From an uncultured delta proteobacterium (GTDB lineage: Bacteria > Desulfobacterota > Desulfovibrionia > Desulfovibrionales > Desulfovibrionaceae): a stretch of 64,000 nt of DNA. The DNA lies in the NCBI GenBank assembly GCA_903843965.1, contig CAIMRY010000013.1, positions 1-64,000 of the forward strand, written 5' to 3'. Shown one piece after another: positions 1 through 64,000 of the stretch. Each line of letters opens with the position of its first letter. The stretch's first letter is position 1. The notes below the pieces were generated by a model, which saw only the letters and a program-made list of their open reading frames with translations, was not told where the DNA came from and made no database searches. A program made the position numbers and the translations under genes.

Positions 1-965
1 GAACGCCCGACCCCTGGGGCGCGCCAAGGGACCACTTCCCCAGGGAGTACGGCGACTGGTTCGCCGTGAGCAAGCCCAAGAGCTGGCAGCCGCCTGCAGG
101 GACACTTGCCGGGGAGTCGCTGCTGGACGGCGGCGCGGGCCTGATGATGACCGCCCCTGAGGGCGGCGCGGGTCTGCCTGCAGACGGCGGCCACACCAAG
201 ACCGGCGCGGGGCACAAGCCGCAGGGCTACGACGCGCACGGGCGCTATACTGGGCCGCAAGGCGGCGCAATCTCCACGGATGGTGGGCCGGTGCGGCTGT
301 TCGCGAATGCCGCGGACGGTGAGCCTGGGGCCGGGGACGATGACGAGGCCGGTTTTGAGGGTTCTGCCGCCGGGGATGAGGCCGCCGAGGGCGAGGTGAT
401 CCTTGCCGAAGAGGGCGACGACACAGAAGGCGACTCGACGCCAACGGTCGAACAGGCCTCGTATGAGGAAGGCGGACTTTCCGGCGGCACCGAGGTGCGC
501 GGGCCGGTGCTGCCGCCGGAAAAGGCACCGGCGGTGGTGACATGGAGGAACGACGAGCCCAATCGCGAGCCGACGCATCAAGACTTGGAGCAGAAAACGC
601 GGGACACGGTGGAGAACCTACGGAAGGACAATCCCGAACTGGGCTCCATCAACGTGAACAGCGGCAAGAGGGACGGCGAGACAGGCCCCCATGGCGAGGG
701 ACGCGCCGTGGACATAAATTACGTCAACGGCGCACACGTGAGGGATGTCATGCTCGGCAACGACGCGGTTGCGAAGGAGCAGCTCCAGCAACAGTCTGCG
801 GCTGTCGAGGCCTGGGGCAGGAAAGAGGAAAATATAGACGTGGAGATGGTCATCACTCCTTTTGGCGGGTTTTACAGAAACCCGGACACAGGGAAAGTCC
901 GCGATGCAACTTCAGCTGAAATTGCAGCGCACTGGAACCATATCCATATCCAGACGAGAAAGTAG
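1..965 (+). CDS. M15-type zinc peptidase-like protein, candidate peptidoglycan-targeting toxin (5' end outside window)
   Basis: The frame is open to the left edge with strongly coding third positions and no ribosome binding site before the GTG at 66, so the gene very probably begins upstream. Numbering from 66, a Gly-rich segment carries the motif TKTGAGHKPQGYDAHGRYTG at about residues 44-63, followed by an acidic, low-complexity linker (80-160). The C-terminal domain (about 170-299) has NSG, then GPHGEGRAVDI with H209 and D216, and ends in HWNHIHI with H292/H294. This is the SxHxxGxAxD...WHxH zinc-ligand pattern of M15 (VanY/D,D-carboxypeptidase) families. No signal peptide is seen in the visible part. 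The next gene is a secreted partner. A second copy lies at 35998-36747. A role as an effector with cognate immunity is inference; an endolysin-like role is the main alternative. Confidence 0.75.
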   Translation, partial: TPDPWGAPRDHFPREYGDWFAVSKPKSWQPPAGTLAGESLLDGGAGLMMTAPEGGAGLPADGGHTKTGAGHKPQGYDAHGRYTGPQGGAISTDGGPVRLFANAADGEPGAGDDDEAGFEGSAAGDEAAEGEVILAEEGDDTEGDSTPTVEQASYEEGGLSGGTEVRGPVLPPEKAPAVVTWRNDEPNREPTHQDLEQKTRDTVENLRKDNPELGSINVNSGKRDGETGPHGEGRAVDINYVNGAHVRDVMLGNDAVAKEQLQQQSAAVEAWGRKEENIDVEMVITPFGGFYRNPDTGKVRDATSAEIAAHWNHIHIQTRK

Positions 966-972
966 CCCGACT

Positions 973-999
973 GGCCGCCGGGCGTCTGCCCCGGCGGCC
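973..999 (+). terminator. GC-rich hairpin between toxin-like gene and partner gene
   Basis: GGCCGCCGGG and CCCCGGCGGCC form a 10-11 bp stem just after the stop of the M15-like gene and before the GGAGG of the partner. There is no T tract, so it may act as an attenuator or as an mRNA-stability hairpin that sets different levels of the two proteins. Confidence 0.45.
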
Positions 1000-1015
1000 A
1001 TTTCTGGAGGTGTTC

Positions 1016-1960
1016 ATGCATTGCGTCATTCTCGCCCTGGTCCTGGTTCTCCTTTGCCTACCCCCGGCCCAGGCCGCTGAACTCGCCTTTGAGTGGGACG
1101 AGCCCAGCAAGGCGATCTTATGCTTTGGAACCCACACCCGTATGGATGAACACGTGCGAATCTCCACTGCCCCCGAGAAGGACGCCTCCGGGGCAATGCG
1201 GATGCGGCTCTACGTGGGCTATGTCCAGGACCCCGACGCCATGGGCAAGGCCCAGGCCTTGTACAAGGGGCCGCTGGCCGGGAGCTGGGATTCGCCGCGC
1301 CTCCCTGCGGGCGTGGAACAGAACCGCGCCACCAAAAGGCCCCTGCGGTATTGGGTGAACAGGCTGGACCAGGGGCCGGACGGGCGGATGCAGAACGCCA
1401 CGGCGGAAATCGACCTGGAGGCGAAGCCGCCGGTGTTGCGCACCCTTGTGCGCCAGCCGGGCATGCCGCCACGGGAAGTGCTTGTGCCGTTGGACCCTCA
1501 GACCCTCACGCCTTCCGCGCGCCTGCTCATCCGTAGCTTCCCAGGCAAAGTGGTGCGGACGAAAACCCTTCTGATGCGACCTTTGAGTGTGCAGGTGGAG
1601 GGAACATACAAACACGGCTCAGAGCTTGTGGCCCCGAACCCCTGGAACCCTGAGTTCTTCGCCATCGCCACGCGCGACGGCAGCCGCTGCGTCATCCAGG
1701 CCCTGCCCAAGGCGGGGTTCTGGGGCCTGGAGAAGGTGCTCGCCCTGCCCGCCCAGGACAACGTGAAAGGAACCTTCCTTGTGGAGATGATGGAGGACTA
1801 CCTGCCGTCAGACGCGAAAGGCCCCAACGACCTGTACCATCGCCGCGTGCATGTGCGCGTGGGGCTGGACCACATCTCGACACAGGTCATTGAGGACCAC
1901 CTGCAATACGACGCTGAAGAGGGCGTCTACTACAAGCACCCCCGCAGAACGAAACCTTAG
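1016..1960 (+). CDS. Secreted partner of M15-like protein (candidate periplasmic immunity protein), copy 1
   Basis: The protein has 314 residues. ATG 1016 is chosen because GGAGG ends 5 bases before it; an in-frame GTG at 1010 lies inside that ribosome binding site. Residues 1-20 are a clear signal peptide ending in PAQA-AE, so the mature protein is periplasmic or secreted. No catalytic motif is recognised. Shared family signatures with the genes at 2302, 3807 and 36752 are MRLYVGY, a YKGPLA-type element, GRMQNATAEIDLEAKPPV and LTPSARLLIRSF. The closest relative in the window is 36752-37696, which also follows an M15-like gene. Constant pairing of a peptidoglycan-peptidase-like gene with a secreted, non-enzymatic partner suggests immunity in the compartment where the peptidase acts. 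That is inferred from context only. Confidence 0.75.
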   Translation: MHCVILALVLVLLCLPPAQAAELAFEWDEPSKAILCFGTHTRMDEHVRISTAPEKDASGAMRMRLYVGYVQDPDAMGKAQALYKGPLAGSWDSPRLPAGVEQNRATKRPLRYWVNRLDQGPDGRMQNATAEIDLEAKPPVLRTLVRQPGMPPREVLVPLDPQTLTPSARLLIRSFPGKVVRTKTLLMRPLSVQVEGTYKHGSELVAPNPWNPEFFAIATRDGSRCVIQALPKAGFWGLEKVLALPAQDNVKGTFLVEMMEDYLPSDAKGPNDLYHRRVHVRVGLDHISTQVIEDHLQYDAEEGVYYKHPRRTKP

Positions 1961-1975
1961 CCCGCAGAAGCCTAG

Positions 1976-2275
1976 CGACACCGGCCCGGCCTCCCTGAGG
2001 CATCCACAAACGCGCACGCCCAGGGCCGCGCGGTGGACATCAACAACATCAACGGGGTGCGGGTCAGGGATTTGAAGAACGGCACAGGCGAACAGGTCGA
2101 ACAAGCGCGGGTAGTCGGCGCCAACCTTGAGAACTGGGCGAAAGACAACAAGAATGTTAAGTAGTTCATCGGCCCCAACAGCGGCTGGACGCGGCAGGAG
2201 GATGGGACCTTCAAACAGATATCCGACCCTGTGACGCTCGACGGGCACAGACATCACTACCACATTGACACCTGA
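1976..2275 (+). pseudogene. C-terminal fragment of M15-like protein with internal TAG stop
   Basis: No start codon or N-terminal half is present; the frame opens after a stop at 1973-1975. The translation contains AHAQGRAVDINNINGVRVRD, then an in-frame TAG at 2162-2164, then FIGPNSGW and a terminal GHRHHYHIDT. Each block aligns with the M15 domains at 1-965, 3322-3786 and 35998-36747, including the HxxGxAxD and HxH zinc-ligand positions. It sits directly between two partner genes, as an orphan toxin module would. It is probably a decayed recombination remnant. Confidence 0.7.
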
Positions 2276-2301
2276 TCTTGTCGTTTGATGGAGAAACCAC
2301 C

Positions 2302-3293
2302 ATGATCTGCATTATCTTGGCACTTCTCCTCCTGGCCTGTTCCGGCTTCCCGGCGCTTGCGCAGGAATTCTCCCCCCCCCGGACATGGACGATCCGCTTG
2401 TCCGGCAACTCATCTGCACGAGCACGCCGGAGTGGTCCAACGAAGGCCCGGCATACAGCCGGGCCACCATCTTCTCCGTGCCGGAGCAGGACGGGAGCGG
2501 CGAACGCCTGTACGTCGGATTCGTGGATGACCTCTGGGACGGCAGCTCGCCCGCGCGCCTGTGGCGCGGACCGGTGGCCGCCAGATGGCAGAAGCTCGGT
2601 CCGGCGCCGAAATACAAAGCAAACCTCAAGGCCAAGAATCCACGGTCCTTCAGGGTCGAGCGGCTCACCCCCCAACCCGGAGGCCGCATGCAGACCTCCA
2701 TCATGGAGATCGACCTGATCTCTGAACCGCCGAGGCTCCGGCTGATCGGCAGTGAGCCGGGAAAGCTCCAGCGCCATGACTCCCCGCCCCTGGGCGAAGA
2801 GGTTCCCATGAACGACGCGTTGCGGCTCATCGTCAGGATGCGCCTACAGGCCAGTTCCGAAACCACTACGCAGCGGCTGCGGGCTTTCGGCATTGACGCG
2901 GCTCCTGAAACCATTCCGACGGACAGGCTCAAGGTCCGGCCCTGGCGGGAAGGGACAAAGCACCCCTACCTCCTCGCCGTGTGCGACAAGGATAATCCTG
3001 ATCTGAGCGGGATGCACTTTTTGCCTCCCAGCATCTGGGGTTGGGCATACGTCAAGTTCCTGACCGCCTCGGAGCAGGAGACTTCGAAACAGGGCTTCCG
3101 CGTCCTGTTGCGCTCAGAGTACTGGGGCAAGGATGCCCACGGTTACGAGCAGGGCCTGGGCAAACTATGGAAGGTGGTAGTGGGTCTGGACGCGATGAGC
3201 ATGAAAGTAGTCGAGTCGCAGCTTGTGTACGAAGCAGAGCACGACGCCTGGCGACCGCCGACAAGGAAACCAGGGACCGGCTGGACGAAATGA
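2302..3293 (+). CDS. Secreted partner protein, copy 2, split by a frameshift at a run of nine C
   Basis: ATG 2302 follows GGAG and begins a signal peptide (MICIILALLLLACSGFPALA). That frame runs into a C9 tract (2372-2380) and is lost. The conserved body (DDPLVRQLI, RLYVGF, LWRGPVAARW, GRMQTSIMEIDL) continues in the -1 frame from about 2382 to 3293. One additional C would join the two frames, and the joined protein aligns with the gene at 3807 throughout. The tract is therefore a sequencing error, a recent mutation, or a slipped-strand switch that decides whether the protein is exported. The body alone has an ATG at 2385 but would lack an export signal. Confidence 0.7.
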
Positions 3294-3321
3294 ACCGCAA
3301 CGGCTTCTATATTCATGGAGG

Positions 3322-3786
3322 ATGCGAGAATGCTTCCACGGAGTGCATCATCATGGGCAGAAAGGTCCGGGAGGGTATCCCGCAAGGGAGCCGCAGACGC
3401 GGGAGGCCGTGGAGAACCTGAGGACGAACAACCCTGAACTGGAATCCATCAACGTGAACAGCGGTCGTCGTCCGGACGAGAGGACTGAGGAAGAAAAGGT
3501 TGCGGGCAAACAAATCGACCCCCACGCCGACGGCCGCGCCGTGGACGTGAGCAGAATCAATGGTTTTCCGGTGGAAGGCCTTGAGAAGGCCGAAGGGCCA
3601 GGGGCCGACAAGGCGAAACGGGCGGCGGAGAACATGGTGGAGCAGGCGAAGAAAGACCCCAATGTGAATCAAGTCATCGGCCCCAACGGTGGATGGAATA
3701 GAAAGGGCAAGGATTGGGAACCAATAGAGGACGCTAAACTGCTCAATGACCACAAGGACCACTACCACATCAACGTCTACAGGTAA
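3322..3786 (+). CDS. Short orphan M15-type catalytic domain, candidate toxin module
   Basis: About 154 residues if ATG 3322 is used; the start is uncertain, because GGAGG abuts the ATG and the first about 25 codons are not family-like. From about 3395 the frame encodes EAVENLRTNNPELESINVNSG, then DPHADGRAVDVSRING and a C-terminal HKDHYHINVY, so the His/Asp/His zinc ligands of the M15 pattern are intact. The nucleotide sequence around the ENL...NVNSG part closely matches that at 609-665 of the long gene, which would allow recombination between them. It lies 29 bp after partner copy 2 and 20 bp before partner copy 3. It is either a silent cassette or a truncated gene. Confidence 0.6.
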   Translation: MRECFHGVHHHGQKGPGGYPAREPQTREAVENLRTNNPELESINVNSGRRPDERTEEEKVAGKQIDPHADGRAVDVSRINGFPVEGLEKAEGPGADKAKRAAENMVEQAKKDPNVNQVIGPNGGWNRKGKDWEPIEDAKLLNDHKDHYHINVYR

Positions 3787-3806
3787 TGAACGCAAGGGGG
3801 CCAAAC

Positions 3807-4808
3807 ATGAACAGCATTTTCGCGCTGTGCCTCATCCTTCTCAGCCTCGCCTCGCCAGCTCTGGCGATGGAAACCGCCGAAGTCGTCGAGGAGTATGGCC
3901 TGAGCGACCCGCTGGCCCGACGCCTCGTCAGCACCGGCGCTCACGAGGCGCCGCGCTCCCTTGGGCCGCAGTACGCCCACGTGTCCATGTTCTCCGTGCC
4001 GGAACCCGACGGCAGCGGCGAACGCCTGTTCGTGGGCTTCGTGACCGACCTCCTGGACAGCCGGTCGAAGTCGTACCTCTGGCGCGGCCCAGTGGCCGTA
4101 CGCTGGAAGAACCTGCGAAGCGTGCCTGAATACCGTTCCTCAAACGCCGTCCCCAATCCCAAGCGCTACAGGATCGACCGCCTTACCGCGCTGCCCGGGG
4201 GCCGCATGCAGACCGCAGTCATGGAGATCAATCTTGAGGCCAAGACCGGGTTCCTGCTTCAGCTTGGCGGCGGGCCTAGCCAGCCCAAGTATCTGGACTC
4301 GCAGCCTCTGGAGGAGCTGCCCATGAACGACTCACTGGGGCTGCTCGTCCGCTTGTATAAACAGCAAGTCATTCAGACTGACACGTTGTGCTTGCGTTCC
4401 TATGAAGTGCGCTTAGGAAGCTGTGCGTGTATCGACAGGATGAACTCACGTGCCTGGTACGCAACCCTGGAGCCCTATTTGCTCGCCATCTGCCAAAGAA
4501 GCGACCCAGGCCTAGCCGTGCTGCACTATTTACCAGTCCGGCCTGACGGCTGGACGATGGAGAAGGTGCTGGCAAGACCTGCCAAGAGCGACGCAGACGG
4601 AGCCTTTGTGCTGCAGATGGTGGCCCCGTATCTGGCCCCGCACGGCCAGGGTGGGCTGATGCGGCTCGGCGCGCGCTACCGCGTCGCGATCAGCCTGCGC
4701 AACCTGGACATCAACCCCCTTGAGCGCGGGCTGGTGTACGACGTCGCAGACGAATCCTGGGGGCCGGGGTCGGGCGAGACAATGGTCAAGTACGTGCCCA
4801 AGCCCTGA
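3807..4808 (+). CDS. Secreted partner protein (candidate immunity), copy 3
   Basis: The protein has 333 residues. The start at 3807 is preceded by AGGGGG; an ATG at 3786 overlapping the previous stop would put seven residues in front of the signal peptide and is less likely. The signal peptide is MNSIFALCLILLSLASPALA. The body carries LSDPLARRLV, RLFVGF, LWRGPVAVRW and GRMQTAVMEINLEAK, which identify it as a paralogue of copies 1, 2 and 4 and closest to copy 2. No enzymatic motif is recognised. It is the last gene of the array and is followed by a GC-rich hairpin. Confidence 0.75.
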   Translation: MNSIFALCLILLSLASPALAMETAEVVEEYGLSDPLARRLVSTGAHEAPRSLGPQYAHVSMFSVPEPDGSGERLFVGFVTDLLDSRSKSYLWRGPVAVRWKNLRSVPEYRSSNAVPNPKRYRIDRLTALPGGRMQTAVMEINLEAKTGFLLQLGGGPSQPKYLDSQPLEELPMNDSLGLLVRLYKQQVIQTDTLCLRSYEVRLGSCACIDRMNSRAWYATLEPYLLAICQRSDPGLAVLHYLPVRPDGWTMEKVLARPAKSDADGAFVLQMVAPYLAPHGQGGLMRLGARYRVAISLRNLDINPLERGLVYDVADESWGPGSGETMVKYVPKP

Positions 4809-4832
4809 ACCCGAAACGTTAACAAATCAACA

Positions 4833-4866
4833 CGGCCCGGCCCCCCCCAGCGGGGAAGCCGGGCCG
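4833..4866 (+). terminator. Hairpin CGGCCCGGC/GCCGGGCCG at the end of the M15/partner array
   Basis: The 9-bp arms at 4833-4841 and 4858-4866 match the hairpin after the second M15/partner unit (37737-37770) and share their core with the hairpin at 18470-18505. C-rich homopolymers surround it and there is no T tract, so termination strength is uncertain. Confidence 0.5.
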
Positions 4867-5000
4867 CACCCCCCTCACCCCCGCCCCCCCCCGCCACCGG
4901 CATTGGACAACCGCGCCCGTATCGCATAAGAAGCGCCCTTGGCGCGCGCGTGGGCGCTTCCTTTGAGCCCGCCGCGCAACAACCCTTTTGCGAGGTTTTC

Positions 5001-5378
5001 ATGCTCCGACCAGATTTTGCCAAGTGCCAGGGACTGGTGCCGGTCATCGCCCAAGAGGCGACCACCGGAGAGGTGCTCATGCTCGCCTACATGAACGAGG
5101 CGGCCTGGGACAAAACCATCGAGACCGGCGAGGTGCACTACTACAGCCGCAGCCGCAACACGCTCTGGCACAAGGGCGGCACATCAGGCCATGTGCAGAA
5201 GGTGCATACCATCCGCCTGGACTGCGACGCCGACACGGTGCTGGTCCAGGTGACCCAAGTGGGCGGGGCGGCCTGCCACACTGGCCGCAAAAGCTGTTTC
5301 TACCGCGAAATTTCGGGCGACGACGTACGCGACTGTTCGCCCATGGTTTTCGACCCCAAGGAGGTCTACGGAAAATGA
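5001..5378 (+). CDS. hisI: Phosphoribosyl-AMP cyclohydrolase HisI
   Basis: The protein has 125 residues and opens the ring of phosphoribosyl-AMP in histidine biosynthesis. It carries the family blocks [43 protein letters not shown] and [12 protein letters not shown]; the Asp and Cys residues of the last two are the known Mg and Zn ligands. It is the monofunctional form, without a fused HisE domain. Its stop overlaps the ATG of hisG (ATGA), so the two are translationally coupled. Confidence 0.95.
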
Positions 5379-6259
5379 GCGCCACCACCAAAAAACTCAA
5401 GCTGGGCGTGCCCAAGGGCTCGCTTCAGGACGCCACCATCAAGCTGTTCGAGAAAAGCGGCTGGAAGATCCGCCTGCACTCCCGCAACTACTTCCCAGAC
5501 ATCGACGACGAGGAGATCAGCTGCTCCATGTGCCGCGCCCAGGAAATGAGCATTTACGTGGAGCAGGGCGTGCTCGACTGCGGACTCACCGGCAAGGACT
5601 GGATTCTGGAGAACAACTCCGACGTGGTGGTCGTCAGCGACCTGGTCTACTCCAAGGTCAGCAACCGCCCGGCGCGCTGGGTGCTGGCCGTGGCCGGGGA
5701 CTCGCCCTACAACAAGCCCGAGGATCTGGCGGGCAAGAAGATCGCCACCGAGCTCGTGCAGTTCACCAAGAGCTACTTCGCCGAGCGCAATATTCCGGTT
5801 GAGGTCAGCTTCTCCTGGGGCGCGACAGAGGCCAAGGTGGTCGAGGGCCTGTGCGACGCCATTGTCGAGGTCACCGAGACCGGCACCACCATCCGCGCCC
5901 ATGGGCTGAAGATCATCGAAGACCTGCTGCTGACCAACACCCGGCTCATCGCCAACAAGAAGGCCTGGGAAGACCCCTTCAAGCGCCGCAAGATCGAGCA
6001 CATGAACCTGCTGTTGCAGGGCGCGCTCAAGGCCGAGCGCATGGTGGGCCTCAAGATGAACATGCCCAAGGCCAAGATGGACCAGGCCATGACGCTGCTG
6101 CCCAGCCTGACCTCGCCCACGGTGTCCAGCCTCTCCAACCAGGACTGGCTGTCGGTGGAGATCGTGGTGGAAGAGGCCATCGTGCGCGAGCTCATCCCGC
6201 AGCTCAAAGACCTCGGGGCCGAGGGCATCATCGAGTACCCGCTGAACAAGGTCATCTAA
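5375..6259 (+). CDS. hisG: ATP phosphoribosyltransferase HisG, long form
   Basis: The protein has 294 residues and performs the first, feedback-controlled step of histidine synthesis (ATP + PRPP). The N-terminal [22 protein letters not shown] and the DCGLTGKDW and [13 protein letters not shown] segments are typical. The length and the C-terminal regulatory domain (about residues 215-294) show the long HisG form that does not need HisZ. It overlaps hisI by 4 bp and ends just before a strong terminator. No other his genes are nearby. Confidence 0.95.
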
Positions 6260-6266
6260 AGCACGT

Positions 6267-6304
6267 GCGGGGCGCTCCACCAATGCGGCGGAGCGCCCCG
6301 CTTT
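6267..6304 (+). terminator. Rho-independent terminator after hisG
   Basis: GCGGGGCGCTCC (6267-6278) pairs perfectly with GGAGCGCCCCGC (6290-6301), followed by TTTC. Confidence 0.8.
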
Positions 6305-6328
6305 CATTCAGCGGAGCAAGGAGCGGCC

Positions 6329-6553
6329 GTGATCAGCAAAGCCACCATCCTCATCGCCGTGTGCCTGGTGCTTTTCGGCTACCGCTGGGGCAAGCGCAAG
6401 GCTCAGGTGCAGGACGCCCGGCAGGCCGCCCAGGCAAACGCTGGCGCCGCCGCGCCCAAGAAGGAGCTGGTCTCGATCAAGGCCCTACTCGTCATCGTGG
6501 CCATCCTGCTCATCATCGCCATCCTGTCCAGCTTGAGCGGCAAGATCGGCTAG
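6329..6553 (+). CDS. Small membrane protein of unknown function
   Basis: The protein has 74 residues with a GTG start preceded by AAGGAG. There are two hydrophobic segments (about residues 4-17 and 50-67) around a basic and Ala/Gln-rich middle (KRKAQVQDARQAAQ), which suggests two membrane passes. It lies alone between two terminators. No family is recognised. Confidence 0.6.
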   Translation: MISKATILIAVCLVLFGYRWGKRKAQVQDARQAAQANAGAAAPKKELVSIKALLVIVAILLIIAILSSLSGKIG

Positions 6554-6570
6554 CTGAGCCCCACACGCGC

Positions 6571-6607
6571 AAAAAGGGCCGGGGAGTTGTCTCCCCGGCC
6601 CTTTTCT
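6571..6607 (+). terminator. Bidirectional rho-independent terminator
   Basis: AAAAGGGCCGGGGAG pairs with CTCCCCGGCCCTTTT across a TTGT loop. A and T tracts flank both sides, so it can serve both the + strand small membrane gene and the - strand toxin-antitoxin pair. Confidence 0.85.
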
Positions 6608-6638
6608 TTGGCCCAGCACAGGGCATGGGGAGCCCGGA

Positions 6639-6992
6639 CTAGGTTTTGGACCGGGGCAGGAAGTGCGTGGGCACGGTCTCCAGAACCCTGGCCAGCTCCT
6701 CGGCCTTGGCGCGAGGGATGGAACGCTTGTTCTTCTCGTACTCGCTGATGTGGCTCTGGGGCACGCCAATGGCTGCGGCCAAGGCCTTCTGGGTCAAGCC
6801 AGCGCGCAGCCGGGCGCCGACGAGCAGCCTGCCGATGCGTTCACGCTCGGGAATGGGGGGGATGACGACATACCCTTCGGCGTCATCCTCCTGCCTGATG
6901 ATCTTCCCGCCGAAGCGGACGACAATCTCCTCCAGCAGCTTGAGGCATTCCGTGGGGATTTCAAAGCGCGCCTGGGAAATCGTGGTGTTCAT
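6639..6992 (-). CDS. HTH-type antitoxin, HigA-like
   Basis: The protein has 117 residues. The start at 6992 is chosen for the GGAGAAGAT ribosome binding site; an upstream in-frame start would run back into the toxin. The N-terminal part is an alpha/beta segment and residues about 60-113 form an XRE/Cro-type helix-turn-helix (RLRAGLTQKALAAAIGVPQ, SHISEYEKNKR). It is encoded just after the RelE/HigB-like gene on the same strand, the HigBA order, so it probably neutralises that protein and represses the shared promoter. Confidence 0.75.
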   Translation of the reverse strand: MNTTISQARFEIPTECLKLLEEIVVRFGGKIIRQEDDAEGYVVIPPIPERERIGRLLVGARLRAGLTQKALAAAIGVPQSHISEYEKNKRSIPRAKAEELARVLETVPTHFLPRSKT

Positions 6993-7038
6993 ATCTTCTC
7001 CAATGGTTTTATGCTCGTCGCGTAAATAGTATCTCAAT

Positions 7039-7353
7039 TTAGTACGGGGCTTTCTCTCTAGATCCAACGTATATGAATTTGCAAATAATCTTGAATTGGT
7101 CCACTAGCATCCGCCAAACTGCGACATTGCGCGGATTGATGTGACAGTGCATGGCCTCCGTGTTGTCTTTCAACCGCACCTCACCAAGGCTGGCCCAGCC
7201 CCGACCGAACGGCTTCCCGCCGGTCTCGCGCAGATCGGCCTCAAGGAGTTCAAGTATCGCGAGCCGAGACTTCGAGAGCCCATCCCGCATGCCTGACGCT
7301 TTCTTCGTGTATTGAATTTCTACCTCTCGCTTCCCTGCCACACCTGTACCCAT
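7039..7353 (-). CDS. RelE/HigB-superfamily toxin-like protein
   Basis: The protein has 104 residues. ATG 7353 has GGAG six bases upstream; the frame is open further but without a comparable site. The sequence has a basic N-terminal half, GKPFGRGWASLGEVR, then HINPRNVAVWRMLVDQFKII and a final YVGSREKAPY, a layout I associate with RelE/HigB-like ribosome-dependent mRNA interferases. Base composition of the 3' part is lower in GC than its neighbours, which suggests transfer. It is paired with the HTH gene 46 bp downstream. Activity is inferred from family and context. Confidence 0.7.
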   Translation of the reverse strand: MGTGVAGKREVEIQYTKKASGMRDGLSKSRLAILELLEADLRETGGKPFGRGWASLGEVRLKDNTEAMHCHINPRNVAVWRMLVDQFKIICKFIYVGSREKAPY

Positions 7354-7416
7354 GTATGCTCCTTGGTTTACGCTTTTCCCTGCCGTCCCCGCGAGGTCGT
7401 CCCCGCCAGAACATGG

Positions 7417-7451
7417 AATATACCATGCTGGCGTGTCTAGCAAGGTATATT
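7417..7451 (-). promoter_or_regulatory. Inverted-repeat operator and probable promoter of the toxin-antitoxin pair
   Basis: AATATACC (7417-7424) and GGTATATT (7444-7451) form a perfect inverted repeat about 64 bp upstream of the toxin start. Read on the minus strand, the repeat includes a TATATT -10-like box with TTGCTA upstream at short spacing. This fits autorepression by the HTH antitoxin, but binding is inferred. Confidence 0.5.
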
Positions 7452-7486
7452 TTAGGATATTCTCCTGGATGGCGCGCCTCATCAGG

Positions 7487-7523
7487 CAAAAACAAACGGG
7501 TGGAGCATCCCTGCCCCACCCGT
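7487..7523 (-). terminator. Rho-independent terminator on the minus strand
   Basis: On the minus strand ACGGGTGG...CCACCCGT forms a stem followed by TTTGTTTTTG. It insulates the Cys-motif gene (7548-7763) from the toxin-antitoxin pair. Confidence 0.8.
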
Positions 7524-7547
7524 CTGCTGGATGCGCATTGGGTGCGT

Positions 7548-7763
7548 CTACCGCTTGAAGCAGTGCTTGCACTCCCGGCAGTTCAGCTTCAGGCGCTTGA
7601 ACACGCTGTCAAACTCGGTCACGCTCTCCACCGGCAGAATCTTGTGCTCCCCGTCACCCATGCGGTCCAGGTTGCAGCTGCCGCTGAGCTTTGAGGCCAG
7701 GTGGATCTCCTTGTTGTCCAGGTTGACAATGAAGATGTCGGCCTCGTGGCTGTTCACAAACAC
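7548..7763 (-). CDS. Small protein with C-terminal CxxCxxC motif
   Basis: About 71 residues from GTG 7763 (GAGG upstream); a second GTG at 7757 is possible. The C-terminus is LNCRECKHCFKR, and another Cys lies in SGSCNLDRMG. The spacing could bind a metal or an Fe-S cluster, or be redox-active. The frame is open further upstream, but that part reads as Pro/Arg-rich out-of-frame sequence. No family is recognised. Confidence 0.5.
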   Translation of the reverse strand: MFVNSHEADIFIVNLDNKEIHLASKLSGSCNLDRMGDGEHKILPVESVTEFDSVFKRLKLNCRECKHCFKR

Positions 7764-7954
7764 ATGCGCCTCGCTTTCTGCTGATGTTTCGCCGCGCCAT
7801 GGCGCGCGACCGGATGGTGTTTGATTGCCGGGCGGGTGCGCCCGCTGCACAGGCCTGCGCGCCGGACGCGCCGCACAAGATGCTTCGGCCCCTGGCGGGG
7901 CGTGCGCATGGTCCGGGGTGTGGGGATGCATGGGGCCAAGACGGACGCGGCAGA

Positions 7955-8299
7955 CTATTCCGCCGCCACCAGGTCGGCCAGCTTTGTGCCCACCACGTTC
8001 AGGCGGATGCCGTGGGCCTCGCGGATGGAGCCCACGGCGCGGAAGCCCTCGGGCGTCTCCTCGGTGACCTCCAGGTCCAGGTTGATGGCCGAAAGCTCGC
8101 CGAAGGTCGGGTACTTCTCGCCGCACAGGTGGCGGATCTCCACCGTGAGGTGCAGGGCCGGGCCGCTGCCCGCCTGCTGGCCGCGGAAGACGTGGCTGTC
8201 GTTGGCCCCGTGCACGCCGCAGTCGTCAAACACGGCCACGCCCTCGCCCACGGTGGCCAGGCTGGACTGAAAACGCACGTGATAGATGCCGTAGAGCAT
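7955..8299 (-). CDS. GrlR-like protein
   Basis: The protein has 114 residues. MLYGIYHVRFQ, GEGVAVFDDCGVHGANDSHVFRG, a central acidic strand and EGFRAVGSIREA match the beta-barrel repeat pattern of GrlR, the negative regulator of GrlA in attaching-and-effacing E. coli. No type III secretion genes are in the window, so the E. coli role cannot be carried over. It is a single gene upstream of the small Cys-motif gene on the same strand, about 190 bp apart. Confidence 0.6.
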   Translation of the reverse strand: MLYGIYHVRFQSSLATVGEGVAVFDDCGVHGANDSHVFRGQQAGSGPALHLTVEIRHLCGEKYPTFGELSAINLDLEVTEETPEGFRAVGSIREAHGIRLNVVGTKLADLVAAE

Positions 8300-8373
8300 A
8301 AGGGTCCTCGCACAGGAGATTTTCTACAGCATATACACGCAAACTGCGGGCAAGGGAAGTGCGCGGGCCGGAT

Positions 8374-9165
8374 TTACGCCCCGGAGTCGATCCAGATGAG
8401 CGCCATCTGGCGGCCGGTTGTGCGCGCAGCGCGGAAGGAGAAGAACTCCAGGGGGTTCGACCGCGTGCACAAGTCCAGGCCAAAAATGTTCCCGGACACA
8501 AGGCCCGCGCGCATGAGCTGGGTGCGCGTCAGCCGCCAGAGGTCCACGGTCTGGACCTCGGCGTCGTAGAAATCGGCAAAGTCCGGACCGAATTCGGCCT
8601 CAAAGCGGGTGAACTGCGCAGCCTGGGGCCCCAGGCTCGGGCCGCGCACGGCGCAAAGCTCGTCCGGGCCGCAGCCGTAGTGGGCGCACAGCCGGGCCAC
8701 GGCGCTGCCCGGCAGGTTGGCGACGTTGCCGCGCCAGCCCACGTGCAGGGCCGCCACAAAGCGGCCGGATTGGTGCGCCAGCAGAACCGGCTGGCAGTCT
8801 GCGGTCTTGATGACCAGGGCCAGGCCCGGGGTGCTGGTGGCCAGGGCATCGCCCTCCAGGCTGGCGGCTCGGTCAAGCTCAGTCGGCGCGGGCTCGATGT
8901 GCAGAACGTCGCCGTGGACCTGGCGCAGCTCGCACCAGGCCGAGAGCCCCAGCCCTGCGGCCAGGTTGCGGCGGTTGGCGGTCACAGCTGCGGGCTCATC
9001 CCCCTCATCAAAAGACAGGTTGGCCCCGTCAAAGGGCGGCAGGCTGGCCCCGCCACGGCGCGTGGTGAAGGCGCAGCAGACGCCCGCGAGCCCGGAATTA
9101 CCGCCAGGGTTTGAGCCGAGGGCCGGGCCGGGGAACCGGAAGGGGAGAACCCCTACCGGAACCAT
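8374..9165 (-). CDS. pgeF: Polyphenol oxidase / purine nucleoside phosphorylase family protein (YfiH)
   Basis: The protein has 263 residues. It has FTTRRGGAS near the N-terminus, LRQVHGD, a KTADCQPV segment and HVGWRGN, which carry the His/Cys/His metal ligands of the YfiH (former DUF152, CNF1/laccase-like) family. Members are reported as purine nucleoside phosphorylases or as peptidoglycan-editing factors. Its start overlaps the end of the cyclo-ligase gene by 13 bp, so the two are co-transcribed. Confidence 0.9.
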   Translation of the reverse strand: MVPVGVLPFRFPGPALGSNPGGNSGLAGVCCAFTTRRGGASLPPFDGANLSFDEGDEPAAVTANRRNLAAGLGLSAWCELRQVHGDVLHIEPAPTELDRAASLEGDALATSTPGLALVIKTADCQPVLLAHQSGRFVAALHVGWRGNVANLPGSAVARLCAHYGCGPDELCAVRGPSLGPQAAQFTRFEAEFGPDFADFYDAEVQTVDLWRLTRTQLMRAGLVSGNIFGLDLCTRSNPLEFFSFRAARTTGRQMALIWIDSGA

Positions 9166-9752
9166 TTCAGTTCATGCTCGGTGCACACGCCCTGGACCGG
9201 CGCGTCCCAGGCGTTCATGGGAAAGGACTCGATGCGCTGGAACTCGTAGCACAGGCCGAGCGTCACGGTGTCGTCCATCTCGGGCCGGGCCATGAGCCGG
9301 TCGTAGTAGCCGCCGCCAAAGCCCAGGCGGTAGCCCCGCGCGTCAAAGGCCACGGCGGGCACCAGCACCAGGTCCGGCACAAAGGGCTCGCCGGAGTCCT
9401 CGCGCGTCAGGCAGCAGGGCGCGGGCTCCATGATGTTGAAGGAGCCCTCGATGAGGTCATCCTCGCTGGTGCAGGCGCAGATGTCCATGAAGCCGGGCTG
9501 TTCCGGGCGGCAGCGCGGCAACAGGGCCATGGCCCCGCGCTCCCAGAGCTCGGCCAAAAGCGCGCGCGTGTCGATCTCGTTCTTGATGGGCCAATACAAA
9601 AGCACGCTGTACGCGTTCCTCCATTCGGAGAGGGCGCGCACGCGCTCGGTCACGGCCATGCTGGCCCGCTTCACCTCGTCCGGGGAGAGCGCCTTGCGCC
9701 GCTCCACCATCATCTTGCGAATGCTGTCTTTTTCCTGGCTGGCCTCGTTCAT
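9153..9752 (-). CDS. 5-formyltetrahydrofolate cyclo-ligase
   Basis: The protein has 199 residues and converts 5-formyl-THF to 5,10-methenyl-THF with ATP. Typical elements are the basic N-terminal SIRKMMVERRKALSPDE, a YWPIKNEIDT segment and the diagnostic DARGYRLGFGGGYYDR loop. ATG 9752 is preceded by GGGGGAG; the longer frame is not used. It is first in a two-gene operon with the YfiH family gene. Confidence 0.92.
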   Translation of the reverse strand: MNEASQEKDSIRKMMVERRKALSPDEVKRASMAVTERVRALSEWRNAYSVLLYWPIKNEIDTRALLAELWERGAMALLPRCRPEQPGFMDICACTSEDDLIEGSFNIMEPAPCCLTREDSGEPFVPDLVLVPAVAFDARGYRLGFGGGYYDRLMARPEMDDTVTLGLCYEFQRIESFPMNAWDAPVQGVCTEHELKWFR

Positions 9753-9946
9753 CGCTCCCCCTGAACCTGAAAAATCAAGCGCCCCCATTGCCTTTGCGCC
9801 CGGTCTTTGTGTATGCTATGAATGGCCGTATTGGAAGCGAAAAATCCCCGCCCGAAACGGCGGGGAATGCAGCGCGAGGGCCGCACTCCAGCCGGCCCGA
9901 TGGAATCACAGCCTCGCCACGCGGCGAGCCGCGCCAGGAGAAAACC

Positions 9947-10630
9947 ATGTACTGGATCGCCGTGGGCGATGTGCACGAGAGCATCGGCATGCTGAACTCC
10001 ATCCCCGGCGTGCGCCAGGCCGAGGGACTGATCCTCACCGGCGACCTGACCAACCGGGGCCGCGCGGACAAGGCCAAACGCGTGCTGGAGCAGGCCAAAA
10101 GCGCCAACAAGAACCTGCTGGCCCAGATGGGCAACATGGACCACGCCGAGGTGGGCGAACTTTTGACCCGGCGCGGGATCAACATCCACCGCCAGGCGCG
10201 CCTGCTCGCCCCGGGGCTGGTGCTCATGGGCGTGGGCTGGTCCACCCCCACCCCGTTTGGCACCCCGTCTGAAATCGCCGAGGCCGAGCTGACGCGCTGG
10301 ATAGCCGAGACCCACCGGCTGGCCCTGGACCTGGCGGCCAGCGCCTGGCCCCAGGGCAAGACCCGGCTGGTGGCCGTCATCCACACCCCGCCGCTGAACA
10401 CCGCGCTGGACCGCACCTCCGGCGGGGCCCACGTGGGCAGCGCGGGCGTGCGGGCCTTCATCGAGAATGTCCAGCCCGAGGTGGTCATCTGCGGGCACAT
10501 CCACGAGGCCCAGGGCCAGGAGCGCCTGGGCCACAGCCACGTGCTCAACCCCGGCCTGCTGGCCGAGGGCGGCTACGTGCGCCTGAGCCTGACCGACGGC
10601 CAGCTGCGCGCCAGCCTGGAACGGGTGTAG
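9947..10630 (+). CDS. Calcineurin-like metallophosphoesterase
   Basis: The protein has 227 residues. The start at 9947 follows GGAG. Metal-binding motifs are AVGDVHES (DxH), LTGDLTNRG (GDxxxR-like), MGNMDH (GNxDH), VIHTPP and CGHIHEAQG (GHxH). It is close to the YfcE/YmdB-like single-domain phosphoesterases; the substrate is unknown. It is followed after 4 bp by rlmH, so the two are probably co-expressed. Confidence 0.85.
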   Translation: MYWIAVGDVHESIGMLNSIPGVRQAEGLILTGDLTNRGRADKAKRVLEQAKSANKNLLAQMGNMDHAEVGELLTRRGINIHRQARLLAPGLVLMGVGWSTPTPFGTPSEIAEAELTRWIAETHRLALDLAASAWPQGKTRLVAVIHTPPLNTALDRTSGGAHVGSAGVRAFIENVQPEVVICGHIHEAQGQERLGHSHVLNPGLLAEGGYVRLSLTDGQLRASLERV

Positions 10631-10634
10631 CGCC

Positions 10635-11126
10635 ATGGCCCCGCAGGTTTTTTGCCTGTTCGTCGGCAAATGCCGCGAGCCCAGCTTGCGCCAGGCGTCC
10701 GACCTCTACGCGCTGAAGCTCTCGCGCCTGGCCCGCAGCGAGGTGGCGCTGGTCAAGGACGCGCCCGCAGCCTGCACGGCGGCGGACAAATGCCTGCGCG
10801 AGGGGCGCGACATGCTCTCCCGCCTGGAGCCCCGGCACCTGCCGGGCGCGGTGGTCATCGCCCTGGACGAGCGCGGCGAGAACTGGTCCAGCCGCGAACT
10901 GGCGACTAAGCTTAAAGCGTGGGAAGACGCGGCGCGCACCCCCTGCTTCCTGGTGGGCGGGGCCTATGGCCTGTCCGACGAGGTGCGCGAACGCGCGCGG
11001 TCCGGCGGAGCGCTGTTTTCGCTGGGGCGCATCACCCTGCCCCACGAGCTGGCCCGTGTGGTGCTGCTGGAGCAGCTGTACCGCGCGGCCAGCATCAACA
11101 AGGGCCTGCCGTACCACCACGACTGA
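10635..11126 (+). CDS. rlmH: 23S rRNA pseudouridine-1915 N3-methyltransferase RlmH
   Basis: The protein has 163 residues, a SPOUT-class methyltransferase. ALDERG, FLVGGAYGLSDEV (SAM-binding trefoil knot) and the C-terminal ITLPHELARVVLLEQLYRA ending in GLPYHHD are family signatures. It modifies helix 69 of 23S rRNA in the assembled 70S ribosome. It starts 4 bp after the phosphoesterase. Confidence 0.95.
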   Translation: MAPQVFCLFVGKCREPSLRQASDLYALKLSRLARSEVALVKDAPAACTAADKCLREGRDMLSRLEPRHLPGAVVIALDERGENWSSRELATKLKAWEDAARTPCFLVGGAYGLSDEVRERARSGGALFSLGRITLPHELARVVLLEQLYRAASINKGLPYHHD

Positions 11127-11423
11127 GGGCAAACGCGACTGTGGGCGAACGAGATTGAGGCCGAATGCGACTGAGGCGGGCCGCAGCGGCCTGCATTCGC
11201 CGAGGCCGAATCTCGCGGCTGACGGACATTGCGGCTGACGGACTGAACGTTTGCATGACTGCGCGGATTGGCGAAACCCAGAGCAACGGCGTGGTCCGCT
11301 GCCCCTGGCTAAGCCCCACGCCATTGACGAAAATCGGCGCACGCGGCAAGAACCACCAGGACGCCCGGCCCTGCCAACCCGCGTCGGACCACGTCAGACC
11401 GCCAATGAACGGGAGACCCGCAG
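11127..11423. other. Intergenic region with short degenerate repeats
   Basis: Near the start, variants of a GGCxxAxxCGACTGxGG unit occur about four times (11127-11180). No convincing ORF, terminator or RNA was recognised in the rest. Confidence 0.4.
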
Positions 11424-11642
11424 ATGCTCAACCAAGCCCTTCTGGACACACTCGCCGACTACTTCGCCTCCGGCGACCTGGAGTTCGACTTTGAGCACGG
11501 CGACGAGGCGCGCCGTCAGATGATCCTGGGATACCTGGAGAAGTTGATGGACCTAGCGGACCAGGCCGACGAGCTGGCCACCAAGCTCATCTTCAAGGGC
11601 GGGCTGCTTCAGGCCATGGCCGGAATCAGGGACCAGAAGTAG
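11424..11642 (+). CDS. Small hypothetical protein
   Basis: The protein has 72 residues and is predicted all-helical and acidic (LADYFASGDLEFDFEHGDEARRQMILGYLEKLMDLADQADELATK). ATG 11424 is preceded by GGGAG. Its last 34 bp overlap the 3' end of rsmG on the other strand. No family is named with confidence. Confidence 0.6.
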   Translation: MLNQALLDTLADYFASGDLEFDFEHGDEARRQMILGYLEKLMDLADQADELATKLIFKGGLLQAMAGIRDQK

Positions 11643-12448
11643 CGCGTCTTGCCGCTGGCCGGGTAGGCTTGGCTGGCCTCCAGCACAAAGCCCGCGCCCG
11701 TCGCGGCGTCCATTCCGGCGTCCATTCCGGCGTCCATTCCGGCGTCCATTCCGGCGTCCATTCCGCCGCCCGTTTCGACACCCGTTTCGCCGCCGCATTT
11801 GGCCAGCTCCGCAGCAGAGGGCGGCGGCTCGTTGGACAGCACCACCAGCCTGCCGCAGCCCTGCCCCGCGTCCTGTGATGTCGTGGGCACAAGCAGCTGC
11901 GCCGCCAGGGGCAAAAGTTTGGGCCAGGGCATGAAGGCCCGGCTGACGATGAGGTCTGCGCGCGGCCTGAGCCGCAGGCGCTCCAGCTCCGGTGCCACGG
12001 CCTCGGCCCGGCCATGGAACACGCGCACGCCCGGCAGGCCCCCGGTCTGTTGCAACTCGCCCACGACCTGGCGCAGGAACACTGCGCGCTTCTCGCGCAG
12101 CTCCACCAGCAGATAGTCGCCCGCCTCCCACAGCACCCGCAAGGGAATGCCCGGCAGGCCCGCGCCCGCGCCCAGGTCGAGGGTCAGCGGCCTGTCCGGC
12201 AGGCTTAAGCCCGCCAGGAACCGCGCCAGGTGCAGGCTGTCGGCTGTGAGGTCGCGGAAGACCTCGGGCCAGGTGGCGCGGCCCACCAGGTTCATGACGC
12301 GGCTCCACTTGAGCAGCAGCGTGAGGTAGCGCGAGAGCTGCTCGGCCTGGGGCTTGGTCAGGTCAAAGCCTGCGCGCCGGGCCTCGGACGCGATTTCGCC
12401 AGGGGCCGGGGCATAGGGCTTGGGTGGTTGTTTGGGCGGCTGGGGCAT
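11609..12448 (-). CDS. rsmG: 16S rRNA (guanine-527-N7)-methyltransferase RsmG with tandem-repeat insert
   Basis: The protein has 279 residues (family usually about 210). It has KWSRVMNLVG, LTADSLHL, the SAM motif LDLGAGAGLPGIPL, ELREKRAVFLRQV and VSRAFMPWPKLLPLA. The excess comes from an N-terminal Pro-rich tail and an insert before the last beta strands, where GMDA is repeated five times, encoded by five copies of a 12-bp unit (about 11701-11762). The core motifs are intact, so it is probably functional. It overlaps a small gene tail-to-tail. Confidence 0.9.
   Translation of the reverse strand: MPQPPKQPPKPYAPAPGEIASEARRAGFDLTKPQAEQLSRYLTLLLKWSRVMNLVGRATWPEVFRDLTADSLHLARFLAGLSLPDRPLTLDLGAGAGLPGIPLRVLWEAGDYLLVELREKRAVFLRQVVGELQQTGGLPGVRVFHGRAEAVAPELERLRLRPRADLIVSRAFMPWPKLLPLAAQLLVPTTSQDAGQGCGRLVVLSNEPPPSAAELAKCGGETGVETGGGMDAGMDAGMDAGMDAGMDAATGAGFVLEASQAYPASGKTRYFWSLIPAMA
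11701..11762. repeat. 12-bp tandem repeat inside rsmG
   Basis: Five near-perfect copies of GGCGTCCATTCC in the plus-strand view keep the reading frame of rsmG and encode GMDA repeats. It is a candidate length-variable microsatellite. Confidence 0.85.
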
Positions 12449-12692
12449 GGGGTGGTTGTACGCGGAGGGGGGAAAGGGGGCAAGGGCTGGGGGTTCGTGT
12501 GGCGCACTGGCCTGCGGGTGGCCGCGCGAACCTGCCGAGCAGGTGCGCCGAACGCCAATCAGACGCGCATCCGCACTCCGGTCGATCTGCGTACGAACAC
12601 CAACGAGGTCGCCTCAATCTACGACATCAAGAAGAAAGCGACCTGAGCCCCGCCCCTGCTTCGGCCCTGCTCCTCTTCCCCTTCCCGCTCCC

Positions 12693-15600
12693 CTACTTCT
12701 CCGCCGTGGCCAGCTTCCCCGCCAGTTCCTGGATGTCCTCCAGGTACTCGTGGTGGCGGTCCAGGTAGAAGGACAAGGCCCGGGCGAAGTTCTTGCCCAC
12801 CAGCCCGTCCAGAAAGACCTGGCTGATCTCCCGCTCGCGCAGGAGCACGTATTGCGAGAGCAGGAACACCCGGCGCTCCTCCGGCCCCATGTCGCGCAGA
12901 TACCCGGCCAAGACCCTGCGGGCGCGCGGCTGGTACATCCAGAAATACAACAAGTCCAGCGCGTTGACGATGATGATGCTCTCCAGCCCCTTGTGCTCGT
13001 AGCTCATGGTCAGCATGAACTGCTTGGGCGATTCGAGCAGGGCCAGGGCGTCCTCCTGGGGGAAGAGCAGCTCCAGCTGCTGGAAGGTGTCGAACAACTG
13101 GTTCAGCTTGCCCCGGTAGTCCCAGACGCGCATGCGGATGAACAGGTCGCGGTCGGCCAGACCCTCGATGAGCCCGGCCACGCAGTCGCTGGCCAGCTTG
13201 GAGATCACCGCCGCCCAGGGCGCCACGGCGTCCACGGCCTGCGGGTGGCCCGTGGCCGCCACAACAAAGACGATGGAGTGGCTGTAGACCAGGGCCAGCG
13301 GGATGGAGAGCACCGAGCGGAACAGGTTGGCCACGGCCGCAGCCATGGGCAGGCCGCGCAGCACGTTGTGGCTGAAGATGTACAGGCCGTTGGCCACGGC
13401 CATCACCGTGTACAGCACCAGCGGGCTGGTGGCCAGGGTGACGCCCAGGGCCTTGTTCAAGAGCTCGGTCTTGACCAGGTAGTCCAAGAGCGGCACGGAA
13501 AAGCCCGTGTACAACAGCGAATCCGCCAGCCGCCCCCAGCTGACCAGCCCGCTCCACTGCAAAAGCGACGAACGCCTGAACCCGCCTGAGCCCAGCACCA
13601 TCTGGATGACGTTGCGCACGCCGGTGATGCTGAACCAGATGAACGCCCCGAACCAGGCCAGCACCCACCAGTCCTTGGTCAGGGCAAAGGTCAGCGCCGC
13701 CGGGATGAACCCGGCCAGGATCTTGAGCGAGTTCTTGAGGTGCGAGTTGAGGTAGCGCAGGTGCGGCAGCCGTTGCGAGGTCTCCGGCTCCGGCTCGCGC
13801 TCCTCGGTGAAGGCGTCGTGCCCGTGCTCGCGCTGCACACCGCCCATGAGCGAGACGTTGCCGGGGCTGCCCGGCGTCAGGCGGTAGTTTTCGGCCAGCC
13901 ACTCCTCGCAGCGGTTGCGCAACAACACGCGCAGGGGCGGAAACACCGCAGCCAGGCCGTGCAGCAGGTCAAAGCGCGGCTCGCGCTCGTCCTCGGGCAG
14001 ATAGGTGACGCGCCTGCGCGCGCTGACGCTGACGTCCAGGCGCTTCTGCTCGGCTCCGGGCATGGCCGCCAGGGCGCGGCGCGCGCGTTTGGGCAGGGTG
14101 TCGACCACGACCATGCCCATGCCGTACAGGCGGCTGGACTGGCCCGTGGAGTCGGACCCGATGCACGAGGCCAGCGGGGTCTTGAGGTAATAGGAGCGCA
14201 GGGACGAGATGTCGAAGAGGATTTCCTGCAGCTTCTCGCGCCGGGTGCGCGAGCCCACGCTCTGGATGATGTCGCGGATGAGCTTTTTGAGCTTGATGAC
14301 GTTGGCGGTGTTCAGCGCGCGCTGCAGGTCGTTGATGCGCCGGTGGTCGAGCTCGCGCCCCAGGGCGCGGTCCTTCATGTTCACGATCTCCAGGTGCGTG
14401 ACCATGCCCTGGCAGTCGTAGAGGATCTCCAGCACGTCCTCCACGGTGAGCGCCCCCAGGCTCAGCGTGATGCGCCCCAGGGCATGGATGCCCAGCAGCC
14501 GCGCGGCCAGCTGCTGCGGGCCCAGCTTCAGCAGCTGCGGCACGTCGGGCCCGTCCGTGGGCAGGCCCGGGTCGGCCAGGGTGGGGTTCTTGGCGGGCTT
14601 GAGGAAACGCTCGATGATCTCGTCGGTGTCCAGGTCGCGCAAGCGCTTCAAGTGCTGGCGGATCTCCTCGCGCTCGGGCGCGGTGGCCGTGGCGAACTCG
14701 TGGCGCAAATAGTCGGCCTGCTTCTGCATCAGCGGCAGCAGCCGGTCGTGGATGAACTTGCCCAGGTGCTCCAGCGAGGCCTGGCCAGCGCCCACAAAGC
14801 GCCGGAACTCGGCCTCGGGCAGGGGGGGCAGCTCCAGGCCCAGCTCGCGCAGCAGCGCCTGCCGGTGCATGGCGTTGAACTGGCCAAAGGCCTCCTGCAC
14901 GTAGCGCTGGTGGTGGAGCGAGACCAGGCGCGATTCCTCGAAAAAGCGCAGCACCTCTGGCTGGTCCAAAAAGTCCAAAAACTCCGACGGGCTGGCAAAA
15001 CCCTCCGGTGTCCAGATCATCTTCAGGTAGCGGCCCCGAAAACGCGGCGTGAACTCGATGCCGATGCGCACCTGCACGTTCATGACGCGCGCTGCCTCCA
15101 GCAGCTCGGTCGCCACCTCGGGCAGCACGTGGTTGTAGTAGATCACCGTGAGCCGCCGGATGCCCTTGATCCAGGCGTCCATGACCAGATGCGTGGAGGA
15201 CTTGCGGCCTTTGGTGTTGGCGTCGTGCACGTGGTCGTCGAAGGTGATCTGGCTTAAGTCTTCCGGCATCTCCAGCAGGTGGAAGCGCTCCAGGTGGCGG
15301 CGGACGACCCTGGGCTTGCCCGAGGTGGCCTCGCGGAAGTCGTGGGCCAGGGTCAGCTGGGCCAGGGGATCGCCGCTGGCGCGCACCATCTCCTTCATGA
15401 GCTGCACCAGCACGCGGGCGGTGTTGTAGCGCAGGCCGCCCTTGGCCGTGGACAAAACCTCCGCGTGCAGGCCGCGCAGGGCCGAGAGCCGGTCGTCGGC
15501 CTTGCCGGTCTCCAGCGAGCCCAAAAGATGCACCACCGCGTAGGCGATGCGCAGGCCGCGCGTGGCGGCCATCTCCTTGATGCCGTGGGGATGCATGTAC

Positions 15601-15761
15601 GGAGCCAGCAGCTTCTTGTGCGCGGGCGCGTCCTCGCGGTTGACCACGTCGCAGACGATGCGCAACAGGTCGTAGTCCTTCTTGTCGAAGAACGCCGGCG
15701 AGGGCCGCAGCGCCGCAAAACTTTCCGGCGTCTGGCCGCAATAGGAGCTGGTGGCGTCCAT
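12693..15761 (-). CDS. Large membrane protein of unknown function with PHP-like segment
   Basis: The protein has 1022 residues. The soluble N-terminal two thirds include ITFDDHVHDANTKGRKSSTH and, about 65 residues on, VRIGIEFTPRFRG, which resemble the His and Glu blocks of PHP-type metal-dependent hydrolases, although I would not call the domain firmly. Residues about 680-900 contain several hydrophobic helices (FIPAALTFALTKDWWVLAWFG, LVLYTVMAVANGLYIFS, SIPLALVYSHSIVFVVAA), and the C-terminal 120 residues are soluble and helical. There are no close relatives in the window. It is a single gene with its own upstream region. It might link a cytosolic enzyme-like domain to the inner membrane. Confidence 0.8.
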   Translation of the reverse strand: MDATSSYCGQTPESFAALRPSPAFFDKKDYDLLRIVCDVVNREDAPAHKKLLAPYMHPHGIKEMAATRGLRIAYAVVHLLGSLETGKADDRLSALRGLHAEVLSTAKGGLRYNTARVLVQLMKEMVRASGDPLAQLTLAHDFREATSGKPRVVRRHLERFHLLEMPEDLSQITFDDHVHDANTKGRKSSTHLVMDAWIKGIRRLTVIYYNHVLPEVATELLEAARVMNVQVRIGIEFTPRFRGRYLKMIWTPEGFASPSEFLDFLDQPEVLRFFEESRLVSLHHQRYVQEAFGQFNAMHRQALLRELGLELPPLPEAEFRRFVGAGQASLEHLGKFIHDRLLPLMQKQADYLRHEFATATAPEREEIRQHLKRLRDLDTDEIIERFLKPAKNPTLADPGLPTDGPDVPQLLKLGPQQLAARLLGIHALGRITLSLGALTVEDVLEILYDCQGMVTHLEIVNMKDRALGRELDHRRINDLQRALNTANVIKLKKLIRDIIQSVGSRTRREKLQEILFDISSLRSYYLKTPLASCIGSDSTGQSSRLYGMGMVVVDTLPKRARRALAAMPGAEQKRLDVSVSARRRVTYLPEDEREPRFDLLHGLAAVFPPLRVLLRNRCEEWLAENYRLTPGSPGNVSLMGGVQREHGHDAFTEEREPEPETSQRLPHLRYLNSHLKNSLKILAGFIPAALTFALTKDWWVLAWFGAFIWFSITGVRNVIQMVLGSGGFRRSSLLQWSGLVSWGRLADSLLYTGFSVPLLDYLVKTELLNKALGVTLATSPLVLYTVMAVANGLYIFSHNVLRGLPMAAAVANLFRSVLSIPLALVYSHSIVFVVAATGHPQAVDAVAPWAAVISKLASDCVAGLIEGLADRDLFIRMRVWDYRGKLNQLFDTFQQLELLFPQEDALALLESPKQFMLTMSYEHKGLESIIIVNALDLLYFWMYQPRARRVLAGYLRDMGPEERRVFLLSQYVLLREREISQVFLDGLVGKNFARALSFYLDRHHEYLEDIQELAGKLATAEK

Positions 15762-15874
15762 GATCCCCCTGTGGTCCGGCCTGGGCGCACCCCAGGCAGA
15801 ACGTGACTGTTTTCACAATCAGCAGGCGGCGTCAAAAAGTCAAGGCCGGGGCCTGTTTTTCATCCGCTCCAAAA

Positions 15875-15953
15875 CCTGTCAACCGGTAATTTTTGTCTTT
15901 TTTCCGGCCAAAAACGGGTGATTTTTGTCCAGGCCGATTTGCGGGTGTATGCT
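15875..15953 (+). promoter_or_regulatory. Shared 79-bp promoter element, copy A (before Bbp19-like gene)
   Basis: It starts with CCTGTCAA, then an ATTTTTGTC box, TTCCGGCCAAAAACGGGT, a second box TTTTTGTCC (15922-15930) and a TATGCT -10 17 bp further. It ends 20 bp before the ATG at 15974. It is the same element as copies B, C and D and has the same 79-bp length as B and C. Confidence 0.85.
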
Positions 15954-15973
15954 TGCGCAAACAGGAGGATCAC

Positions 15974-16213
15974 ATGCGTGAACAGACAGACTTGCACCTG
16001 GCCTATGTCCGGGCTTTTGCAGGGGAGGCCGGGCGGCTTGTCCTGGCCGACCTCTCCCGGCAGGGCTTCCTGCGGCAGACGAGCTTCCACCCGGACCCGC
16101 AGCGCGCGGCCTTCAACGAGGGCCGCCGCAGCCTGGCGCTGCACATCCGGCAGATGATCGACGGGGCAACGCCGAGCCGCCAGGCGACCCTGCCCAGCCC
16201 GGATGCGCCCTGA
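15974..16213 (+). CDS. Phage Bbp19-like protein
   Basis: The protein has 79 residues. ATG 15974 follows AGGAGG. It has an N-terminal helix and FNEGRRSLALHIRQMI, the motif of the small Bbp19 family found between portal/terminase and capsid genes of short-tailed phages such as Bordetella BPP-1. Here it stands alone as a one-gene unit under promoter copy A, with no portal or capsid gene beside it. Confidence 0.65.
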   Translation: MREQTDLHLAYVRAFAGEAGRLVLADLSRQGFLRQTSFHPDPQRAAFNEGRRSLALHIRQMIDGATPSRQATLPSPDAP

Positions 16214-16306
16214 TCTGGACGGGCGACGCGGGCGGCGCTGCGAAAGGCTGACCCGGAGCCTGCGGGAAGCTGCGGCGCTGTGCGCCTGCGCAGATGGTGG
16301 ACGCCG

Positions 16307-16358
16307 GAGGATTCAAGCCAGAGGGTTCAGGCCAGAGGATTCAGTCGGAGGATTCAAC
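16307..16358. repeat. Short degenerate direct repeats
   Basis: Four variants of a 13-15 bp GGAGGATTCAAxCCAGA-like unit lie in the non-coding stretch after the Bbp19-like gene. No function is visible. Confidence 0.5.
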
Positions 16359-16429
16359 CTAGGTGGAACATGGCAGCAAAGACGCGGCCCGCCCAGAACC
16401 AGACGGACGGCCCCTGCCGGGCGCAGGAC

Positions 16430-16461
16430 AAAAAAAGAGGGGGGACCCGAAAGTCCCCCCC
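16430..16461 (-). terminator. Rho-independent terminator of the lipoprotein-like gene
   Basis: On the minus strand GGGGGGAC-TTTCGG-GTCCCCCC is followed by TCTTTTTTT, 23 bp after the stop of the 16484-16717 gene. Confidence 0.9.
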
Positions 16462-16483
16462 AGATGGTCAGATGCCTTGAGCC

Positions 16484-16717
16484 TTAGGGCTTCTTGGCTT
16501 CGGCCGGCTTGGCGGCTTCAGCGGCGGGAGCCGGGGCGGCAGCGGCGTCAGCGGGCTTCACGTCAGCGGGCTTGGCATCAGCAGGAGCGGCGGCAGGAGC
16601 CGGGGCAGGAGCGGCAGCAGCGGGCTCAGCCTTCTTCTCTTCGGCTTTCTTCTCACCGCAAGCGGAGACACCAAGGGCCAGGGACGCAACGATCATGACG
16701 GCGAACAGCTTCTTCAT
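16484..16717 (-). CDS. Small Ala/Pro-rich lipoprotein
   Basis: The protein has 77 residues. MKKLFAVMIVASLALGVSAC is a lipoprotein signal with lipobox GVSAC; the mature part is EKKAEEKK followed by Ala/Pro/Lys/Asp repeats (PADAKPADVKPADAAAAPAP). This is a flexible periplasmic spacer with no catalytic domain. It has AGAGAGGAAGG upstream and a strong terminator downstream. It sits between two phage-promoter units but is on the other strand and lacks the shared element. Confidence 0.8.
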   Translation of the reverse strand: MKKLFAVMIVASLALGVSACGEKKAEEKKAEPAAAAPAPAPAAAPADAKPADVKPADAAAAPAPAAEAAKPAEAKKP

Positions 16718-17045
16718 GGGAACCTTCCTCTCTAAAGTGGTGGTGATAAAACACAGACACGAAATTCATGCACCTCCGGCGAAAGTCCCACCTGGGACCC
16801 AATCCCACGGCCGTTTGCCCCAAGGCTGGCGATCCGTGGGAGCCGGAGAGGAGGTTTCGGCTTCGACACACGCACGCGGTTGTGCCGCGAACGCAGGCGG
16901 GTCCGTACCCTCACGCGCAGTCATTATACCCGTTGCCCATGGTTGGCAACAAAAAAGTCAGGCATTCATTGGCAACCCGGTACATTCCATAATAGCGCAG
17001 CCGCAACTGCAACCTGCCAAAAAATCAGGATAAAGGAGCACATTT
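16718..17045. other. Divergent intergenic region of 328 bp
   Basis: It holds the leader of the lipoprotein gene (minus) and the promoter region of the 17046 gene (plus). A TTGGCA and a CATAAT occur at 16968-16997, a possible weak sigma-70 promoter at short spacing for 17046. The minus-strand leader is long (over 100 nt) and can fold, but no known riboswitch was recognised. Confidence 0.35.
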
Positions 17046-17411
17046 ATGACCATCGCCGCTGAAGCTGTAGCGCATCCTTTCCTTTCTTGCCTGCCAGATC
17101 CCTCGCGACTGCGGCATTTTTCCCTCTTTGACGCGGCCGGACCCTACGCCGCAGCAGCCCTGGCCGAACACCCGGACGCCCTGGAGCTGCACCTGGTCGT
17201 GCTGCGCTTTGGCCCGGCCACGGTGCGCGCCCTGCGCGCCGACATGGAGGAGCTCAAGCGCATGGCCAGGGACCTTGGAAAATCGCGCATTGTGGGCCTG
17301 CGCGTGGAGCCGGGGCCAGAGGCCGACCAGCGCTGGCCCAAGTTCACGCGCCTGTTCGGCTTCACCGGCCAGCGGGTGCTCCAGGCGGCGGAGCTCATCC
17401 TGACGGAATAA
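17046..17411 (+). CDS. GNAT-like phage-type protein of uncertain function
   Basis: The protein has 121 residues; ATG 17046 has AAAGGAG upstream. The C-terminal WPKFTRLFGFTGQRVLQAAELIL resembles the end of phage acetyltransferase-fold proteins (T7 gp13 type), where KxxRxFGF precedes a last strand. The N-terminal SCLPDPSRLRHFSLFDAAGPYA fits a recruitment or host-related segment. No acetyl-CoA loop is evident, so enzymatic activity is doubtful. It lies immediately upstream of promoter copy B. Confidence 0.45.
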   Translation: MTIAAEAVAHPFLSCLPDPSRLRHFSLFDAAGPYAAAALAEHPDALELHLVVLRFGPATVRALRADMEELKRMARDLGKSRIVGLRVEPGPEADQRWPKFTRLFGFTGQRVLQAAELILTE

Positions 17412-17412
17412 C

Positions 17413-17491
17413 CCTGTCAAGGGGGTATTTTTGTCCTTTTACCGGCCAAATGTGGGTAATTTTTGTCCAGCCGCAAAACATGGGGTATACT
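17413..17491 (+). promoter_or_regulatory. Shared 79-bp promoter element, copy B (before scaffold gene)
   Basis: CCTGTCAA, first TTTTTGTCC, TTTTACCGGCCAAATGTGGG, second TTTTTGTCC, then 17 bp to TATACT (17486-17491). It starts right after the stop of the GNAT-like gene and lies 69 bp before the ATG at 17561. Confidence 0.88.
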
Positions 17492-17560
17492 GTCCCAGCG
17501 CCCGGCCCGGCATGGGGCCGCGTCCGGGCCTGCACACAACCCTTGCTCAAGGAGACCATC

Positions 17561-18448
17561 ATGTCTGATGCCCCCACTCCGGCCCAGAAACGTTCCCCGG
17601 CCCAGACCCCGCCCCCTGGCGACTGGCGCGCGGCCCTGCCTGCAGAGATCACCGCCCCCGGCCGCGACGAGACCGGCCGCGAGACCCAGATTCCCCTGCG
17701 CCAGCACCCGGCCCTGGCCAAGTACGCCTCGCCCGGGGAGGCCCTGAAGGCCCTGGTGCACGCCCAGCGCCTGCTGGGGCGCAAGACCGAGCCCGAGGGC
17801 TCGCTCTTGTCCCAGGGATTGTCCCAGGCTGCGTCCATGGACGGGAGCATGGATGGCCGCCCGGAATTGCCGGACGCCTACCAACTGCCCGACGTGCCCC
17901 TGCCCGAGGACTTCCGCGTGGACGAGACCCTGCGCAGCGCGTTTTTGTCAAAAGCCCATGAACTGGGCCTGACCGACGCCCAGGCCGGTGGCCTGTACTC
18001 CTGGTTCCTGCCGCTCAACGTCGAGGGCATGCGCGCCCATGCGCAGCGGGTGGCCACAGAGCGCACGCAGCGCCGCGAGCGCGAGCTGTCCGGCCTGCGC
18101 CAGGCCCATGGCGGCGATGCCCTGGCCGTGCTGGAGTCCGCGCGCAAGGCCGTGCTGGCCCTGGGCGGGCAGAAGCTCATGCAGGCCCTGGAGCAGAGCG
18201 GCGCGGCCGACGACGCCTGCGTGCTCCAGGCCTTTGCGCGCATGGCCCCGCTGGTGAGCGAGAGCTCGCTGCGCGGCAGGAACCCCGGGCCCGCAGCCAG
18301 CCTGACCCCGCAGCGCCTGCGCGAGATGATGCGCGATCCGCGCTACTTCGACCCGGCGCGCCGCGACCCGGACTTTGTGCGCCAGGTGCAGCAGGGCTTT
18401 GAGTCCCTGTACCCCGGCGAACAGACCACGGCCACCCGCGCCTCCTAA
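17561..18448 (+). CDS. Phage capsid scaffold/assembly protein
   Basis: The protein has 295 residues. AAGGAG precedes the start. The order is: disordered Pro-rich N-terminus; HPALAKYASPGEALKALVHAQRLLGRKT; then LPDAYQLPDVPLPEDFRVDETLRSAFLSKAHELGLTDAQAGGLYSWF, the usual scaffold layout in short-tailed phages; then a charged helical region; and a C-terminal RLREMMRDPRYFDPARRDPDFVRQV. Scaffold proteins direct procapsid assembly. It is the only gene of its unit, driven by promoter copy B, and no major capsid gene follows before the convergent hairpin. Confidence 0.75.
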   Translation: MSDAPTPAQKRSPAQTPPPGDWRAALPAEITAPGRDETGRETQIPLRQHPALAKYASPGEALKALVHAQRLLGRKTEPEGSLLSQGLSQAASMDGSMDGRPELPDAYQLPDVPLPEDFRVDETLRSAFLSKAHELGLTDAQAGGLYSWFLPLNVEGMRAHAQRVATERTQRRERELSGLRQAHGGDALAVLESARKAVLALGGQKLMQALEQSGAADDACVLQAFARMAPLVSESSLRGRNPGPAASLTPQRLREMMRDPRYFDPARRDPDFVRQVQQGFESLYPGEQTTATRAS

Positions 18449-18469
18449 CCCCGCACAGCCCCGAACGGC

Positions 18470-18505
18470 GACGGCCCGGTCAGGTGTATTCCTGGCCGGG
18501 CCGTC
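18470..18505. terminator. Hairpin between the scaffold unit and the tail/lysis operon
   Basis: GACGGCCCGG (18470-18479) and CCGGGCCGTC (18496-18505) form a perfect 10-bp stem between convergent units. The core is shared with hairpins at 4833 and 37737. Confidence 0.65.
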
Positions 18506-18612
18506 TGGCGTTGTGGATCGTGCCGTGCGCCTGTCTGTTCGGTGCGCCCGGGTTGATGTGTTTGCTCCGCCGCGCTCCGGCGCCGGGCTTGGCCAAGGCT
18601 TTGGTCAGGCGG

Positions 18613-19023
18613 CTACAGCTCCCGCAGCCGCGCCGCCAGCCGCTCTGCCCGTGGGCCAACCTGCTGCGCCCATTTGGAGCGCAGCATCTCCGCTGCCGCC
18701 TCGGCGTAGCGCCCGGCCCGCAAGTGCTCCAGGGTCTGCCGGAAGGCCAGCACCCCGGCCAGGCCCAGGTTGAAGCACATGTTCGCCAGCACCTCCTGCA
18801 CGGCCTCGGGCGCGGTTGTAACCCACGGCAGTCCGGCCTCCAGCCGGGCCCAGCAGTCCTGGATGTCGTTGTCCAGCAAAAGCAGGGCCTCGGCCTCGGT
18901 CAGGCCCCGGTCGTCCAGGTTGCGGCCCACGCCGATGGTCAGCTTCCCGGCGGTGCAGCGGTAGGGCTTGAGCCGCAGGCCCTCGTCGCGCAGCAGGTCC
19001 TGGGCCAGGCGGCGCGCGTTCAT
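18613..19023 (-). CDS. Phage-type lysozyme (GH24)
   Basis: The protein has 136 residues. LLRDEGLRLKPYRCTAGKLTIGVGRNLDDRGLT contains the Glu-8aa-Asp/Cys-5aa-Thr-like catalytic region of T4-type muramidases (catalytic Glu at about residue 14), and the downstream helices fit. It lacks a signal peptide, so it needs the neighbouring holin to reach peptidoglycan. It overlaps the holin gene by 4 bp and ends the tail/lysis operon. Confidence 0.88.
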   Translation of the reverse strand: MNARRLAQDLLRDEGLRLKPYRCTAGKLTIGVGRNLDDRGLTEAEALLLLDNDIQDCWARLEAGLPWVTTAPEAVQEVLANMCFNLGLAGVLAFRQTLEHLRAGRYAEAAAEMLRSKWAQQVGPRAERLAARLREL

Positions 19024-19436
19024 CGGCCCGCGCCCTTGACCTTCTCGCCACCCAGCTTCTCGATGGTCCGCAGGCCGCCCATGCCGAGCATGCCGAACAT
19101 CAGCTGCCAGAGCATGTCGTCCAGCGCCGGGTGCAGCGGCGCGCCGGGCCACCACACGCCGGAGGCCCAGGCCCACAGGGGCCGCACCAGATACTGGAAG
19201 CACAAGGCCGCCGCGCAGACCCAGCCGATGGCCGGCCGCCACCCAGCCACAAACAGCGACGGGCTGGCGGCCTCGGCCTTGTTGATGTCGCGCTGGTCGG
19301 CCTCGGCCTTGGCCGCGATGTCGAGCAGCGCGCGCTGGTAGTCCTCTGCGGCCTTGGCCCTGGCGCCGGGGTCCGGGATCAGGTCGAGCAGCTTCTGGGC
19401 CGCCGCGCCGATGACGGGGATGAGTTCAAGCAGCAT
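19020..19436 (-). CDS. Holin of the 3TM (GTA_holin_3TM) type
   Basis: The protein has 138 residues. LIPDPGARAKAAEDYQRALLDIAAKAEADQRDINKAEAASPSLFVAGWRP, then hydrophobic segments at about 70-92 and 110-125, match the family named for gene-transfer-agent release holins (also found in ordinary phages). It forms inner-membrane lesions that free the lysozyme encoded next to it. ATGA overlap with the lysozyme gene. Confidence 0.85.
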   Translation of the reverse strand: MLLELIPVIGAAAQKLLDLIPDPGARAKAAEDYQRALLDIAAKAEADQRDINKAEAASPSLFVAGWRPAIGWVCAAALCFQYLVRPLWAWASGVWWPGAPLHPALDDMLWQLMFGMLGMGGLRTIEKLGGEKVKGAGR

Positions 19437-19526
19437 GGTATCCTCCTTGTGTGCCGGGGCTGATGTTTCAGGGCTGATGTATTGGTCCGGTCATGCAGGG
19501 CTGGCGTTCGGCGTTGCCCGGCTGGG

Positions 19527-19910
19527 CTATTTCAGCACCATCCGCAGCACGGACGGCCCCACGAGCTGCAGCACCAGCCCCGCGCCCAGGCCCACGTAAA
19601 CATGGAAACGCAGGCGGTTCACCGCGCTCCACAGGTCCGCGCGCTCGTTCAGGTGCTCCTCCCGCGACTGCACATGGGCCTCGCGGTGCTGGTCCGCCCC
19701 GCGCTCCAGGGCGGACAGGCGCTCGGCCTGGCGGGCGCACAGCTCGCGCCGGGCCACCTGGGACTCGGCGATGCGCAACAGCGTCTCGCCGTTGGCGCGG
19801 GACTGTTCGGCCACGGCCTCGATGCCCACGCGCATCTGGTCCTTGAGGCCCAGCAGCGCGTCGCGGATCTGCTCCATGAACTGGTCGTGGAAGGCGCAGG
19901 GCTGTTGCAT
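19527..19910 (-). CDS. Phage coiled-coil membrane-anchored protein
   Basis: The protein has 127 residues. The start at 19910 gives MQQPCAFHDQFMEQIRDALLG. A long charged heptad-like coil (about 10-95) precedes one C-terminal membrane helix (FHVYVGLGAGLVLQLVGPSVLRMV). This resembles XhlA-like or other lysis-module accessory proteins. It lies about 90 bp upstream of the holin in the same operon. Confidence 0.6.
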   Translation of the reverse strand: MQQPCAFHDQFMEQIRDALLGLKDQMRVGIEAVAEQSRANGETLLRIAESQVARRELCARQAERLSALERGADQHREAHVQSREEHLNERADLWSAVNRLRFHVYVGLGAGLVLQLVGPSVLRMVLK

Positions 19911-19920
19911 GGCCGCCTCC

Positions 19921-20259
19921 CTACCCGGCGGGCCGCAACCGCGCGCGGTCGTCCACACAGGCCTGGAACGAATCCACAGCCTCCCAGCTGGCGGGCAGGC
20001 GCAGGGCTTCCGGGTGCGCGGGCGCCGTCACCGCAGCCATGCCCAGGAATTCGCCGTCCGCGCCGATCATCGGGCGGTCTTCGGCATACGCAGGCACGTC
20101 GACAACCACCGAAGGGAAGGCCGAGGGCGTCAGCCCGGGCGTGGCCATGTAAGCCGTACGCTGGGCCTCGTCGGTCCAGTCCACCACGGCGCAGCCCTGC
20201 GGCAGCGCGGCCAGCAGGGCGCGGGAGAGTTCAACTTCAGGATGATGCACGAGAATCAT
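19921..20259 (-). CDS. Phage tail-fibre-associated hypothetical protein
   Basis: The protein has 112 residues; AAGGAG precedes the ATG at 20259. MILVHHPEVELSRALLAALPQGCAVVDWTDEAQRTAYMATPGLTPSAFPSVVVD and LPASWEAVDSFQACVDDRA resemble small proteins often encoded after tail-fibre genes. Function is unknown. It lies between the Gly-rich appendage gene and the lysis genes. Confidence 0.6.
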   Translation of the reverse strand: MILVHHPEVELSRALLAALPQGCAVVDWTDEAQRTAYMATPGLTPSAFPSVVVDVPAYAEDRPMIGADGEFLGMAAVTAPAHPEALRLPASWEAVDSFQACVDDRARLRPAG

Positions 20260-20270
20260 GGGTGTCTCCT

Positions 20271-21380
20271 TTAACTGATGGTGAAGATGTTGACCGAACC
20301 GGCCCCGCCAGCGCCGCCGTGCGTATTGCCGCCAGTGGTGTACGGCCCGCCAGCGCCACCAGGGGCGGCCACGGTTCCAAGATTGGCGTAGCCCCCGGCG
20401 CTTGTCGCAATGACGACCACGCCGCCGCCAGCGCCGCCGCCGCCACAACCGGAGGTCGCTCCGTTCGGCGAGCCCCCCGTGGCCCCGGCGGACGAAATGG
20501 AGCAGCCGGAACCGACGGATACTGCGGGGGAGAACAGCATCAACACGCCGCCGCCAGCGCCGGGACTCCCGGCCCCACCCGTTCCGTTCAGTCCAGGGGT
20601 GTCGCCCGCGCCGCCGCCGGAGGAGTAGGGCGTGTTTCCCGGCCCGGCATTGCCGCCGGGGCCGCCGTACGCAGCGCCCGCATCCGCTATGGCGGACAGG
20701 GGCACCTGGGAGCCGCCGCCGCCGCCAGCGCCGCCGCAGCAGGGACCGCCCTTGCCTCCGAAGCCGGGCTTTCCCCAGCCGCCGCCGTTTCCACCGCCGC
20801 CCGTGCCGCCGCCGCCGCTTTGCATGGCTGTGGCCGCTGCGCCCGTGGCACCGGCAAGGGGGTCGGTGTATGTGCACGTTGCTCCAGCCGCGCCCTCGCC
20901 CTGGACAACGTAGGCCTCCAGGGCAGACTTCTTGAGCTTCCCACGAAAGGCATTGGGGGTGAGATCGTAGGCCGTGAGGTTGCCGAAGTTTCCAGCCTTG
21001 CCCAAATAGTTGATGTGGCACGTTCCGCCGTTCAGCAGTTGCACCTTGGTCTTGGCGAAGACGATGAGGCCCTTGCTGTTGGTGGAGGGCTTGAGCCAGC
21101 CGCCATCGATGATAAGGGTGTCGCACAGGACCACGCTGGCCCCGGTGTCGGCATCGGGCGCAACCATGGCCGCTGCGGTGATGGTGAGCACCCCGTTCAC
21201 CGGCTGGAGCACGCTGCCGCCCTGGATGATGTTGCCGGAGTATGAGCCGTCGCCGAAGAGCGACTGCGCGCCGCCCAGGGGGCCGGGAGGCAGGCCCCCG
21301 GCCCCGCCGGGCCAGCCCCCGCCGCCGCCGTGGGACGCCATGCTGCGCAGGCCCGCGCCCGCGTGCGAGGCCAGGCGCAT
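20271..21380 (-). CDS. Gly-rich tail appendage/adhesin-like protein
   Basis: The protein has 369 residues. It has a short N-terminus, then a beta-rich region (GSYSGNIIQGGSVLQPVNGVLTITAA, DTLIIDGGWLKP), then a long Gly/Ala-rich C-terminal half (GGGGTGGGGNGGGWGKPGFGG) that recalls polyglycine-rich phage receptor-binding tips. It starts 2 bp after the preceding structural gene. It probably forms the distal part of the fibre. Confidence 0.65.
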   Translation of the reverse strand: MRLASHAGAGLRSMASHGGGGGWPGGAGGLPPGPLGGAQSLFGDGSYSGNIIQGGSVLQPVNGVLTITAAAMVAPDADTGASVVLCDTLIIDGGWLKPSTNSKGLIVFAKTKVQLLNGGTCHINYLGKAGNFGNLTAYDLTPNAFRGKLKKSALEAYVVQGEGAAGATCTYTDPLAGATGAAATAMQSGGGGTGGGGNGGGWGKPGFGGKGGPCCGGAGGGGGSQVPLSAIADAGAAYGGPGGNAGPGNTPYSSGGGAGDTPGLNGTGGAGSPGAGGGVLMLFSPAVSVGSGCSISSAGATGGSPNGATSGCGGGGAGGGVVVIATSAGGYANLGTVAAPGGAGGPYTTGGNTHGGAGGAGSVNIFTIS

Positions 21381-21382
21381 GG

Positions 21383-21799
21383 CTAGTACTTCCCGCCGCG
21401 CGCAAAGACCCACATCTTCTTGCCGCTGGTGGGCGCGGCTGCGGCCTGGGCGCGGATGGACCAGCCCGGAGGCAGGTTCAGGAACTTGTTGCCGCTGGCG
21501 TCGGTCTGCACGTGGCTGGCCAGCATGGCGTGGGCCATGATGTTCACCGGGGCGAGGGCGTTGGTCATGCCGCTGGTGAGCGGAATCTTGACCGTGGCGG
21601 CCTTCTTGCTGGCCGTGCCGTCGTGGAACAACAGGATCAGGTCCTTGTCCGCCGTGTCGTCGGTGGACACGGCCAGCACGTCCGCGCGGGTGCTCTCCGC
21701 CACATCGCCCGCGAAGACGACGGATTCGGTGGTGTCGGACAGTTCCGTGATCTTGCCCGTGATGGTGCCGATGAAGATGGGGTTGGTGTTCGCTGCCAT
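21383..21799 (-). CDS. Phage structural protein of unknown role
   Basis: The protein has 138 residues. MAANTNPIFIGTITGKITELSDTTE, then beta-rich sequence with NALAPVNIMAHAMLA and NLPPGWSIRAQ. It looks like a small trimeric decoration or fibre-attachment protein. It lies between the fibre N-terminal gene (3 bp) and the Gly-rich gene (2 bp), in tight operon order. Confidence 0.55.
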   Translation of the reverse strand: MAANTNPIFIGTITGKITELSDTTESVVFAGDVAESTRADVLAVSTDDTADKDLILLFHDGTASKKAATVKIPLTSGMTNALAPVNIMAHAMLASHVQTDASGNKFLNLPPGWSIRAQAAAAPTSGKKMWVFARGGKY

Positions 21800-21802
21800 G
21801 GT

Positions 21803-22705
21803 CTACATGCCTCCCAGGAGTGCGTGGTTGAAGACGCGGCCGGCCACCATGGCCGGTCGCAGGGTCGCATTGGTGGAGAGCTGGTCCGGGCCGGAGCCCA
21901 GGTCCGCCGCCAGGCCCGAGGTTGTGCGGGCAAGGCCGCCGCCCGTGGCCACGCGCGCGCGCAAGAGCCCGGCGGCCAGCTCAAGGCCGGGGTCCTGGCC
22001 CAGGGCGATGGACAGCCGCAAGGCCTCGTCCGCGCCGGGGGAGAGCAGGGTCTCGGCCAGACCGTCGCCTGCGGCCAGCTTGGCCGAAAGCTGGCCCGGC
22101 GTGGTGTCGGCTGCGCTCACGCGCAGGCCGTTCACAGCGCCCTGGGCCTGCACGGCATAGCCCTGGGCTTGCGCGACGTGGCCCTGGGCCAAGGCGGCCT
22201 GAGCCTGGGCCTGGCTGGCGGCCTCCCCGGCCTGGGTCCCGGCGGCCAGGGCCGTGGCGCGGGCGCTTTCGCAGGCGCCGAGAAAGGCCGTGCTGTCGCG
22301 GATGTCCATCTGCGGGGTGCTCACGGGATAGACCACGGCGCGGCCCAGCCTTTCGTCCAGGGCCTGGCAGATCATGGTCAGAAGATCGAGGGCGGCCTCG
22401 TGGGTCTCCGCCGGGAAGGCCGCATTCTCCACATAGTCCACCTCCTGCACGATGGCCGGGTCGCGGTAGAGCACCAGGGTCTGGCCCGTGGCCGGGGGTT
22501 CGGCCAGGGCTAGGCTGCCGCCCGCCGGGCTGCCCGCGCCGGAGAGGCCGTAGTGCGTGCCGGACAGCAGCGGGGTTTCCGCGCCGTCCTGGCGCAGCAG
22601 AACCTTGATGTCGTCCTCGCGCATGAAGGGAAAGGGCACGGGGAACACGGTGGTGGCTCCGTTGCCGGTGTAGGAGGTCTTGGAGGTCTGGGTGGACAGG
22701 GTCAT
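21803..22705 (-). CDS. Tail fibre protein with T7-like N-terminal domain
   Basis: The protein has 300 residues. Residues 1-130 (TSYTGNGATTVFPVPFPFMREDDIKVLL, GTHYGLSGAG, LVLYRDPAIVQEVDY, AALDLLTMICQALDERLGRAV) match the T7 gp17-type adaptor that attaches a fibre to a short tail. An Ala/Gln-rich coiled coil (about 145-190) and a beta-rich end follow. This supports a podovirus-like particle. Confidence 0.8.
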   Translation of the reverse strand: MTLSTQTSKTSYTGNGATTVFPVPFPFMREDDIKVLLRQDGAETPLLSGTHYGLSGAGSPAGGSLALAEPPATGQTLVLYRDPAIVQEVDYVENAAFPAETHEAALDLLTMICQALDERLGRAVVYPVSTPQMDIRDSTAFLGACESARATALAAGTQAGEAASQAQAQAALAQGHVAQAQGYAVQAQGAVNGLRVSAADTTPGQLSAKLAAGDGLAETLLSPGADEALRLSIALGQDPGLELAAGLLRARVATGGGLARTTSGLAADLGSGPDQLSTNATLRPAMVAGRVFNHALLGGM

Positions 22706-22731
22706 CTGGGGGCTCCTTCTGGGTTGGTGGG

Positions 22732-24882
22732 CTATTCGTTGATGGCCAGGGTGGGCGCCACAAGCAGCACGGTCATGGGCAGGGGCTGGTCCTGGACCAC
22801 GGTGAGCACGCCGTCCGTGCCCCAGCCCTGGGGAAAGCGCACGGACTTGTCGCCGCTGAACAGCGCGGGCGGCCCGTCCATGGCGTCGGCGCTGGTGCGG
22901 TAGAGCAGCGGCTCAAGGTTCCCGATGCCCGGCCCGACCTTGCCGCCCAGGCTGCGGTGCAGCCGCACCGAGACCTCGATGATGCGCTTGGTGCGCGTCT
23001 GCGAACTGCCGCGCGCCCCGGAGAACTCCAGGCGCATGGGTTTGAGCACCGAGGTGTAGGCCAGGCCCGCGTGCACCTGGTTGGCCGGGCGCGGCAGGCT
23101 GATGGCCCCCTCGGCCGACACGGTGGTCTCGGGCAGCACTGCGCCGTCGGCCAAAACCTGCACCCGGCGTCCCGCCAGGTGGGCCAGCCCGGTCAGTTCG
23201 CTCACCGCCGCGCCCGCGTAGCTCAGTCCCGCGTCGAGGAAAAAGGCCTCGCTGGCGCTCACCGCATCCTCGGAAAAGGCGGGCTCCAGCGTCTCGATGA
23301 AGCGGCGGACCAGGGGCTCGCCCCCTGGATTCGCCGGGTCTGGCACGCTGCGGCGCACCACCAGCCAGAGTTCGTCGCGGCCCTGGGCGTCGTTTGAGAC
23401 CACGCACGCGGCCTCCACTGCGCCGTCGGTGATGATGCGCGAAAAGGCGCAGACATCCTGGTCCGGCAGGTAGGTCATGGCCACCAGCACGCCGTCGGCC
23501 CGTACGCAAAAGAGGATCGGGTCCGGCTCCTGGGCGAAGGCCAGCTGCGTCAACCCCGGCGCGGCCACGTGGGCCGAGAGCAGGGTCAGGTCGCGCGAGG
23601 TGTAGGCGTCGGACTCGAAGCGGTAGGCCATCTCGCGCACCTTGCGCCCGGAGCGCTGCACAAACAGCGTGGCGTGGCCCGCCGCGCAGACGCAGGCCTG
23701 GGCCGCGCCGCTGGTGCCCTGGCGGTCGGCCTTGACCCCGCCGGGGGTCACCGGCGCGCCCAGCGAGCCGCCGGACACGGTCCACTCGCCGCTGCTGGTG
23801 CCGATCCAGAGCTTGTCGCGCGGGGCCAGGAAGCAGATGCGCCCGCCCTGCTGGGCCGAGAGGGTGATCTCCAGGCCGTCGTCGTCCAAGGGGTCGTCGC
23901 CGGGATCGGCCTCGATGCGCTCGCCCACGGCGAACTCCTCCCAATAGTCGGCGTTGAGCGCTCCATCCGCCGTGCGCACGCTCTCGATCTCCGCCGTGGT
24001 GCCCGGCGCGTCGCGGAAGGTGGCCCGCAGGGAGCCGCTTGACGCCGTGATGATGCGCTGGCCGGTGTAGCGGTAGTACTGCGGGGTGGCGTCGCCCGCC
24101 TCGTCGTAGACATCGCCGCACAGGGCCGACCTCTGGCTGAAGGCGTCGCCGCTTAAGAGCAGGAAGGTGTCGCCCGCGCGGCCGTCGGCCCGTGAGTCGC
24201 CGGAGCCGTCGGCGATCTCGAAGTCGTCCCAGCCGGAGAGCGGCACCTCCCGCGTGCACAGCCGGAAGTCCCGGTGCCCGGAGGTGCGCGAAAACCACAG
24301 GGTGAAGGGCTCGTTTGTGGTGGCCGCAAAGACCAGACGGTCTTCGTGCAGGCAGCACAGACCCGGCCAGTTGGCCTCGCCCCAGGTGGCCGGGATTTCC
24401 GTCAGCTCCAGCTCGGCCAGGGCGAAGCCGCCCGTCTCCGTGCGGGTGAGCACCTGCGGGGCCACCAGCGGGTGGGTCAGGATCAGCTCCTGGCGGTCCT
24501 GCACGGCGCGCAGCTCGCTTAAGTGCGCCGCAAGGTAGGGCGTCTCCAGCTCCAGCACCTGGCTTTCGGCGTCGAGCACGCGGCCGCCGTCGTAGAAGAA
24601 GCGCAGCACCCCCCGGCCCGCCGGGCTTTCGCCAAACTCCAGCACCCAGGCCTTGCCCATGGCGTCCTCAAAGGACAACAGCACCGAGGGCGTGGCGTGG
24701 CGCACCGCGTCGCCCACGTAGCGCATGCCGCTGCGCCGGGTGATGCCGCCGTGCGGGTGCACCAGGAAGTTCTCCAGGGTCTGGCAGCCGTTGAAGTATT
24801 TGGCCACGTCCACGCGGCCGTAGAGCCGGGGCGAAAGCTCCCCGGAGGTGAAGTTGGTCAGGATCATTGGCACGAGGGACAT
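22732..24882 (-). CDS. Short-tail tubular/stabilisation protein (podovirus type)
   Basis: The protein has 716 residues. The N-terminus NFTSGELSPRLYGRVDVAKYFNGCQTLENFLVHPHGGITRRSGMRYV is the hallmark of tail tubular B-like nozzle proteins of podoviruses; the rest is beta-rich with CFLAPRDKLWIGTSSGEWTVSG and a long C-terminal region. It is the largest structural gene here and shows that the particle has a short, non-contractile tail. Confidence 0.85.
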   Translation of the reverse strand: MSLVPMILTNFTSGELSPRLYGRVDVAKYFNGCQTLENFLVHPHGGITRRSGMRYVGDAVRHATPSVLLSFEDAMGKAWVLEFGESPAGRGVLRFFYDGGRVLDAESQVLELETPYLAAHLSELRAVQDRQELILTHPLVAPQVLTRTETGGFALAELELTEIPATWGEANWPGLCCLHEDRLVFAATTNEPFTLWFSRTSGHRDFRLCTREVPLSGWDDFEIADGSGDSRADGRAGDTFLLLSGDAFSQRSALCGDVYDEAGDATPQYYRYTGQRIITASSGSLRATFRDAPGTTAEIESVRTADGALNADYWEEFAVGERIEADPGDDPLDDDGLEITLSAQQGGRICFLAPRDKLWIGTSSGEWTVSGGSLGAPVTPGGVKADRQGTSGAAQACVCAAGHATLFVQRSGRKVREMAYRFESDAYTSRDLTLLSAHVAAPGLTQLAFAQEPDPILFCVRADGVLVAMTYLPDQDVCAFSRIITDGAVEAACVVSNDAQGRDELWLVVRRSVPDPANPGGEPLVRRFIETLEPAFSEDAVSASEAFFLDAGLSYAGAAVSELTGLAHLAGRRVQVLADGAVLPETTVSAEGAISLPRPANQVHAGLAYTSVLKPMRLEFSGARGSSQTRTKRIIEVSVRLHRSLGGKVGPGIGNLEPLLYRTSADAMDGPPALFSGDKSVRFPQGWGTDGVLTVVQDQPLPMTVLLVAPTLAINE

Positions 24883-24897
24883 GGGGACCTCCGCTGT

Positions 24898-25479
24898 TTA
24901 GTAATCGAACGCGGAGCCGCCGCCCCAGCCATCAGAACCACTTTGACCGGTGGGGAAGGTCGTGGGATACCCGCCAAGGCCTCCGACCTTGCCGCCGCCG
25001 CCAAAGACCTGGCCGCCCAGGCGCAGCAGGGAGCCCAGGCCATTGTCATCCGTGCGGCTGCGCCGACCGGACAGGCGGATGCTCTGGGCCTGCTCGGCCC
25101 CGCTGGCCAGGATGTCGTCCACGCGGCGCGAGGAATCGCCCAGGAGCTGGCCCAGCTGGTCCTCCTGCTGCTGCTCCTGGCTTTCCAGGTTCAAGAGCGA
25201 GGTGCCGGAGAGCGTGAGCCCGGACCCAGCGGCGGCCACGCGGGCGCGCGCCCGGCGGTGCTGGTTGTCCTCGCGCAGGGCCTCGGCCTTTTCGCGGGCG
25301 CTCAGCTGCACGGCCTCGGCCTGGCGCTTGGCCTGGGCCTCCGCAGTCTGGGCGCGCAGCTCGGCGGCCTCGCTGATCTCGCTGCCGCCGCCGCTGCTGA
25401 CGGCGCTATTCAGCACGCCCTTCAAGATGCCTGTGCCCAGATTGATGGCCGTGGGCATGACAGTGCTCACTCCTTCCAT
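24898..25479 (-). CDS. Internal virion-like protein
   Basis: The protein has 193 residues from ATG 25479 (GGGAGG upstream); a second ATG at 25458 is possible. It begins with a Gly/Ser-rich helix, then a long Ala/Gln/Glu/Arg-rich coiled coil (about 40-85), the block GSGLTLSGTSLLNLESQEQQQEDQ, and a Gly-rich tail. This layout is common in podovirus internal core proteins encoded between the GNAT-like and nozzle genes. It overlaps the upstream gene by 13 bp. Confidence 0.6.
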   Translation of the reverse strand: MEGVSTVMPTAINLGTGILKGVLNSAVSSGGGSEISEAAELRAQTAEAQAKRQAEAVQLSAREKAEALREDNQHRRARARVAAAGSGLTLSGTSLLNLESQEQQQEDQLGQLLGDSSRRVDDILASGAEQAQSIRLSGRRSRTDDNGLGSLLRLGGQVFGGGGKVGGLGGYPTTFPTGQSGSDGWGGGSAFDY

Positions 25480-25940
25480 GTGCGGAACCTCCCGTAGAGA
25501 TTGTGGGTTGCCTGGCCGGACTGCGCTGGCCCGAAGCCGGGGCAGCGGCCCTCCAGGGTGAAGCCAAGGTGCGCGGCGAAGCGGTTCGCCCGGCTGTCGT
25601 CCTCGCGCGCGTGGAGCTGCAGCCTGTGGAAGCCGTGCTCCCGCGCCAGGGACTCGACCACGCGCCGGGCCAGCCGGGCAAAGGCCAGGGGGACCAGGTC
25701 CACGTCCTGCCCGGCCCAGCACCAGCACTCGCCCACCCCGGGCCAGAAGCGCACCGCCCCGCCGCAGGCGATGACCCGGTCCCCGCACAGCACGGTCCAG
25801 GCCGGACCGGCGGCGTGGTAGCCGCGCGCCAGCTCGGCCAGGGGCGGCAGCCCCTCCAGGGCCTGGGCCGCGCCGGGCCGAAGGCGGAGGGACTGCGCAT
25901 GGGCGGGCAGGAAGGGCAGGGCCAACAGGGGTTGGGGCAT
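25467..25940 (-). CDS. GNAT-fold phage protein (T7 gp13-like position)
   Basis: The protein has 157 residues, first gene of the tail/lysis operon. The order AGPAWTVLCGDRVIACGGAVRFWPGVGECWCW..., ARRVVESLAREHGFHRLQLHAREDDSRANRFAAHLGFTLEG follows a GNAT fold, with the LGFxxEG end. In T7-like phages a GNAT-like protein (gp13) is encoded just before the internal virion genes. Acetyltransferase activity is not shown by the sequence. Confidence 0.65.
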   Translation of the reverse strand: MPQPLLALPFLPAHAQSLRLRPGAAQALEGLPPLAELARGYHAAGPAWTVLCGDRVIACGGAVRFWPGVGECWCWAGQDVDLVPLAFARLARRVVESLAREHGFHRLQLHAREDDSRANRFAAHLGFTLEGRCPGFGPAQSGQATHNLYGRFRTWKE

Positions 25941-25993
25941 GTGGTCGCTCGTTGGGTTGCAGGTTTGGACCCGGCGCGGTCCGGCTGGTGCGC

Positions 25994-26072
25994 AGTATAC
26001 CCCTGCTTTTGCCGCAGGACAAAATTTACCCATTTTTGGCCGGTAAAAGGACAAAAATTCCCCCTTGACAGG
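25994..26072 (-). promoter_or_regulatory. Shared 79-bp promoter element, copy C (tail/lysis operon)
   Basis: Read on the minus strand: CCTGTCAA, first TTTTTGTCC, TTTTACCGGCCAAAAATGGG, second box ATTTTGTCC, 17 bp, TATACT. It lies 54 bp upstream of the GNAT-like gene and has the same length and spacing as copies A and B. Confidence 0.88.
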
Positions 26073-26382
26073 CTTTGGAGCAGGGGATTGAATTGTCATT
26101 CGGCTGATTCCGGCACCGCTGCGTGGGCTGCTGCGCCGCTGCTCCGGGCGAGGCCCAGGAGAAAGCGGACAGGCGTCGGCGAATGGGCGTCGGCGAATGG
26201 GCGCAGACCGCCAGGCCCAGGCGGGCCGCGACAGGCCGTCTGCGCCCTTCAGCCTAGGCGGGCAGGCCCTGGCGGGTTGGCGCAGACGGAATGCTGGGAC
26301 GGGAAAGCGGAAGCGGTCAGAATGAGGCGCTGAGGCGCAGGCGGGCGGGTGCGGTCAGTCGTGCGCAATGGCCGGGCGCAAT

Positions 26383-26450
26383 GGCCGGGCGCAGGCGAGA
26401 GGCCTGGGGTGGCCGGGCGCAGGCGAGAGGCCTGGGGTGGCCGGGCGCAG
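26383..26450. repeat. 28-bp tandem direct repeat, 2.4 copies
   Basis: Units at 26383-26410 and 26411-26438, starting GGCCGGGCGCAGGCGAGAGG, are identical; a third partial copy ends at 26450. There are no spacers, so it is not a CRISPR array. Confidence 0.9.
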
Positions 26451-26498
26451 ACAGACAGGCGGGCAGGCGGACAGGCGGACAGACTCCCCGGAAAGCGC

Positions 26499-26537
26499 AA
26501 ACCCCCCGACAAGACCTGTGTCCTGCCGGGGGGTTTT
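26499..26537 (-). terminator. Hairpin downstream of the D,D-carboxypeptidase gene
   Basis: AAACCCCCCGACA and TGCCGGGGGGTTT form a long stem about 40 bp after the stop of the minus-strand gene. Confidence 0.75.
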
Positions 26538-26575
26538 GCCGGGGCGTTTCGCTGGGGTGTTGTCCCGCGCTGGCG

Positions 26576-27943
26576 CTATTCCTCCGTCACCAGGCCGTGG
26601 CCCAGCATGCGCTCGGTCTTGCGGGCGTCTGCGGCGTTGGCGTAGGGGCCCACCAGCACGCGGTAGAACCTGCCCCTGCCTCCGAGCATGGTGGCCACAA
26701 CCTTCACGGGCAGGCCCTTCTTCTCAAGGTGCTGGGCGCGGCGCGCGGCCCGCTGGCGCGACTGGAACGAGCTCTCCTGGATGGCGTACTCGCCCTGGGC
26801 GGTCTTGCGCTGGACAAGGTTGCCGTTGCTGCCGGAGCTGCCCGCGTTGCCGGAAGCGCTGGCGCTCCTGGCCTCGCTGGCGGGCGCGACGGGCGCGACG
26901 GGCGCGACGAAAGACGCGGTGGAAGATGCGGCGGAATATGTGACCGGAGACGCAGCCGGAGACGCGGCCACACGCTGGCTCAGCTCCACCTTGGCGTCGG
27001 CCAGCACCAGCGCGTCCCTCAGGTCGCGGTCCTGGCGCGGGGCGGCCTGGGTCAGGGCCAGGGGCAGCTTGCCCGAGCCCTTGTGCTCGTCCAGGGTGGC
27101 GATGCTTTGGCCCTGGCCCGTCCGCTGGAACGCGATGTCCAGCAACTGGCGGGTGACTGCGGCGCGGGCGCCGGCGCTGCGCGCGCCCAGCACCACGGCG
27201 ATGACGCGGGAATCGCCGTGCTTGGCCGTGACCACGTTGTTGTAGCCCGAGGCGCGGATGTATCCGGTCTTGAGCCCGTCCACCCCGTCATAGGAGGAGA
27301 GCAGGCGGTTGGCGTTGTGGTGGTTCAGGTTGTTGTGCACGTAGGTGGTCATGGAGTGGAAGGCCAGGGCCTGCGGGAAGCGGCGCAGGTAGCTGGCCGA
27401 GAGTTTGAGCATGTCGCGCGCGGTGGTCAGTTGCCCGTCTGCGGGCATGCCGTTGGGGTTCATAAACACCGTGCCGGTCATGCCCAGCTCCTGGGCTTTG
27501 GCGTTCATGGCCGCCACAAAGGGGTGCACGTCCTCGCTGCCGCAGAGGTGCTGGGCCAGGGCCACGCAGGCGTCGTTGCCGCTGGCCACGGCGATGCCCT
27601 TCATGATCTCGCGCACGATGACCCGCTCCCCGGGGCGGATGTTCATGAGCGAGCCCCCGGCCTGGGTGGCCTCGGGCGTCACGAGCACGGTGTCGGTCAG
27701 GGCCAGGCGCTTCTCCTGCAGGGCCTCGAAGGTCAGGTACAAGGTCAGCACCTTGGTCAGGGAGGCCGGCGGGATCTGCTCATCGGCGTTCTGCTCGTAG
27801 ACGATATTGCCTGTGCCCAGGTCCATGGCGATGGCCGACCTGGCGCGCAGTTCGCCTGTGTGGCGGAGGGCGGCATGCACTGGGCTTGCGCCTATCATCA
27901 TAAGGAGCAGTGTCAGGACAATGACGTTGCTGTTCGTTCGCAT
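26576..27943 (-). CDS. D-alanyl-D-alanine carboxypeptidase (S11) with C-terminal SPOR-like domain
   Basis: The protein has 455 residues. A signal peptide (MRTNSNVIVLTLLLMMIGASPVHA) is followed by the penicillin-binding catalytic triad motifs ASLTK (about residue 60), SGN (about 121) and KTGY (about 222). A low-complexity Ala/Ser/Val linker (about 325-375) leads to YAIQESSFQSRQRAARRAQHLEKKGLPVKVV...RVLVGPYANAADARKTERML, a SPOR-like peptidoglycan-binding domain. It trims the terminal D-Ala of pentapeptides in the periplasm and is probably drawn to the septum by SPOR. Confidence 0.92.
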   Translation of the reverse strand: MRTNSNVIVLTLLLMMIGASPVHAALRHTGELRARSAIAMDLGTGNIVYEQNADEQIPPASLTKVLTLYLTFEALQEKRLALTDTVLVTPEATQAGGSLMNIRPGERVIVREIMKGIAVASGNDACVALAQHLCGSEDVHPFVAAMNAKAQELGMTGTVFMNPNGMPADGQLTTARDMLKLSASYLRRFPQALAFHSMTTYVHNNLNHHNANRLLSSYDGVDGLKTGYIRASGYNNVVTAKHGDSRVIAVVLGARSAGARAAVTRQLLDIAFQRTGQGQSIATLDEHKGSGKLPLALTQAAPRQDRDLRDALVLADAKVELSQRVAASPAASPVTYSAASSTASFVAPVAPVAPASEARSASASGNAGSSGSNGNLVQRKTAQGEYAIQESSFQSRQRAARRAQHLEKKGLPVKVVATMLGGRGRFYRVLVGPYANAADARKTERMLGHGLVTEE

Positions 27944-28054
27944 GGCTTCCCGCTGTGTTTCAAATTATCCTGGTCTGCCCCAACCAAAACCGTCCGGGGA
28001 GCGCACCTTAGCCTCGGAGGGGGGCGGCTGGCAAGCCCAGGCCGCCTGCTTTTG

Positions 28055-29251
28055 TCATACATTTTTCACCGCGCTTTCCACGCGGTTGCGGCCATTAGCC
28101 TTGGCCACGTACAGGGCCTGGTCGGCCCGGCGGTAAAACTCGTCCGTCGACTCGTCGCCGTCGGTCTCGGCCACGCCAAAGCTGGCGGTGATGGCCAGCC
28201 CGCTGAGGGCGGCGGCGGCCACGCCCAGCCGGAGCTTTTCCGCAGCCTGCCTGCCCTATTCAATATCCGTGCCGGGCAACAGCACGGCAAATTCTTCTCC
28301 CCCCAGCCGGTACAGCGTGTCCGACTCGCGCACGGACGCCCTGATCCGCTCCGCGAATTCCTGCAGCACATGGTCGCCGCGCTGGTGCCCGTGCCCGTCG
28401 TTCACGTTTTTGAACAGGTCCAGGTCCATCATCACCAGGCACAGGCGCGCGCCCTGGCGCCTGGCCTTGGAGAACTCGCGCCTGATCTCCACGTCCCAGG
28501 TGCGCCGGTTGTAGGCCCCGGTGAGCTTGTCCGTGCTGGCCTGGGTCTCCAGGCTGCGGTTCAGGCTCTCCAGGTGCTCGCGGTCGCGCACCACCTCGGC
28601 CACCATGGGCCGGAACAGCAGCAGGCCGATCAGCAGCAGCCCGGCAAGGGCCGCGCCCAAGAGCACCTTGACCAGGTCGCGCAGGTTTTCCAGGGTCCGC
28701 TCGCCCAGCCGCTGCAAGGCGTCCATGCGCTTGTCCAGACCCTCCAGCAGGGCGTCGCCGCTCTGACGAAAACGCCCCACGGCCTTCTTGTCCACGTCCC
28801 GGCCCTGGGCCATGGCCGTGCGCCACTCCCCGGCCTGGGTGACAAAGTCGTGGTACAGGGCCTCTGTCCCGTCCTCGTCCCCGCGCAATATGCTCAAGGC
28901 CGGGCTGCCCTCGGGCAGGCTCAGGGCCTGCGCCGGGCCATGCGCCAGCATCTCGTGCCCCTGCCCCAGCTCGCGCAGCACCTCATCCAGCTCCCGCAGC
29001 CTGGCCAGACGCTCGTCGCCTGCGTCGTCGTCGGCGCGCATGACCAGGATGTCCACGCGCTGGCAAAGCATGCGCTGCCGCCCGGCCACGTTCAGCAGCC
29101 TGGCCCCCAGCACCTCGCTGCTCACGGCGTTGTCCATGAGCGCATAGCTGGCCAGGGTGAGCACGGCGACGATGCCCAGGGCCAGAAGGTAGCGCAAGGT
29201 CAGCCGCGTGTGCAGGGATATTCCGGCCAATGGATTCATGCGCTGCGCCAC
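28055..29251 (-). pseudogene. Membrane GGDEF diguanylate cyclase interrupted by an in-frame TAG
   Basis: GTG 29251 starts a protein with an N-terminal membrane helix, a periplasmic type-IV-pili-sensor-like helical region (SSEVLGARLLNVAGRQRMLCQRV), a second membrane helix and a GGDEF domain with intact RLGGEEF active site. At 28256-28258 a TAG follows LLPGTDIE. In the same frame the rest of the domain continues normally (AAEKLRLGVAAAALSGLAITASFGVAE..., YRRADQALYVAKANGRNRVE) to TGA at 28055-28057. A single nonsense change explains this. The 331-residue product lacks the last strands and helices of GGDEF and is probably inactive. Confidence 0.8.
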
Positions 29252-29457
29252 TGTCCGCCTTCATCTTTCAATCAGCAGCCACCCCGCCGCAATTTTTTAC
29301 CATTTTTCTAGACATATTTTCACAGACCCGTCAAGCGCTGGCAAAAGGATTCTCCTTCCGAGCCTGCGCCAATTCAGACAGGAACGGTTCTTGACATCGC
29401 CGGGCCAGGACCATAATGTATAACACTAACTATTCATCAAAAGGGTCGTGAATTCCT

Positions 29458-29847
29458 ATGATGCTTTCCTGCCCCCCTCTTGCCTATCCGCCCCGCGTGC
29501 TCGTTGTCGAGGACGAACGCATCATCGCCATGGCCACTGCGGTGAACCTGCAGCGCATGGGCTGCGAGGTGGTGGCCACCGCAGCCACCGGGCAGCAGGC
29601 CGTGGACTATGCCGCGCGCCAAAAGCCCGACGTGGTGCTCATGGACATCATGCTCCAGGGGAACATGACCGGCATCGAGGCCGCGCGGCAGATACGCCAC
29701 GCCTCGCCAACCCTGCCCATCATCTACTGCACGGCCTACACCGACCCGGGCACCAGGGCCCAGGCCGCCCTGACCAACCCCAAGGCCTTCATGGGCAAGC
29801 CGCTCAACTACAGCGAGCTCAAGTCCCTCATCGACGACCTGGGATGA
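29458..29847 (+). CDS. Single-domain response regulator
   Basis: The protein has 129 residues. RVLVVEDERIIAMATAVNLQRMGC with acidic residues E18/D19, the phosphoacceptor in VVLMDIMLQGNMTG, conserved Thr in IIYCTAYTD and Lys in FMGKPLNYSEL make a complete receiver domain. There is no output domain. It overlaps the next gene (ATGA), so the two are co-expressed. Confidence 0.9.
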   Translation: MMLSCPPLAYPPRVLVVEDERIIAMATAVNLQRMGCEVVATAATGQQAVDYAARQKPDVVLMDIMLQGNMTGIEAARQIRHASPTLPIIYCTAYTDPGTRAQAALTNPKAFMGKPLNYSELKSLIDDLG

Positions 29848-30911
29848 ACAAAAGCGTGCTGCCGTCTTCACGGGTCCTGGCGGCCCTGCTGTTCATGCTG
29901 GCCTGCGCGCTGTTGACCCCGTGCGCCACGGCCCTGGCCTCGGGCGCGCTGCCCTGGTTCGCGCCCGGCCAGCAGACCAACGCCAGCGCCGCAAACGCCA
30001 GTACCGCCAACGCCTCTGCCCCGGCCCATGCGGCCAAGGCCAGCGCCCCTGATCCCCAGGCCGCGATCCTGACCCTGCTGGCCGCCTGCCCTGCCCCGGC
30101 AAACGCCACCGCAGCCAGCCCCGACCCCGCCGTGCAGGCGGCTGTCCTGGTGCTGCTCGCCGCCTGCCCCGGCCCGGCGGCAGCGCCCGTGGCAGCCGCC
30201 ATACCCGCCGCCATACCCGCCGCCGCCAGCCCGGACCCGGTCGCCCAGGCCGCGATCCTGGCCCGGCTTTCCGTCGCCCCTGTCCCGCCAGCCAGCCCAG
30301 ACTCCTCTGCCGAGCCCACCGACCCCGACGGCCAGGCCCAGTTCGCGGTGCTGCGGCGCTACTTCCGCAGCCAGCTGACCCTGGCCGAGGATTTCCCGGA
30401 GGTCTTCTCCCGCCGCGTCAAGGACAGCGAGACCATGGCCTACATGACCATGTGCGCCATGCAGCGCAAGCGCGGGCTGCTGGAGCGCTTCCGCTCCGCA
30501 GAGGTGGATGTTTCGCGGCTTGTCTTCACCCGGGTGACCAGCGACCCGGATCTGGCGCGCATCCGCGTCACCGGCCGGTACAGCTTCACCCTTGGGCCAC
30601 GGGCAAAGGTTGAGGAAGAACCACGGGCCACAGGAGCTGAAGGCCCGCAGTCCCGGATTGAGGACGCCGCAATGGTCCGGACAGAGGGGAATCCGCAGGC
30701 TGCGCCAGATGGCGGGTCGAATGGCGGGCCGAATGGCGGGCCGAAGGCCCTGTCGACTGCCGCGCTGGCTGCCCTGTCGCATGACGGGCCGAATGCCCAT
30801 GTGGTGGAGCACAGGGTCGAGGAGACCCTGGTGGAGGATGCGCTGTTCGTGCTCTTGCCCGAGATGGGCGAGTGGAAAATCTACGAGCGCCGCGAGGGCT
30901 GGCGGCCGTAG
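29844..30911 (+). CDS. Secreted Ala/Pro-rich protein of unknown function
   Basis: The protein has 355 residues. It has a signal peptide (LLFMLACALLTPCATALA) and a repeat region in which a DPxxQAAILxLLAACPxP unit occurs three times (about 70-150). The conserved C-terminal part (FAVLRRYFRSQLTLAEDFPEVFSRRVKDSETMAYMTMCAMQRKRGLLERF, then VTGRYSFTLGP...VEETLVEDALFVLLPEMGEWKIYERR) looks like a DUF4864 or NTF2-like periplasmic domain. It is interrupted by a GPNGGP repeat insert. Function is unknown. Confidence 0.7.
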   Translation: MNKSVLPSSRVLAALLFMLACALLTPCATALASGALPWFAPGQQTNASAANASTANASAPAHAAKASAPDPQAAILTLLAACPAPANATAASPDPAVQAAVLVLLAACPGPAAAPVAAAIPAAIPAAASPDPVAQAAILARLSVAPVPPASPDSSAEPTDPDGQAQFAVLRRYFRSQLTLAEDFPEVFSRRVKDSETMAYMTMCAMQRKRGLLERFRSAEVDVSRLVFTRVTSDPDLARIRVTGRYSFTLGPRAKVEEEPRATGAEGPQSRIEDAAMVRTEGNPQAAPDGGSNGGPNGGPKALSTAALAALSHDGPNAHVVEHRVEETLVEDALFVLLPEMGEWKIYERREGWRP

Positions 30912-30960
30912 GGCCTGGCCTCTGTTGGCTTCAGTTGGCCTCAGCTGGCCTCAGCTGGCC

Positions 30961-32559
30961 TCAGCTGGCCGCCCTGTCCAGAACGTTTCCCTGACCATCA
31001 ACGCGCCCGGCGGCCTGCCCCTTGTCCAGACCTGCGGCCAGATCCTTGTCCAGCCCCTCGTCCAGGCGCTCGTCCAAGTTTGCGGCCAGATCCTCACCTG
31101 GTCGAGGCAGACCCTGCGCCTCGGCCAGCACCACGCGGTTGCGGCCGCTGTTCTTGGCCACGTACAGCGCCTGGTCGGCCAGAAACACCAGGTCCTGGGG
31201 CGTGCCGCCAGGAGCCAGGGAGGCCACGCCAGCGCTCACCGTGATGCGCAGCCCCGCTTTGGCGCCGGTGCGGAACACGCGCTCGGCCACGCGCTGGCGC
31301 AGGCGCTCGGCCAAAAGCGCCGCCTGCTCGCGGCTGGTGTGCGGCAAAATGACAACAAACTCCTCCCCGCCATAGCGCGCCGGATAGTCCGAGCCGCGCA
31401 GGCCCTCGCCCAGCAGCAGGGCCATGTCCCGCAGCACCTCGTCGCCCACCGGGTGGCCGTGGGTGTCGTTGACCGTCTTGAAATGGTCCAGGTCCACCAG
31501 GATCAGCGACAGCGGCTGGTCGTAGCGGCCATGGCGCGCCACCTCGGAGCTCAGGCGCTCCTCGAAGCTGCGGCGGTTGCCTATTTTGGTCAGGCCGTCG
31601 CGGTCGGCCTGGATCTTCACCTGGCGGTACAGGAACGCATTGCGCAGGGCCAGCGCCAGGTGGTTGACGCAGGCGTTCAGGGTCTGCACCTGGTCCCTGG
31701 CCAGCCGCAGCCCCTTGTCGGTCATCAGCGCCAGAAAGCCGAAGCTCTCCCCGCCCACGGACAGGGGCAGCAGCACCATCCGGCCGGCGCTGGGGCCGGG
31801 CACGGGCTTGCGGTTGCGTTCCGGGGTCAGGCAGACTTGGCGGTACTCCGAGACCTTGGCCCCGGCCTTCTGCTCCGCGCCCTCGATGAGGGTCTGCTGC
31901 CATTCCTCGCTTTCCGGCGGGTACAGCAGGCAGGGCATGTACAGCTCGGCCGAGATGCCCGGATCACTGTCCGAGCGGGTCCAGAAGGCCGCGCCCAGAG
32001 CCGTCAGCGGCAGCAGAAAGCGCAGGTCGCTCCTGGCCTTGGACAAGATCGTGGCCGGGTCCAGGGAGGCCGTGGCCCGCGAGAGCACCCGGTTCAAAAA
32101 ACTCAGGTGGTTGCTCTTGCGCACCAGAAGCTCGCGCTCCAGGGTGATCTCCTCGGTCTTGCGGCGCAGGTCCGCAGTCAAGGACTCCATCTCGCGCAGG
32201 CGCAAGAGAGCGTCGCGCACCTTGAAGCGGGTCAGCGGGGCGCGCACGGCGGTGACAAAGCCCTCGGCCAGCACCTGTTCGGTCTCCAGCAGCTCGGCCT
32301 CCTCGTCCAAAAGCAGGATGCGGCGCACGCCGTCGTCCTTTATGGAGGCCTGGCGTCGGGATTTTGGCAGGCTGGTCCAAACGTCCCAGGGCACCCAGGC
32401 GGCCTGGGTCCGGCCCTCGCTGCCACGCATCCAGGCTGCGGCGTCGGTAGGCAAATTCCGCAGGGCATAGCCTGGCCCAGCTGCGGTTTCGATGAAGGCG
32501 GCGGAGGCTTGGTCGAGGCCAAGTCCCCACATTGTTTCAGGATGTTCTGTGCTGTGCAT
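30961..32559 (-). CDS. GAF-like/GGDEF diguanylate cyclase
   Basis: The protein has 532 residues, soluble. An N-terminal receiver-like region (ILLLDEEAELLE) and a coiled coil (about 110-160) precede a GAF-like sensor domain (about 165-310). The GGDEF domain follows (DGLTKIGNRRSFEERL; active site RYGGEEF). It has a RxxD-like site before GGEEF to be checked for product inhibition. The C-terminal 40 residues are a repeat-rich tail (LDERLDEGLDKDLAAGLDK). It makes cyclic di-GMP from GTP. Confidence 0.85.
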   Translation of the reverse strand: MHSTEHPETMWGLGLDQASAAFIETAAGPGYALRNLPTDAAAWMRGSEGRTQAAWVPWDVWTSLPKSRRQASIKDDGVRRILLLDEEAELLETEQVLAEGFVTAVRAPLTRFKVRDALLRLREMESLTADLRRKTEEITLERELLVRKSNHLSFLNRVLSRATASLDPATILSKARSDLRFLLPLTALGAAFWTRSDSDPGISAELYMPCLLYPPESEEWQQTLIEGAEQKAGAKVSEYRQVCLTPERNRKPVPGPSAGRMVLLPLSVGGESFGFLALMTDKGLRLARDQVQTLNACVNHLALALRNAFLYRQVKIQADRDGLTKIGNRRSFEERLSSEVARHGRYDQPLSLILVDLDHFKTVNDTHGHPVGDEVLRDMALLLGEGLRGSDYPARYGGEEFVVILPHTSREQAALLAERLRQRVAERVFRTGAKAGLRITVSAGVASLAPGGTPQDLVFLADQALYVAKNSGRNRVVLAEAQGLPRPGEDLAANLDERLDEGLDKDLAAGLDKGQAAGRVDGQGNVLDRAAS

Positions 32560-32797
32560 GTAGCGAGCCTCCCTTGGGGTGGATGCGTCCCCAGGGGAAT
32601 TGCAAGAAGCGCTCCGGCTTCAAAATACCCTTCGCCCCCGTGCCCCTGCGGGGCACCGCGCCCTTTCGGCACCGGTCAAATGCCGGTTTAATGCCGGTCC
32701 GAGCCGGTTCCGGGTCGGTTCCGGGTCGGGCCTGGGCCCAGGTCCGGGCGGGGTCCCGCACTTTGACAAACCTCGCCAAGTATGGCTTTGTGCAGCC

Positions 32798-34492
32798 ATG
32801 AAAAAGCCCGGAGTCTTCGGCACCCTGGACCCCTTCCTGGAGATCGGCCCCATCCTGGGCCGCAAGGTGGCCAACACCGGCTTTTTGCGCTTTCTGCTGG
32901 CGGCCGACCCCTTTGAGCACTACCACTTCTTCTTGTCCGACAAGCCCATGCGCGACTCCGTGGCCGAGATCGTGGCCGGGCTCGCGCCCGGCATCGCCGC
33001 GCGCGGCGGCTTTGTCCTCATGGACCGGCGCGAGCTGCCAGAGCGCCTGAAGACCACGCACTATGCCTGCTTCCACCAGTCCGACTGCATCAACAGCCCC
33101 ACGCACATCGCCCGCCTGCGCAACGCCTACGCCCCGCGCCTGTTCCCCATCACCGGGCCCATCCACTCCCTGTCCTACCCGGACTTTCCGGCGGCCTTTC
33201 TGCGCCACCTCTGGGCCGGGGCCACCCCGCAGGACTGCATCATCGCCACCTCCCGCGCCGGGCAAAAGGCTGTGGAGGCCTTTTTCGCCCACCTGCGCCA
33301 GGGCTACGGCTTGGCTGGCGTGCCCGGCCCCAGCATCCGGCGCATCCCGCTCGGCCTGGACCCGGAGGCCGTGGCCGCGCCCCTGCCCACGCCCGAGGCC
33401 AAGCGGGAGCTGCGCCGCAAGCTCGGCCTGCCGGTTGCGCGCACCCTGATCCTGGTGCTGGGCCGCATTTCGCATTCGTCGAAAATGGACGTGGTGCCGC
33501 TGATCCGCGCCCTGTCCCGCCTGTGCGACGAGGGCCTGGCGCGGGATTCCGCAGCGCTGGTGCTGGCGGGCTGGGCCGACGAGGGCGACGACTTTCCGCA
33601 GAGCCTGGTCAACCTGGCAGGCAAGGTGGGCCTGACCGCCTGCCTGGAGCTGCGCCCCGGCGAGCGGCGCAAAGCCGAGATCCTGGCTGCCTGCGACCTT
33701 TTCGTGTCCATCGCCGACAATCCGCAGGAGACCTTCGGCCTGACCCTGCTGGAAGCCCAGGCCGCCGGGCTGCCGGTCATCGCCTCGGACTACGACGGCT
33801 ACCGCGACCTGGTGGCGCACGGGGTCACGGGCCTGCTGGTTCCCACCCTCGGCCCTGACCCAAAAGGACCGGACCCGGTGAAACCGGACGCAGACACCGA
33901 CGCCGTGGACCTCCTTGCCCCGCTGTTGTTCGACAACCAGTACCACCTGCTGCTGGCCCAGCGCACCGCCGTGGACGCCCCGGCCCTGGCCGAGGCCCTG
34001 GGCGCGCTTCTGGCCGACCCGGAGCTGCGTCGACGCATGGGCGCGGCCGGGCGCGAGCGCATGGCCGCAGGCTTCCTCTGGCCGCAGGTGGTGGCCCGGC
34101 ACCTGGAGGTCTGGGACGAGCTGGCCGCCCTGCCCGGGCCGGACATCGAGACCCTGCGCCACGTGCCGCACCCCCTGCACCTGCCCTACGCCAAGGTCTT
34201 CGCCAGCTACCCCACGCGCACCCTGCGGCCCGAAACGCGGCTCTGCGCCGGGCGCGCGGGCCAGGCCCTGCTCAAGGGCAAGGAGCACCCGCTGCTCTAC
34301 GCCGGGCTGGACCAGGTGCTGGACCCGGACGCCATCCGCAAGACCGTGTTCCTGGCGCGCAACGGCGCAACCGCAGCCGAGGTGGGCCTGCGCCTGCGCG
34401 AGCTCTGCCCAGGCCTCTCGGCAGACCGCGCCGAATTCCACATCCTCTGGGCCGTGAAGCACGACCTGCTGCAAACTGTCCGGGAGCCCTGA
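32798..34492 (+). CDS. GT4-type glycosyltransferase
   Basis: The protein has 564 residues. The catalytic part has LILVLGRISHSSKMDVVPLIRAL, LAACDLFVSIADNPQETFGLTLLEAQAAGLPVIASDYDGYRDLVAHGVTGLLVPT, the EX7E region of GT-B family 4 enzymes that bind the nucleotide sugar. The C-terminal 120 residues form an extra helical domain. ATG 32798 is chosen because the upstream frame is repeat-like non-coding sequence. It overlaps the next glycosyltransferase gene by 1 bp (TGATG). It probably builds a surface polysaccharide. Confidence 0.85.
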   Translation: MKKPGVFGTLDPFLEIGPILGRKVANTGFLRFLLAADPFEHYHFFLSDKPMRDSVAEIVAGLAPGIAARGGFVLMDRRELPERLKTTHYACFHQSDCINSPTHIARLRNAYAPRLFPITGPIHSLSYPDFPAAFLRHLWAGATPQDCIIATSRAGQKAVEAFFAHLRQGYGLAGVPGPSIRRIPLGLDPEAVAAPLPTPEAKRELRRKLGLPVARTLILVLGRISHSSKMDVVPLIRALSRLCDEGLARDSAALVLAGWADEGDDFPQSLVNLAGKVGLTACLELRPGERRKAEILAACDLFVSIADNPQETFGLTLLEAQAAGLPVIASDYDGYRDLVAHGVTGLLVPTLGPDPKGPDPVKPDADTDAVDLLAPLLFDNQYHLLLAQRTAVDAPALAEALGALLADPELRRRMGAAGRERMAAGFLWPQVVARHLEVWDELAALPGPDIETLRHVPHPLHLPYAKVFASYPTRTLRPETRLCAGRAGQALLKGKEHPLLYAGLDQVLDPDAIRKTVFLARNGATAAEVGLRLRELCPGLSADRAEFHILWAVKHDLLQTVREP

Positions 34493-35787
34493 TGCCGACG
34501 TCCACGCCAACGTCCACGCCAACGCCCACGCCAACGACCACGACCAGCTCCCCGTCCGTCCTGCACCACGCGGCGCTGAAGCACCGGGGCGGGGCCGTGC
34601 GCGTGGCCCGGCTGCTCCTGGCCGCGCAACGCTCCGCCGGGGTGGACGCGCGCTATTCCTATGAGGTGGAGGAGAACGATCCTGAGAATCTGGGGCCAGA
34701 GAACTTGGGGCCGGAGAACCTGGGGCCCGGCGCTGCCGCCCAGGCCGCCAGTCCCACAGCAGCAAACGGCCGTGCCGCCGACCCCCATGCCGCCGACCCG
34801 GCGTCCTCCGACCCTGCGTCCGGCGGCCAGCACACCCAGCCCGCCGCCCTGGCCCGACGCGCGGCGGAGCGGCCCCCGCACGGCGTGGTCCACCTGCACA
34901 CCAGCACGGACTGGCCCGCCCTGCTCGAAGGCCTGCTGGACTCGGGCACCGCCTCCGGGCTCATCCTCACCCTGCACGACGCCACGCCGCTGACGGGCGG
35001 CTGCGCCTACCCGCTGTCCTGCCCGCACTTCCCGGTCTGCGCCGACCCCTGCCCGCGCGGCTTCCCCTCGGCCCGCCTGCGCCAGGCCCACACCACGCGG
35101 CTGTTGCAGCGCCTGGACCCGGTGCTGGTCAGCCCGTCGCGCTGGCTGGCCAGCTTGGCCAAGGCAGCCCTTCCCGGCGCCAATGTGCGCGTGGTTCCCA
35201 ATGGCGTGCCCTGGCCCGATCTGGCCGCCCTGCCCAAAAAGGCCGAGGCCCGCGCTGCGCTCGGCATCGCGCCCGGGGTTCCCGTGGCGTTGTTCGCGGC
35301 CCATGGCGGCGCGCGCGCGGCGTACAAGTCCGGCCCGGCCTGGCCGGAGCACTGGGCGCGCCTTGAGGCTGCCGTGCCCGGCGCGGTCGGCTTCGCCGTG
35401 GGCGGTGACGAAGCAGCGCGCTCCGGCGGGCTGACCATCTGGCCCTACCTGGACCGCGCCAAACTGACCCTGCTCCTGCGCGCGGCAGACTGCCTGGTCT
35501 ATCCCACCCTGGCCGACAACCACCCCCTGGTGCTGCTCGAAGCCGCAGCCTGCGAGCTTGCCGTGGCCAGCTTCCGCGTGGGCGGCGTGCCAGAGATCGT
35601 CCGCCACGGCGAAACCGGGTTCTTGGCCGACCCCGGCGACACCGATGCGCTCCTCGCCCATGCCGCCAACCTGCTGGCCCAACCCGCCCTGGCCCGCAGC
35701 CTGGGCCGCAACGCCCGCGACCAGGGCGGCAAACGCTTCACAGCCGAACGCATGGCTGCGGACTACAGCAAGCTGCTGGGAGAATAG
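34492..35787 (+). CDS. GT4-type glycosyltransferase with repeat inserts
   Basis: The protein has 431 residues. It has LHHAALKHRGGAVRVARLLLAAQRSAGVDA, VHLHTSTDW, ILTLHDATPLTGGCAYPLSCPHFPVC, PSRWLA, VPNGVP and CLVYPTLADNHPLVLLEAAACELAVASFRVGGVPEIVRHGETGFLADPGD (EX7E). The Cys-containing HDAxPxTGGCxY block is typical of one GT4 subgroup. Non-conserved repeats sit at the N-terminus (TPTSTPT) and at about 62-76 (PENLG three times). Operon with the preceding gene. Confidence 0.88.
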   Translation: MPTSTPTSTPTPTPTTTTSSPSVLHHAALKHRGGAVRVARLLLAAQRSAGVDARYSYEVEENDPENLGPENLGPENLGPGAAAQAASPTAANGRAADPHAADPASSDPASGGQHTQPAALARRAAERPPHGVVHLHTSTDWPALLEGLLDSGTASGLILTLHDATPLTGGCAYPLSCPHFPVCADPCPRGFPSARLRQAHTTRLLQRLDPVLVSPSRWLASLAKAALPGANVRVVPNGVPWPDLAALPKKAEARAALGIAPGVPVALFAAHGGARAAYKSGPAWPEHWARLEAAVPGAVGFAVGGDEAARSGGLTIWPYLDRAKLTLLLRAADCLVYPTLADNHPLVLLEAAACELAVASFRVGGVPEIVRHGETGFLADPGDTDALLAHAANLLAQPALARSLGRNARDQGGKRFTAERMAADYSKLLGE

Positions 35788-35831
35788 CCTCCGGCGGTCG
35801 GGGGCAGCGGCCCCCGAACCCCCATCATGCG

Positions 35832-35874
35832 CCGAAGGGGCTGCTTCAGGAGGAACCTGAAGCAGCCCCTTCGG
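35832..35874 (+). terminator. Terminator of the glycosyltransferase operon
   Basis: CCGAAGGGGCTGCTTCAGG pairs along its full length with CCTGAAGCAGCCCCTTCGG over an AGGAA-type loop, followed by CTTGTG. It separates the operon from promoter copy D. Confidence 0.85.
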
Positions 35875-35890
35875 CTTGTGCGGGCCAAAC

Positions 35891-35970
35891 CCTGTCAACC
35901 CGCTATTTTTGTCCTTTTACCGGCCAAAAACGGGTGCTTTTTGTCCTGGGCCAAAAGCCCATGCTATATT
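35891..35970 (+). promoter_or_regulatory. Shared 80-bp promoter element, copy D (before M15/partner pair)
   Basis: CCTGTCAA, TATTTTTGTCC, TTTTACCGGCCAAAAACGGG, second TTTTTGTCC, 18 bp, TATATT (35965-35970). It differs from copies A-C only in the spacer, one base longer. It lies 27 bp before the ATG at 35998. Confidence 0.88.
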
Positions 35971-35997
35971 CCATTGATAGACAATCGGAGGTCGGAT

Positions 35998-36747
35998 ATG
36001 GAAACTGAAAGCACGGACAATCGAATGTGGACCAGGGTGAGCGAGGACGGCAAGCACGCCGCAGCCGGTATGAGCCTGGGTTCGGGCGGCGGCACGAAGA
36101 CCGGCGCGGGCGGGAAGCCGCAGCCCTACGGCTGGCACGGGTATTATGGCGAAACGGGCGGCGGCTCTTCATCCGGCCAGGAATACCGGGGCAAGGTCTC
36201 GCTGCCGCATGAAGTGCGCGGAACAGTGACGCCGCCCGCCCAGAAGGGCACGGTGGCCCCGCCCCCGCCAGCGCCACTGAACAAGGGCGGCAGGGTAGGC
36301 GTCTCGACGAAGAACGATGTTCCTGGCAAGCAGGGGCCAGATCCAGAGGCCCTGAACCCTGAAGCCCGTGAGCAGATGCAGAGCGTGCTGGACAAGGCCC
36401 CTGGCGCACAGGACGTCAACATGAATAGCGGATACCGTTCCGGCGAGAAAGGGCCACATGGCGAGGGCCAGGCGGCGGATATCAACCGGATCAACGGCCA
36501 AAAGGTTTCCGATGCCAACAACCCCAACGTGCCCGTAGAACAGCGCGAGGTGATGCGTGAACGCCTGGATGAAATCAAGGCCGCTGCAGAGGGAAATGAA
36601 AATGTTGAGGCCTACCTTGGTCCCAATGGCGGCTTTTTCAGGAGAGCAGACGGGAAAATCGGTCGGAGCACAACCCCGGAGGAGGACGAAGCCCATCAGA
36701 ATCACGTTCACATCACCATCCGCAAGCCTCCACTCTTTAGGCAGTAA
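35998..36747 (+). CDS. M15-type zinc peptidase-like protein, candidate toxin, second locus
   Basis: The protein has 249 residues; GGAGGTCGG precedes ATG 35998. No signal peptide is present. Residues 31-50 carry TKTGAGGKPQPYGWHGYYG, nearly the same motif as in the gene at 1-965; a Pro/Gly linker (60-115) follows. The M15-like domain has NSG (143-145), GPHGEGQAADINRING with H154 and D161, and HQNHVHI with H236/H238. It is driven by the phage-type promoter D and followed after 4 bp by its secreted partner. The shared N-terminal motif without a secretion signal could be a tag for packaging into, or attachment to, the particle; this is inference. Confidence 0.75.
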   Translation: METESTDNRMWTRVSEDGKHAAAGMSLGSGGGTKTGAGGKPQPYGWHGYYGETGGGSSSGQEYRGKVSLPHEVRGTVTPPAQKGTVAPPPPAPLNKGGRVGVSTKNDVPGKQGPDPEALNPEAREQMQSVLDKAPGAQDVNMNSGYRSGEKGPHGEGQAADINRINGQKVSDANNPNVPVEQREVMRERLDEIKAAAEGNENVEAYLGPNGGFFRRADGKIGRSTTPEEDEAHQNHVHITIRKPPLFRQ

Positions 36748-36751
36748 CCGC

Positions 36752-37696
36752 ATGAGAACATACCTGTTCGCGTTGTTTATGCTCCTGCTCTGCGCCTCCA
36801 CCCCGGCCTTGGCCCAGGAGCCACCCCCTGCCCTGGACGAGACCACGCGGAACATCCTCTGCTTCGGCCTGTGCGAGCGCATGGGCGACCGGGCCTTTCG
36901 GAACATCGTGCGCATCTTCACCGCCCCGGAGCCAGGGCCGCTCAACCCCAAAGGCATGCGGCTCTATGTGGGCTTTGTCGAATCCGAGTATAACGCGGGC
37001 AAGCGGCAGGTGCTGTATCGCGGTCCCCTGGCCCAGGATTGGGAGCGGCCCCGAACACCCGAAACGCTGAAGGGAGTCCCCTCAGACAAGCGCCCCTTAC
37101 GCTACTGGATCAGCCGCCGGTACCTTGAGCCAGGCGGAAAGGAGCAACGCGACACGGCTGAGATCGACCTGGAGGCAAGGCCGCCGGTGGTGCGCTACCT
37201 CCAGCGCGACCCCGGCAAGCCACCGCGCGAGGTCGAGGAGCCTCTTGTGCCGCAGCCGTTGACGCCCTCCGCGCGCCTGCTGCTGCGCAGCTTCCCATCC
37301 CCAACCCCCAAAACCGACGCGCTTACCCTGCGGCCACTGGGCGTCATGGTGGAGGGAGAATACAACACCAGCAATGACGCCAAGGCTCCCTGGCCCGAGA
37401 ACCCCCAGTATTACGTCATTTCCAGCAATGACGGAAAACAATGTGCCATCCATGCTCTGCCCAAAAGCAGCGGCTGGATGCATGAGCGCCTGCTACACGC
37501 CGTGTCGCCGAAGGACACGAACGGGAGCTTTGTTCTGGAAATCATTGAGAGCTACCTGCCGACGGATGCAATAGCCCCTAAGCATACACGGAACCGACGC
37601 CTGCGCGTCACCTTGAGCCTGAAGGACATGCGCACGGAGGTCGTGGACGATGGGCTGCACTTCGACGTGGAGCACGACATCTACTTCATCCCATAG
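36752..37696 (+). CDS. Secreted partner of M15-like protein (candidate immunity), copy 4
   Basis: The protein has 314 residues. Signal peptide MRTYLFALFMLLLCASTPALAQE. It is close to copy 1 over its whole length: NILCFGLCERMG versus AILCFGTHTRMD, MRLYVGF, YRGPLAQDW, DTAEIDLEARPPVVR, PLTPSARLLLRSFP and a C-terminal DGLHFDVEHDIYF. Start chosen at the signal peptide, 4 bp after the M15-like stop. It is predicted periplasmic. Immunity against its neighbour is inferred from pairing and paralogy. Confidence 0.75.
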   Translation: MRTYLFALFMLLLCASTPALAQEPPPALDETTRNILCFGLCERMGDRAFRNIVRIFTAPEPGPLNPKGMRLYVGFVESEYNAGKRQVLYRGPLAQDWERPRTPETLKGVPSDKRPLRYWISRRYLEPGGKEQRDTAEIDLEARPPVVRYLQRDPGKPPREVEEPLVPQPLTPSARLLLRSFPSPTPKTDALTLRPLGVMVEGEYNTSNDAKAPWPENPQYYVISSNDGKQCAIHALPKSSGWMHERLLHAVSPKDTNGSFVLEIIESYLPTDAIAPKHTRNRRLRVTLSLKDMRTEVVDDGLHFDVEHDIYFIP

Positions 37697-37736
37697 CGGG
37701 CAGGAAATACGCATCCAGCCCCAAACAGCAAAACAC

Positions 37737-37780
37737 CGGCCCGGCCACCCCAATGAGGGCAGCCGGGCCGTTCGTTCTTT
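37737..37780 (+). terminator. Terminator after the second M15/partner unit
   Basis: CGGCCCGGC (37737-37745) pairs with GCCGGGCCG (37762-37770), followed by TTCGTTCTTT. The arms are the same as in the hairpin at 4833-4866. Confidence 0.75.
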
Positions 37781-37815
37781 CGATCAGCCGCTGTACGTCG
37801 TCGGCCAGAGCTTGG

Positions 37816-40485
37816 CTAGACCTTGTGCTTGTGCTTGGCCTTGAGCGGCAGGGCCACCGTGGCCGGACCGGAGGCGGCAACCATCTGGCAGGCATTGTTG
37901 CAGGCCAGCTTGCCGTCCACGCCAGGGATGATGCCGGGCACCACGGAGATGAGCGACAGGCACAGCGAGGCCAGGTACGGGGTGGACTGCACCAAGAGGA
38001 TCACTGCCCAGGTCACGATGTCCGGGTTCTCCGTGCCGTAGCGGGCGATGACGCCGACAGCAGCCAGCCACAGAAGCGCCAGGATCATCAGCTCCTCGCG
38101 GGCCATCAGCAGGCCGCGCACCACGGCGCAGCGCTCCTCGCACTTGGGCGTGCGCAAAAACGGCTTCTTGGAGGTGAACACGCCCTGGAAGATGGCCTTG
38201 GCGATGGTGTGCGTGAGCGCCAGACCGGCCACGGCCGCGCCGATGCGCGCCCAGAAGCCGCACTTGACCCTGGTCTGGTACAGCCACATGAAGTGGAACA
38301 GCTTGAACAGGAACGCGCCCAGCGGCGGCAAGAGGAAAATCGACAGCGGCGTGCCGAAGTACCTGGGCAGCACCAGCATGCCGAGCGACCAGACCAGGCT
38401 GACCACGAGCACGGCGATCTGGGTGGCGTCCGCAAACCAGGGCAGCCAACCGGCGATGAAGTGGTACTTCTGGCCCAGGTCGAGCGCGGTGGTCTTGTTC
38501 CAGGGCAGCAGCTGCCGCCAGTGGCGCTTCAAGATCTGCACCGCGCCGTAGGCCCAGCGGAAACGCTGGCGCTTGAACCCGGCGTAGGTGTCGGGCGTCA
38601 GGCCCTGGCCGAAGCTCTCGGGCACGTAGATGGCCTCGTAGCCGCGCTCGATGACCTTGAGGCCCAGCTCGGCGTCCTCGCAGATGCACCACTCGCCCCA
38701 GCCGCCCACTTCCTCAAGCACGGCCTTGCGGATCATGGTCATGGTGCCGTGCTGGATGATGGCGTTGCGTTCATTGCGGTGCACCATGCCGATGCGGAAG
38801 AAGCCGTCGTATTCCCAGGCGCACACGGTCTTGTACGGGTCGCCCTGCCACTCGCGGTGGTCCTGCGGGCTCTGCACGATGGCGATGTCCGGCTTCTCGA
38901 AGTACGGGGTCAGGCTGCGCAGCCAGCTGGGGCGCACCTGGTAGTCGGAGTCGACCACGGCGATGACCCGTGCGTCGGCTGCGGTTTCCCTGAGCGCGAA
39001 GTTCAGCGCGCCGGCCTTGTAGCCCGGCCATTCCTCCAGGTGGAAGAAGCGGAAGCGCGAGCCGAGCTTGGCGCAGTGCTCCTCCAGGGGCTTCCACAGG
39101 GCCGGGTCCGTGGTGTTGTTGTCGATGAGCAACACCTCGAAGTTTGGGTAGTCCAGGGCGGCCAGCGAGTTCATGGTGGCGATGACCATGTCCGGCGGTT
39201 CCTTGCAGCAGGCCACGTGGATGGAGACCTTGGGCAGGCCCTCGTCCAGGTCGTGGCGCAGGGGGAAGAAGCGGCGGCGCAGGCCTTCGGGCCAGAGCAT
39301 CTCGCTCATCTCATAGCCGTTTATCAGCACCACGGCGAGCAGGCCGATCTGCATGGGCAAAAGGATGCCCCAGGCCAGGGTCTCTGCGGGCAAAAACTCA
39401 ATGGTGATGGGCGTGAAGGCGATCCACACCAGCGAGCTGGTCACGGTCTGCAAGAGCAGCGAGAAGAACAGCCGCCCGGAAAAGGGCTGGGTGCGGCGGT
39501 AATACAGAAAGAAGAGCATGGGGACGAGCGCCAGAAGCGACACGCCGAACTGCACCGGCCACAGGGTGTCCTCGATGATCACGCCGATCAGCGGGATCTT
39601 CAGCGTGCGGTCAACCGTCCAGATGCCCCAGTGCGCGCCGACAACGCCTTCCAGCGGGCGCTTCCACGGCTGGTCAAAGGCCTCCATGACGCAGTAGTCG
39701 ATGTTCTGCTGGGCGGCCAGGTTCAGGAACTGGCGCAGGAACTTGGCCTCGTTGGCGATGCTGGCCTTGGCCTTGCCCCAGCGCTCGCCGTTTGAGGGCC
39801 AGCCGATTTCGGCCACCAGCACGTGCTTGCCCGGGAAGGCCTCGACGACCTGCTTGTAACGCAACATGCTCCACTCGATGGCCTTGTCCTCGGCCACGCG
39901 CTCCCAGTAGGGCAGGATGTGGATGGAGATGAAGTCCACGCTTTCGGCCAGCTTCGGGTTCTTGATCCAGACGTGCCAGGGCTCGGCAGTGCTGACCTGG
40001 ACATCGGGCGCGGCTTCCTTCACGCGGCGGATGTATTCCGAGAGCTGGGCCACGGTGAAGTCGCCGCGCAGGATGGATTCGTTGCCCACGAACACCTTGG
40101 TGATGTTCTTGTGCTCCTTAAGATTCTTGATCAGCCCGGCGATCTCCAGCTCGTTGCGCTTGAGGCGCTTGTCCAGCCAGGCGCCGGCCATGACGGGCAT
40201 GCCCTGCTTCTCGGCCAGGCCGGGAATGAGCTCCATGCCGTCCATGGAGGAATAGGTGCGGATGGCCCCGGCCTTGCCCTTGAGGAAGGCGATGTCTTCC
40301 GAGATCTGGGCGGGCGTGGGGAACTTGTTGACCAGCGGGTCCTGGTCGGCCCGGTACGGGCTGAAGGACACGGCCTTGACCTGGCCGGTGAAGTCGAGCT
40401 GGGGGTCGGCCGGACGGTTGAAGAAGGCCCAGAGGCCCAGGTTCGCAACCACGACGATGAGCACGATGAGTGCGTTCTTGCGCAT
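37816..40485 (-). CDS. Membrane GH17-GT2 fusion, beta-glucan synthase-like
   Basis: The protein has 889 residues. A signal-anchor (1-20) leads to a periplasmic GH17-like domain with acid/base FVGNESILRGD and nucleophile VLVAEIGWPSNGERWG. Four membrane helices follow (about 305-425), then a cytosolic GT2 domain with IDNNTTDPALW, VVDSDYQVRPSW (DxD), ICEDAELGLK and QRFRWAYGA (QxxRW), and more membrane helices to the end. This fusion is known from NdvB/NdvC-like enzymes that make and remodel beta-1,3/1,6-glucans. It is predicted to polymerise glucan from UDP-glucose at the inner membrane and process it on the outer face. Confidence 0.88.
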   Translation of the reverse strand: MRKNALIVLIVVVANLGLWAFFNRPADPQLDFTGQVKAVSFSPYRADQDPLVNKFPTPAQISEDIAFLKGKAGAIRTYSSMDGMELIPGLAEKQGMPVMAGAWLDKRLKRNELEIAGLIKNLKEHKNITKVFVGNESILRGDFTVAQLSEYIRRVKEAAPDVQVSTAEPWHVWIKNPKLAESVDFISIHILPYWERVAEDKAIEWSMLRYKQVVEAFPGKHVLVAEIGWPSNGERWGKAKASIANEAKFLRQFLNLAAQQNIDYCVMEAFDQPWKRPLEGVVGAHWGIWTVDRTLKIPLIGVIIEDTLWPVQFGVSLLALVPMLFFLYYRRTQPFSGRLFFSLLLQTVTSSLVWIAFTPITIEFLPAETLAWGILLPMQIGLLAVVLINGYEMSEMLWPEGLRRRFFPLRHDLDEGLPKVSIHVACCKEPPDMVIATMNSLAALDYPNFEVLLIDNNTTDPALWKPLEEHCAKLGSRFRFFHLEEWPGYKAGALNFALRETAADARVIAVVDSDYQVRPSWLRSLTPYFEKPDIAIVQSPQDHREWQGDPYKTVCAWEYDGFFRIGMVHRNERNAIIQHGTMTMIRKAVLEEVGGWGEWCICEDAELGLKVIERGYEAIYVPESFGQGLTPDTYAGFKRQRFRWAYGAVQILKRHWRQLLPWNKTTALDLGQKYHFIAGWLPWFADATQIAVLVVSLVWSLGMLVLPRYFGTPLSIFLLPPLGAFLFKLFHFMWLYQTRVKCGFWARIGAAVAGLALTHTIAKAIFQGVFTSKKPFLRTPKCEERCAVVRGLLMAREELMILALLWLAAVGVIARYGTENPDIVTWAVILLVQSTPYLASLCLSLISVVPGIIPGVDGKLACNNACQMVAASGPATVALPLKAKHKHKV

Positions 40486-41032
40486 AGTGCCGCCAACTCC
40501 AGGGATGGCGCGTTCGGCTAAAGTTTCTTTCGATCCCGCCGGAGGGGCCTGCATGCCGCCTTCCGCCGCTGGCCGCCCTGCGGCCCTGTGCAACCCTTCC
40601 ACCCCTCGACAAGCCCCACAAAAACAGCGGCCCTTCAGGCCGCCTCGGCGTGCGCCGATCCCGCGGGCCGACCTCGCTGGTCAGCCGGATCGTCTACGCG
40701 GTGGGGCACTACTGCATCCAGCCAGTTCAGGCAAGCCGCCTTCTGTTTCTGGCCTGTGTGCACAGGGACACAGTGTACCTTTTGTGCGCACCTTGACTGT
40801 GGCACCGCCCGCGCGGGCGCGTCTGCATAGAGGAAAAGCAAGCCCCATGCCAAGGGCAATACGGCGGAATAACATCATAAAATATAAAGTTACACTGCGC
40901 AGAAAAATAGTTCTGTGTAATATTTGCGCACTCCCCAGTCAAGGGGTTTTGCCTGCGGCCTAGGCTGCTCTGCGCCTCAATGCTTCACAGCGGGCGGGAA
41001 ATGAGGCACAACAAGGCCTGGCGAGGTACTCC
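40486..41032. other. Divergent intergenic region of 547 bp with an AT-rich island
   Basis: It separates the glucan synthase (minus) and the 41033 gene (plus). From about 40855 to 40935 the sequence is markedly AT-rich and includes TTACAC...GTGTAA as an inverted repeat (about 40891-40922); GTGTGCACAGGGACACAGTG (about 40756) is another near-palindrome. These are candidate regulatory sites. No gene or known RNA was recognised. Confidence 0.4.
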
Positions 41033-41911
41033 ATGACCCAGGCTATCTGGATTTGCACGGCGCTGTCCGCGCTGGCCGCCCTGGCCGGGCTTGTTGCGGC
41101 CTGGTGGGCGCGTTCCCGTTTTGCGCGCGGCAGGCGCGCGGCCATTGCCGTGGCCGTGTTCCTGCTGGTGGGCGCGGGCGGGGGCCTTTTGGCGCGCGGT
41201 GAGCTGACCCGAGGCCTGCGCCAGGACTACGCCACAGCCCGGGCCGAGGACATGTTCCGCACCGAGAGCCTGCTGCGCGCCCTGGCTGAGGCCGAGCCTG
41301 TCCAGGCCGGGCAGCTGCGCGTGCGGCTGACCATGGCCCTGGCCGCCACCGGCGACGACGAGGACCGCAGGGGCGTGGAGCAGCGCTTGCTGGACGAGGC
41401 CACGGGCCTGGCCCTTGGCGCTGGGTTCACGCGCCTGGGCAACGCCTCGGACGAGGCCGCCGCGCGCCTGGCCGAGGCCCTGCTGGAGGCCCTGAAAGAG
41501 CTTTCCGCCTCCAACCCTGTTTTGTGCCTGGGCCTGCTGCACCCGGACTCGCAAACCCCGGTGCAGGCCGCAACCCTGGCCCACCTGCGCGGCGGCGCGC
41601 GCACAAAGCTCGACGCCGCCCTGGCCCTGGTGCTGGCCACCAGCTCGCTCAAGCCCCAGCTGGCGCCCCGCCCGGCCGAGGCCGACGCCGCCCTGGCCGA
41701 CATGTTCGGCGAAAACCTGCCCGCCTTCCAGCAGACTTACGGCGACGCCCAAAAGGTCCAGGCCCTGTTCGAGGCCTTGAGCAGCCCGGCCCAGGCCGCG
41801 CGCATCGCGCCGGAAACCCTGTGCGCCTTTGCCCAGGACCTGTTGCACGCGCTGCTGCGCATGCCCCCGGCAGAGCGCGGCCCGGGCCTGCGGCGGCTGC
41901 TGGGCACGTAG
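41033..41911 (+). CDS. Membrane-anchored hypothetical protein
   Basis: The protein has 292 residues. Two hydrophobic segments at the N-terminus (about 5-26 and 37-54) flank an Arg-rich loop; the rest is an Ala/Leu-rich helical domain (ARAEDMFRTESLLRALAEAEPVQAGQLRVRL...). It resembles helical-repeat periplasmic domains but no family is named. Single gene. Confidence 0.6.
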   Translation: MTQAIWICTALSALAALAGLVAAWWARSRFARGRRAAIAVAVFLLVGAGGGLLARGELTRGLRQDYATARAEDMFRTESLLRALAEAEPVQAGQLRVRLTMALAATGDDEDRRGVEQRLLDEATGLALGAGFTRLGNASDEAAARLAEALLEALKELSASNPVLCLGLLHPDSQTPVQAATLAHLRGGARTKLDAALALVLATSSLKPQLAPRPAEADAALADMFGENLPAFQQTYGDAQKVQALFEALSSPAQAARIAPETLCAFAQDLLHALLRMPPAERGPGLRRLLGT

Positions 41912-42090
41912 GCTTTGGGCAGCCGACCGGAGCATGCCGGTCCGCACGCCGGTCCGTACACGCACGGCCAGCCTCCATCAATAGATATGAAGACCGGCGC
42001 GATTGACGAACCCCTGCCGAGTGCGTATTTTTGTGCAACGCACCGCAGACACTGGCCCCAACCCTGGCCGATGCGAAGGAGGGAAGCAGG

Positions 42091-42258
42091 ATGGAGAAAG
42101 AACGCAACGCGCGCATCATGACCGCCCTGGTTGAATACAACAAGAAGATCAGCGCCTCTGCAGCTGAAGCCCGCAAGACCCTCATCCGCGAAGGGATTTA
42201 TACGGAATCCGGCACCCTGACCAAACAGTACAGGCTGGATACTCCGGAAAAGTCTTGA
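42091..42258 (+). CDS. Small protein, possible antitoxin partner of the ART-like gene
   Basis: The protein has 55 residues; GGAGGGAAGCAGG precedes ATG 42091. MEKERNARIMTALVEYNKKISASAAEARKTLIREGIYTESGTLTKQY is helical and charged, like DNA-binding or binding-peptide antitoxins. Its stop overlaps the TTG start of the next gene (TTGA), a coupling typical of toxin-antitoxin pairs. Confidence 0.6.
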   Translation: MEKERNARIMTALVEYNKKISASAAEARKTLIREGIYTESGTLTKQYRLDTPEKS

Positions 42259-42869
42259 GCAGGCTGCACACCTCCTTTGTCTTGGGCTACCACGGCTGCT
42301 CCAAGGCCACGGGAGAGGAAATCCTCGCTGGCCGCCGTGACTTGACTGCCAGCGAAAACGACTACGATTGGCTCGGACCGGGCGTCTATTTCTGGGAGGC
42401 CGACCCTGTGCGGGCCAGGGAATGGGCAACCCGAAAATTCCAGGCAACCCCATCAATTGAACCTTTTGTCCTTGGCGCGGTCATCGACCTTGGAAACTGT
42501 CTGGATCTCATGGCGCGCGAGGATCTGGAGATTGTGCGCGGCGCATACATTTCGCTCAAGCTGACCCGCGACATGAACCCGGACCAGGAACCGCTGCCGG
42601 TAAACGCTCCGGCCAACAAGAACGACGGCGACGTACTCCTGCGCCGCCTGGATTGCGCCACCATCCGGCACCTGCATGAGGTGCTGGAGGAAATCGACGA
42701 ACATCCCTTCGACACCGTGCGGGGACTGTTCACCGAAGGCGGCCCGCTCTATCCAGGCAGCGGCTTTTCGGCCAAGGCACATGTCCAGATAACTGTACGC
42801 TCGCTGGGCAACATCAAGGCATATTTCCGCGTCGCGCCGGACCAGCTTAGTTACCCGCCTCTGGCGTGA
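42255..42869 (+). CDS. ADP-ribosyltransferase-fold-like protein, candidate toxin
   Basis: The protein has 204 residues from a TTG start that overlaps the previous stop. GYHGCSKATGEEILAGRRDLTASENDYDWLGPGVYFWEADPVRAREWA has the YHG and GxYFxE...A..WA layout of ART/PARP-like families, where the His, Tyr and a later Glu form the NAD site. The C-terminal half has DTVRGLFTEGGPLYPGSGFSAKAHVQITVR, as seen in a widespread bacterial family of this type. Together with the 55-residue gene it may form a toxin-antitoxin or defence module. Function is inferred. Confidence 0.6.
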   Translation: MSRLHTSFVLGYHGCSKATGEEILAGRRDLTASENDYDWLGPGVYFWEADPVRAREWATRKFQATPSIEPFVLGAVIDLGNCLDLMAREDLEIVRGAYISLKLTRDMNPDQEPLPVNAPANKNDGDVLLRRLDCATIRHLHEVLEEIDEHPFDTVRGLFTEGGPLYPGSGFSAKAHVQITVRSLGNIKAYFRVAPDQLSYPPLA

Positions 42870-43093
42870 TCCGAAGAACAGCAATCACCCCGCCCCCCGG
42901 CCCTGGCCCTTGCCTTTACCCCGCGCCTGGCATAATATCGACTTTGGTCGGCAGTTCACCCAGGCGTCGCCGCCCCGCAAGGGGAGCTAAACCTGCCATT
43001 TTATCCTCCTCTCGACACCGTATTCCCGTGCCGAGTCGGAAGTCGGCGGCCACCGGCGGTCCCCTGCGGACCAGGCGCGTGTGAGGATACGCC

Positions 43094-43654
43094 ATGTCGA
43101 GGACACCCCTTCCCCTGCTCGTGGGGGACATTTCCGTTTTTGCGCGCTCGCTCGGCGGCCAGTTGGCCGACTGCGGCCGCACCCCCGGCCATGTTGAGCT
43201 CTTGAACATGCTGGCGCGCTCCGGCGGGTTCAAGAACTTCCAGCACCTGCGCGCCGAGGCCCTGTTGAACAGGCAGGCCATGCAGCCAGCGCCCCAGCAG
43301 CAGGCCGCACCCGAACCTCAGCCAGCCCCGGTCCTGAACCAGAACCGGCTGACGCGCCTGGCCCGGCTCTTCGACAGCGCGGGGCGGCTCTTGCGCTGGC
43401 CCGGCAAGCGCGGCATGGAAGAGCCCTGCCTGTGGGTCGTCTGGTCGCGCATTGCGCCCCGGCAAACCTACAGCGAGGTCTCGCTCAACGAGCTGCTGAA
43501 CACCCTGCACGCCTTCGGCGACCACCCCCTGGTGCGGCGCGGGCTCATCGACTGCGGGATGATGACCCGGACGGCGGACGGCCGCGAGTACCGCCGGGTG
43601 GAGCTGCGGCCCACGGCAGAGGCCCTGGCCCTGCTGGCGCGCCTGGGCGCGTGA
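43094..43654 (+). CDS. DUF2087-containing protein
   Basis: The protein has 186 residues. An N-terminal helical segment (LLVGDISVFARSLGGQLADC...HVELLNMLARSGGFKNFQHLRAEA) and a Pro/Gln linker precede a winged-helix-like DUF2087 domain: YSEVSLNELLNTLHAFGDHPLVRRGLIDCGMMTRTADGREYRRVE. Such proteins are thought to bind DNA. GAGG upstream of ATG 43094. Single gene. Confidence 0.75.
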   Translation: MSRTPLPLLVGDISVFARSLGGQLADCGRTPGHVELLNMLARSGGFKNFQHLRAEALLNRQAMQPAPQQQAAPEPQPAPVLNQNRLTRLARLFDSAGRLLRWPGKRGMEEPCLWVVWSRIAPRQTYSEVSLNELLNTLHAFGDHPLVRRGLIDCGMMTRTADGREYRRVELRPTAEALALLARLGA

Positions 43655-43684
43655 GCGGGCGGGCTGATCGGGCTGATTCGACTG

Positions 43685-43762
43685 GCCGGTGTGGCCTGGC
43701 CTGAGTGGGCTGATTGGCCTGATTGGTCCGATTTGGCTGATTGGACTGATTGGCCGGGCCGG
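43685..43762. repeat. Degenerate 10-11 bp repeats
   Basis: Variants of CTGATTGGxx follow one another about six times after the DUF2087 gene. Non-coding. Confidence 0.5.
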
Positions 43763-43805
43763 GCCGCACCCGCCGACTCTTACCTTAAGATAGGAACACG
43801 GAACC

Positions 43806-43855
43806 GCCGACCGTTGCATCCCCTCCCGGAAATGGGGGGGGGCGCAACGGTCGGC
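43806..43855 (+). terminator. Long hairpin after the DUF2087 gene
   Basis: GCCGACCGTTGC (43806-43817) and GCAACGGTCGGC (43844-43855) are perfect inverted arms around a loop that contains a run of nine G. There is no T tract; the hairpin separates convergent units. Confidence 0.55.
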
Positions 43856-43947
43856 GCTCTCGCCGTCTGTGCCCGGCAGGAGGCCCTGCCGGGAGGTGGC
43901 GCGCGGCGGCGCAGGGGCCGCCACGGGCCGGAACCGGCGGCCCGGCC

Positions 43948-44508
43948 TCAGATGAACAGCGTCACCGAGCTTTGGCCCGCCTCCTGGAGGAACTTGGCCA
44001 CGCCAGCCAGGGTGACGTTGGGGTAGTCGCGCAGCTCGTCCACCGAGAGGCCCATGAGGTCCATGGACATCTCGCAGATCACCATCTCCACGCCGTTGTC
44101 CGCTGCCTGGCGGATCAACTCCTCCAGCGACATGACGTGCTTCCGGCGCATCACCGACTTGATCATGGCCGTGCCCAGACCGGCCATGTGCATGCGCGAG
44201 AGGTGCAGCTCCCCCGGCCCGCGCGGCAGCATGCGGTCGAACATTTTGGCCGTGATCTCGGCCTTGGCCACAGGCTTGGCCGGGTCGCGCATGACCGTGG
44301 CGCCCCAAAAGGTCAGGAACATGACCACCCGCTCGTACATGGCCGCAGCCCCGGCGGCGATGATGAAGGCCGCCAGCATGCGGTCCAGCTCCCCGCTGAA
44401 GACGACCATGGACAGCTGGTCCTTGGGCAGCTGGGCCTGCAAGGACTCGACCCGCTCCTCCAGCTGCGCCAGGCGCTGTTCCAATTGCTCCACTGAACCG
44501 TGTGCCAT
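43948..44508 (-). CDS. DsrE/DsrF-like protein with N-terminal coiled coil
   Basis: The protein has 186 residues. A coiled-coil start (QLEQRLAQLEERVESLQAQL) is followed by SMVVFSGELDRMLAAFIIAAGAAAMYERVVMFLTFWGATVMRDP and GVEMVICEMSMDLMGLSVDEL, the DsrE/DsrF/peroxiredoxin-like fold (DUF6210-type large DsrE). The Cys in ICEMSMDLMG is at the position used for persulfide transfer. Last gene of the Hdr/TusA operon. Confidence 0.8.
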   Translation of the reverse strand: MAHGSVEQLEQRLAQLEERVESLQAQLPKDQLSMVVFSGELDRMLAAFIIAAGAAAMYERVVMFLTFWGATVMRDPAKPVAKAEITAKMFDRMLPRGPGELHLSRMHMAGLGTAMIKSVMRRKHVMSLEELIRQAADNGVEMVICEMSMDLMGLSVDELRDYPNVTLAGVAKFLQEAGQSSVTLFI

Positions 44509-44607
44509 GATGTCTCCCTGTTTTGCCCGCGTGCCGTGGGCCGGGTTGGACCCGGTTGGGCCGGGGCGGAACGCGCCGCCCTGGGCCAGCTGGCGGCTGT
44601 CGCCTTT

Positions 44608-44648
44608 TCAAAAGGCCGGGGGGCGCTGCCGCCCCCCTTTGGCCTTTC
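44608..44648 (-). terminator. Intercistronic hairpin
   Basis: AAAAGGCCGGGGGGCG and CGCCCCCCTTTGGCCTTT are largely complementary and lie between the two DsrE-like genes. It may reduce read-through or stabilise the upstream message. Confidence 0.5.
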
Positions 44649-44670
44649 GGTTGTCGTGAACGCCTGCCGC

Positions 44671-45045
44671 CTAGAAGACCAGAACCGCGTTGGCCTCCAT
44701 GGCCGCGAGGTTGAGCGCCCCGCCAGCCGTGGTGGCCGCGCCCTCGATCAGGTCCGCCTCGGCGATGTTGCGCTCCTTGATGCAGGGCATGCAGACCCGG
44801 ATCTCTCCGCCCAACTCCAGGAAGTCGGCCATGAGCTTCTTGAGCGGCGGGAACCCCCCGGCCAGGGGCATGTTGTCCACAAAGCCCTTCTTGGCCAGGA
44901 ACACGCCGTTGAGCTGCAGGATCACCAGGGCCTGCACGTCCATGGCCAGGGCCGCGTTGCCCAGCACAAAGGGCAGGCAGGCGCGCTCCGGGTCATCGTT
45001 GGCATGGGTGCCGATGTACAATATCTTTTCCTGCTTTTCCGCCAT
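44671..45045 (-). CDS. DsrE-family sulfur-carrier-like protein
   Basis: The protein has 124 residues. KILYIGTHANDDPERACLPFVLGNAALAMDVQALVILQLNGVFLAKKGF and GGEIRVCMPCIKERNI fit the small DsrE fold; the CMPC pair is at the usual site of the persulfide-carrying Cys. It probably exchanges sulfur with the TusA-like protein of the same operon. Confidence 0.82.
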   Translation of the reverse strand: MAEKQEKILYIGTHANDDPERACLPFVLGNAALAMDVQALVILQLNGVFLAKKGFVDNMPLAGGFPPLKKLMADFLELGGEIRVCMPCIKERNIAEADLIEGAATTAGGALNLAAMEANAVLVF

Positions 45046-45193
45046 GATGCCACCGCCTTCTGGTTGTATGGTTGACTGGCCTCTTGTCTGATTGTCGACT
45101 GGCCCTTGGCTGACTGTTGACTGACCTTTGGCGTGTCGTTGACCGGGCCGCGCCCGCGCCGCTGATGGTGTTCGCCTCGTCTGCAGGCCCCGG

Positions 45194-46183
45194 CTATTGG
45201 CCGGGCCCTGCCGCCTGATCCGGCTCCCGGCGCGGGAGGCCGCGCGCCAGGATGGCCGACAGGTCGAGCACGTTGGCTCCGGCCTTTTCCAGGTTGCTCA
45301 GGCAGATGGGGCACATGGTCACCAGCTGTTCGCCCGTGGCCGCCAGCTGCCCGGCGCGGCCCGCGCCGATGCGGGCCGAGAGCCGGGGCGAGACGGCTTC
45401 CGCCGGGCCGCCGCAGCAGCTGGTATAGGCCCCGCACTCGCGCACATCCGCGCACTGGTGGCCCAGCCCGCCCAGGAGGCGGCGAGGCAGGTCCGAGAGC
45501 TCCAGGTAGCGGCCATAGAAGCACGGGTCGTGCAGGGTGAGCCGCGCGCCGCCAGCATCGGGACTGGCGACAGCGCCACCTCCTGTGCCCATATCCAGGG
45601 CCTCGAAATAGGTCCGCACCTCGAACTGCGCCCCGACGTAGCGGGGGTACAGCACCTTCAGCGCATAGGTGGTGTGCGGGTCCACGGTGATGATGCGGCG
45701 CACGCCCGCCTGGGCCAGCCGCTCCGCCACCAGGCGCGCGTGGCGGACAAAGCTTTCCTGGTCGCCCAGGTCGTAAAGCAGGATGCCGCTGTATTCATCG
45801 AGTTCGGGCCGGTAGCCGAAGCTGACGCCGGAGGCGCGCAGCGCCGCCACGATGTCGCGCAGGTGCAAGGCGGCCTTGTCCTTGGCCGGGGCCGGGGTCA
45901 GCGCGGCCAGGCCCAGCCCGGACAGGAGCTTCGGGACAAAACGGGCCCAGGCCAGATAGGGCATGAAGCGGGTGTCCTCAAAGCGCTCCAGCTGGCGGGT
46001 CACGGTCTCGATGTAGGGCACCAGCTGGTACATCAGCCCGGTCATGAGCAGGACGTCGCCCTCGCGCCCCAGGCCCTGGCCCTTCCACCAGGTGTTGACC
46101 AGGGGCTTGGGGATGCCGAAGGGGCTCTTGGTGGCGCGCACGTTAGCGGCCAAGAGCGAAATGATGTCCTGGTGGTTGTACAT
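45194..46183 (-). CDS. HdrB-like CCG-domain protein
   Basis: The protein has 329 residues. The C-terminal CCG domain has HDPCFYGRYLE, CADVRECGAYTSCCGGPAEAVSP and VTMCPICLSNLEKAG, Cys motifs that in heterodisulfide reductase subunit B bind the noncubane 4Fe-4S cluster. The N-terminal part (PYIETVTRQLERFEDT..) is less conserved. It overlaps the HdrC-like gene by one base, so the pair forms one subunit complex that reduces a disulfide or persulfide. Confidence 0.8.
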   Translation of the reverse strand: MYNHQDIISLLAANVRATKSPFGIPKPLVNTWWKGQGLGREGDVLLMTGLMYQLVPYIETVTRQLERFEDTRFMPYLAWARFVPKLLSGLGLAALTPAPAKDKAALHLRDIVAALRASGVSFGYRPELDEYSGILLYDLGDQESFVRHARLVAERLAQAGVRRIITVDPHTTYALKVLYPRYVGAQFEVRTYFEALDMGTGGGAVASPDAGGARLTLHDPCFYGRYLELSDLPRRLLGGLGHQCADVRECGAYTSCCGGPAEAVSPRLSARIGAGRAGQLAATGEQLVTMCPICLSNLEKAGANVLDLSAILARGLPRREPDQAAGPGQ

Positions 46184-46485
46184 CAGCTTCTCCTCCAACT
46201 GGCCACCACAAAGCGCTTGAGCGCCAGGATGACCTCGCCGGGGTTGGCCCCGCGCGGGCAGGTCTGGGTGCACAGGCCGCAGTGCAGGCAGCGCCACAGC
46301 TCCTGGGCCTGGTCCAGGATCAGCTCCTGCGCGCCCAGCTGGGCATAGCGCAGCATCAACCGGGGGAAGTGGCCCTCGGCCAGGGGGCAGATGGCGACGC
46401 AGGTGCCGCAGTTGTTGCATTCCGCGCCGGTGTCTGTTCCGGCCTGGCGCAGCGTTTCCATGAAGTCCGGGTTGACCTGGGCCAT
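46183..46485 (-). CDS. HdrC-like iron-sulfur protein
   Basis: The protein has 100 residues with two 4Fe-4S motifs: CNNCGTCVAICPLA (about 23-36) and CLHCGLCTQTCPRG (about 66-79). This is the HdrC pattern: it relays electrons from the HdrA-like flavoprotein to the HdrB-like subunit. It is coupled to the HdrB-like gene by a one-base overlap. Confidence 0.88.
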   Translation of the reverse strand: MAQVNPDFMETLRQAGTDTGAECNNCGTCVAICPLAEGHFPRLMLRYAQLGAQELILDQAQELWRCLHCGLCTQTCPRGANPGEVILALKRFVVASWRRS

Positions 46486-46583
46486 GAGAGTCTCCTTTCA
46501 CAACGACGTGAGCATGACGGCGTGATCATGACAGCGTGAGCGTGACGGCGCGACGGCGTGATGGACTGATGGGGTGGCGTCCG

Positions 46584-46913
46584 CTACCCTTCCCCGGACT
46601 CCGGGGCCTGGGCCGCCAGGGCGTAGCGGTAATAGGCCCCGGTCTTGTCCGCCTCGACCACCTCGCCGAACTTTTTCATGCTGGCCAAGAGCCACAGCGT
46701 CGTGTCCGGGGCCAGGCCGGTGGCTGCGGCGATCTCTGGAGGCGTTGCGCTGGCCTGGGCCAGGCAGGCCCGGATGGCCTTCTGCGCCTTTTTGTGCTCC
46801 GCAGCCTTGGCCGTGGCCGGGCCGACCCACTGCGCGCGCTCGGCGCGCAAGGCCTTCATGGCGTCCTTCTTGGCGTCCTTGCCCGGCGTGCGTTCGGTCT
46901 TGGCCTGGGTCAT
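46584..46913 (-). CDS. Small winged-helix-like protein of the Hdr operon
   Basis: The protein has 109 residues. A basic N-terminus (KTERTPGKDAKKDAMKALRAERAQW) and AQASATPPEIAAATGLAPDTTLWLLASMKKFGEVVEADKTGAYYRYAL, a helix-turn-helix with wing. It may be a DNA-binding or docking protein. It sits between the HdrA-like and HdrC-like genes. The exact role is unknown. Confidence 0.65.
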   Translation of the reverse strand: MTQAKTERTPGKDAKKDAMKALRAERAQWVGPATAKAAEHKKAQKAIRACLAQASATPPEIAAATGLAPDTTLWLLASMKKFGEVVEADKTGAYYRYALAAQAPESGEG

Positions 46914-46966
46914 GCTGTCCTTCCTATCTGTTCGCGCCCTGGCCTGCTGTGGGCCGGGCGGCCTGG

Positions 46967-47041
46967 CCGGTCTGAACTGTCTGGCCGGTCTGAACTGTCT
47001 GGCCGGTCTGAACGATCTGGACGGTCTGAACGATCTGGACG
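46967..47041. repeat. 18-bp tandem repeats upstream of the winged-helix gene
   Basis: Four to five degenerate copies of GGTCTGAACTGTCTGGCC and GGTCTGAACGATCTGGAC occupy the gap between two genes of the operon. Confidence 0.75.
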
Positions 47042-47055
47042 GATCGGGCTGCGGC

Positions 47056-49209
47056 TCAGGCCACGCCCTCCAGCCTGCAGACGATCCTGTCGACCATGGC
47101 TTCGTACTGGGCGAGGGTCCAGCCGTTGATGTCGATGGCGTATTCCGGGCACACGGCCACGCATGCGCCGCAGCCCAGGCACAGGGCGGGCGTGACCCGG
47201 GCCCTGGAAACCATCGCGCCGTCCAACTCAAGCGTTTCAAGGCCCAGCGCGCCCTTGTTCAGGCAGGCCGCGACGCAGGCCCCGCAGCCCGTGCAGGCCT
47301 GCTCGTCCACCTCGGCCACAAAGGGGTCCAGCTCCACGTGGCCCTTGGACAAGAGCGCCACGGCCTTGACCGCTGCGGCGGAGGCGGCGGAGCAGACCTC
47401 GCCGATGTCCATGGGGGCCTGGCAGGTTCCGGCCAGGAACACGCCGGGCAGCGGCAGCTCCACCGGGCGCAGCTTGGGGTGCACCTCCTGCAGGAACCTG
47501 TCCGCGCCCACCGGCAGCTTGAGCATGTCCACCAGCTCGGCCACGGGGCCGGGCACCATGCCCGTGGCCAGCGCCACCAGGTCCACGGGCACGCGCAGCT
47601 CCTGGCCCAGGGTCAATCCGTCGCGCACGGCCACCTCCAGGGGAAAGCCCTGGCCCGCCGGGCAGCGCCGCACCTCCGGAGCGTCATCCGCGCTGTAGCG
47701 CAGGAACACCACCCTGTTGGCGGCGGCTTTGGCGTACATCTCCTCCTGGCCCCGGCCATAGGTGCGGATGTCGCGGTACAGCTCGTACACGCTGGTCTGC
47801 GGATGGCGCTCGCGCACCTGGTTGGCGGCGTTGATGGAGGCCGCGCAGCAGACCCTGGAGCAGTGCTCGTTCAGACACCCGGACTCGTCTTCCTGGTGAA
47901 TGCCCGGTATCTGGCGGCTGCCCACGCAGTGGATGATGGCCAGGCGGCGGATGGCGCGGCCGTTGAGCACGAGCAGCGGCCCGGTTTCGGCCTCGGTGTC
48001 CGCCAGGTGCTGGATGAGCCGGGGCAGGGTCAGCACCTCGGGGTTCTCCGCGTAGCCGTATTCCCCGCGCTTCGGCGTGTACGACCTGTGCCCCGTGGCC
48101 AGCACGATGACCCCGGTGCGCACGGTGAGCGGTCCCTGGTCCTGCGAGGCCGCGTCCGGCTGGGTCGGGGCCAGCACGCCCAGGCCCCGGACAAAGCCGC
48201 CGACCGTCATCTTGCTGGGCATCTTGCTGGGCATCTTGCTGGGCATCTTGCTGGGCGTCTTGCTGGGCATCTTGCTGAGCGGCGCGGCGTCGGCGACGGC
48301 GTCGGCATTGGCATTGGCGTCGGCATTGACGTCGGCATTGACGTCGGGGTCCGGCGTCCTGGACAGGGTGAGCGAAAAGTTGCCGAGATAGCCGCCAAAG
48401 CCGCTGACCACGGCCCTGGCATGGACCGTGACGCCCGGATGGGCCAGGACCTGCCCGGCCAGGCCGCGCAGGAGCCCGCTCGCGTCTTCGCCCACCGGGG
48501 CCAGGCGGCCCAGGCGCGCCACAGCCCCGCCGAGCCAGGCCGTGCGCTCCACCAGCAGCACCTGGATGCCGCTGTCGGCCATGTCCAGGGCCGCGCGCAG
48601 CCCGGCCACGCCGCCGCCGATGACCACGGCGCGGCGCAGGGCCTCCACGCGCAGGGGCGAAAGCGCGTCCAGCAGGCCCGCCTTGCCCGCCGCAGCGGAG
48701 ATAAGCCGCGTGGCCTTGTCCGTGGCGGCCTGGCCGTGGTGCACCCAGCTGACCTGCTCGCGGATGTTGGCGTGCTCATACTGGTAGGGGTTGCCGCCCG
48801 CGCGGGCGATGGCCGAGCGGAAGGTGCCCTCGTGCAGGCTGGGCGAGCAGGAGGCCACCACCACGCGGTTGATGCGCCCTGCGCGCAGGTCCTCCATGAT
48901 CAGCTCCTGGCCGGGGTCGGAGCACATGAACATGTTCGTGCGGGCCACGGCCACGCCGGGCTGGGCCGCCATGCGGGCGCGCACAGCCTCCACGTCCACG
49001 TGGTCGGAGATGTTGCCGCCGCAATAGCAGATGTAGACGCCGACACGCGCCGGATCTTGGGCCTGATCCTGCGCCTGATCATGGTCATGATTCCGGTCCG
49101 GGGCCTGGTCATGATTCTGGGCCGGGGGCGGATTCTTCGCCGGGTTGTGGGCCGGGGCCTGGCTATCTGCCGGGGCCTGCGCTGGATTGTGATTCGTGCG
49201 TTCAGCCAT
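47056..49209 (-). CDS. HdrA-like FAD/iron-sulfur protein with repeat inserts
   Basis: The protein has 717 residues. A non-conserved His/Asp/Gln/Pro-rich tail (1-55) precedes VGVYICYCGGNISDHVDVEAVR and VASCSPSLHEGTFR (HdrA N-terminal domain), the FAD site AVVIGGGVAGLRAALDMAD, a CSRVCCAASINAANQ Cys cluster and two C-terminal ferredoxin motifs (CTGCGACVAACL, CLGCGACVAVCP). A non-conserved insert at about 295-330 holds DVNADVNADANANADA and five KMPS units. It probably takes electrons from the MvhD-like protein and splits them to the HdrBC-like pair. It overlaps the upstream gene by 8 bp. Confidence 0.88.
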   Translation of the reverse strand: MAERTNHNPAQAPADSQAPAHNPAKNPPPAQNHDQAPDRNHDHDQAQDQAQDPARVGVYICYCGGNISDHVDVEAVRARMAAQPGVAVARTNMFMCSDPGQELIMEDLRAGRINRVVVASCSPSLHEGTFRSAIARAGGNPYQYEHANIREQVSWVHHGQAATDKATRLISAAAGKAGLLDALSPLRVEALRRAVVIGGGVAGLRAALDMADSGIQVLLVERTAWLGGAVARLGRLAPVGEDASGLLRGLAGQVLAHPGVTVHARAVVSGFGGYLGNFSLTLSRTPDPDVNADVNADANANADAVADAAPLSKMPSKTPSKMPSKMPSKMPSKMTVGGFVRGLGVLAPTQPDAASQDQGPLTVRTGVIVLATGHRSYTPKRGEYGYAENPEVLTLPRLIQHLADTEAETGPLLVLNGRAIRRLAIIHCVGSRQIPGIHQEDESGCLNEHCSRVCCAASINAANQVRERHPQTSVYELYRDIRTYGRGQEEMYAKAAANRVVFLRYSADDAPEVRRCPAGQGFPLEVAVRDGLTLGQELRVPVDLVALATGMVPGPVAELVDMLKLPVGADRFLQEVHPKLRPVELPLPGVFLAGTCQAPMDIGEVCSAASAAAVKAVALLSKGHVELDPFVAEVDEQACTGCGACVAACLNKGALGLETLELDGAMVSRARVTPALCLGCGACVAVCPEYAIDINGWTLAQYEAMVDRIVCRLEGVA
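48205..48280. repeat. 12-bp tandem repeats inside the HdrA-like gene
   Basis: Five to six copies of CTTGCTGGGCAT (plus-strand view) with few changes encode KMPS/KTPS units in frame on the minus strand. Confidence 0.85.
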
Positions 49210-50629
49210 GGCTGGCCTCCTGAATGCTGGCCTTCTCCGTACGAGCCTGCGGGGTGCGGGCCAAACCGGCGTTTGCGGCCCGGGCAGCCAGGTACTTGGC
49301 GGCCTGCATGGCCGCGCCCCCGGCCTCGGTGATGGTGTCCACGATGTCCTTGGGCCCGGCAGCGGCCCCGGCCACGAACACGCCCGGCATGGCGGTCAGG
49401 CTGGGCAGGGTCTTGGGCGCGACGGTGTCGATGAACCCGTCCGCCGCAATGGCGACAGGGCAGACCTGCCCCGGCTGCCAGCCCGGAAGCATGCCCATGG
49501 ACAGCACCACCAGGTCATGCTCCCGCGTGGCCACGCCCGCGCCGGTCTGGTCCTCGTAGTGCACGGTCACGGCCCCGCCCTCGGTCGGGTCCAGGGAGGC
49601 CACCTTGGCCTTGACGAACTCGATGCCCATGGCCTTGGCGTTCTGGTAGAACTGTTCGTAATTTTTGCCGAAAGCACGGATGTCCATGTAATAAATGGTG
49701 ATGTCTGCCAGGGGTAGGGAGCCGGAGAGCAGCATGGCCTGCTTGATGGCGTACATGCAGCACACCCGCGAGCAGTACCCCACGCCCATGCTGGCGTCGC
49801 GCGAGCCCGCGCACTGCACGTAGGCGATGGAGTCCGGGATCATGCCGTCCGAGGGGCGCAGCACCCGGCCATAGGGCCCATGCGGGGCCAGCAGCCGCTC
49901 CATCTGCAAGGAGTCGATCACGTTGGGGATTGCGCCCAGGCCGTACTGGCGCTTGTCCGCCACCGGGGAGAGCCGGAAGCCCGTGGCCAGCACCGCGGCC
50001 CTGGCCTCCAGGCGCAGCTGTTCGGGCTTCTGGTCGTAGCGGATGGCCTGGGTGGGGCAGACCTCGGCGCACTTGCCGCAGAGCATGCAGTGCTCCACGT
50101 CGAGCACGGCCTTTTGCGGAATGGCGTTGGAAAAGGGGATGCGGATGGCCTTGCGCCCGGAAAAGCCGCCCTGCTCCGCGTCCGGGGTCAGCACCGGGCA
50201 GGCGTACTCGCACTTCCGGCAACCGATGCAGGCCTCGATGTCCACATGCCTTGGCCGCTGGGTCAGCGTGGCCACCAGGCTCCCGCCGTCTTCGTCGGCA
50301 TTGACGCGTTCAAGGCGGTCCACGTCGCAGCAGGTGAGCAGCGTGATCTTCTCGTGGTGGGCGGCGGCGGCCATCTTGGGCGTGGTGATGCAGCTGGCGC
50401 AGTCCAGGGTGGGAAAGACCTTGGACAGGCGGATCATGGCCCCGCCGATGGAGGCGTCCTTTTCCACCACAGCGCAGCTGTAGCCCTGGTCGGCCAGGTC
50501 CAGGGCCGTTTGCAGCCCGGCTATGCCCCCGCCGATGACCAGGGCGTCGAACACGCCCATGCCGCCCGTGCCGCCCGTGCCTGTCACAACCTGCGGCGAA
50601 TCCTGTGGAGAGTGTGCTGCCGAATCCAT
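49202..50629 (-). CDS. Second HdrA/QmoA-like FAD protein
   Basis: The protein has 475 residues. ALVIGGGIAGLQTALDLADQG (FAD), LDCASCITTPKM, ferredoxin motifs CIGCRKCEYACPV and CMLCGKCAEVCPT, CSRVCCMYAIKQAMLL, and a C-terminal FVAGAAAGPKDIVDTITEAG. It lacks the HdrA N-terminal domain of the gene downstream and is near the QmoA type. The two HdrA-like proteins, encoded side by side, could form a bifurcating hetero-oligomer. It overlaps the next gene by 8 bp. Confidence 0.85.
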   Translation of the reverse strand: MDSAAHSPQDSPQVVTGTGGTGGMGVFDALVIGGGIAGLQTALDLADQGYSCAVVEKDASIGGAMIRLSKVFPTLDCASCITTPKMAAAAHHEKITLLTCCDVDRLERVNADEDGGSLVATLTQRPRHVDIEACIGCRKCEYACPVLTPDAEQGGFSGRKAIRIPFSNAIPQKAVLDVEHCMLCGKCAEVCPTQAIRYDQKPEQLRLEARAAVLATGFRLSPVADKRQYGLGAIPNVIDSLQMERLLAPHGPYGRVLRPSDGMIPDSIAYVQCAGSRDASMGVGYCSRVCCMYAIKQAMLLSGSLPLADITIYYMDIRAFGKNYEQFYQNAKAMGIEFVKAKVASLDPTEGGAVTVHYEDQTGAGVATREHDLVVLSMGMLPGWQPGQVCPVAIAADGFIDTVAPKTLPSLTAMPGVFVAGAAAGPKDIVDTITEAGGAAMQAAKYLAARAANAGLARTPQARTEKASIQEASHG

Positions 50630-50667
50630 ACCAAGCCCCCGGTCGGTGCGCGGCCTGCGGCCTGCGC

Positions 50668-51093
50668 CTAGGCCTGCGCCTGAACCGGCGCGTCCAGTTC
50701 CTGGAGCACCTGGTTCATCTGGTTCACCTCGTTCAAGAAGGCCCTGTTGCACACGGTGCAAATGGCCGTAAGCCGCAGCCTGCGGATGTCCAGGCCCTGC
50801 TCCTTCATCTGCGCGTATACGCGGTCCAGGCGCTGGGCCATGGCCTTGTACGCGCCCTTGTAGGGGCACTCCTCGCCGCAGGACATGATGATGATGCCGC
50901 CGATGCCTTTGCGGAAGCAGTCCAGGTAGAACCGCTCCGGAAAGAGCACCGGGGCCTTCACCTTCAGGATGTACGTGTTGGCCGGGTAGGAGGCGTGCGC
51001 CTGCCCGACAGAGTCCGCGCCGGGATAGGCGCAGCTCTCCGTGGCGAGGATGAGGATCTTGCGCTGCGCGCCCACGCTTGCCTGGCCGCCCAT
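50668..51093 (-). CDS. MvhD/FrhD-type iron-sulfur subunit
   Basis: The protein has 141 residues. LATESCAYPGADSVGQAHASYPANTYILKVKAPVLFPERFYLDCFRKGIGGIIIMSCGEECPYK and LTAICTVCNRAFLNEV have the Cys spacing of the methyl-viologen hydrogenase delta subunit, which passes electrons to HdrA. No hydrogenase is encoded nearby, so the electron donor is unknown. Confidence 0.85.
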   Translation of the reverse strand: MGGQASVGAQRKILILATESCAYPGADSVGQAHASYPANTYILKVKAPVLFPERFYLDCFRKGIGGIIIMSCGEECPYKGAYKAMAQRLDRVYAQMKEQGLDIRRLRLTAICTVCNRAFLNEVNQMNQVLQELDAPVQAQA

Positions 51094-51102
51094 GACGCCG
51101 CC

Positions 51103-51609
51103 CTACTTCTTGCGCCGGACGAAGTGCTTGTCGTACCCGTCCGCGGCGAGCATGCCCAGGTACTCGTGCCCGACCTTGCCGGCCCAGGCCGGGATGTCGG
51201 TGCGGGTGCCGGAGTCGTTGGAGTAGATCTCCAGGACCTCGCCCACCTTGACCTTGCCGATGCCCTTCTTGGCTTCGAGCAGGGGGCCGGGGCAGGCGCT
51301 GCCACGCGCGTCGGCGGTGCTGCCGATCGTAAGGGAGGAGAGTTCTGCGTCGGTCATGTGTGTGCTCCTTGGTTCTGCCGGGGGCTGCCTGCGCACGATG
51401 AACAGGCCGCCGCCACCCGCCGTTGTCTCGTCTTCCGGGCCTTTCTCGAACGCGCAGTCGCGCAGCACGCGCATCAGGTCCCGCATGAGCGGCTCACGGT
51501 CGCTTACAATCTCCACGGCCTCGCCCGGCACCAGGCTTTGCAGCAGGGTTTCCACCTGCAATATGGCCAGCGCCGTGATGCAACGTCTCAGGTCGATGCG
51601 CCTGGGCAT
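51103..51609 (-). CDS. Tandem TusA-like protein (possible internal start)
   Basis: The protein has 168 residues. The first half (LRRCITALAILQVETLLQSLVPGEAVEIVSDREPLMRDLMRVLRDCAF) is a TusA/SirA-like fold without the CPxP motif; the second half has ADARGSACPGPLLEAKKGIGKVKVGEVLEIYSND with the sulfur-carrying Cys in ACPGP. There is no stop between the halves, but AAGGAG precedes an in-frame ATG at 51357 that would yield the second domain alone (84 residues). AAGGAG also precedes ATG 51609. First gene of the Hdr operon, under a sigma-54 promoter. Confidence 0.8.
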   Translation of the reverse strand: MPRRIDLRRCITALAILQVETLLQSLVPGEAVEIVSDREPLMRDLMRVLRDCAFEKGPEDETTAGGGGLFIVRRQPPAEPRSTHMTDAELSSLTIGSTADARGSACPGPLLEAKKGIGKVKVGEVLEIYSNDSGTRTDIPAWAGKVGHEYLGMLAADGYDKHFVRRKK

Positions 51610-51656
51610 GGCCGTGCTCCTTGGTCCGGGCTGCGCCGTGGTCTCACCCTGGCTGA

Positions 51657-51672
51657 AGCGACTTCCGTGCCA
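51657..51672 (-). promoter_or_regulatory. Sigma-54 promoter of the TusA-Hdr-DsrE operon
   Basis: Minus strand TGGCACGGAAGTCGCT: GG at -24 and GC at -12 with the required spacing, close to the TGGCACG-N4-TTGCA consensus. It lies about 48 bp before the first start codon of the operon. Confidence 0.8.
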
Positions 51673-51792
51673 AAACCGGCTACCCTCCGGGGGTATTTGC
51701 GCGGCGCGGCACAACCACCTGGTTTTCTTTGATCAACCAGCTCACGACACGAATTGGACAGCAAGATGGAACGTGTTTGGCTTGCCTGCGGG

Positions 51793-51843
51793 CTGTTCAC
51801 ATGTTAACGTTCTGAACAGCGACTTTGTTCATAGCCTGAACAG
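51793..51843. promoter_or_regulatory. Two inverted repeats, probable enhancer sites of the divergent activator
   Basis: CTGTTCA (51793-51799) with TGAACAG (51813-51819), and TTGTTCA (51825-51831) with TGAACAG (51837-51843). They lie 120-190 bp upstream of the sigma-54 promoter at 51657 and next to the activator gene, the usual place for enhancer-binding-protein sites. Confidence 0.65.
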
Positions 51844-51859
51844 TCCATGGGGGGCAGGG

Positions 51860-53221
51860 ATGAAGGCATACGACGCCAACGAGTACTGGGAGACCGTGGT
51901 CAACACCATCCAGGACGGGGTCATGATCGTGGACCTCAAGGGCCGCATCGTGTCCATCAACCAGGCCCTGGAGGACATCACCGGCTACTCGCGCGAGGAG
52001 TTCCTGGGCGCCCCCTGCTCGATCCTCAACTGCTCCTCCTGCCAGATCATGCGCGGGAACACGAGCTGCCACTGGTGCGTCATGTTCGAGAAGGGGGAGC
52101 TGCGCAAGCAGCGCTGCGCCGTCACCCGCAAGGACGGCGCAGTGGTCCACGTGGTCAAGAACGCCTCGGTGCTGCGGGACGCGGCAGGGGTGGTCATCGG
52201 CGCGGTGGAGACCATGACCGACGTGACCGACCTGCTGGACAAGGAGACCCAGATCGAGACCTACCGCCGGGAGCTCTTGGCCGAGGACACCTTCCACGGG
52301 CTCATGGGCCGCTCCCCGGCCATGGCCCAGGTCTACGACATGATCGTGAACGCAGCGCAGTCCGACGCGCCGGTGATCATCTTCGGGGAAAGCGGCACCG
52401 GCAAGGAGCTGGCGGCCAGCGCCGTGCACGCGGAGGGCGCGCGCCGGACCAGGCCCTTTGTCAAGGTGAACTGCGCGGCCTTAAGCGAGGCCTTGCTGGA
52501 GAGCGAGCTCTTCGGCCACGTCAAGGGCGCGTACACCGGGGCCTACAAAAGCCGCGCGGGCCGGTTCGAGACTGCGGAGGACGGGGACATCTTCCTCGAC
52601 GAGATCGGCGACATGCCGCTGACCACCCAGGTCAAGCTGCTGCGCGTACTGGAGGACAAGGTCATCGAGCGCGTGGGCGACAGCACGCCCATCCCGGTGC
52701 AGGCCAGGATCATCTCGGCCACGAACCGCGACCTGACCGCGCTCATCGAGCAGGGCGCCTTCCGGCGGGACTTCTACTACCGCATCAACGTCATCCCCAT
52801 CCGCATGCCGCCCCTGCGCGAGCGGCCCGAGGACATCCCGCTCTTGGCCGAGTCCTATTTCCGGCGCACCAAGCTCAAGTGCGGCAAGAACATCCAAGGC
52901 ATCTCCGGGGAGGCCATGGACCTGCTGCTGCGCTACCCCTGGCCGGGCAACGTGCGCGAGCTGAAAAGCGCGTTCGAGTATGCCTTCATCGCCTGCCGGG
53001 GCGACATGCTGGAGCCCCGGGACATGCCCCACGACCTGGTGAGCCGGGCCCTGGGGCCCAAACCGGCCCAGGCAACGGAGGAGAATCTGGAGGCCATCAA
53101 GCGGGAGCGGCTGGTGCGGGCCCTGCAGGCGGCCCAGGGCAACCAGTCCGACGCGGCGAAGCTGCTCGGCCTTTCACGCACCACCATATGGAGCCAGATC
53201 AAGCGCTACGGGCTGAGGTGA
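51860..53221 (+). CDS. PAS-containing sigma-54-dependent activator
   Basis: The protein has 453 residues. An N-terminal PAS domain (about 5-125) contains a Cys-rich insert (CSILNCSSCQIMRGNTSCHWCVMFEKG) that could sense redox or metals. The AAA+ domain has Walker A GESGTGKE, the sigma-54 loop GAYTGA (Tyr in place of Phe), Walker B ILDEIGD-like FLDEIGD, and RRDFYYRINV. The C-terminal Fis-type HTH is NQSDAAKLLGLSRTTIWSQIKRY. It is divergent from the Hdr operon, with its probable enhancer sites between, so it should activate that operon. Confidence 0.92.
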   Translation: MKAYDANEYWETVVNTIQDGVMIVDLKGRIVSINQALEDITGYSREEFLGAPCSILNCSSCQIMRGNTSCHWCVMFEKGELRKQRCAVTRKDGAVVHVVKNASVLRDAAGVVIGAVETMTDVTDLLDKETQIETYRRELLAEDTFHGLMGRSPAMAQVYDMIVNAAQSDAPVIIFGESGTGKELAASAVHAEGARRTRPFVKVNCAALSEALLESELFGHVKGAYTGAYKSRAGRFETAEDGDIFLDEIGDMPLTTQVKLLRVLEDKVIERVGDSTPIPVQARIISATNRDLTALIEQGAFRRDFYYRINVIPIRMPPLRERPEDIPLLAESYFRRTKLKCGKNIQGISGEAMDLLLRYPWPGNVRELKSAFEYAFIACRGDMLEPRDMPHDLVSRALGPKPAQATEENLEAIKRERLVRALQAAQGNQSDAAKLLGLSRTTIWSQIKRYGLR

Positions 53222-53496
53222 GTCGCGCCCTGATTCTCGCCCGACTCTCCGCCTGCCTCTCCGCCTGACTCCTCGCCCGATTCTCCGCCTGACTCTTTGC
53301 CCAGGCTCTGCGCCCGGACAAAGCGCAGGCCTGCCGCGCGCGCCGTGAATGGCGGACAAATAGGCCCAGCCGCGCGCCGCTCCAAGGCCATGCGCCGGGC
53401 CTGTGCGCCGAATCTGTGCGTCGGGCCTATGCATACGGTCCGGGCGTCAGGTTCGGACGTCAGGTCCGGGCGTCAGGTCCGGGCGTCGGGCAGGGC
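53222..53496. repeat. Intergenic degenerate repeats
   Basis: At the start, CTCCGCCTGACTC-like units recur (53245-53300); near the end CGGGCGTCAGGTC-like units recur (53447-53490). No gene is seen in this 275-bp gap between convergent units. Confidence 0.5.
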
Positions 53497-53859
53497 CTAC
53501 ATGAACCGGCGGAAGACCTCGGCCAGGGCCTGGCCGTCGTCCTCGATGGGGTCCGCCGGCACCTGGGCCAGAATGCCCAGGCCCTCGCTGGCCTCGTGGA
53601 ACGCCTCCGGCTCAAGGGCGCTGACCACGGCGATGTTGATCATGGCGTTGACCTGGATGATCTGCCGGGCCAGATCCAGCGGCGGCCCGCCCCGCAGCCC
53701 TTCGTCGAGCACCACGAAGTTTGGGGCAAAGGTCTTCAGCGCGGCCTTGGCGTTGACCCAGCCGTCGGTGAAGCGCAGGTCCATCCCGGCGCCCTGGGCC
53801 AGGGCGTCGGCAAAGGGGGCCAGCTCCAGCGCGCGCCGGGTGACGATGAGTATCTGCAT
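53497..53859 (-). CDS. Pseudo-receiver domain protein
   Basis: The protein has 120 residues with a CheY-like order of strands: MQILIVTRRAL, NFVVLDEGLRGGPPL, NIAVVSAL and a last helix. The phosphoacceptor-like Asp (VVLDE) is present, but the N-terminal acidic pair and the conserved Lys are missing, so it is unlikely to be phosphorylated in the usual way. Last gene of the NifX/MinD-like operon. Confidence 0.7.
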   Translation of the reverse strand: MQILIVTRRALELAPFADALAQGAGMDLRFTDGWVNAKAALKTFAPNFVVLDEGLRGGPPLDLARQIIQVNAMINIAVVSALEPEAFHEASEGLGILAQVPADPIEDDGQALAEVFRRFM

Positions 53860-53887
53860 CGGTTTGCTCCCACGTTGCCGCGCCGGG

Positions 53888-54277
53888 CTACTTGCCGCCG
53901 CCGCAGGTGAATTCGGTGCTGAAGGCGGGCAGGGAGCCCATGAGAAAGGCCTGCACCGCGTGGCCCACCGTGGGCGCGTTCGAGCCGTGGTACACCTTAA
54001 CACCCACCTGCTGGAAGCCCATGAGCGGGCGCATGCCCATGCCCCCGGCGATGAGCACGGTGACGCCGTTTTGCGCCAGGTGGTTCACCGGGGCCATGCA
54101 GCCGCCCTGCTGGTGCGGCACGTTCTCCAGGGTCCGCACCTCCAGGACCTTGCCGTCCTGCGCCTCGACGATGGTGTAGATGTCGCAGTGGCCGAAGTGC
54201 TGGCCGATGGCCGCGCCCAGGCCGCCGGGATTTTCGGAAGGAATGGCGATGACGAGCTTGTCGAGGCTCTTGTCCAT
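53888..54277 (-). CDS. NifX/NifB-like (dinitrogenase Fe-Mo cofactor family) protein
   Basis: The protein has 129 residues. KLVIAIPSENPGGLGAAIGQHFGHCDIYTIVEA, then GGCMAPVNHLAQNGVTVLIAGGMGMRPLMGF and VGHAVQAFLMG are the RNase-H-like fold of the NifX/NifY/VnfX family. No nitrogenase genes are present. In sulfate reducers such proteins occur with MinD-like ATPases and probably bind metal clusters. Two related proteins are encoded further upstream. Confidence 0.85.
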   Translation of the reverse strand: MDKSLDKLVIAIPSENPGGLGAAIGQHFGHCDIYTIVEAQDGKVLEVRTLENVPHQQGGCMAPVNHLAQNGVTVLIAGGMGMRPLMGFQQVGVKVYHGSNAPTVGHAVQAFLMGSLPAFSTEFTCGGGK

Positions 54278-54288
54278 GGGCTGGTCTC

Positions 54289-55224
54289 CTAGGCGTTGGG
54301 TGTTGGTTGAATAAGCTCGGGCCGTGCCTGGGCCGTGGGCTCAAGATTGACGATGCGCTCCCAGATGGAGCGCAAGGACTCTGAAAACGCTGTGGCGGGC
54401 AGCTCGGTCACGCACCTGGCCTGGACCATGGCCCGCACCACCACCTCGTCGTGGGGCAGGCGGCCCAGCACGGCGTGGCCCTGTTCCATGCAGTAGTCCT
54501 CGATGTCCTGGGTGTTCCCCAGGTTCAGGTCGAACTTGTTGATGATGACCGAGGCCGGGATGCGGAAGTGGCGGCACAGCTCGGCCACGCGCTCCAGGTC
54601 GTGTCGGCCCGAGGGCGTGGGCTCGGTGACGAGGACCGCTTGGCTGGCCCCGGACAGCGAGCTGATGACCGGGCAGCCGATGCCCGGCGCGCCGTCGCAG
54701 AGGATGAGGGACAGCCCCTGGGCCTCGGCCCTGGTGCGCGCCTCCTTTTTCAGCAGGGCCACCAGCCGCCCGGAGTTCTCCGACCCCGGAAACAGCTGGG
54801 CGTGGATGAGCGGGCCAAAGCGCGTGTTCGAGGCCTGCCACTGGCCGCAGTGCTTCTCGTTGAAGTCGATGGCCTTGGCCGGGCAGAACTGCACGCAGAC
54901 CTTGCAGCCCTCGCAGCGCAGGGGGTCGACGCCGTACCCCAAAAAATCCTCGGGGCTGGGCCGCTGCACGGCGTCGAAGCGGCAGAGGTCAAAGCACATG
55001 CCGCAGACCACGCAGGTCTCGGGGTTGATGACGGCCTCGAACCCGGAGCGGAACTCGTGCTCCTCCCGGCGGTCCGGTGCCAGCAGCAGGTGCAGGTCCG
55101 GGGCGTCCACATCCAGGTCGCAGAGCATGGCCCCGCCCTGAGTGGAGGCCAGATGCGCGAAGGCGGCGGTGATGCTGGTCTTGCCCGTGCCGCCCTTGCC
55201 GCTGATGACCACGATCTCACGCAT
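54289..55224 (-). CDS. MinD-family P-loop ATPase with inserted ferredoxin domain (copy 1)
   Basis: The protein has 311 residues. Deviant Walker A ISGKGGTGKTS, then ferredoxin motifs CVVCGMCFDLCRFDA and CEGCKVCVQFCPAKAI inserted at about 69-115, Walker B ILCDGAPGIGCPV, and VTEPTPSGRHDL. This is the COG1149 type. Mrp/Nbp35-like ATPases handle Fe-S clusters, and an analogous role with the NifX-like partners is likely. It overlaps the start of copy 2's end by 8 bp. Confidence 0.88.
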   Translation of the reverse strand: MREIVVISGKGGTGKTSITAAFAHLASTQGGAMLCDLDVDAPDLHLLLAPDRREEHEFRSGFEAVINPETCVVCGMCFDLCRFDAVQRPSPEDFLGYGVDPLRCEGCKVCVQFCPAKAIDFNEKHCGQWQASNTRFGPLIHAQLFPGSENSGRLVALLKKEARTRAEAQGLSLILCDGAPGIGCPVISSLSGASQAVLVTEPTPSGRHDLERVAELCRHFRIPASVIINKFDLNLGNTQDIEDYCMEQGHAVLGRLPHDEVVVRAMVQARCVTELPATAFSESLRSIWERIVNLEPTAQARPELIQPTPNA

Positions 55225-56164
55225 GCTGGACCTCGCCGGGTGTTGCAGAAGCGGATTGGGAGGCGGCGGCCGCGCCCTGCATGCGCGCCATGAGCGCCAG
55301 GATCATGGCCCGCAGCTCCGGCACGGCGCTGGCCGCCACCTCCCCGCGCGAATAGGCCTCGGCCACGGCGCGGTTGTAGGGAATCTGCGCCCAGACCGGG
55401 ATGCCCTCGGCGCGGCAAAAGTCCTGCACGCTGGCGTCGCCGATGCCCACGCCCCCGATATCCGAACGGTTGATCACCGCCCCAAGCGGCTTGCCCAGGG
55501 ACCGGAAGGCCTGCACCGCCAGCCGGAAGTCGTGCAGGCCAAAGGGCGTGGGCTCGGTGACGAGGACGAGGACGTCGGCGTCCATGACCGCGTTCACCGC
55601 CGGGCAGCTCACGCCGGGGGGGGAGTCGATGAGGATGTCCGCGCTCTGGCCCTGGGGCAGCCGGGCCTTGACCTGGCGCATCAAGGGCGGGCTCATGGCC
55701 TCGCCCACGCGCAGGCGGCCCATAAGAAACCCCGCGTCAGGAAAGCCCGCGTCTTCCTCACGCCCAGAGCTTAAGTGGTCCGTCCGGAAATGCCCGGACA
55801 CGATACGCCCCAGCTCGCGCTTGCCGGGGCTCAGCGCCTTTTCCGGGCACAGGAGCAGGCAGCCGCCGCAGCCGTGGCACATCTCCGGAAAGAGGAGCAA
55901 AGTCTTGCCCATGACCGAGAGCGCCTTGTACTGGCAAAAGGCCGCGCACTGGCCGCAGAGGGTGCAGCGCTTCGGGTCGCGCTCCGGCACCTCCATGAAC
56001 GCGGGCTCCTCCCCTGTCAGCTCCGGGTGCAGAAACAGGTGCAGGTTCGGCTCCTCCACGTCCAGATCCACGGCCATGACAGGCCGGTCCCACAGGGCGG
56101 CCAGCGAGGCCGTGACCGTGGTCTTGCCCGTGCCGCCCTTGCCGCTGGCGATGGCGTAGATCAC
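55217..56164 (-). CDS. MinD-family P-loop ATPase with inserted ferredoxin domain (copy 2)
   Basis: The protein has 315 residues. ASGKGGTGKTT, CTLCGQCAAFCQYKAL and CHGCGGCLLLCPEKAL, ILIDSPPGVSCPA and VTEPTPFGLHD. It is the paralogue of copy 1 and probably forms a heterodimer with it, since the two are nearly always encoded together. It overlaps the NifX-like gene by 4 bp. Confidence 0.88.
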   Translation of the reverse strand: MIYAIASGKGGTGKTTVTASLAALWDRPVMAVDLDVEEPNLHLFLHPELTGEEPAFMEVPERDPKRCTLCGQCAAFCQYKALSVMGKTLLLFPEMCHGCGGCLLLCPEKALSPGKRELGRIVSGHFRTDHLSSGREEDAGFPDAGFLMGRLRVGEAMSPPLMRQVKARLPQGQSADILIDSPPGVSCPAVNAVMDADVLVLVTEPTPFGLHDFRLAVQAFRSLGKPLGAVINRSDIGGVGIGDASVQDFCRAEGIPVWAQIPYNRAVAEAYSRGEVAASAVPELRAMILALMARMQGAAAASQSASATPGEVQHA

Positions 56165-56565
56165 GCGGGCTCCCCCTTGCCGCCGCCCCCCGGATTGCCT
56201 CCGGCGGGGGCGTTGGGCGCGTCGGCAACGGCGAGCTCGCCGCGCTGGAACTTGTCCACGGCCTGGCCCACGGTCATGCCCTCCACGTTCTGGATGACCC
56301 GGATGCCGCCTGCCGCCAGGGCCTGGAAGGCCTTGGGGCCGACAAAGCCGCTCAGGACCACTTCCGCGCCCGCCCTGGCGCAGTTCTCCGCAGCCTGGAT
56401 GCCCGCGCCCTGGGCCATGGTCTGGGAGCCGCTGTTGTCCACGTAGCTGACGGCCATGCTGGCCAGGTCGACCACCACGAACCCTGCGGCCCGGCCAAAG
56501 CGCGCGTCGACCATGCTCTCCAGCCCCGGACCTTCGCTGGTCACGGCGATGATTCCCGTATTCAT
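56161..56565 (-). CDS. NifX-like protein
   Basis: The protein has 134 residues. GIIAVTSEGPGLESMVDARFGRAAGFVVVD, then GAGIQAAENCARAGAEVVLSGFVGPKAFQAL and MTVGQAVDKFQRGEL fit the NifX fold. The C-terminus is a Gly/Pro-rich tail (PNAPAGGNPGGGGKG). ATG 56565 has GGGGAGAGAG upstream. Same operon as both ATPases. Confidence 0.85.
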   Translation of the reverse strand: MNTGIIAVTSEGPGLESMVDARFGRAAGFVVVDLASMAVSYVDNSGSQTMAQGAGIQAAENCARAGAEVVLSGFVGPKAFQALAAGGIRVIQNVEGMTVGQAVDKFQRGELAVADAPNAPAGGNPGGGGKGEPA

Positions 56566-56632
56566 GCTCTCTCTCCCCTTTGTGTTCTTTCCGCCACGCC
56601 TGCAGCGGCGGCGTCTGCCGGTCCTGCGGCCT

Positions 56633-57100
56633 TCATGAGGGTTTCTCCCCCTTGATTTCTTGCACAACATGCGCGCTGGTGCGCAGCGCTTTGCGGAGCT
56701 GGTCACGGTCATGGTCACGGCCATGGTCACGGTTGTGGCCACGGCGGCGGCCGCAGCCCCCGAGGGCGCAGCCCGGCATGCGCAGTTGGTCCACGGCCTC
56801 GACGCCGCCACCGGCCCAGGCCGCAGCCACCTCTTCCGCCGTGCCGCCGATCCAGGGCACAACAGGCACTCCCGACTGCTGCAAGGCCGCCAGGGCGCAG
56901 CCGCTGAGCCCGCCGCAGATGAGGACGTTGACCCCCATGCCTGCAAGCATGTCGATCATGGCGAAGACGCCGTTCGGGGGCACGGGCGTGCTGCCGTGGA
57001 CCATTGGGACGCGTTGCTCCACGCTGTAGAAGCGCAGCTCGGTCGCGCTCTCCATCAGCGTCGCCAGGCGGTCGCCGTAGCAGGCCAGGCATATGAGCAT
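56633..57100 (-). CDS. NifX-family protein with His/Arg/Asp-rich tail
   Basis: The protein has 155 residues, first gene of its operon. MLICLACYGDRLATLMESATELRFYSVE, VFAMIDMLAGMGVNVLICGGLSGCALAALQQSG and VVPWIGGTAEEV follow the NifX fold with additional Cys residues. A low-complexity tail (GGCGRRRGHNRDHGRDHDRD) may bind metal or be a repeat expansion. A sigma-54 promoter lies about 60 bp upstream. Confidence 0.75.
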   Translation of the reverse strand: MLICLACYGDRLATLMESATELRFYSVEQRVPMVHGSTPVPPNGVFAMIDMLAGMGVNVLICGGLSGCALAALQQSGVPVVPWIGGTAEEVAAAWAGGGVEAVDQLRMPGCALGGCGRRRGHNRDHGRDHDRDQLRKALRTSAHVVQEIKGEKPS

Positions 57101-57127
57101 TGTCAGGTTCCTCCGGCAGTTTCCACA

Positions 57128-57147
57128 GGGCGCGCGTCGACGCGCCC
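57128..57147. promoter_or_regulatory. Perfect palindrome between promoter and start of the NifX/MinD operon
   Basis: GGGCGCGCGTCGACGCGCCC is a 20-bp perfect palindrome in the 5' leader. Its outer half-sites resemble those of the 17-bp sites at 57238, 58721 and 58751. It may be an extra regulatory site or a leader hairpin. Confidence 0.5.
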
Positions 57148-57158
57148 TGCCTCACGAA

Positions 57159-57174
57159 GGCAGGAACCATGCCA
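57159..57174 (-). promoter_or_regulatory. Sigma-54 promoter of the NifX/MinD operon
   Basis: Minus strand TGGCATGGTTCCTGCC: GG at -24 and GC at -12 with correct spacing. The first gene starts at 57100. Confidence 0.75.
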
Positions 57175-57237
57175 CATCAAAAACTGTCATGATCCAGGGG
57201 TGTTGAGGGTTTACGCCCAGGGGGGCGCGGGGCGTTG

Positions 57238-57254
57238 GGCGCGTTTTGCGCCCG
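57238..57254 (-). promoter_or_regulatory. 17-bp activator site, identical to one before the divergent operon
   Basis: Minus strand GGGCGCAAAACGCGCCC, about 80 bp upstream of the sigma-54 promoter at 57159. The same 17 bases occur at 58751-58767 upstream of the sigma-54 promoter at 58832. Confidence 0.75.
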
Positions 57255-57362
57255 GTGGTTCGGGCCGCAGGCCTGGATAGGGGCCGGGGAAGTCCCCGGC
57301 TGCGCAGCCGCGCACCCGGCTTTGCGGCGAGGCTTGCGGCGGCCTGCCGCGCCGGAGCCGCC

Positions 57363-58697
57363 CTACCCGTGCGGGGCCGGGCCGCCCTTGTTCAGAATGC
57401 GCCGCAGGGTGTCCTTGGACACGCCGAGTTCGCGGCAGGCGGCCATGACGCGGCCCTCGTTGCGGGCCAGGGTGGCGGCCACGGCCCGGCACTTGATCTC
57501 GTCCAGGGTGCCGCAAAAAGGCGGGGCCGCAACGCTCTGCGCCTGCGGGGCCAGGGATTCGGGCAGGTGCTCCAGGCGGATGAGCCCGCTGGGGCAGAGG
57601 ATGAAGGCGTACTCGATGATGTTCTCCAGCTCGCGCACATTGCCGGGAAAGCCGTGGCGCATGAGCCGCTGCAGCACCTCCGGGGCCAGGCCCTGGATGT
57701 CCTTGCCGTGCTGGGCGTTCTGCCGGTCCACAAAGTGCTTGGCCAACAGCGGGATGTCCTCCGGCCTCTCGCGCAGGGAGGGCAGGGCCAGGCGCACCAC
57801 GTTCAGCCGGTAGTAGAGATCGCTGCGGAAGCTCTGCCGGGCCACCATGTCCTCCAGGTCGCGGTTGGTGGCGGCGATGATGCGCACGTTCACCGGCACG
57901 CCCGCCACCGCGCCCAGGGGCTCGATGACCCGCTCCTGCAAGGCGCGCAGTATCTTCACCTGGAGCGGAAGCGGCATGTCCCCGATCTCGTCGAGGAACA
58001 GCGTGCCGCCGTCCGCCGCCTGGAAGCGGCCCGGCTTGTCGCGCCGGGCGTCGGTGAAGGCCCCGGCCTTGTGGCCGAAGAGCTCGCTCTCCAGCAGATT
58101 CTCGGGCAGGGCCCCGCAGTTCACAGCCACAAAGGGCTCGCCGCTGCGGGGGCTCAGGTTGTGGATGGCCCGGGCCACCAGCTCCTTGCCAGTGCCGCTT
58201 TCGCCCAGGATGAGCACGGTTGAGCCGCTGGCCGCTATCTGCGGCAGGATGCCCAGGGTGCGCTGGAACACCGGGCTTTTGCTCAGGATGTCCTCCACGC
58301 GGTACAGGCCGTCGAGCCTCTTCTGCATCAGCGTCAGGGCCGAGAGGTCGCGGAAGGTCTCCACCCCGCCCATGATCTTGCCGCGCCGGTCGCGCAGGGG
58401 CGCGGCGCTGATGCTGATGGGCACCTTGGAGCCGTCGGGCTTGACGAAGAAGAGCGAGCGGTTGCTGCGGCTCTCCCCGGCGGCCAGCGCGGCCTTGAGG
58501 GCGCAGGCCCCGTCGCAGATGCTGGAGCGGAAGACCTCCCAGCACTTGCGGCCCAGGGCCTCGGCCCGGGGCACGCCGGTGATGGCGCTGGCCGCGCGGT
58601 TGAAGAAGGTGATGCTCCAGTCCAGGTCCACGGTGAACACGCCGTCGGCCAGGCTGTCCATGATGTGCTCGCAGGAGATGTCGCGCAAAAAGCTCAT
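57363..58697 (-). CDS. PAS-containing sigma-54-dependent activator
   Basis: The protein has 444 residues. PAS domain (about 8-125) with SSICDGACALKAA Cys residues; AAA+ domain with GESGTGKE, GAFTDA in place of GAFTGA, LFLDEIGD and RSDLYYRLNV; C-terminal HTH ARNEGRVMAACRELGVSKDTLRRILNK. It lies between two sigma-54 promoters that share a 17-bp palindromic site and probably activates both. The Asp in the sigma-54 contact loop occurs in other activators but deserves notice. Confidence 0.92.
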   Translation of the reverse strand: MSFLRDISCEHIMDSLADGVFTVDLDWSITFFNRAASAITGVPRAEALGRKCWEVFRSSICDGACALKAALAAGESRSNRSLFFVKPDGSKVPISISAAPLRDRRGKIMGGVETFRDLSALTLMQKRLDGLYRVEDILSKSPVFQRTLGILPQIAASGSTVLILGESGTGKELVARAIHNLSPRSGEPFVAVNCGALPENLLESELFGHKAGAFTDARRDKPGRFQAADGGTLFLDEIGDMPLPLQVKILRALQERVIEPLGAVAGVPVNVRIIAATNRDLEDMVARQSFRSDLYYRLNVVRLALPSLRERPEDIPLLAKHFVDRQNAQHGKDIQGLAPEVLQRLMRHGFPGNVRELENIIEYAFILCPSGLIRLEHLPESLAPQAQSVAAPPFCGTLDEIKCRAVAATLARNEGRVMAACRELGVSKDTLRRILNKGGPAPHG

Positions 58698-58720
58698 GCT
58701 GCCCCCAAGGTGGACGTGCC

Positions 58721-58767
58721 GGGCGTGAAACGCGCCCCTGGCAAAATTCAGGGCGCAAAACGCGCCC
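58721..58767 (+). promoter_or_regulatory. Two 17-bp activator sites before the DUF5320-Usp-reductase operon
   Basis: GGGCGTGAAACGCGCCC (58721-58737) and GGGCGCAAAACGCGCCC (58751-58767), starts exactly 30 bp apart, 65-110 bp upstream of the sigma-54 promoter at 58832 and just upstream of the activator gene. Confidence 0.78.
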
Positions 58768-58831
58768 TTACCCCCTTGTACGCCGCTGGTCGGCAATGTC
58801 AACCTCCTTGAATATACTGACTCTTTTGTGT

Positions 58832-58847
58832 CGGCACGCAAGATGCT
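58832..58847 (+). promoter_or_regulatory. Sigma-54 promoter of the DUF5320-Usp-reductase operon
   Basis: CGGCACGCAAGATGCT: GG and GC at the required distance, CACG as in the consensus. The first gene starts at 58888. Confidence 0.78.
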
Positions 58848-58887
58848 TACTTTGGATACGGCCCCGCAGGCGGCAAAGGAGGCAACC

Positions 58888-59154
58888 ATGCCGAATCAGG
58901 ACGGAACCGGGCCCACGGACCAGGGCAGGGGCCAGGGCAGGGGACAAGGCAGGGGCCAGGTCCCGTGCGGCCAAAGGGCCGGACAGGACGCGCAGGCTGG
59001 ACAAGCCGGACAGAGCGGGCAGGTAGCCGGTCAAGGTGGTCAGAACAGCGGCCATGGCAGAGGCCAAGGCAGAGGCCAGGGCAGAGGCCAGGGCGGACAA
59101 GGCAACCGCAACCGCCAGGGCCAGCAGTCGGCCGGGCCGGTCAAACCGGAATAG
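58888..59154 (+). CDS. DUF5320-like Gly/Gln-rich small protein
   Basis: The protein has 88 residues; AAAGGAGG precedes ATG 58888. It starts MPNQDGTGPTDQGRGQGRGQG, like the MPGGDGTGPxGxGxxTGRG start of DUF5320 proteins often encoded with NifX-like genes, and has one Cys. Most of the length is GRGQ/GQ repeats from a 12-bp-type expansion. Role unknown. Confidence 0.6.
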   Translation: MPNQDGTGPTDQGRGQGRGQGRGQVPCGQRAGQDAQAGQAGQSGQVAGQGGQNSGHGRGQGRGQGRGQGGQGNRNRQGQQSAGPVKPE

Positions 59155-59186
59155 AACCCAAGCCGCACGGCTTTGAGGAGGTGCGC

Positions 59187-60104
59187 ATGTTCAAACTGGT
59201 GCTTTTGGCCCTGGCCGACACGACCGTGGGCGTGCAGGCCGTGCGCCTGGCCGGGTCTCTGGCCGCGCGCTGCGGCGCGGGCTTTGCGGTGCAGCATGTG
59301 AGCGGCCCCTTGAGCCAGGAGGGCGGCTGCGTGCTGCACCTTCCGGGCGAGGACGAGCTGACCGCCCGCCGCGCCGAGGTCGAGACCCTGTGCCGGGTGG
59401 CCATGCCGCCGGGCCTCACGGCGGACGTGATGCTCAGCGCGGGCTTTGTCCACGTGGAGGTGCTCAAGACGGCCCGGCTGCTGGGGCCGGACCTGCTGGT
59501 GCTGGGCGGCCTGGACGAGGCCGAGCGCTGCCGCCGCGAACTTTCCGGCTCGGCCCGCTCCGCCGCCCTGCTCATCGCGGCCAGCGCCCCGTGCCCGGTG
59601 CTGGTGGCGCCTGCGGGCGTGGCCCTGCCCTCCGGGCCGTTTCAGCGCATCCTTGCCGTGACGGATCTGGGCGACGCAACCGAGGCCGTGCTGGGCCTGG
59701 CCGCGCAGCTTGCCGCCTGCGAGGGCGCGTCCCTGCGGGCTTTTCATGCCCTGCCCCGGCAGTTTGCGGACAGCGCCAACCTGGCCCAGGCCCTGGGCAA
59801 GGCCAAGAACCGCCTGGACTACCTGGGCCGCAGCCTGCCCGGCCCGGTCCAGCTCCCGGCCCCTCTTGATGTCGCCGTGCGCGAGGGCGACCCGGCGGTG
59901 GAGATCTTGAAGGACGCGCGCGAGAGCAAGGCCGATCTGCTGGTGCTGGCCCTGGACAGTTACGGCCAGGACGGACTGGAGCTGGGCCGGGTGCCCGCCC
60001 ATGTGCTGGAAGGCGCGCGCTGCCCGGTGCTGCTCCTTGGCGCGCAGGCCCTGGCCCGCCTGTCGGCGTCCGCAACCGCAGCCGCAACCGCAGCCAGAGG
60101 ATAG
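59187..60104 (+). CDS. Tandem universal stress protein
   Basis: The protein has 305 residues in two UspA domains (about 1-145 and 146-295). Each ends in a SARSAALLIAASAPCPVLVAP or VPAHVLEGARCPVLLLG strand; the ATP-binding GxxG(x9)GS pattern is partial in the first and lacking in the second, so nucleotide binding is uncertain. Second gene of the sigma-54 operon. Confidence 0.85.
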   Translation: MFKLVLLALADTTVGVQAVRLAGSLAARCGAGFAVQHVSGPLSQEGGCVLHLPGEDELTARRAEVETLCRVAMPPGLTADVMLSAGFVHVEVLKTARLLGPDLLVLGGLDEAERCRRELSGSARSAALLIAASAPCPVLVAPAGVALPSGPFQRILAVTDLGDATEAVLGLAAQLAACEGASLRAFHALPRQFADSANLAQALGKAKNRLDYLGRSLPGPVQLPAPLDVAVREGDPAVEILKDARESKADLLVLALDSYGQDGLELGRVPAHVLEGARCPVLLLGAQALARLSASATAAATAARG

Positions 60105-60110
60105 TCCGCA

Positions 60111-61835
60111 ATGCAGCACCATGTCGTCATCATCGGGGCCGTGGCCCTGGGCCCCAAGGCCGCCGCACGCTACAAGCGCCTGAACCCGGACAGCCGCGTG
60201 ACCATGATCGACCGCGGCAAGCTCATTTCCTACGGCGGCTGCGGCATCCCCTATTTCGTCTCCGGCGATGTCAGCGACGCCTCCGAGCTCCAGACCACGG
60301 CCTTCCACATGCTGCGCGACGAGGAATTCTTTCGCGCCACCAAGGACGTGGACGTGCGCACCGAGACCGAGGCGCTGTCCATCGACCGCGCGGCCAAGAC
60401 CGTGGCCGTGCGCCACCTGCCCACGGGCCGGGAGGAGGTATTGGCCTACGACAAGCTGGTGCTGGCCATGGGCAGCACGCCCTGCTCGCTCTCCGTGCCG
60501 GGCGCGGGGCTGCGGGGCATCCACGCCGTGCACGGGCTGGAGGGAGCGCAGCGCATCCGCCAACTGGTCTCCGGCGGCGGGGTTGCGCGGGCCGTGGTGG
60601 TGGGCGCAGGCTTCATCGGCCTGGAGCTGGCCGTGGCCCTGGCCGACCTCTGGGACATCGAGACCACGGTGGTCGAGTTCCGCGACCAGATCCTGCCCGG
60701 CGTCATCGGCGGCAACCTGGCCCGCATGGCGCAGAAGCAGATGCAGGACAAGGGCGTGGTCTTCCGCCTGGGCGAGCAGGTGCGCAGTTTCGAGGGCAAC
60801 GCCGAAGGCCGGGTGGCCCGCGTGGTCACGGACAACGCCGCCCCTGGCTCCGACCTCGACGCCGACCTGGTCATCGTGGCCATCGGCGTCAAGCCCAACT
60901 CCGGGCTCGCCAGCGCGGCCGGGCTCGGTGTCTCCCAGCGCGGGGCCATCCTCGTGGACGAGCACCTGCGCACCAGCGACCCGGACATCTACGCCGGAGG
61001 CGACTGCGTGGAGCTCAAGCACCTCATCACCGGCGGCCCGGCCTACCTGCCGCTGGGCTCCCTGGCCAACCGCCAGGGCCGGGTCATCGGCACCAACCTG
61101 GCGGGCGGTGAAAGCGTGTTCGCCGGGGCCGTGGGCTCCTGGTGCGTCAAGCTGTTCGATCTTTCCGCCGCAGGCACCGGGCTGACCCTGGCTGCGGCCA
61201 AGGCCGCCGGGTTCGACGCGCTTTGCGTGCACATAAGCCAGCTGGACCGCGCGCATTTCTACCCGGACAAGGGGTTGATGAGCCTGGAGCTGGTGGCGGA
61301 GCGCGGCACCGGGCGCGTGCTGGGCATGCAGGGCCTGGCCGCCATGGGCGACGCCCTGGTGGGCCGGGTGGACGTGGTGGCCGCGCTGTTGCCCACGGGC
61401 TTGACCGTGGAGACCGTGAGCGGGCTGGAGATGGCCTATTCGCCGCCCTTCGCCGCCGCGCTGGACATCCTGAACGTGCTGGGCAACACCACGGAGAACA
61501 TCCTGGCCGGGCGCAACCAGGGCATCCAGGTGGACGAGTTCGCCGCGCTCTGGGCCGGGCGCAACGGCAACGGGCCATACATCCTGGACTGCCGCGAACG
61601 GGCCAACGTGGCCGGGCTTCTGGCCGCCCACCCGGAGCACTGGCACAACATCCCCCAGGGCGAGCTGCGCCAGCGCCTAGACGAGCTCCCGCGCGACCAG
61701 GGCATCGTGCTTGTGTGCAACACCGGGGCGCGCTCGTACGAGTCGTACGTCACCCTGGCCCACGCCGGGTTCACGAACCTGGTCAGCGTGGAGGGCGGCA
61801 TGACCGCCATCCTGGCCGCCGGGGTGGCGGTGTAG
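60111..61835 (+). CDS. CoA-disulfide reductase-like FAD protein with C-terminal rhodanese domain
   Basis: The protein has 574 residues. FAD/NAD(P)H domains with KLISYGGCGIPYFVSGDV (catalytic Cys at about 45), VVVGAGFIGLELAVALAD and VYAGGDC-like IYAGGDCVEL, then a dimerisation domain and, from about 475, a rhodanese domain with active-site Cys in VLVCNTGARSYES. This is the Cdr/NADH-dependent persulfide reductase (Nsr) layout. It reduces CoA or protein persulfides, which fits the sulfur-handling genes around it. The first Gly-rich motif reads GAVALGPKAA, which departs from GxGxxG. Confidence 0.9.
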   Translation: MQHHVVIIGAVALGPKAAARYKRLNPDSRVTMIDRGKLISYGGCGIPYFVSGDVSDASELQTTAFHMLRDEEFFRATKDVDVRTETEALSIDRAAKTVAVRHLPTGREEVLAYDKLVLAMGSTPCSLSVPGAGLRGIHAVHGLEGAQRIRQLVSGGGVARAVVVGAGFIGLELAVALADLWDIETTVVEFRDQILPGVIGGNLARMAQKQMQDKGVVFRLGEQVRSFEGNAEGRVARVVTDNAAPGSDLDADLVIVAIGVKPNSGLASAAGLGVSQRGAILVDEHLRTSDPDIYAGGDCVELKHLITGGPAYLPLGSLANRQGRVIGTNLAGGESVFAGAVGSWCVKLFDLSAAGTGLTLAAAKAAGFDALCVHISQLDRAHFYPDKGLMSLELVAERGTGRVLGMQGLAAMGDALVGRVDVVAALLPTGLTVETVSGLEMAYSPPFAAALDILNVLGNTTENILAGRNQGIQVDEFAALWAGRNGNGPYILDCRERANVAGLLAAHPEHWHNIPQGELRQRLDELPRDQGIVLVCNTGARSYESYVTLAHAGFTNLVSVEGGMTAILAAGVAV

Positions 61836-61877
61836 GAACACTGCTCGCAAACGGCCCGCCGAGCCCGACTCGCCACT

Positions 61878-61956
61878 CGGGCGCTGCGCGGCTGCGAGGC
61901 CGACGCCTTGCCCCAGGCGTTGGCCAGGCCAGCGGGACGCCTCGCTGGCCTTTTCC
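61878..61956. repeat. Direct repeat, copy 1, with terminator
   Basis: It contains GCTGCGAGGCCGACGCCT and ends in GGCCAGCG-GGACGCCT-CGCTGGCC-TTTTCC (stem 61927-61950), a rho-independent terminator of the operon. Copy 2 is at 62060-62138. Confidence 0.8.
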
Positions 61957-62059
61957 TTTGCATGTGGGCCGGTGGAGGGTGTGCTGACGTTCTTCGGAAT
62001 ACGTTTTCAGGTACATGATCTTCTTTTGACGTTGTCCGCCGTGCCCGGCGTCTTCCCCC

Positions 62060-62138
62060 GGGTGCTGCGCTGCGAGGCCGACGCCTGCTCACCCCAGGGC
62101 GTTGACCGGGCCAGCGGGACGCCTCGCTGGCCTTTTCC
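62060..62138. repeat. Direct repeat, copy 2, with terminator
   Basis: GCTGCGAGGCCGACGCCT and the hairpin GGCCAGCG-GGACGCCT-CGCTGGCC-TTTTCC (62109-62138) recur with a few changes and short indels relative to copy 1. Confidence 0.8.
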
Positions 62139-62402
62139 ATTGCTGCCGCCGTACATCGCCCTGGAGCGGAGCGGCCTGACGGATTCGACCGTCTCGCCCG
62201 GCCCGGACGAGCGGTACGCCCCGGCCATTTGGACAGCCGCAGGGCTTCGTGCTAGGCTGCACGCATCGCGGGCAGGCGCCGCCGACGGTCCTGCCGCGCC
62301 TGATCCAAGGCCCGCTTCACGCCCTGTTGGATGCGGGAGCGAACGCTCCCGGCCCGCACAGCCCCAGCACCAGGCGCGCCCCGCCTGCAGGAGCCACACG
62401 CC

Positions 62403-63011
62403 ATGCGCTTCACCGGCATCAACCACCTGGCCCTGGCCACCGGAGACATGGACGCCACCATCCGCTACTGGCGCGACCTGCTGGGCCTGCGCCTGGTGGC
62501 CGGACTGGGCCGCCCCGGCTACCGCCACTACTTCTTCGAGCTCACCGCGCAGGACATGATCGCCTTTTTCGAGTGGCCCGGCGTGCTGCCCGGCCCGGAC
62601 AAGGACCACGGCGCGCCGGTCAAGGGCCCGTTCACCTTTGACCACGTCTCCCTCGGCGTGGAGCGCGAGGCCGACCTCTGGGACCTGCGCGACCGGCTCG
62701 ACGCTGCCGGTTTCTGGGTTTCCGAGGTGGTGGACCACGGCTTCATCCACTCGCTGTATTCCTTTGACCCCAACAACATCCCGGTGGAGTTCAGCGCGCG
62801 CGCGCCCGGCGTGGACTTAAGCGCGCATCCGGTCATGGCCGACAGCCAGCCCACCGCCTGCGCGCTTGAAGGATCCGAACCCGTGCCCGGCGTCTGGCCC
62901 GCGCCCAAGCGGCCCACGCCCGAGGCCGAGCGCCGCGTGTATCCCGGCGAGGGCCTGCGCCTGGTGGGCCAGGAGCCCGACGAGTCGGACGGCGCAGCGC
63001 ACCATGTCTGA
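62403..63011 (+). CDS. VOC-family (glyoxalase-like) protein
   Basis: The protein has 202 residues. GINHLALATGDMDATIRYWRDLLGLRLV, FTFDHVSLGVEREADLWDLRDRL and SFDPNNIPVEF carry the His/His/Glu metal ligands of the vicinal oxygen chelate fold. The C-terminal 60 residues form an extension (WPAPKRPTPEAERRVYPGEG). Substrate unknown. It overlaps sfsA by 8 bp. Confidence 0.88.
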   Translation: MRFTGINHLALATGDMDATIRYWRDLLGLRLVAGLGRPGYRHYFFELTAQDMIAFFEWPGVLPGPDKDHGAPVKGPFTFDHVSLGVEREADLWDLRDRLDAAGFWVSEVVDHGFIHSLYSFDPNNIPVEFSARAPGVDLSAHPVMADSQPTACALEGSEPVPGVWPAPKRPTPEAERRVYPGEGLRLVGQEPDESDGAAHHV

Positions 63012-63954
63012 GGCCAAGGGCCGGGCCGCAAAGCACGCCGAAATCCATCGCGCAGACCGGGCCGCTGACCGGACCGACACCCAAGACGGGAGCCAGGCCG
63101 ACCGCCTGCTGCTGCCCTTTCCGCCCGGCTGCGTGGTCGCCCGCCTGGTCCGGCGCGAAAAGCGCTTCACCATCGTGGCCACGTATCCGACCACAGACCC
63201 GGCCACCGGCGCGGAGCTTTTCGCCCACACCAACAACACCGGGTCCATGCTCGGGCTGCTTGCGCCCGGCACGCCCGCCCTGCTTTCCCCCGCGCTCAAC
63301 CCGGACCGCAAGCTCAGGTGGACGCTGGAGGCTTTGGCCCTGCCGGGGGCGGCGCCCGCTGGCGATGCCCCTGCCTGGGCGGGCGTGAACACCCAGACCC
63401 CGAACCGCCTGCTGGAGGCCGCCTTCCACGCCGGGCTGCTGCCCGAGGCGCGCGGCTATGCCCACCTGCGGCGCGAGGCCAAGACCGGCGCAAGCCGCCT
63501 GGACGCGCTCTTGACCGCGCACGGGGACAACGGCCTGTCCCCGCTGCCCCCGCTCTACGTCGAGTGCAAGAACGTCACCCTGGTCCAGGGCGGCCTGGCC
63601 CTGTTTCCGGACGCCCCCACTGAGCGCGGGCGCAAGCACCTTGCGGAGTTGACGCGGCTGGTGCATGAAGGCTGCCGCGCGGCCCTGTTCTTCCTGGTCC
63701 AGCGGCCCGACGGCGACTCTTTTGCCCCGGCTGCGGCCATCGACCCGGACTATGCCCGCGACCTGGCCGCAGCCCTCTCTGCCGGGGTCGAGGCCTGGGT
63801 CTGGCGGGCGCGCATCACCACTGCGGGCATCAGCCTGGGCGAACCCCTGCCGCTGTCTTCGGCCTGGGCTTCGGCCTGGCTTTCGACCTCGGTTTCAGGC
63901 TCGGCCCTGCCATGTTCCGGCCACGCACACGCCAAGGAGTCCACCCGCTCATGA
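63004..63954 (+). CDS. sfsA: SfsA family protein
   Basis: The protein has 316 residues (family usually about 235). ARLVRREKRFTIVA, LFAHTNNTGSMLGLL, NRKLRW-like DRKLRWTLEA, VNTQTPNRLLEAA, LYVECKNVTLV, FPDAPTERGRKHLAEL and FFLVQRPDGDSFAPA are signatures. The usual HxxNPG becomes HTNNTG. The excess is an N-terminal 30-residue tail and a Ser/Ala-rich C-terminus. SfsA is thought to bind DNA or act as a nuclease. Confidence 0.9.
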   Translation: MSEAKGRAAKHAEIHRADRAADRTDTQDGSQADRLLLPFPPGCVVARLVRREKRFTIVATYPTTDPATGAELFAHTNNTGSMLGLLAPGTPALLSPALNPDRKLRWTLEALALPGAAPAGDAPAWAGVNTQTPNRLLEAAFHAGLLPEARGYAHLRREAKTGASRLDALLTAHGDNGLSPLPPLYVECKNVTLVQGGLALFPDAPTERGRKHLAELTRLVHEGCRAALFFLVQRPDGDSFAPAAAIDPDYARDLAAALSAGVEAWVWRARITTAGISLGEPLPLSSAWASAWLSTSVSGSALPCSGHAHAKESTRS

Positions 63955-64000
63955 TGCACCTCATCCTCGGCGCGGCCATCATCAGCTTCTCGCCCGTGTT
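63951..64000 (+). CDS. Start of a probable DMT/EamA-type transporter (cut by window end)
   Basis: ATG 63951 overlaps the sfsA stop and has AAGGAG upstream. Only MMHLILGAAIISFSPV is visible, which resembles the first membrane helix of EamA transporters. The family call is tentative. Confidence 0.45.
   Translation, partial: MMHLILGAAIISFSPV

Follow-up and report, generated by a model that had tools for sequence, protein, structure and literature searches.

A long promoter element recurs in a 64,000-nt stretch of DNA (the window) from a sulfate-reducing bacterium and throughout its source genome, and we consider it probable that this element serves as the shared promoter of a regulon that is spread over several loci and resembles a gene transfer agent (GTA). 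An old virus appears to have been broken into pieces over the genome.

Four copies of the element, with aligned lengths of 79, 79, 79 and 80 bp, are present in the window, and its core pattern matched exactly four times there compared with no match in 100 dinucleotide shuffles:

15875..15953, + strand: element copy 1, before the Bbp19-like gene (73.0 bits)
17413..17491, + strand: element copy 2, before the scaffold gene (78.8 bits)
25994..26072, − strand: element copy 3, before the tail/lysis gene row (79.0 bits)
35891..35970, + strand: element copy 4, before a toxin-like gene (84.3 bits)

These copies were first described in a sequence-only reading of the DNA, and all four were confirmed where it had placed them, alignable over 79–80 bp, three being exactly 79 bp long as it had said and the fourth 80 bp. 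Its distance of about 31 bp between the two TTTTTGTCC-type boxes had to be corrected to 32 bp, the spacing in 63 of 70 copies from the source genome and its relatives (for three more the distance was not measurable). The 17–18 bp from the second box to the −10 recurred in 63 of 66 measurable copies, and the −10 agreed with the proposed TATACT at 5 or 6 positions in 55 of the 66. Conservation begins just upstream of CCTGTCAA and fades past the −10, in a profile anchored on the −10 whose anchoring is off for at least two copies (L013, L014). As the −35 is degenerate (TTGTCC) and the boxes upstream of it are conserved, a dedicated activator is suggested.

The matrix search of the full genome that the sequence-only reading had proposed returned 25 strong copies (model search, E ≤ 2.1e-11), nine with a short-tailed-phage gene set and 16 before toxin-like genes. 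On gene maps, 24 of the 25 lead to a gene of virion or toxin-like type, while the last is one of a tandem and lies upstream at the TerS locus; TerS is counted as element-led though a small opposite-strand gene intervenes, and for three RHS cases at contig ends the leader or first codons alone are visible. Further copies had been predicted before portal, terminase and capsid genes and were found before all three. In the source genome, strong copies were not seen to serve any gene beyond these two kinds, so the genome-wide occurrence before unrelated genes that was to speak against a regulon did not appear there, and the virion genes together with 16 toxin-like loci support the proposal that one regulon joins phage structural genes to the M15/partner pair. 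Weak model matches in this genome include C43:151618, C5:17545 and C19:284416 (reverse strand).

The phage gene set comprises terminases, portal, capsid, scaffold, a Bbp19-like protein, tail tubes, fibre, internal proteins, holin and endolysin, arranged as eight units, each with its own promoter, in six regions of the genome. Three units lie on contig C6 (54 and 76 kb apart), three on C13 within 10 kb, and one each on C9 and C19; as the assembly consists of 46 contigs, distances are given within contigs only. The three units in the window (15.9–26.0 kb) are still close together. Capsid, portal, terminase and tail genes of phage origin thus reside in the host genome, as expected of a GTA, and their dispersal among host genes means that they could not be packaged as one genome. 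Capsid (PF19821, 5e-75), TerL (phrog_2, 4.8e-20), portal (PF12236, 1.9e-138) and TTP-B each have a single match in the source genome, with an element at all four. TTP-A was identified by phrog_394 (1.1e-52), and TerS by phrog_4044 alone (2e-16; no Pfam match at E 0.1). By eye, no integrase or replication genes were recognised in the gene-called stretches. In the window, the set reads as follows:

15974..16213, + strand: Bbp19-like phage protein, 79 aa (PF25181, E 4.5e-18)
17046..17411, + strand: GNAT-like protein, 121 aa (best PDB match of its model a GNAT, E 5.9e-4)
17561..18448, + strand: scaffold-like protein (PF05396 T7 capsid assembly, at 26.1 bits under the cut-off of 27.1; phrog_3742, phrog_458)
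18613..19023, − strand: endolysin (PF00959)
19020..19436, − strand: holin (phrog_3427)
19527..19910, − strand: 127-aa protein, kept in the gene row
19921..20259, − strand: 112-aa protein, kept in the gene row
20271..21380, − strand: 369-aa glycine-rich protein, kept in the gene row
21383..21799, − strand: 138-aa protein, kept in the gene row; no family found
21803..22705, − strand: tail fibre, fibre-type N-terminus (phrog_1640)
22732..24882, − strand: tail tubular protein B-like (phrog_376, E 1.4e-152)
24898..25458, − strand: T7 gp14-like internal virion protein (PF24072)
25467..25940, − strand: internal virion protein, GNAT-like (phrog_308, phrog_4177)

Homologues of the Bbp19-like protein in genera g5, g14 and g21 sit between portal and scaffold genes. 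The 121-aa gene has no element directly before it and is associated with the set: in g14 and g21 a homologue adjoins TerL, and in G218 of g5 one is found ∼6 kb ahead of the capsid gene. This protein was also considered as a regulator; its model resembles a GNAT (only two matches at E ≤ 0.001).

Within the genus, 14 of 15 genomes carry the element; the 15th (G168, 81% complete) gave no element and no capsid, TerL, portal or TTP-B match. Nine other genomes hold 45 elements over 36 stretches, 30 before the same virion genes and 9 before toxin-like genes, with 5 running off the stretch and 1 being a 33.6-bit partial match. For other genera, we searched 255,716 bases of regions around these genes and compared upstream regions, both with the g8 stretches L124, L125, L129 and L130 (4 of 20) left out. 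Diverged versions of the element precede several of the same genes, and 15 of 16 model matches lie 16–390 bp before their genes. In G013, the ten pairs formed by five operon upstream regions each outscored every one of 780 control pairs, and in G178 the six pairs formed by four such regions did the same against 231 (the G178 portal operon start was placed by hand at L122:6400, the expected small gene being uncalled); each of these genomes has a lineage-specific form of the element common to all operons tested. The upstream comparison gave no recognisable copy at TTP-B of G139 or at TerL and TTP-A of G020, and the model search no match in the three G139 regions, at the G013 capsid or in the g38 and g40 islands. 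Absence from relatives with the same genes had been named as evidence against the proposal: the element is kept across the genus, but some operons in other genera share no recognisable copy, which speaks against a universal rule that it precedes every homologous operon. In related genera, the arrangement of the genes ranges from loosely clustered through intermediate to dispersed; on the single contig of G139, TTP-B lies at 1.70 Mb, capsid at 1.89 Mb and portal at 1.98 Mb.

These observations suggest a model in which an ancestor domesticated a podovirus of the Pelagibacter-phage/BcepC6B kind, whose genes for the virion, for packaging and for lysis are now divided among eight units in six or more regions, each unit with the same ∼80-bp switch. 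RNA polymerase would need a dedicated activator, with binding sites at CCTGTCAA and at the leading TTTTTGTCC-CCGGCCAAA block. Once the activator is present, we infer, transcription of the virion units would start together with that of about 16 toxin-like loci, the resident terminases would fill particles with chromosomal DNA, and holin and endolysin would let the particles out.

The 16 toxin-like loci encode either proteins with exchangeable C-terminal peptidoglycan-hydrolase domains and matched partners, or RHS proteins. The toxin-like and partner genes in the window are:

3..965, + strand: second toxin-like gene, RKKSN-type N-terminus and M15-type C-terminus
1016..1960, + strand: putative immunity gene of the 3..965 gene
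2385..3293, + strand: immunity-like gene, in the cassette stretch 2385..4808
3409..3786, + strand: orphan M15-type fragment, in the same cassette stretch
3807..4808, + strand: immunity-like gene, in the same cassette stretch
35998..36747, + strand: polymorphic toxin-like protein, METES N-terminus and zinc M15/VldE-type C-terminal domain
36752..37696, + strand: partner whose N-terminus looks, by eye, like a signal peptide; putative immunity protein, M15-type family

No promoter is visible for the gene at 3..965 because it is cut by the contig start. As in polymorphic toxins, conserved N-termini are joined to exchangeable C-terminal domains: METES to M15-type or Tlde1, RKKSN to M15-type or CHAP-like, and in L073 a METES-type start to a CHAP-like C-terminus. 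For M15-type, Tlde1 and CHAP-like domains (RHS was outside the comparison), partner families track the C-terminal domain, and the matched downstream partners are putative immunity proteins. Tlde1 exceeds the Pfam cut-off in three proteins. Pfam gave no M15 match up to E 5, and the assignment comes from invariant residues and a fold match, the 35998..36747 product matching the VldE C-terminal domain at E 3.5e-4. An NCBIfam scan of the toxin-like genes gave nothing above noise but RHS/YD-repeat names. Some toxin-like genes appear damaged. Proteins of MPYDK type, some of whose modules recur in a toxin-like N-terminus and in an RHS C-terminus, are encoded downstream of portal and TTP-A on the same strand (after portal also in L064 and L065), and in G178 an element-bearing RHS gene adjoins portal.

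How the toxins relate to the particle can be read in two ways, both compatible with a GTA. The toxins may be co-regulated only, reaching non-immune neighbours through holin/endolysin lysis or another route and not as cargo. The presence of holin and endolysin within the regulon, and of signal-peptide-like N-termini (by eye) on several partners, as expected of periplasmic immunity proteins, is consistent with this reading, to which we give somewhat less than an even chance; it does not account for toxin-like genes lying beside portal and TTP-A. More tentatively, one switch might produce an armed GTA, that is, DNA-carrying particles together with a peptidoglycan-hydrolase/RHS arsenal whose shared N-termini put the toxins in or on the particle, an idea that we would sooner doubt than adopt. 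If it were true, recipients with matching periplasmic immunity proteins alone would survive contact, and DNA donation would be steered to kin or coupled to the killing of rivals.

The promoter might instead answer to a general host regulator (stress, SOS or Lrp-type) and not to a dedicated GTA activator. In G218, a 45-bit copy precedes an Lrp/AsnC-type regulator gene and not a virion gene, and no dedicated regulator was found beside the virion and toxin-like genes of the source genome. However, strong copies there were seen at virion and toxin-like genes only, and a lineage-specific form common to all tested operons, as in G013 and G178, is what a dedicated pair of activator and site would give; we regard a general regulator as unlikely.

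Alternatively, the particle could be an antibacterial weapon, a phage-derived capsid and tail that delivers the toxin-like proteins to competing cells and for which packaging of DNA is of secondary importance. That 16 of 25 elements precede toxin-like genes, the position and modules of the MPYDK-type proteins and the element-bearing RHS gene beside the G178 portal all point in this direction, as does the absence of the T6SS sheath gene (PF05943), which was not found in the source genome and is missing from 11 of 15 genus genomes (present in 4). However, TerS, TerL and portal are retained, and a DNA-free weapon would not need them, which makes this reading quite improbable. As the search of the source genome gave no sheath gene, a reading of its toxin-like proteins as T6SS effectors was rejected.

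The virion genes are under purifying selection (dN/dS 0.17–0.51 in 28 comparisons), and the capsid diverged together with its hosts: capsid identity followed host Ffh identity with a rho of 0.92 over 33 genomes, hand-picked from 59 other capsid-positive genomes. For TTP-B the relation was weaker (rho 0.61), and for portal within the genus there was no clear tracking (rho 0.46, n = 10). Purifying selection and vertical inheritance, the latter with these differences between genes, are as expected of a GTA. Element and gene order are retained across genomes. Among the capsid matches listed, an internal stop occurs in one only, the second copy in G238; one stop is read through in the listed portal matches of G083, G153 and G175 and in TerL of G110, that of G083 being the terminal stop by gene call, and the portal of G122 is split in two pieces. 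A decaying, scattered prophage without present function would account for the clear phage origin, the host genes separating the units and the damage seen in some toxin-like genes, but the selection values, the near absence of stops among listed capsids and the conserved order make this very improbable.

Elements of the same gene are 84% identical across genomes versus 75% between genes, and copies are no more alike within one genome (75.2%) than between genomes (74.7%); they are inherited locus by locus and therefore are not a mobile repeat. Such a repeat, for example an IS21-type transposon end carrying a promoter, would explain many dispersed copies, and the TGTCAA ends and repeated boxes do, in our estimation, resemble transposon ends, but it is scarcely credible given this inheritance, the conservation bounded at −10, the virion or toxin-like context of strong copies and our search of the source genome with PF01695 and PF00665, in which two IstB-family matches (46 and 64 out of 238 positions, one match passing the cut-off) as well as the sole rve match (a part with a stop) fell on contigs without an element, so that no transposase gene of these families stood beside element ends.

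The GTA-like regulon bears on how a scattered GTA holds together and fires as one program, and on how a clustered phage becomes a dispersed host organ. With 25 copies and 14 of 15 genus genomes, the site is defined precisely enough to fish out its regulator, and the promoter alone could reveal GTA genes of unknown function. The toxin–immunity loci offer a testable link of gene transfer to kin discrimination in sulfate reducers.

GTAs, multi-locus ones included, are known, and RcGTA of Rhodobacter capsulatus has one main structural cluster plus outliers. Another GTA is Dd1, which Rapp and Wall reportedly described in 1987 as the gene transfer agent of Desulfovibrio desulfuricans; we guess that g40 is the genus containing this species. 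In the g40 islands of G231 and G199, a single stretch contains homologues of portal, TTP-A, TTP-B and holin along with a weak one of TerL, to which G231 adds a fibre; the g40 capsid is of another family than that found here. A CI/S24-type repressor gene adjoins the g40 island L111, with no counterpart tied to the source-genome loci. Dd1 comes from the same bacterial family as the source genome and likewise has packaging and virion genes of phage origin, but the cited portions describe an island of putative GTA genes (Ddes_0703-0715; PMC5701242) and a small terminase, Ddes_0720 (PMC6854486), next to the large one, whereas in the source genome the genes are scattered and their units are tied together by one promoter. 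GTA small terminases are described, in the part cited, as being without a DNA-binding domain (PMC11841831). In Brachyspira BhGTA/VSH-1, the single identifiable terL is likewise apart from the delineated GTA gene cluster, but that 16.3-kb cluster contains the structural genes, and the portion of the report cited mentions no shared promoter (PMC9662315). Common N-termini, swappable toxin domains and matching downstream partners are shared with polymorphic toxin systems and T6SS peptidoglycan effectors (Tlde1, RHS); unlike T6SS effectors, the toxin-like genes stand in a source genome in which the sheath gene was not found and have their promoter in common with virion genes. Dispersal under one promoter together with toxin loci was not found in the literature searched. 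According to the sections cited, the outlying loci of RcGTA encode head spikes, tail fibres and lysis, and its direct activator GafA binds near the promoter −35, with putative sites in two of three outlying promoters (PMC9638019). Outlying loci are thus a shared feature, as a direct activator near the −35 would be; the virion here differs in type, with short-tailed phage homologues, and a long near-identical promoter stands at every virion unit, a difference from RcGTA as far as that source goes. The mechanism proposed here resembles that of the Caulobacter GTA, in which, in the part cited, GafYZ act with IHF and the authors propose that GafY assists sigma70 at the degenerate −35 of a GTA promoter (PMC11150451), an activator-helped −35 with further binding elements. 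There the GTA cluster promoter is controlled and the GafY motif was hard to predict from few enriched regions (PMC11150451), whereas here 25 natural copies define the site.

The sequence-only reading had placed four copies of an ~80-bp promoter-like element in the window, and these were borne out at the same coordinates, with alignment spans of 79, 79, 79 and 80 bp:

15875-15953, + strand, element copy
17413-17491, + strand, element copy
25994-26072, - strand, element copy
35891-35970, + strand, element copy

The core pattern had exactly 4 matches within the window and 0 in 100 shuffles. The layout is CCTGTCAA - N6 - ATTTTTGTCC - TTTTACCGGCCAAA - AACGGGTGA - TTTTTGTCC - 17/18 bp - TATACT. Across 70 copies (25 from the window's own genome, 45 from named relatives), the proposed two-box arrangement stood and its spacing of about 31 bp did not, being 32 bp in 63 of the 70. 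Among 66 measurable copies, the spacer up to the -10 was 17 or 18 bp in 63, and the -10 agreed with TATACT at five or six positions in 55. Information content, taken over 22 own-genome copies, went up just before CCTGTCAA and was back to background after the -10. The left end is CCCTGTCAACAGGG in some copies (fetched stretches L013, L015) and in operons of genus g14, a perfect dyad that would suit a dimeric regulator. At the -35 stands TTGTCC, which fits sigma70 poorly, and conservation continues for about 50 bp further upstream. Judged from sequence, such a degenerate -35 with a long conserved upstream block matches the architecture of an activator-dependent promoter; the same site may be read by a repressor instead.

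A degenerate pattern with up to 3 mismatches found 22 copies in the own genome, and its reversed control none. A model built from these 22, with 150 of 1458 candidates scored, gave 25 copies (E<=2.1e-11) on 11 contigs, besides five weaker rows (E 6e-4 to 0.19). The earlier claim of a regulon including phage structural genes was supported genome-wide: nine of the 25 strong copies belong to virion genes (TerL, portal, capsid, TTP-A, the window tail/lysis row, scaffold, Bbp19-like and TerS twice). The TerS locus (L102:7820-9493; C19:282819-284492) carries two elements in tandem. One lies behind an opposite-strand small exported-protein gene, about 520 bp before TerS, a layout also seen in stretches L056, L068, L078 and L080; the second, with a similar small gene, lies just upstream. 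The genes correspond to a short-tailed phage's set for virion, packaging and lysis:

small terminase (TerS), phrog_4044
large terminase (TerL), phrog_2
portal, PF12236, E 1.9e-138
capsid, PF19821, E 5e-75
82-aa head protein, phrog_18004
tail tubular protein A (TTP-A), phrog_394
tail tubular protein B (TTP-B), phrog_376
gp14-like protein, PF24072
tail fibre, phrog_1640
holin, phrog_3427
endolysin, PF00959
Bbp19, PF25181
scaffold, PF05396, just under cut-off

For capsid, TerL and portal, the closest annotated phages, among them Pelagibacter podoviruses and BcepC6B, all stay at <60% identity. Capsid, TerL, portal and TTP-B each have one match in the own genome, where eight virion units fall in six regions: three on contig C6, one on C9, one on C19, and the window region of C13, which holds the Bbp19-like, scaffold and tail/lysis units within 10 kb. 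The three C6 units are 54 and 76 kb apart, distances being measurable only within the 46 contigs. Contig C42 (C42:59083-59214, stretch L025) holds an isolated piece of an integrase core (rve), interrupted by a stop.

The other 16 strong copies belong to toxin-like genes, named by N-terminus or repeat: five METES, four RKKSN, one MLKDS and six RHS, three of the last (C19:291310, C23, C34:65461) at contig ends and assigned by a common leader or first codons. In METES proteins a common N-terminus is combined with either an M15-type or a Tlde1 domain (PF10908, above cut-off in three); in RKKSN proteins a different N-terminus is paired with an M15-type or CHAP-like domain (CHAP-like E 0.001, below cut-off). 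The RHS proteins have TEN_YD/RHS repeats. The M15-type domain retains N-x-NSG-x-R, H-x2-G-x-A-x-D and H-x2-H-x-H; its model had block pLDDT 68-93 over residues 121-240 (whole-protein mean 62), and the VldE zinc domain filled the five best rows of its structure matches (E 3.5e-4 to 1.9e-3). The family of the downstream partner goes with the C-terminal domain, not the N-terminus, in M15-type, Tlde1 and CHAP-like toxins. MPYDK genes lie on the same strand downstream of portal and TTP-A; their N-terminus is common to the MLKDS protein, and one MPYDK module to an RHS C-terminus. Some toxin-like genes look damaged: the MLKDS frame departs early from its family, and the C23 RHS copy is without a standard start codon at the expected place. 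No T6SS sheath gene was found in the own genome or in 10 others (15 genomes of the genus searched).

Among weaker matches, C14:39325 lies upstream of another METES gene, and C22:19244 (L110:6245-6926; 16.9 bits) upstream of a 175-aa protein weakly matching the minor head protein family phrog_115 (E 0.0015). Small secreted-looking proteins follow the 175-aa gene, and the locus is possibly another toxin-like one. Contigs C3, C19, C23 and C34 break off within, or directly ahead of, element-led RHS or RKKSN genes; the count of such loci given here may therefore be too low. The start of C13 (window 3-4808) is occupied by successive toxin-like and immunity-like cassettes, among them an orphan M15-type domain (3409-3786) with a partner after it; their promoter would fall beyond the contig end.

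A strict-pattern scan of GTDB genomes returned 36 stretches. Their record names point to nine genomes, and all carry MAG labels: Humidesulfovibrio (13, one an isolate), Desulfovibrio, Desulfovibrionales/Desulfovibrionaceae, Deltaproteobacteria or Proteobacteria. In these stretches the model picked up 45 elements, 30 upstream of the same virion genes and 9 upstream of toxin-like genes (including L059); five run off their stretch (L058, L060, L070, L071, L073), and one (L078) is a 33.6-bit partial match without a virion or toxin-like gene. The element occurs in 21 of 247 family genomes, among them 14 of the 15 from the own genus; the one genus member without a hit, G168 (81% complete), likewise had no match to capsid, TerL, portal or TTP-B. 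Homologues of these genes were found in 60, 27, 171 and 166 of the 247, respectively; ordinary prophages may account for some of the distant matches to portal, TerL and TTP-B. A second match, of 33-39%, is present in some members of the genus (portal in G083, TerL in G110). A second capsid gene in some g5 genomes (G004, G156, G185, G228, G238) is only 45-63% like the own capsid and perhaps belongs to related prophages.

In 16 regions from other genera, fetched around genes of the set except for L120, which was fetched for its model hit, 16 hits at E<=1 came from the own-genome model, 15 of them 16-390 bp upstream of set genes in g5, g14 and g21, including an RHS gene of G178. The remaining one, a 45-bit copy in a one-contig g5 genome (L120:5486-6302), lies about 240 bp upstream of an Lrp/AsnC-type regulator gene, which is followed by an alanine-dehydrogenase-like gene (named by eye). 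The model found nothing in the regions of G139, at the capsid of G013 or in the islands of g38 and g40. Comparing upstream regions with each other, 10 of 10 pairs in G013 exceeded all 780 controls and 6 of 6 in G178 all 231; similarity was also high in G218 (equalled by 3 to 6 of 861 controls) and between the capsid and portal upstreams of G139 (1 of 703), and was not, or not clearly, raised for G139 TTP-B (145 and 27 of 703). Only the capsid-portal pair stood out in G020 (0 of 136 controls), the other five being unremarkable (30-74 of 136). The genes form a loose cluster of ~16 kb in G020 and spread over 60 kb in G013, ~170 kb in G178 and ~280 kb in G139. The g40 islands are compact, with a capsid of another family; those in L111 and L112 are phage-type, with TerL, portal, TTP-A, TTP-B and holin, and are possible counterparts of the Desulfovibrio Dd1 island. 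A CI/S24 repressor gene adjoins the L111 island.

All 28 comparisons with named relatives gave a dN/dS between 0.17 and 0.51, uncorrected for codon bias. Capsid identity to the own copy tracked identity to own Ffh, a host marker (rho 0.92, 33 genomes; among n=11 of the genus, 0.93). The rho for TTP-B was 0.61 overall and 0.75 inside the genus (n=10); for portal it was 0.85 overall but 0.46 inside the genus (n=10, not significant). The genomes were hand-picked from match listings and their points are not independent, so that P values mean little. At virion loci, same-locus elements were 84% identical between genomes (78 pairs), whereas different-locus elements were 75% identical both within one genome (93 pairs) and between two (532 pairs). 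Each copy is thus passed on at its own locus and kept by selection, and is not spreading by transposition.

An activator would assist at the degenerate -35 by the same logic as in the GafY/GafA systems of gene transfer agents (GTAs). In the Caulobacter authors' model, GafY helps sigma70 at the GTA promoter, whose -35 is degenerate; once this -35 was replaced, the promoter no longer needed the activator (PMC11150451). For Rhodobacter, a promoter fragment with the predicted -35 was bound by a GafA domain, and there are putative GafA sites at 2 of 3 outlying loci (PMC9638019). That GTAs tend towards multiple-locus encoding is established (PMC11841831). Neither a GTA dispersed in this way nor a toxin arsenal linked to a GTA was the subject of any paper among the literature matches listed, most subscription papers lying outside the search. 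Compared with the Caulobacter and Rhodobacter GTAs, the proposed promoter logic is the same, but here the particle genes are dispersed and a toxin-immunity arsenal is added.
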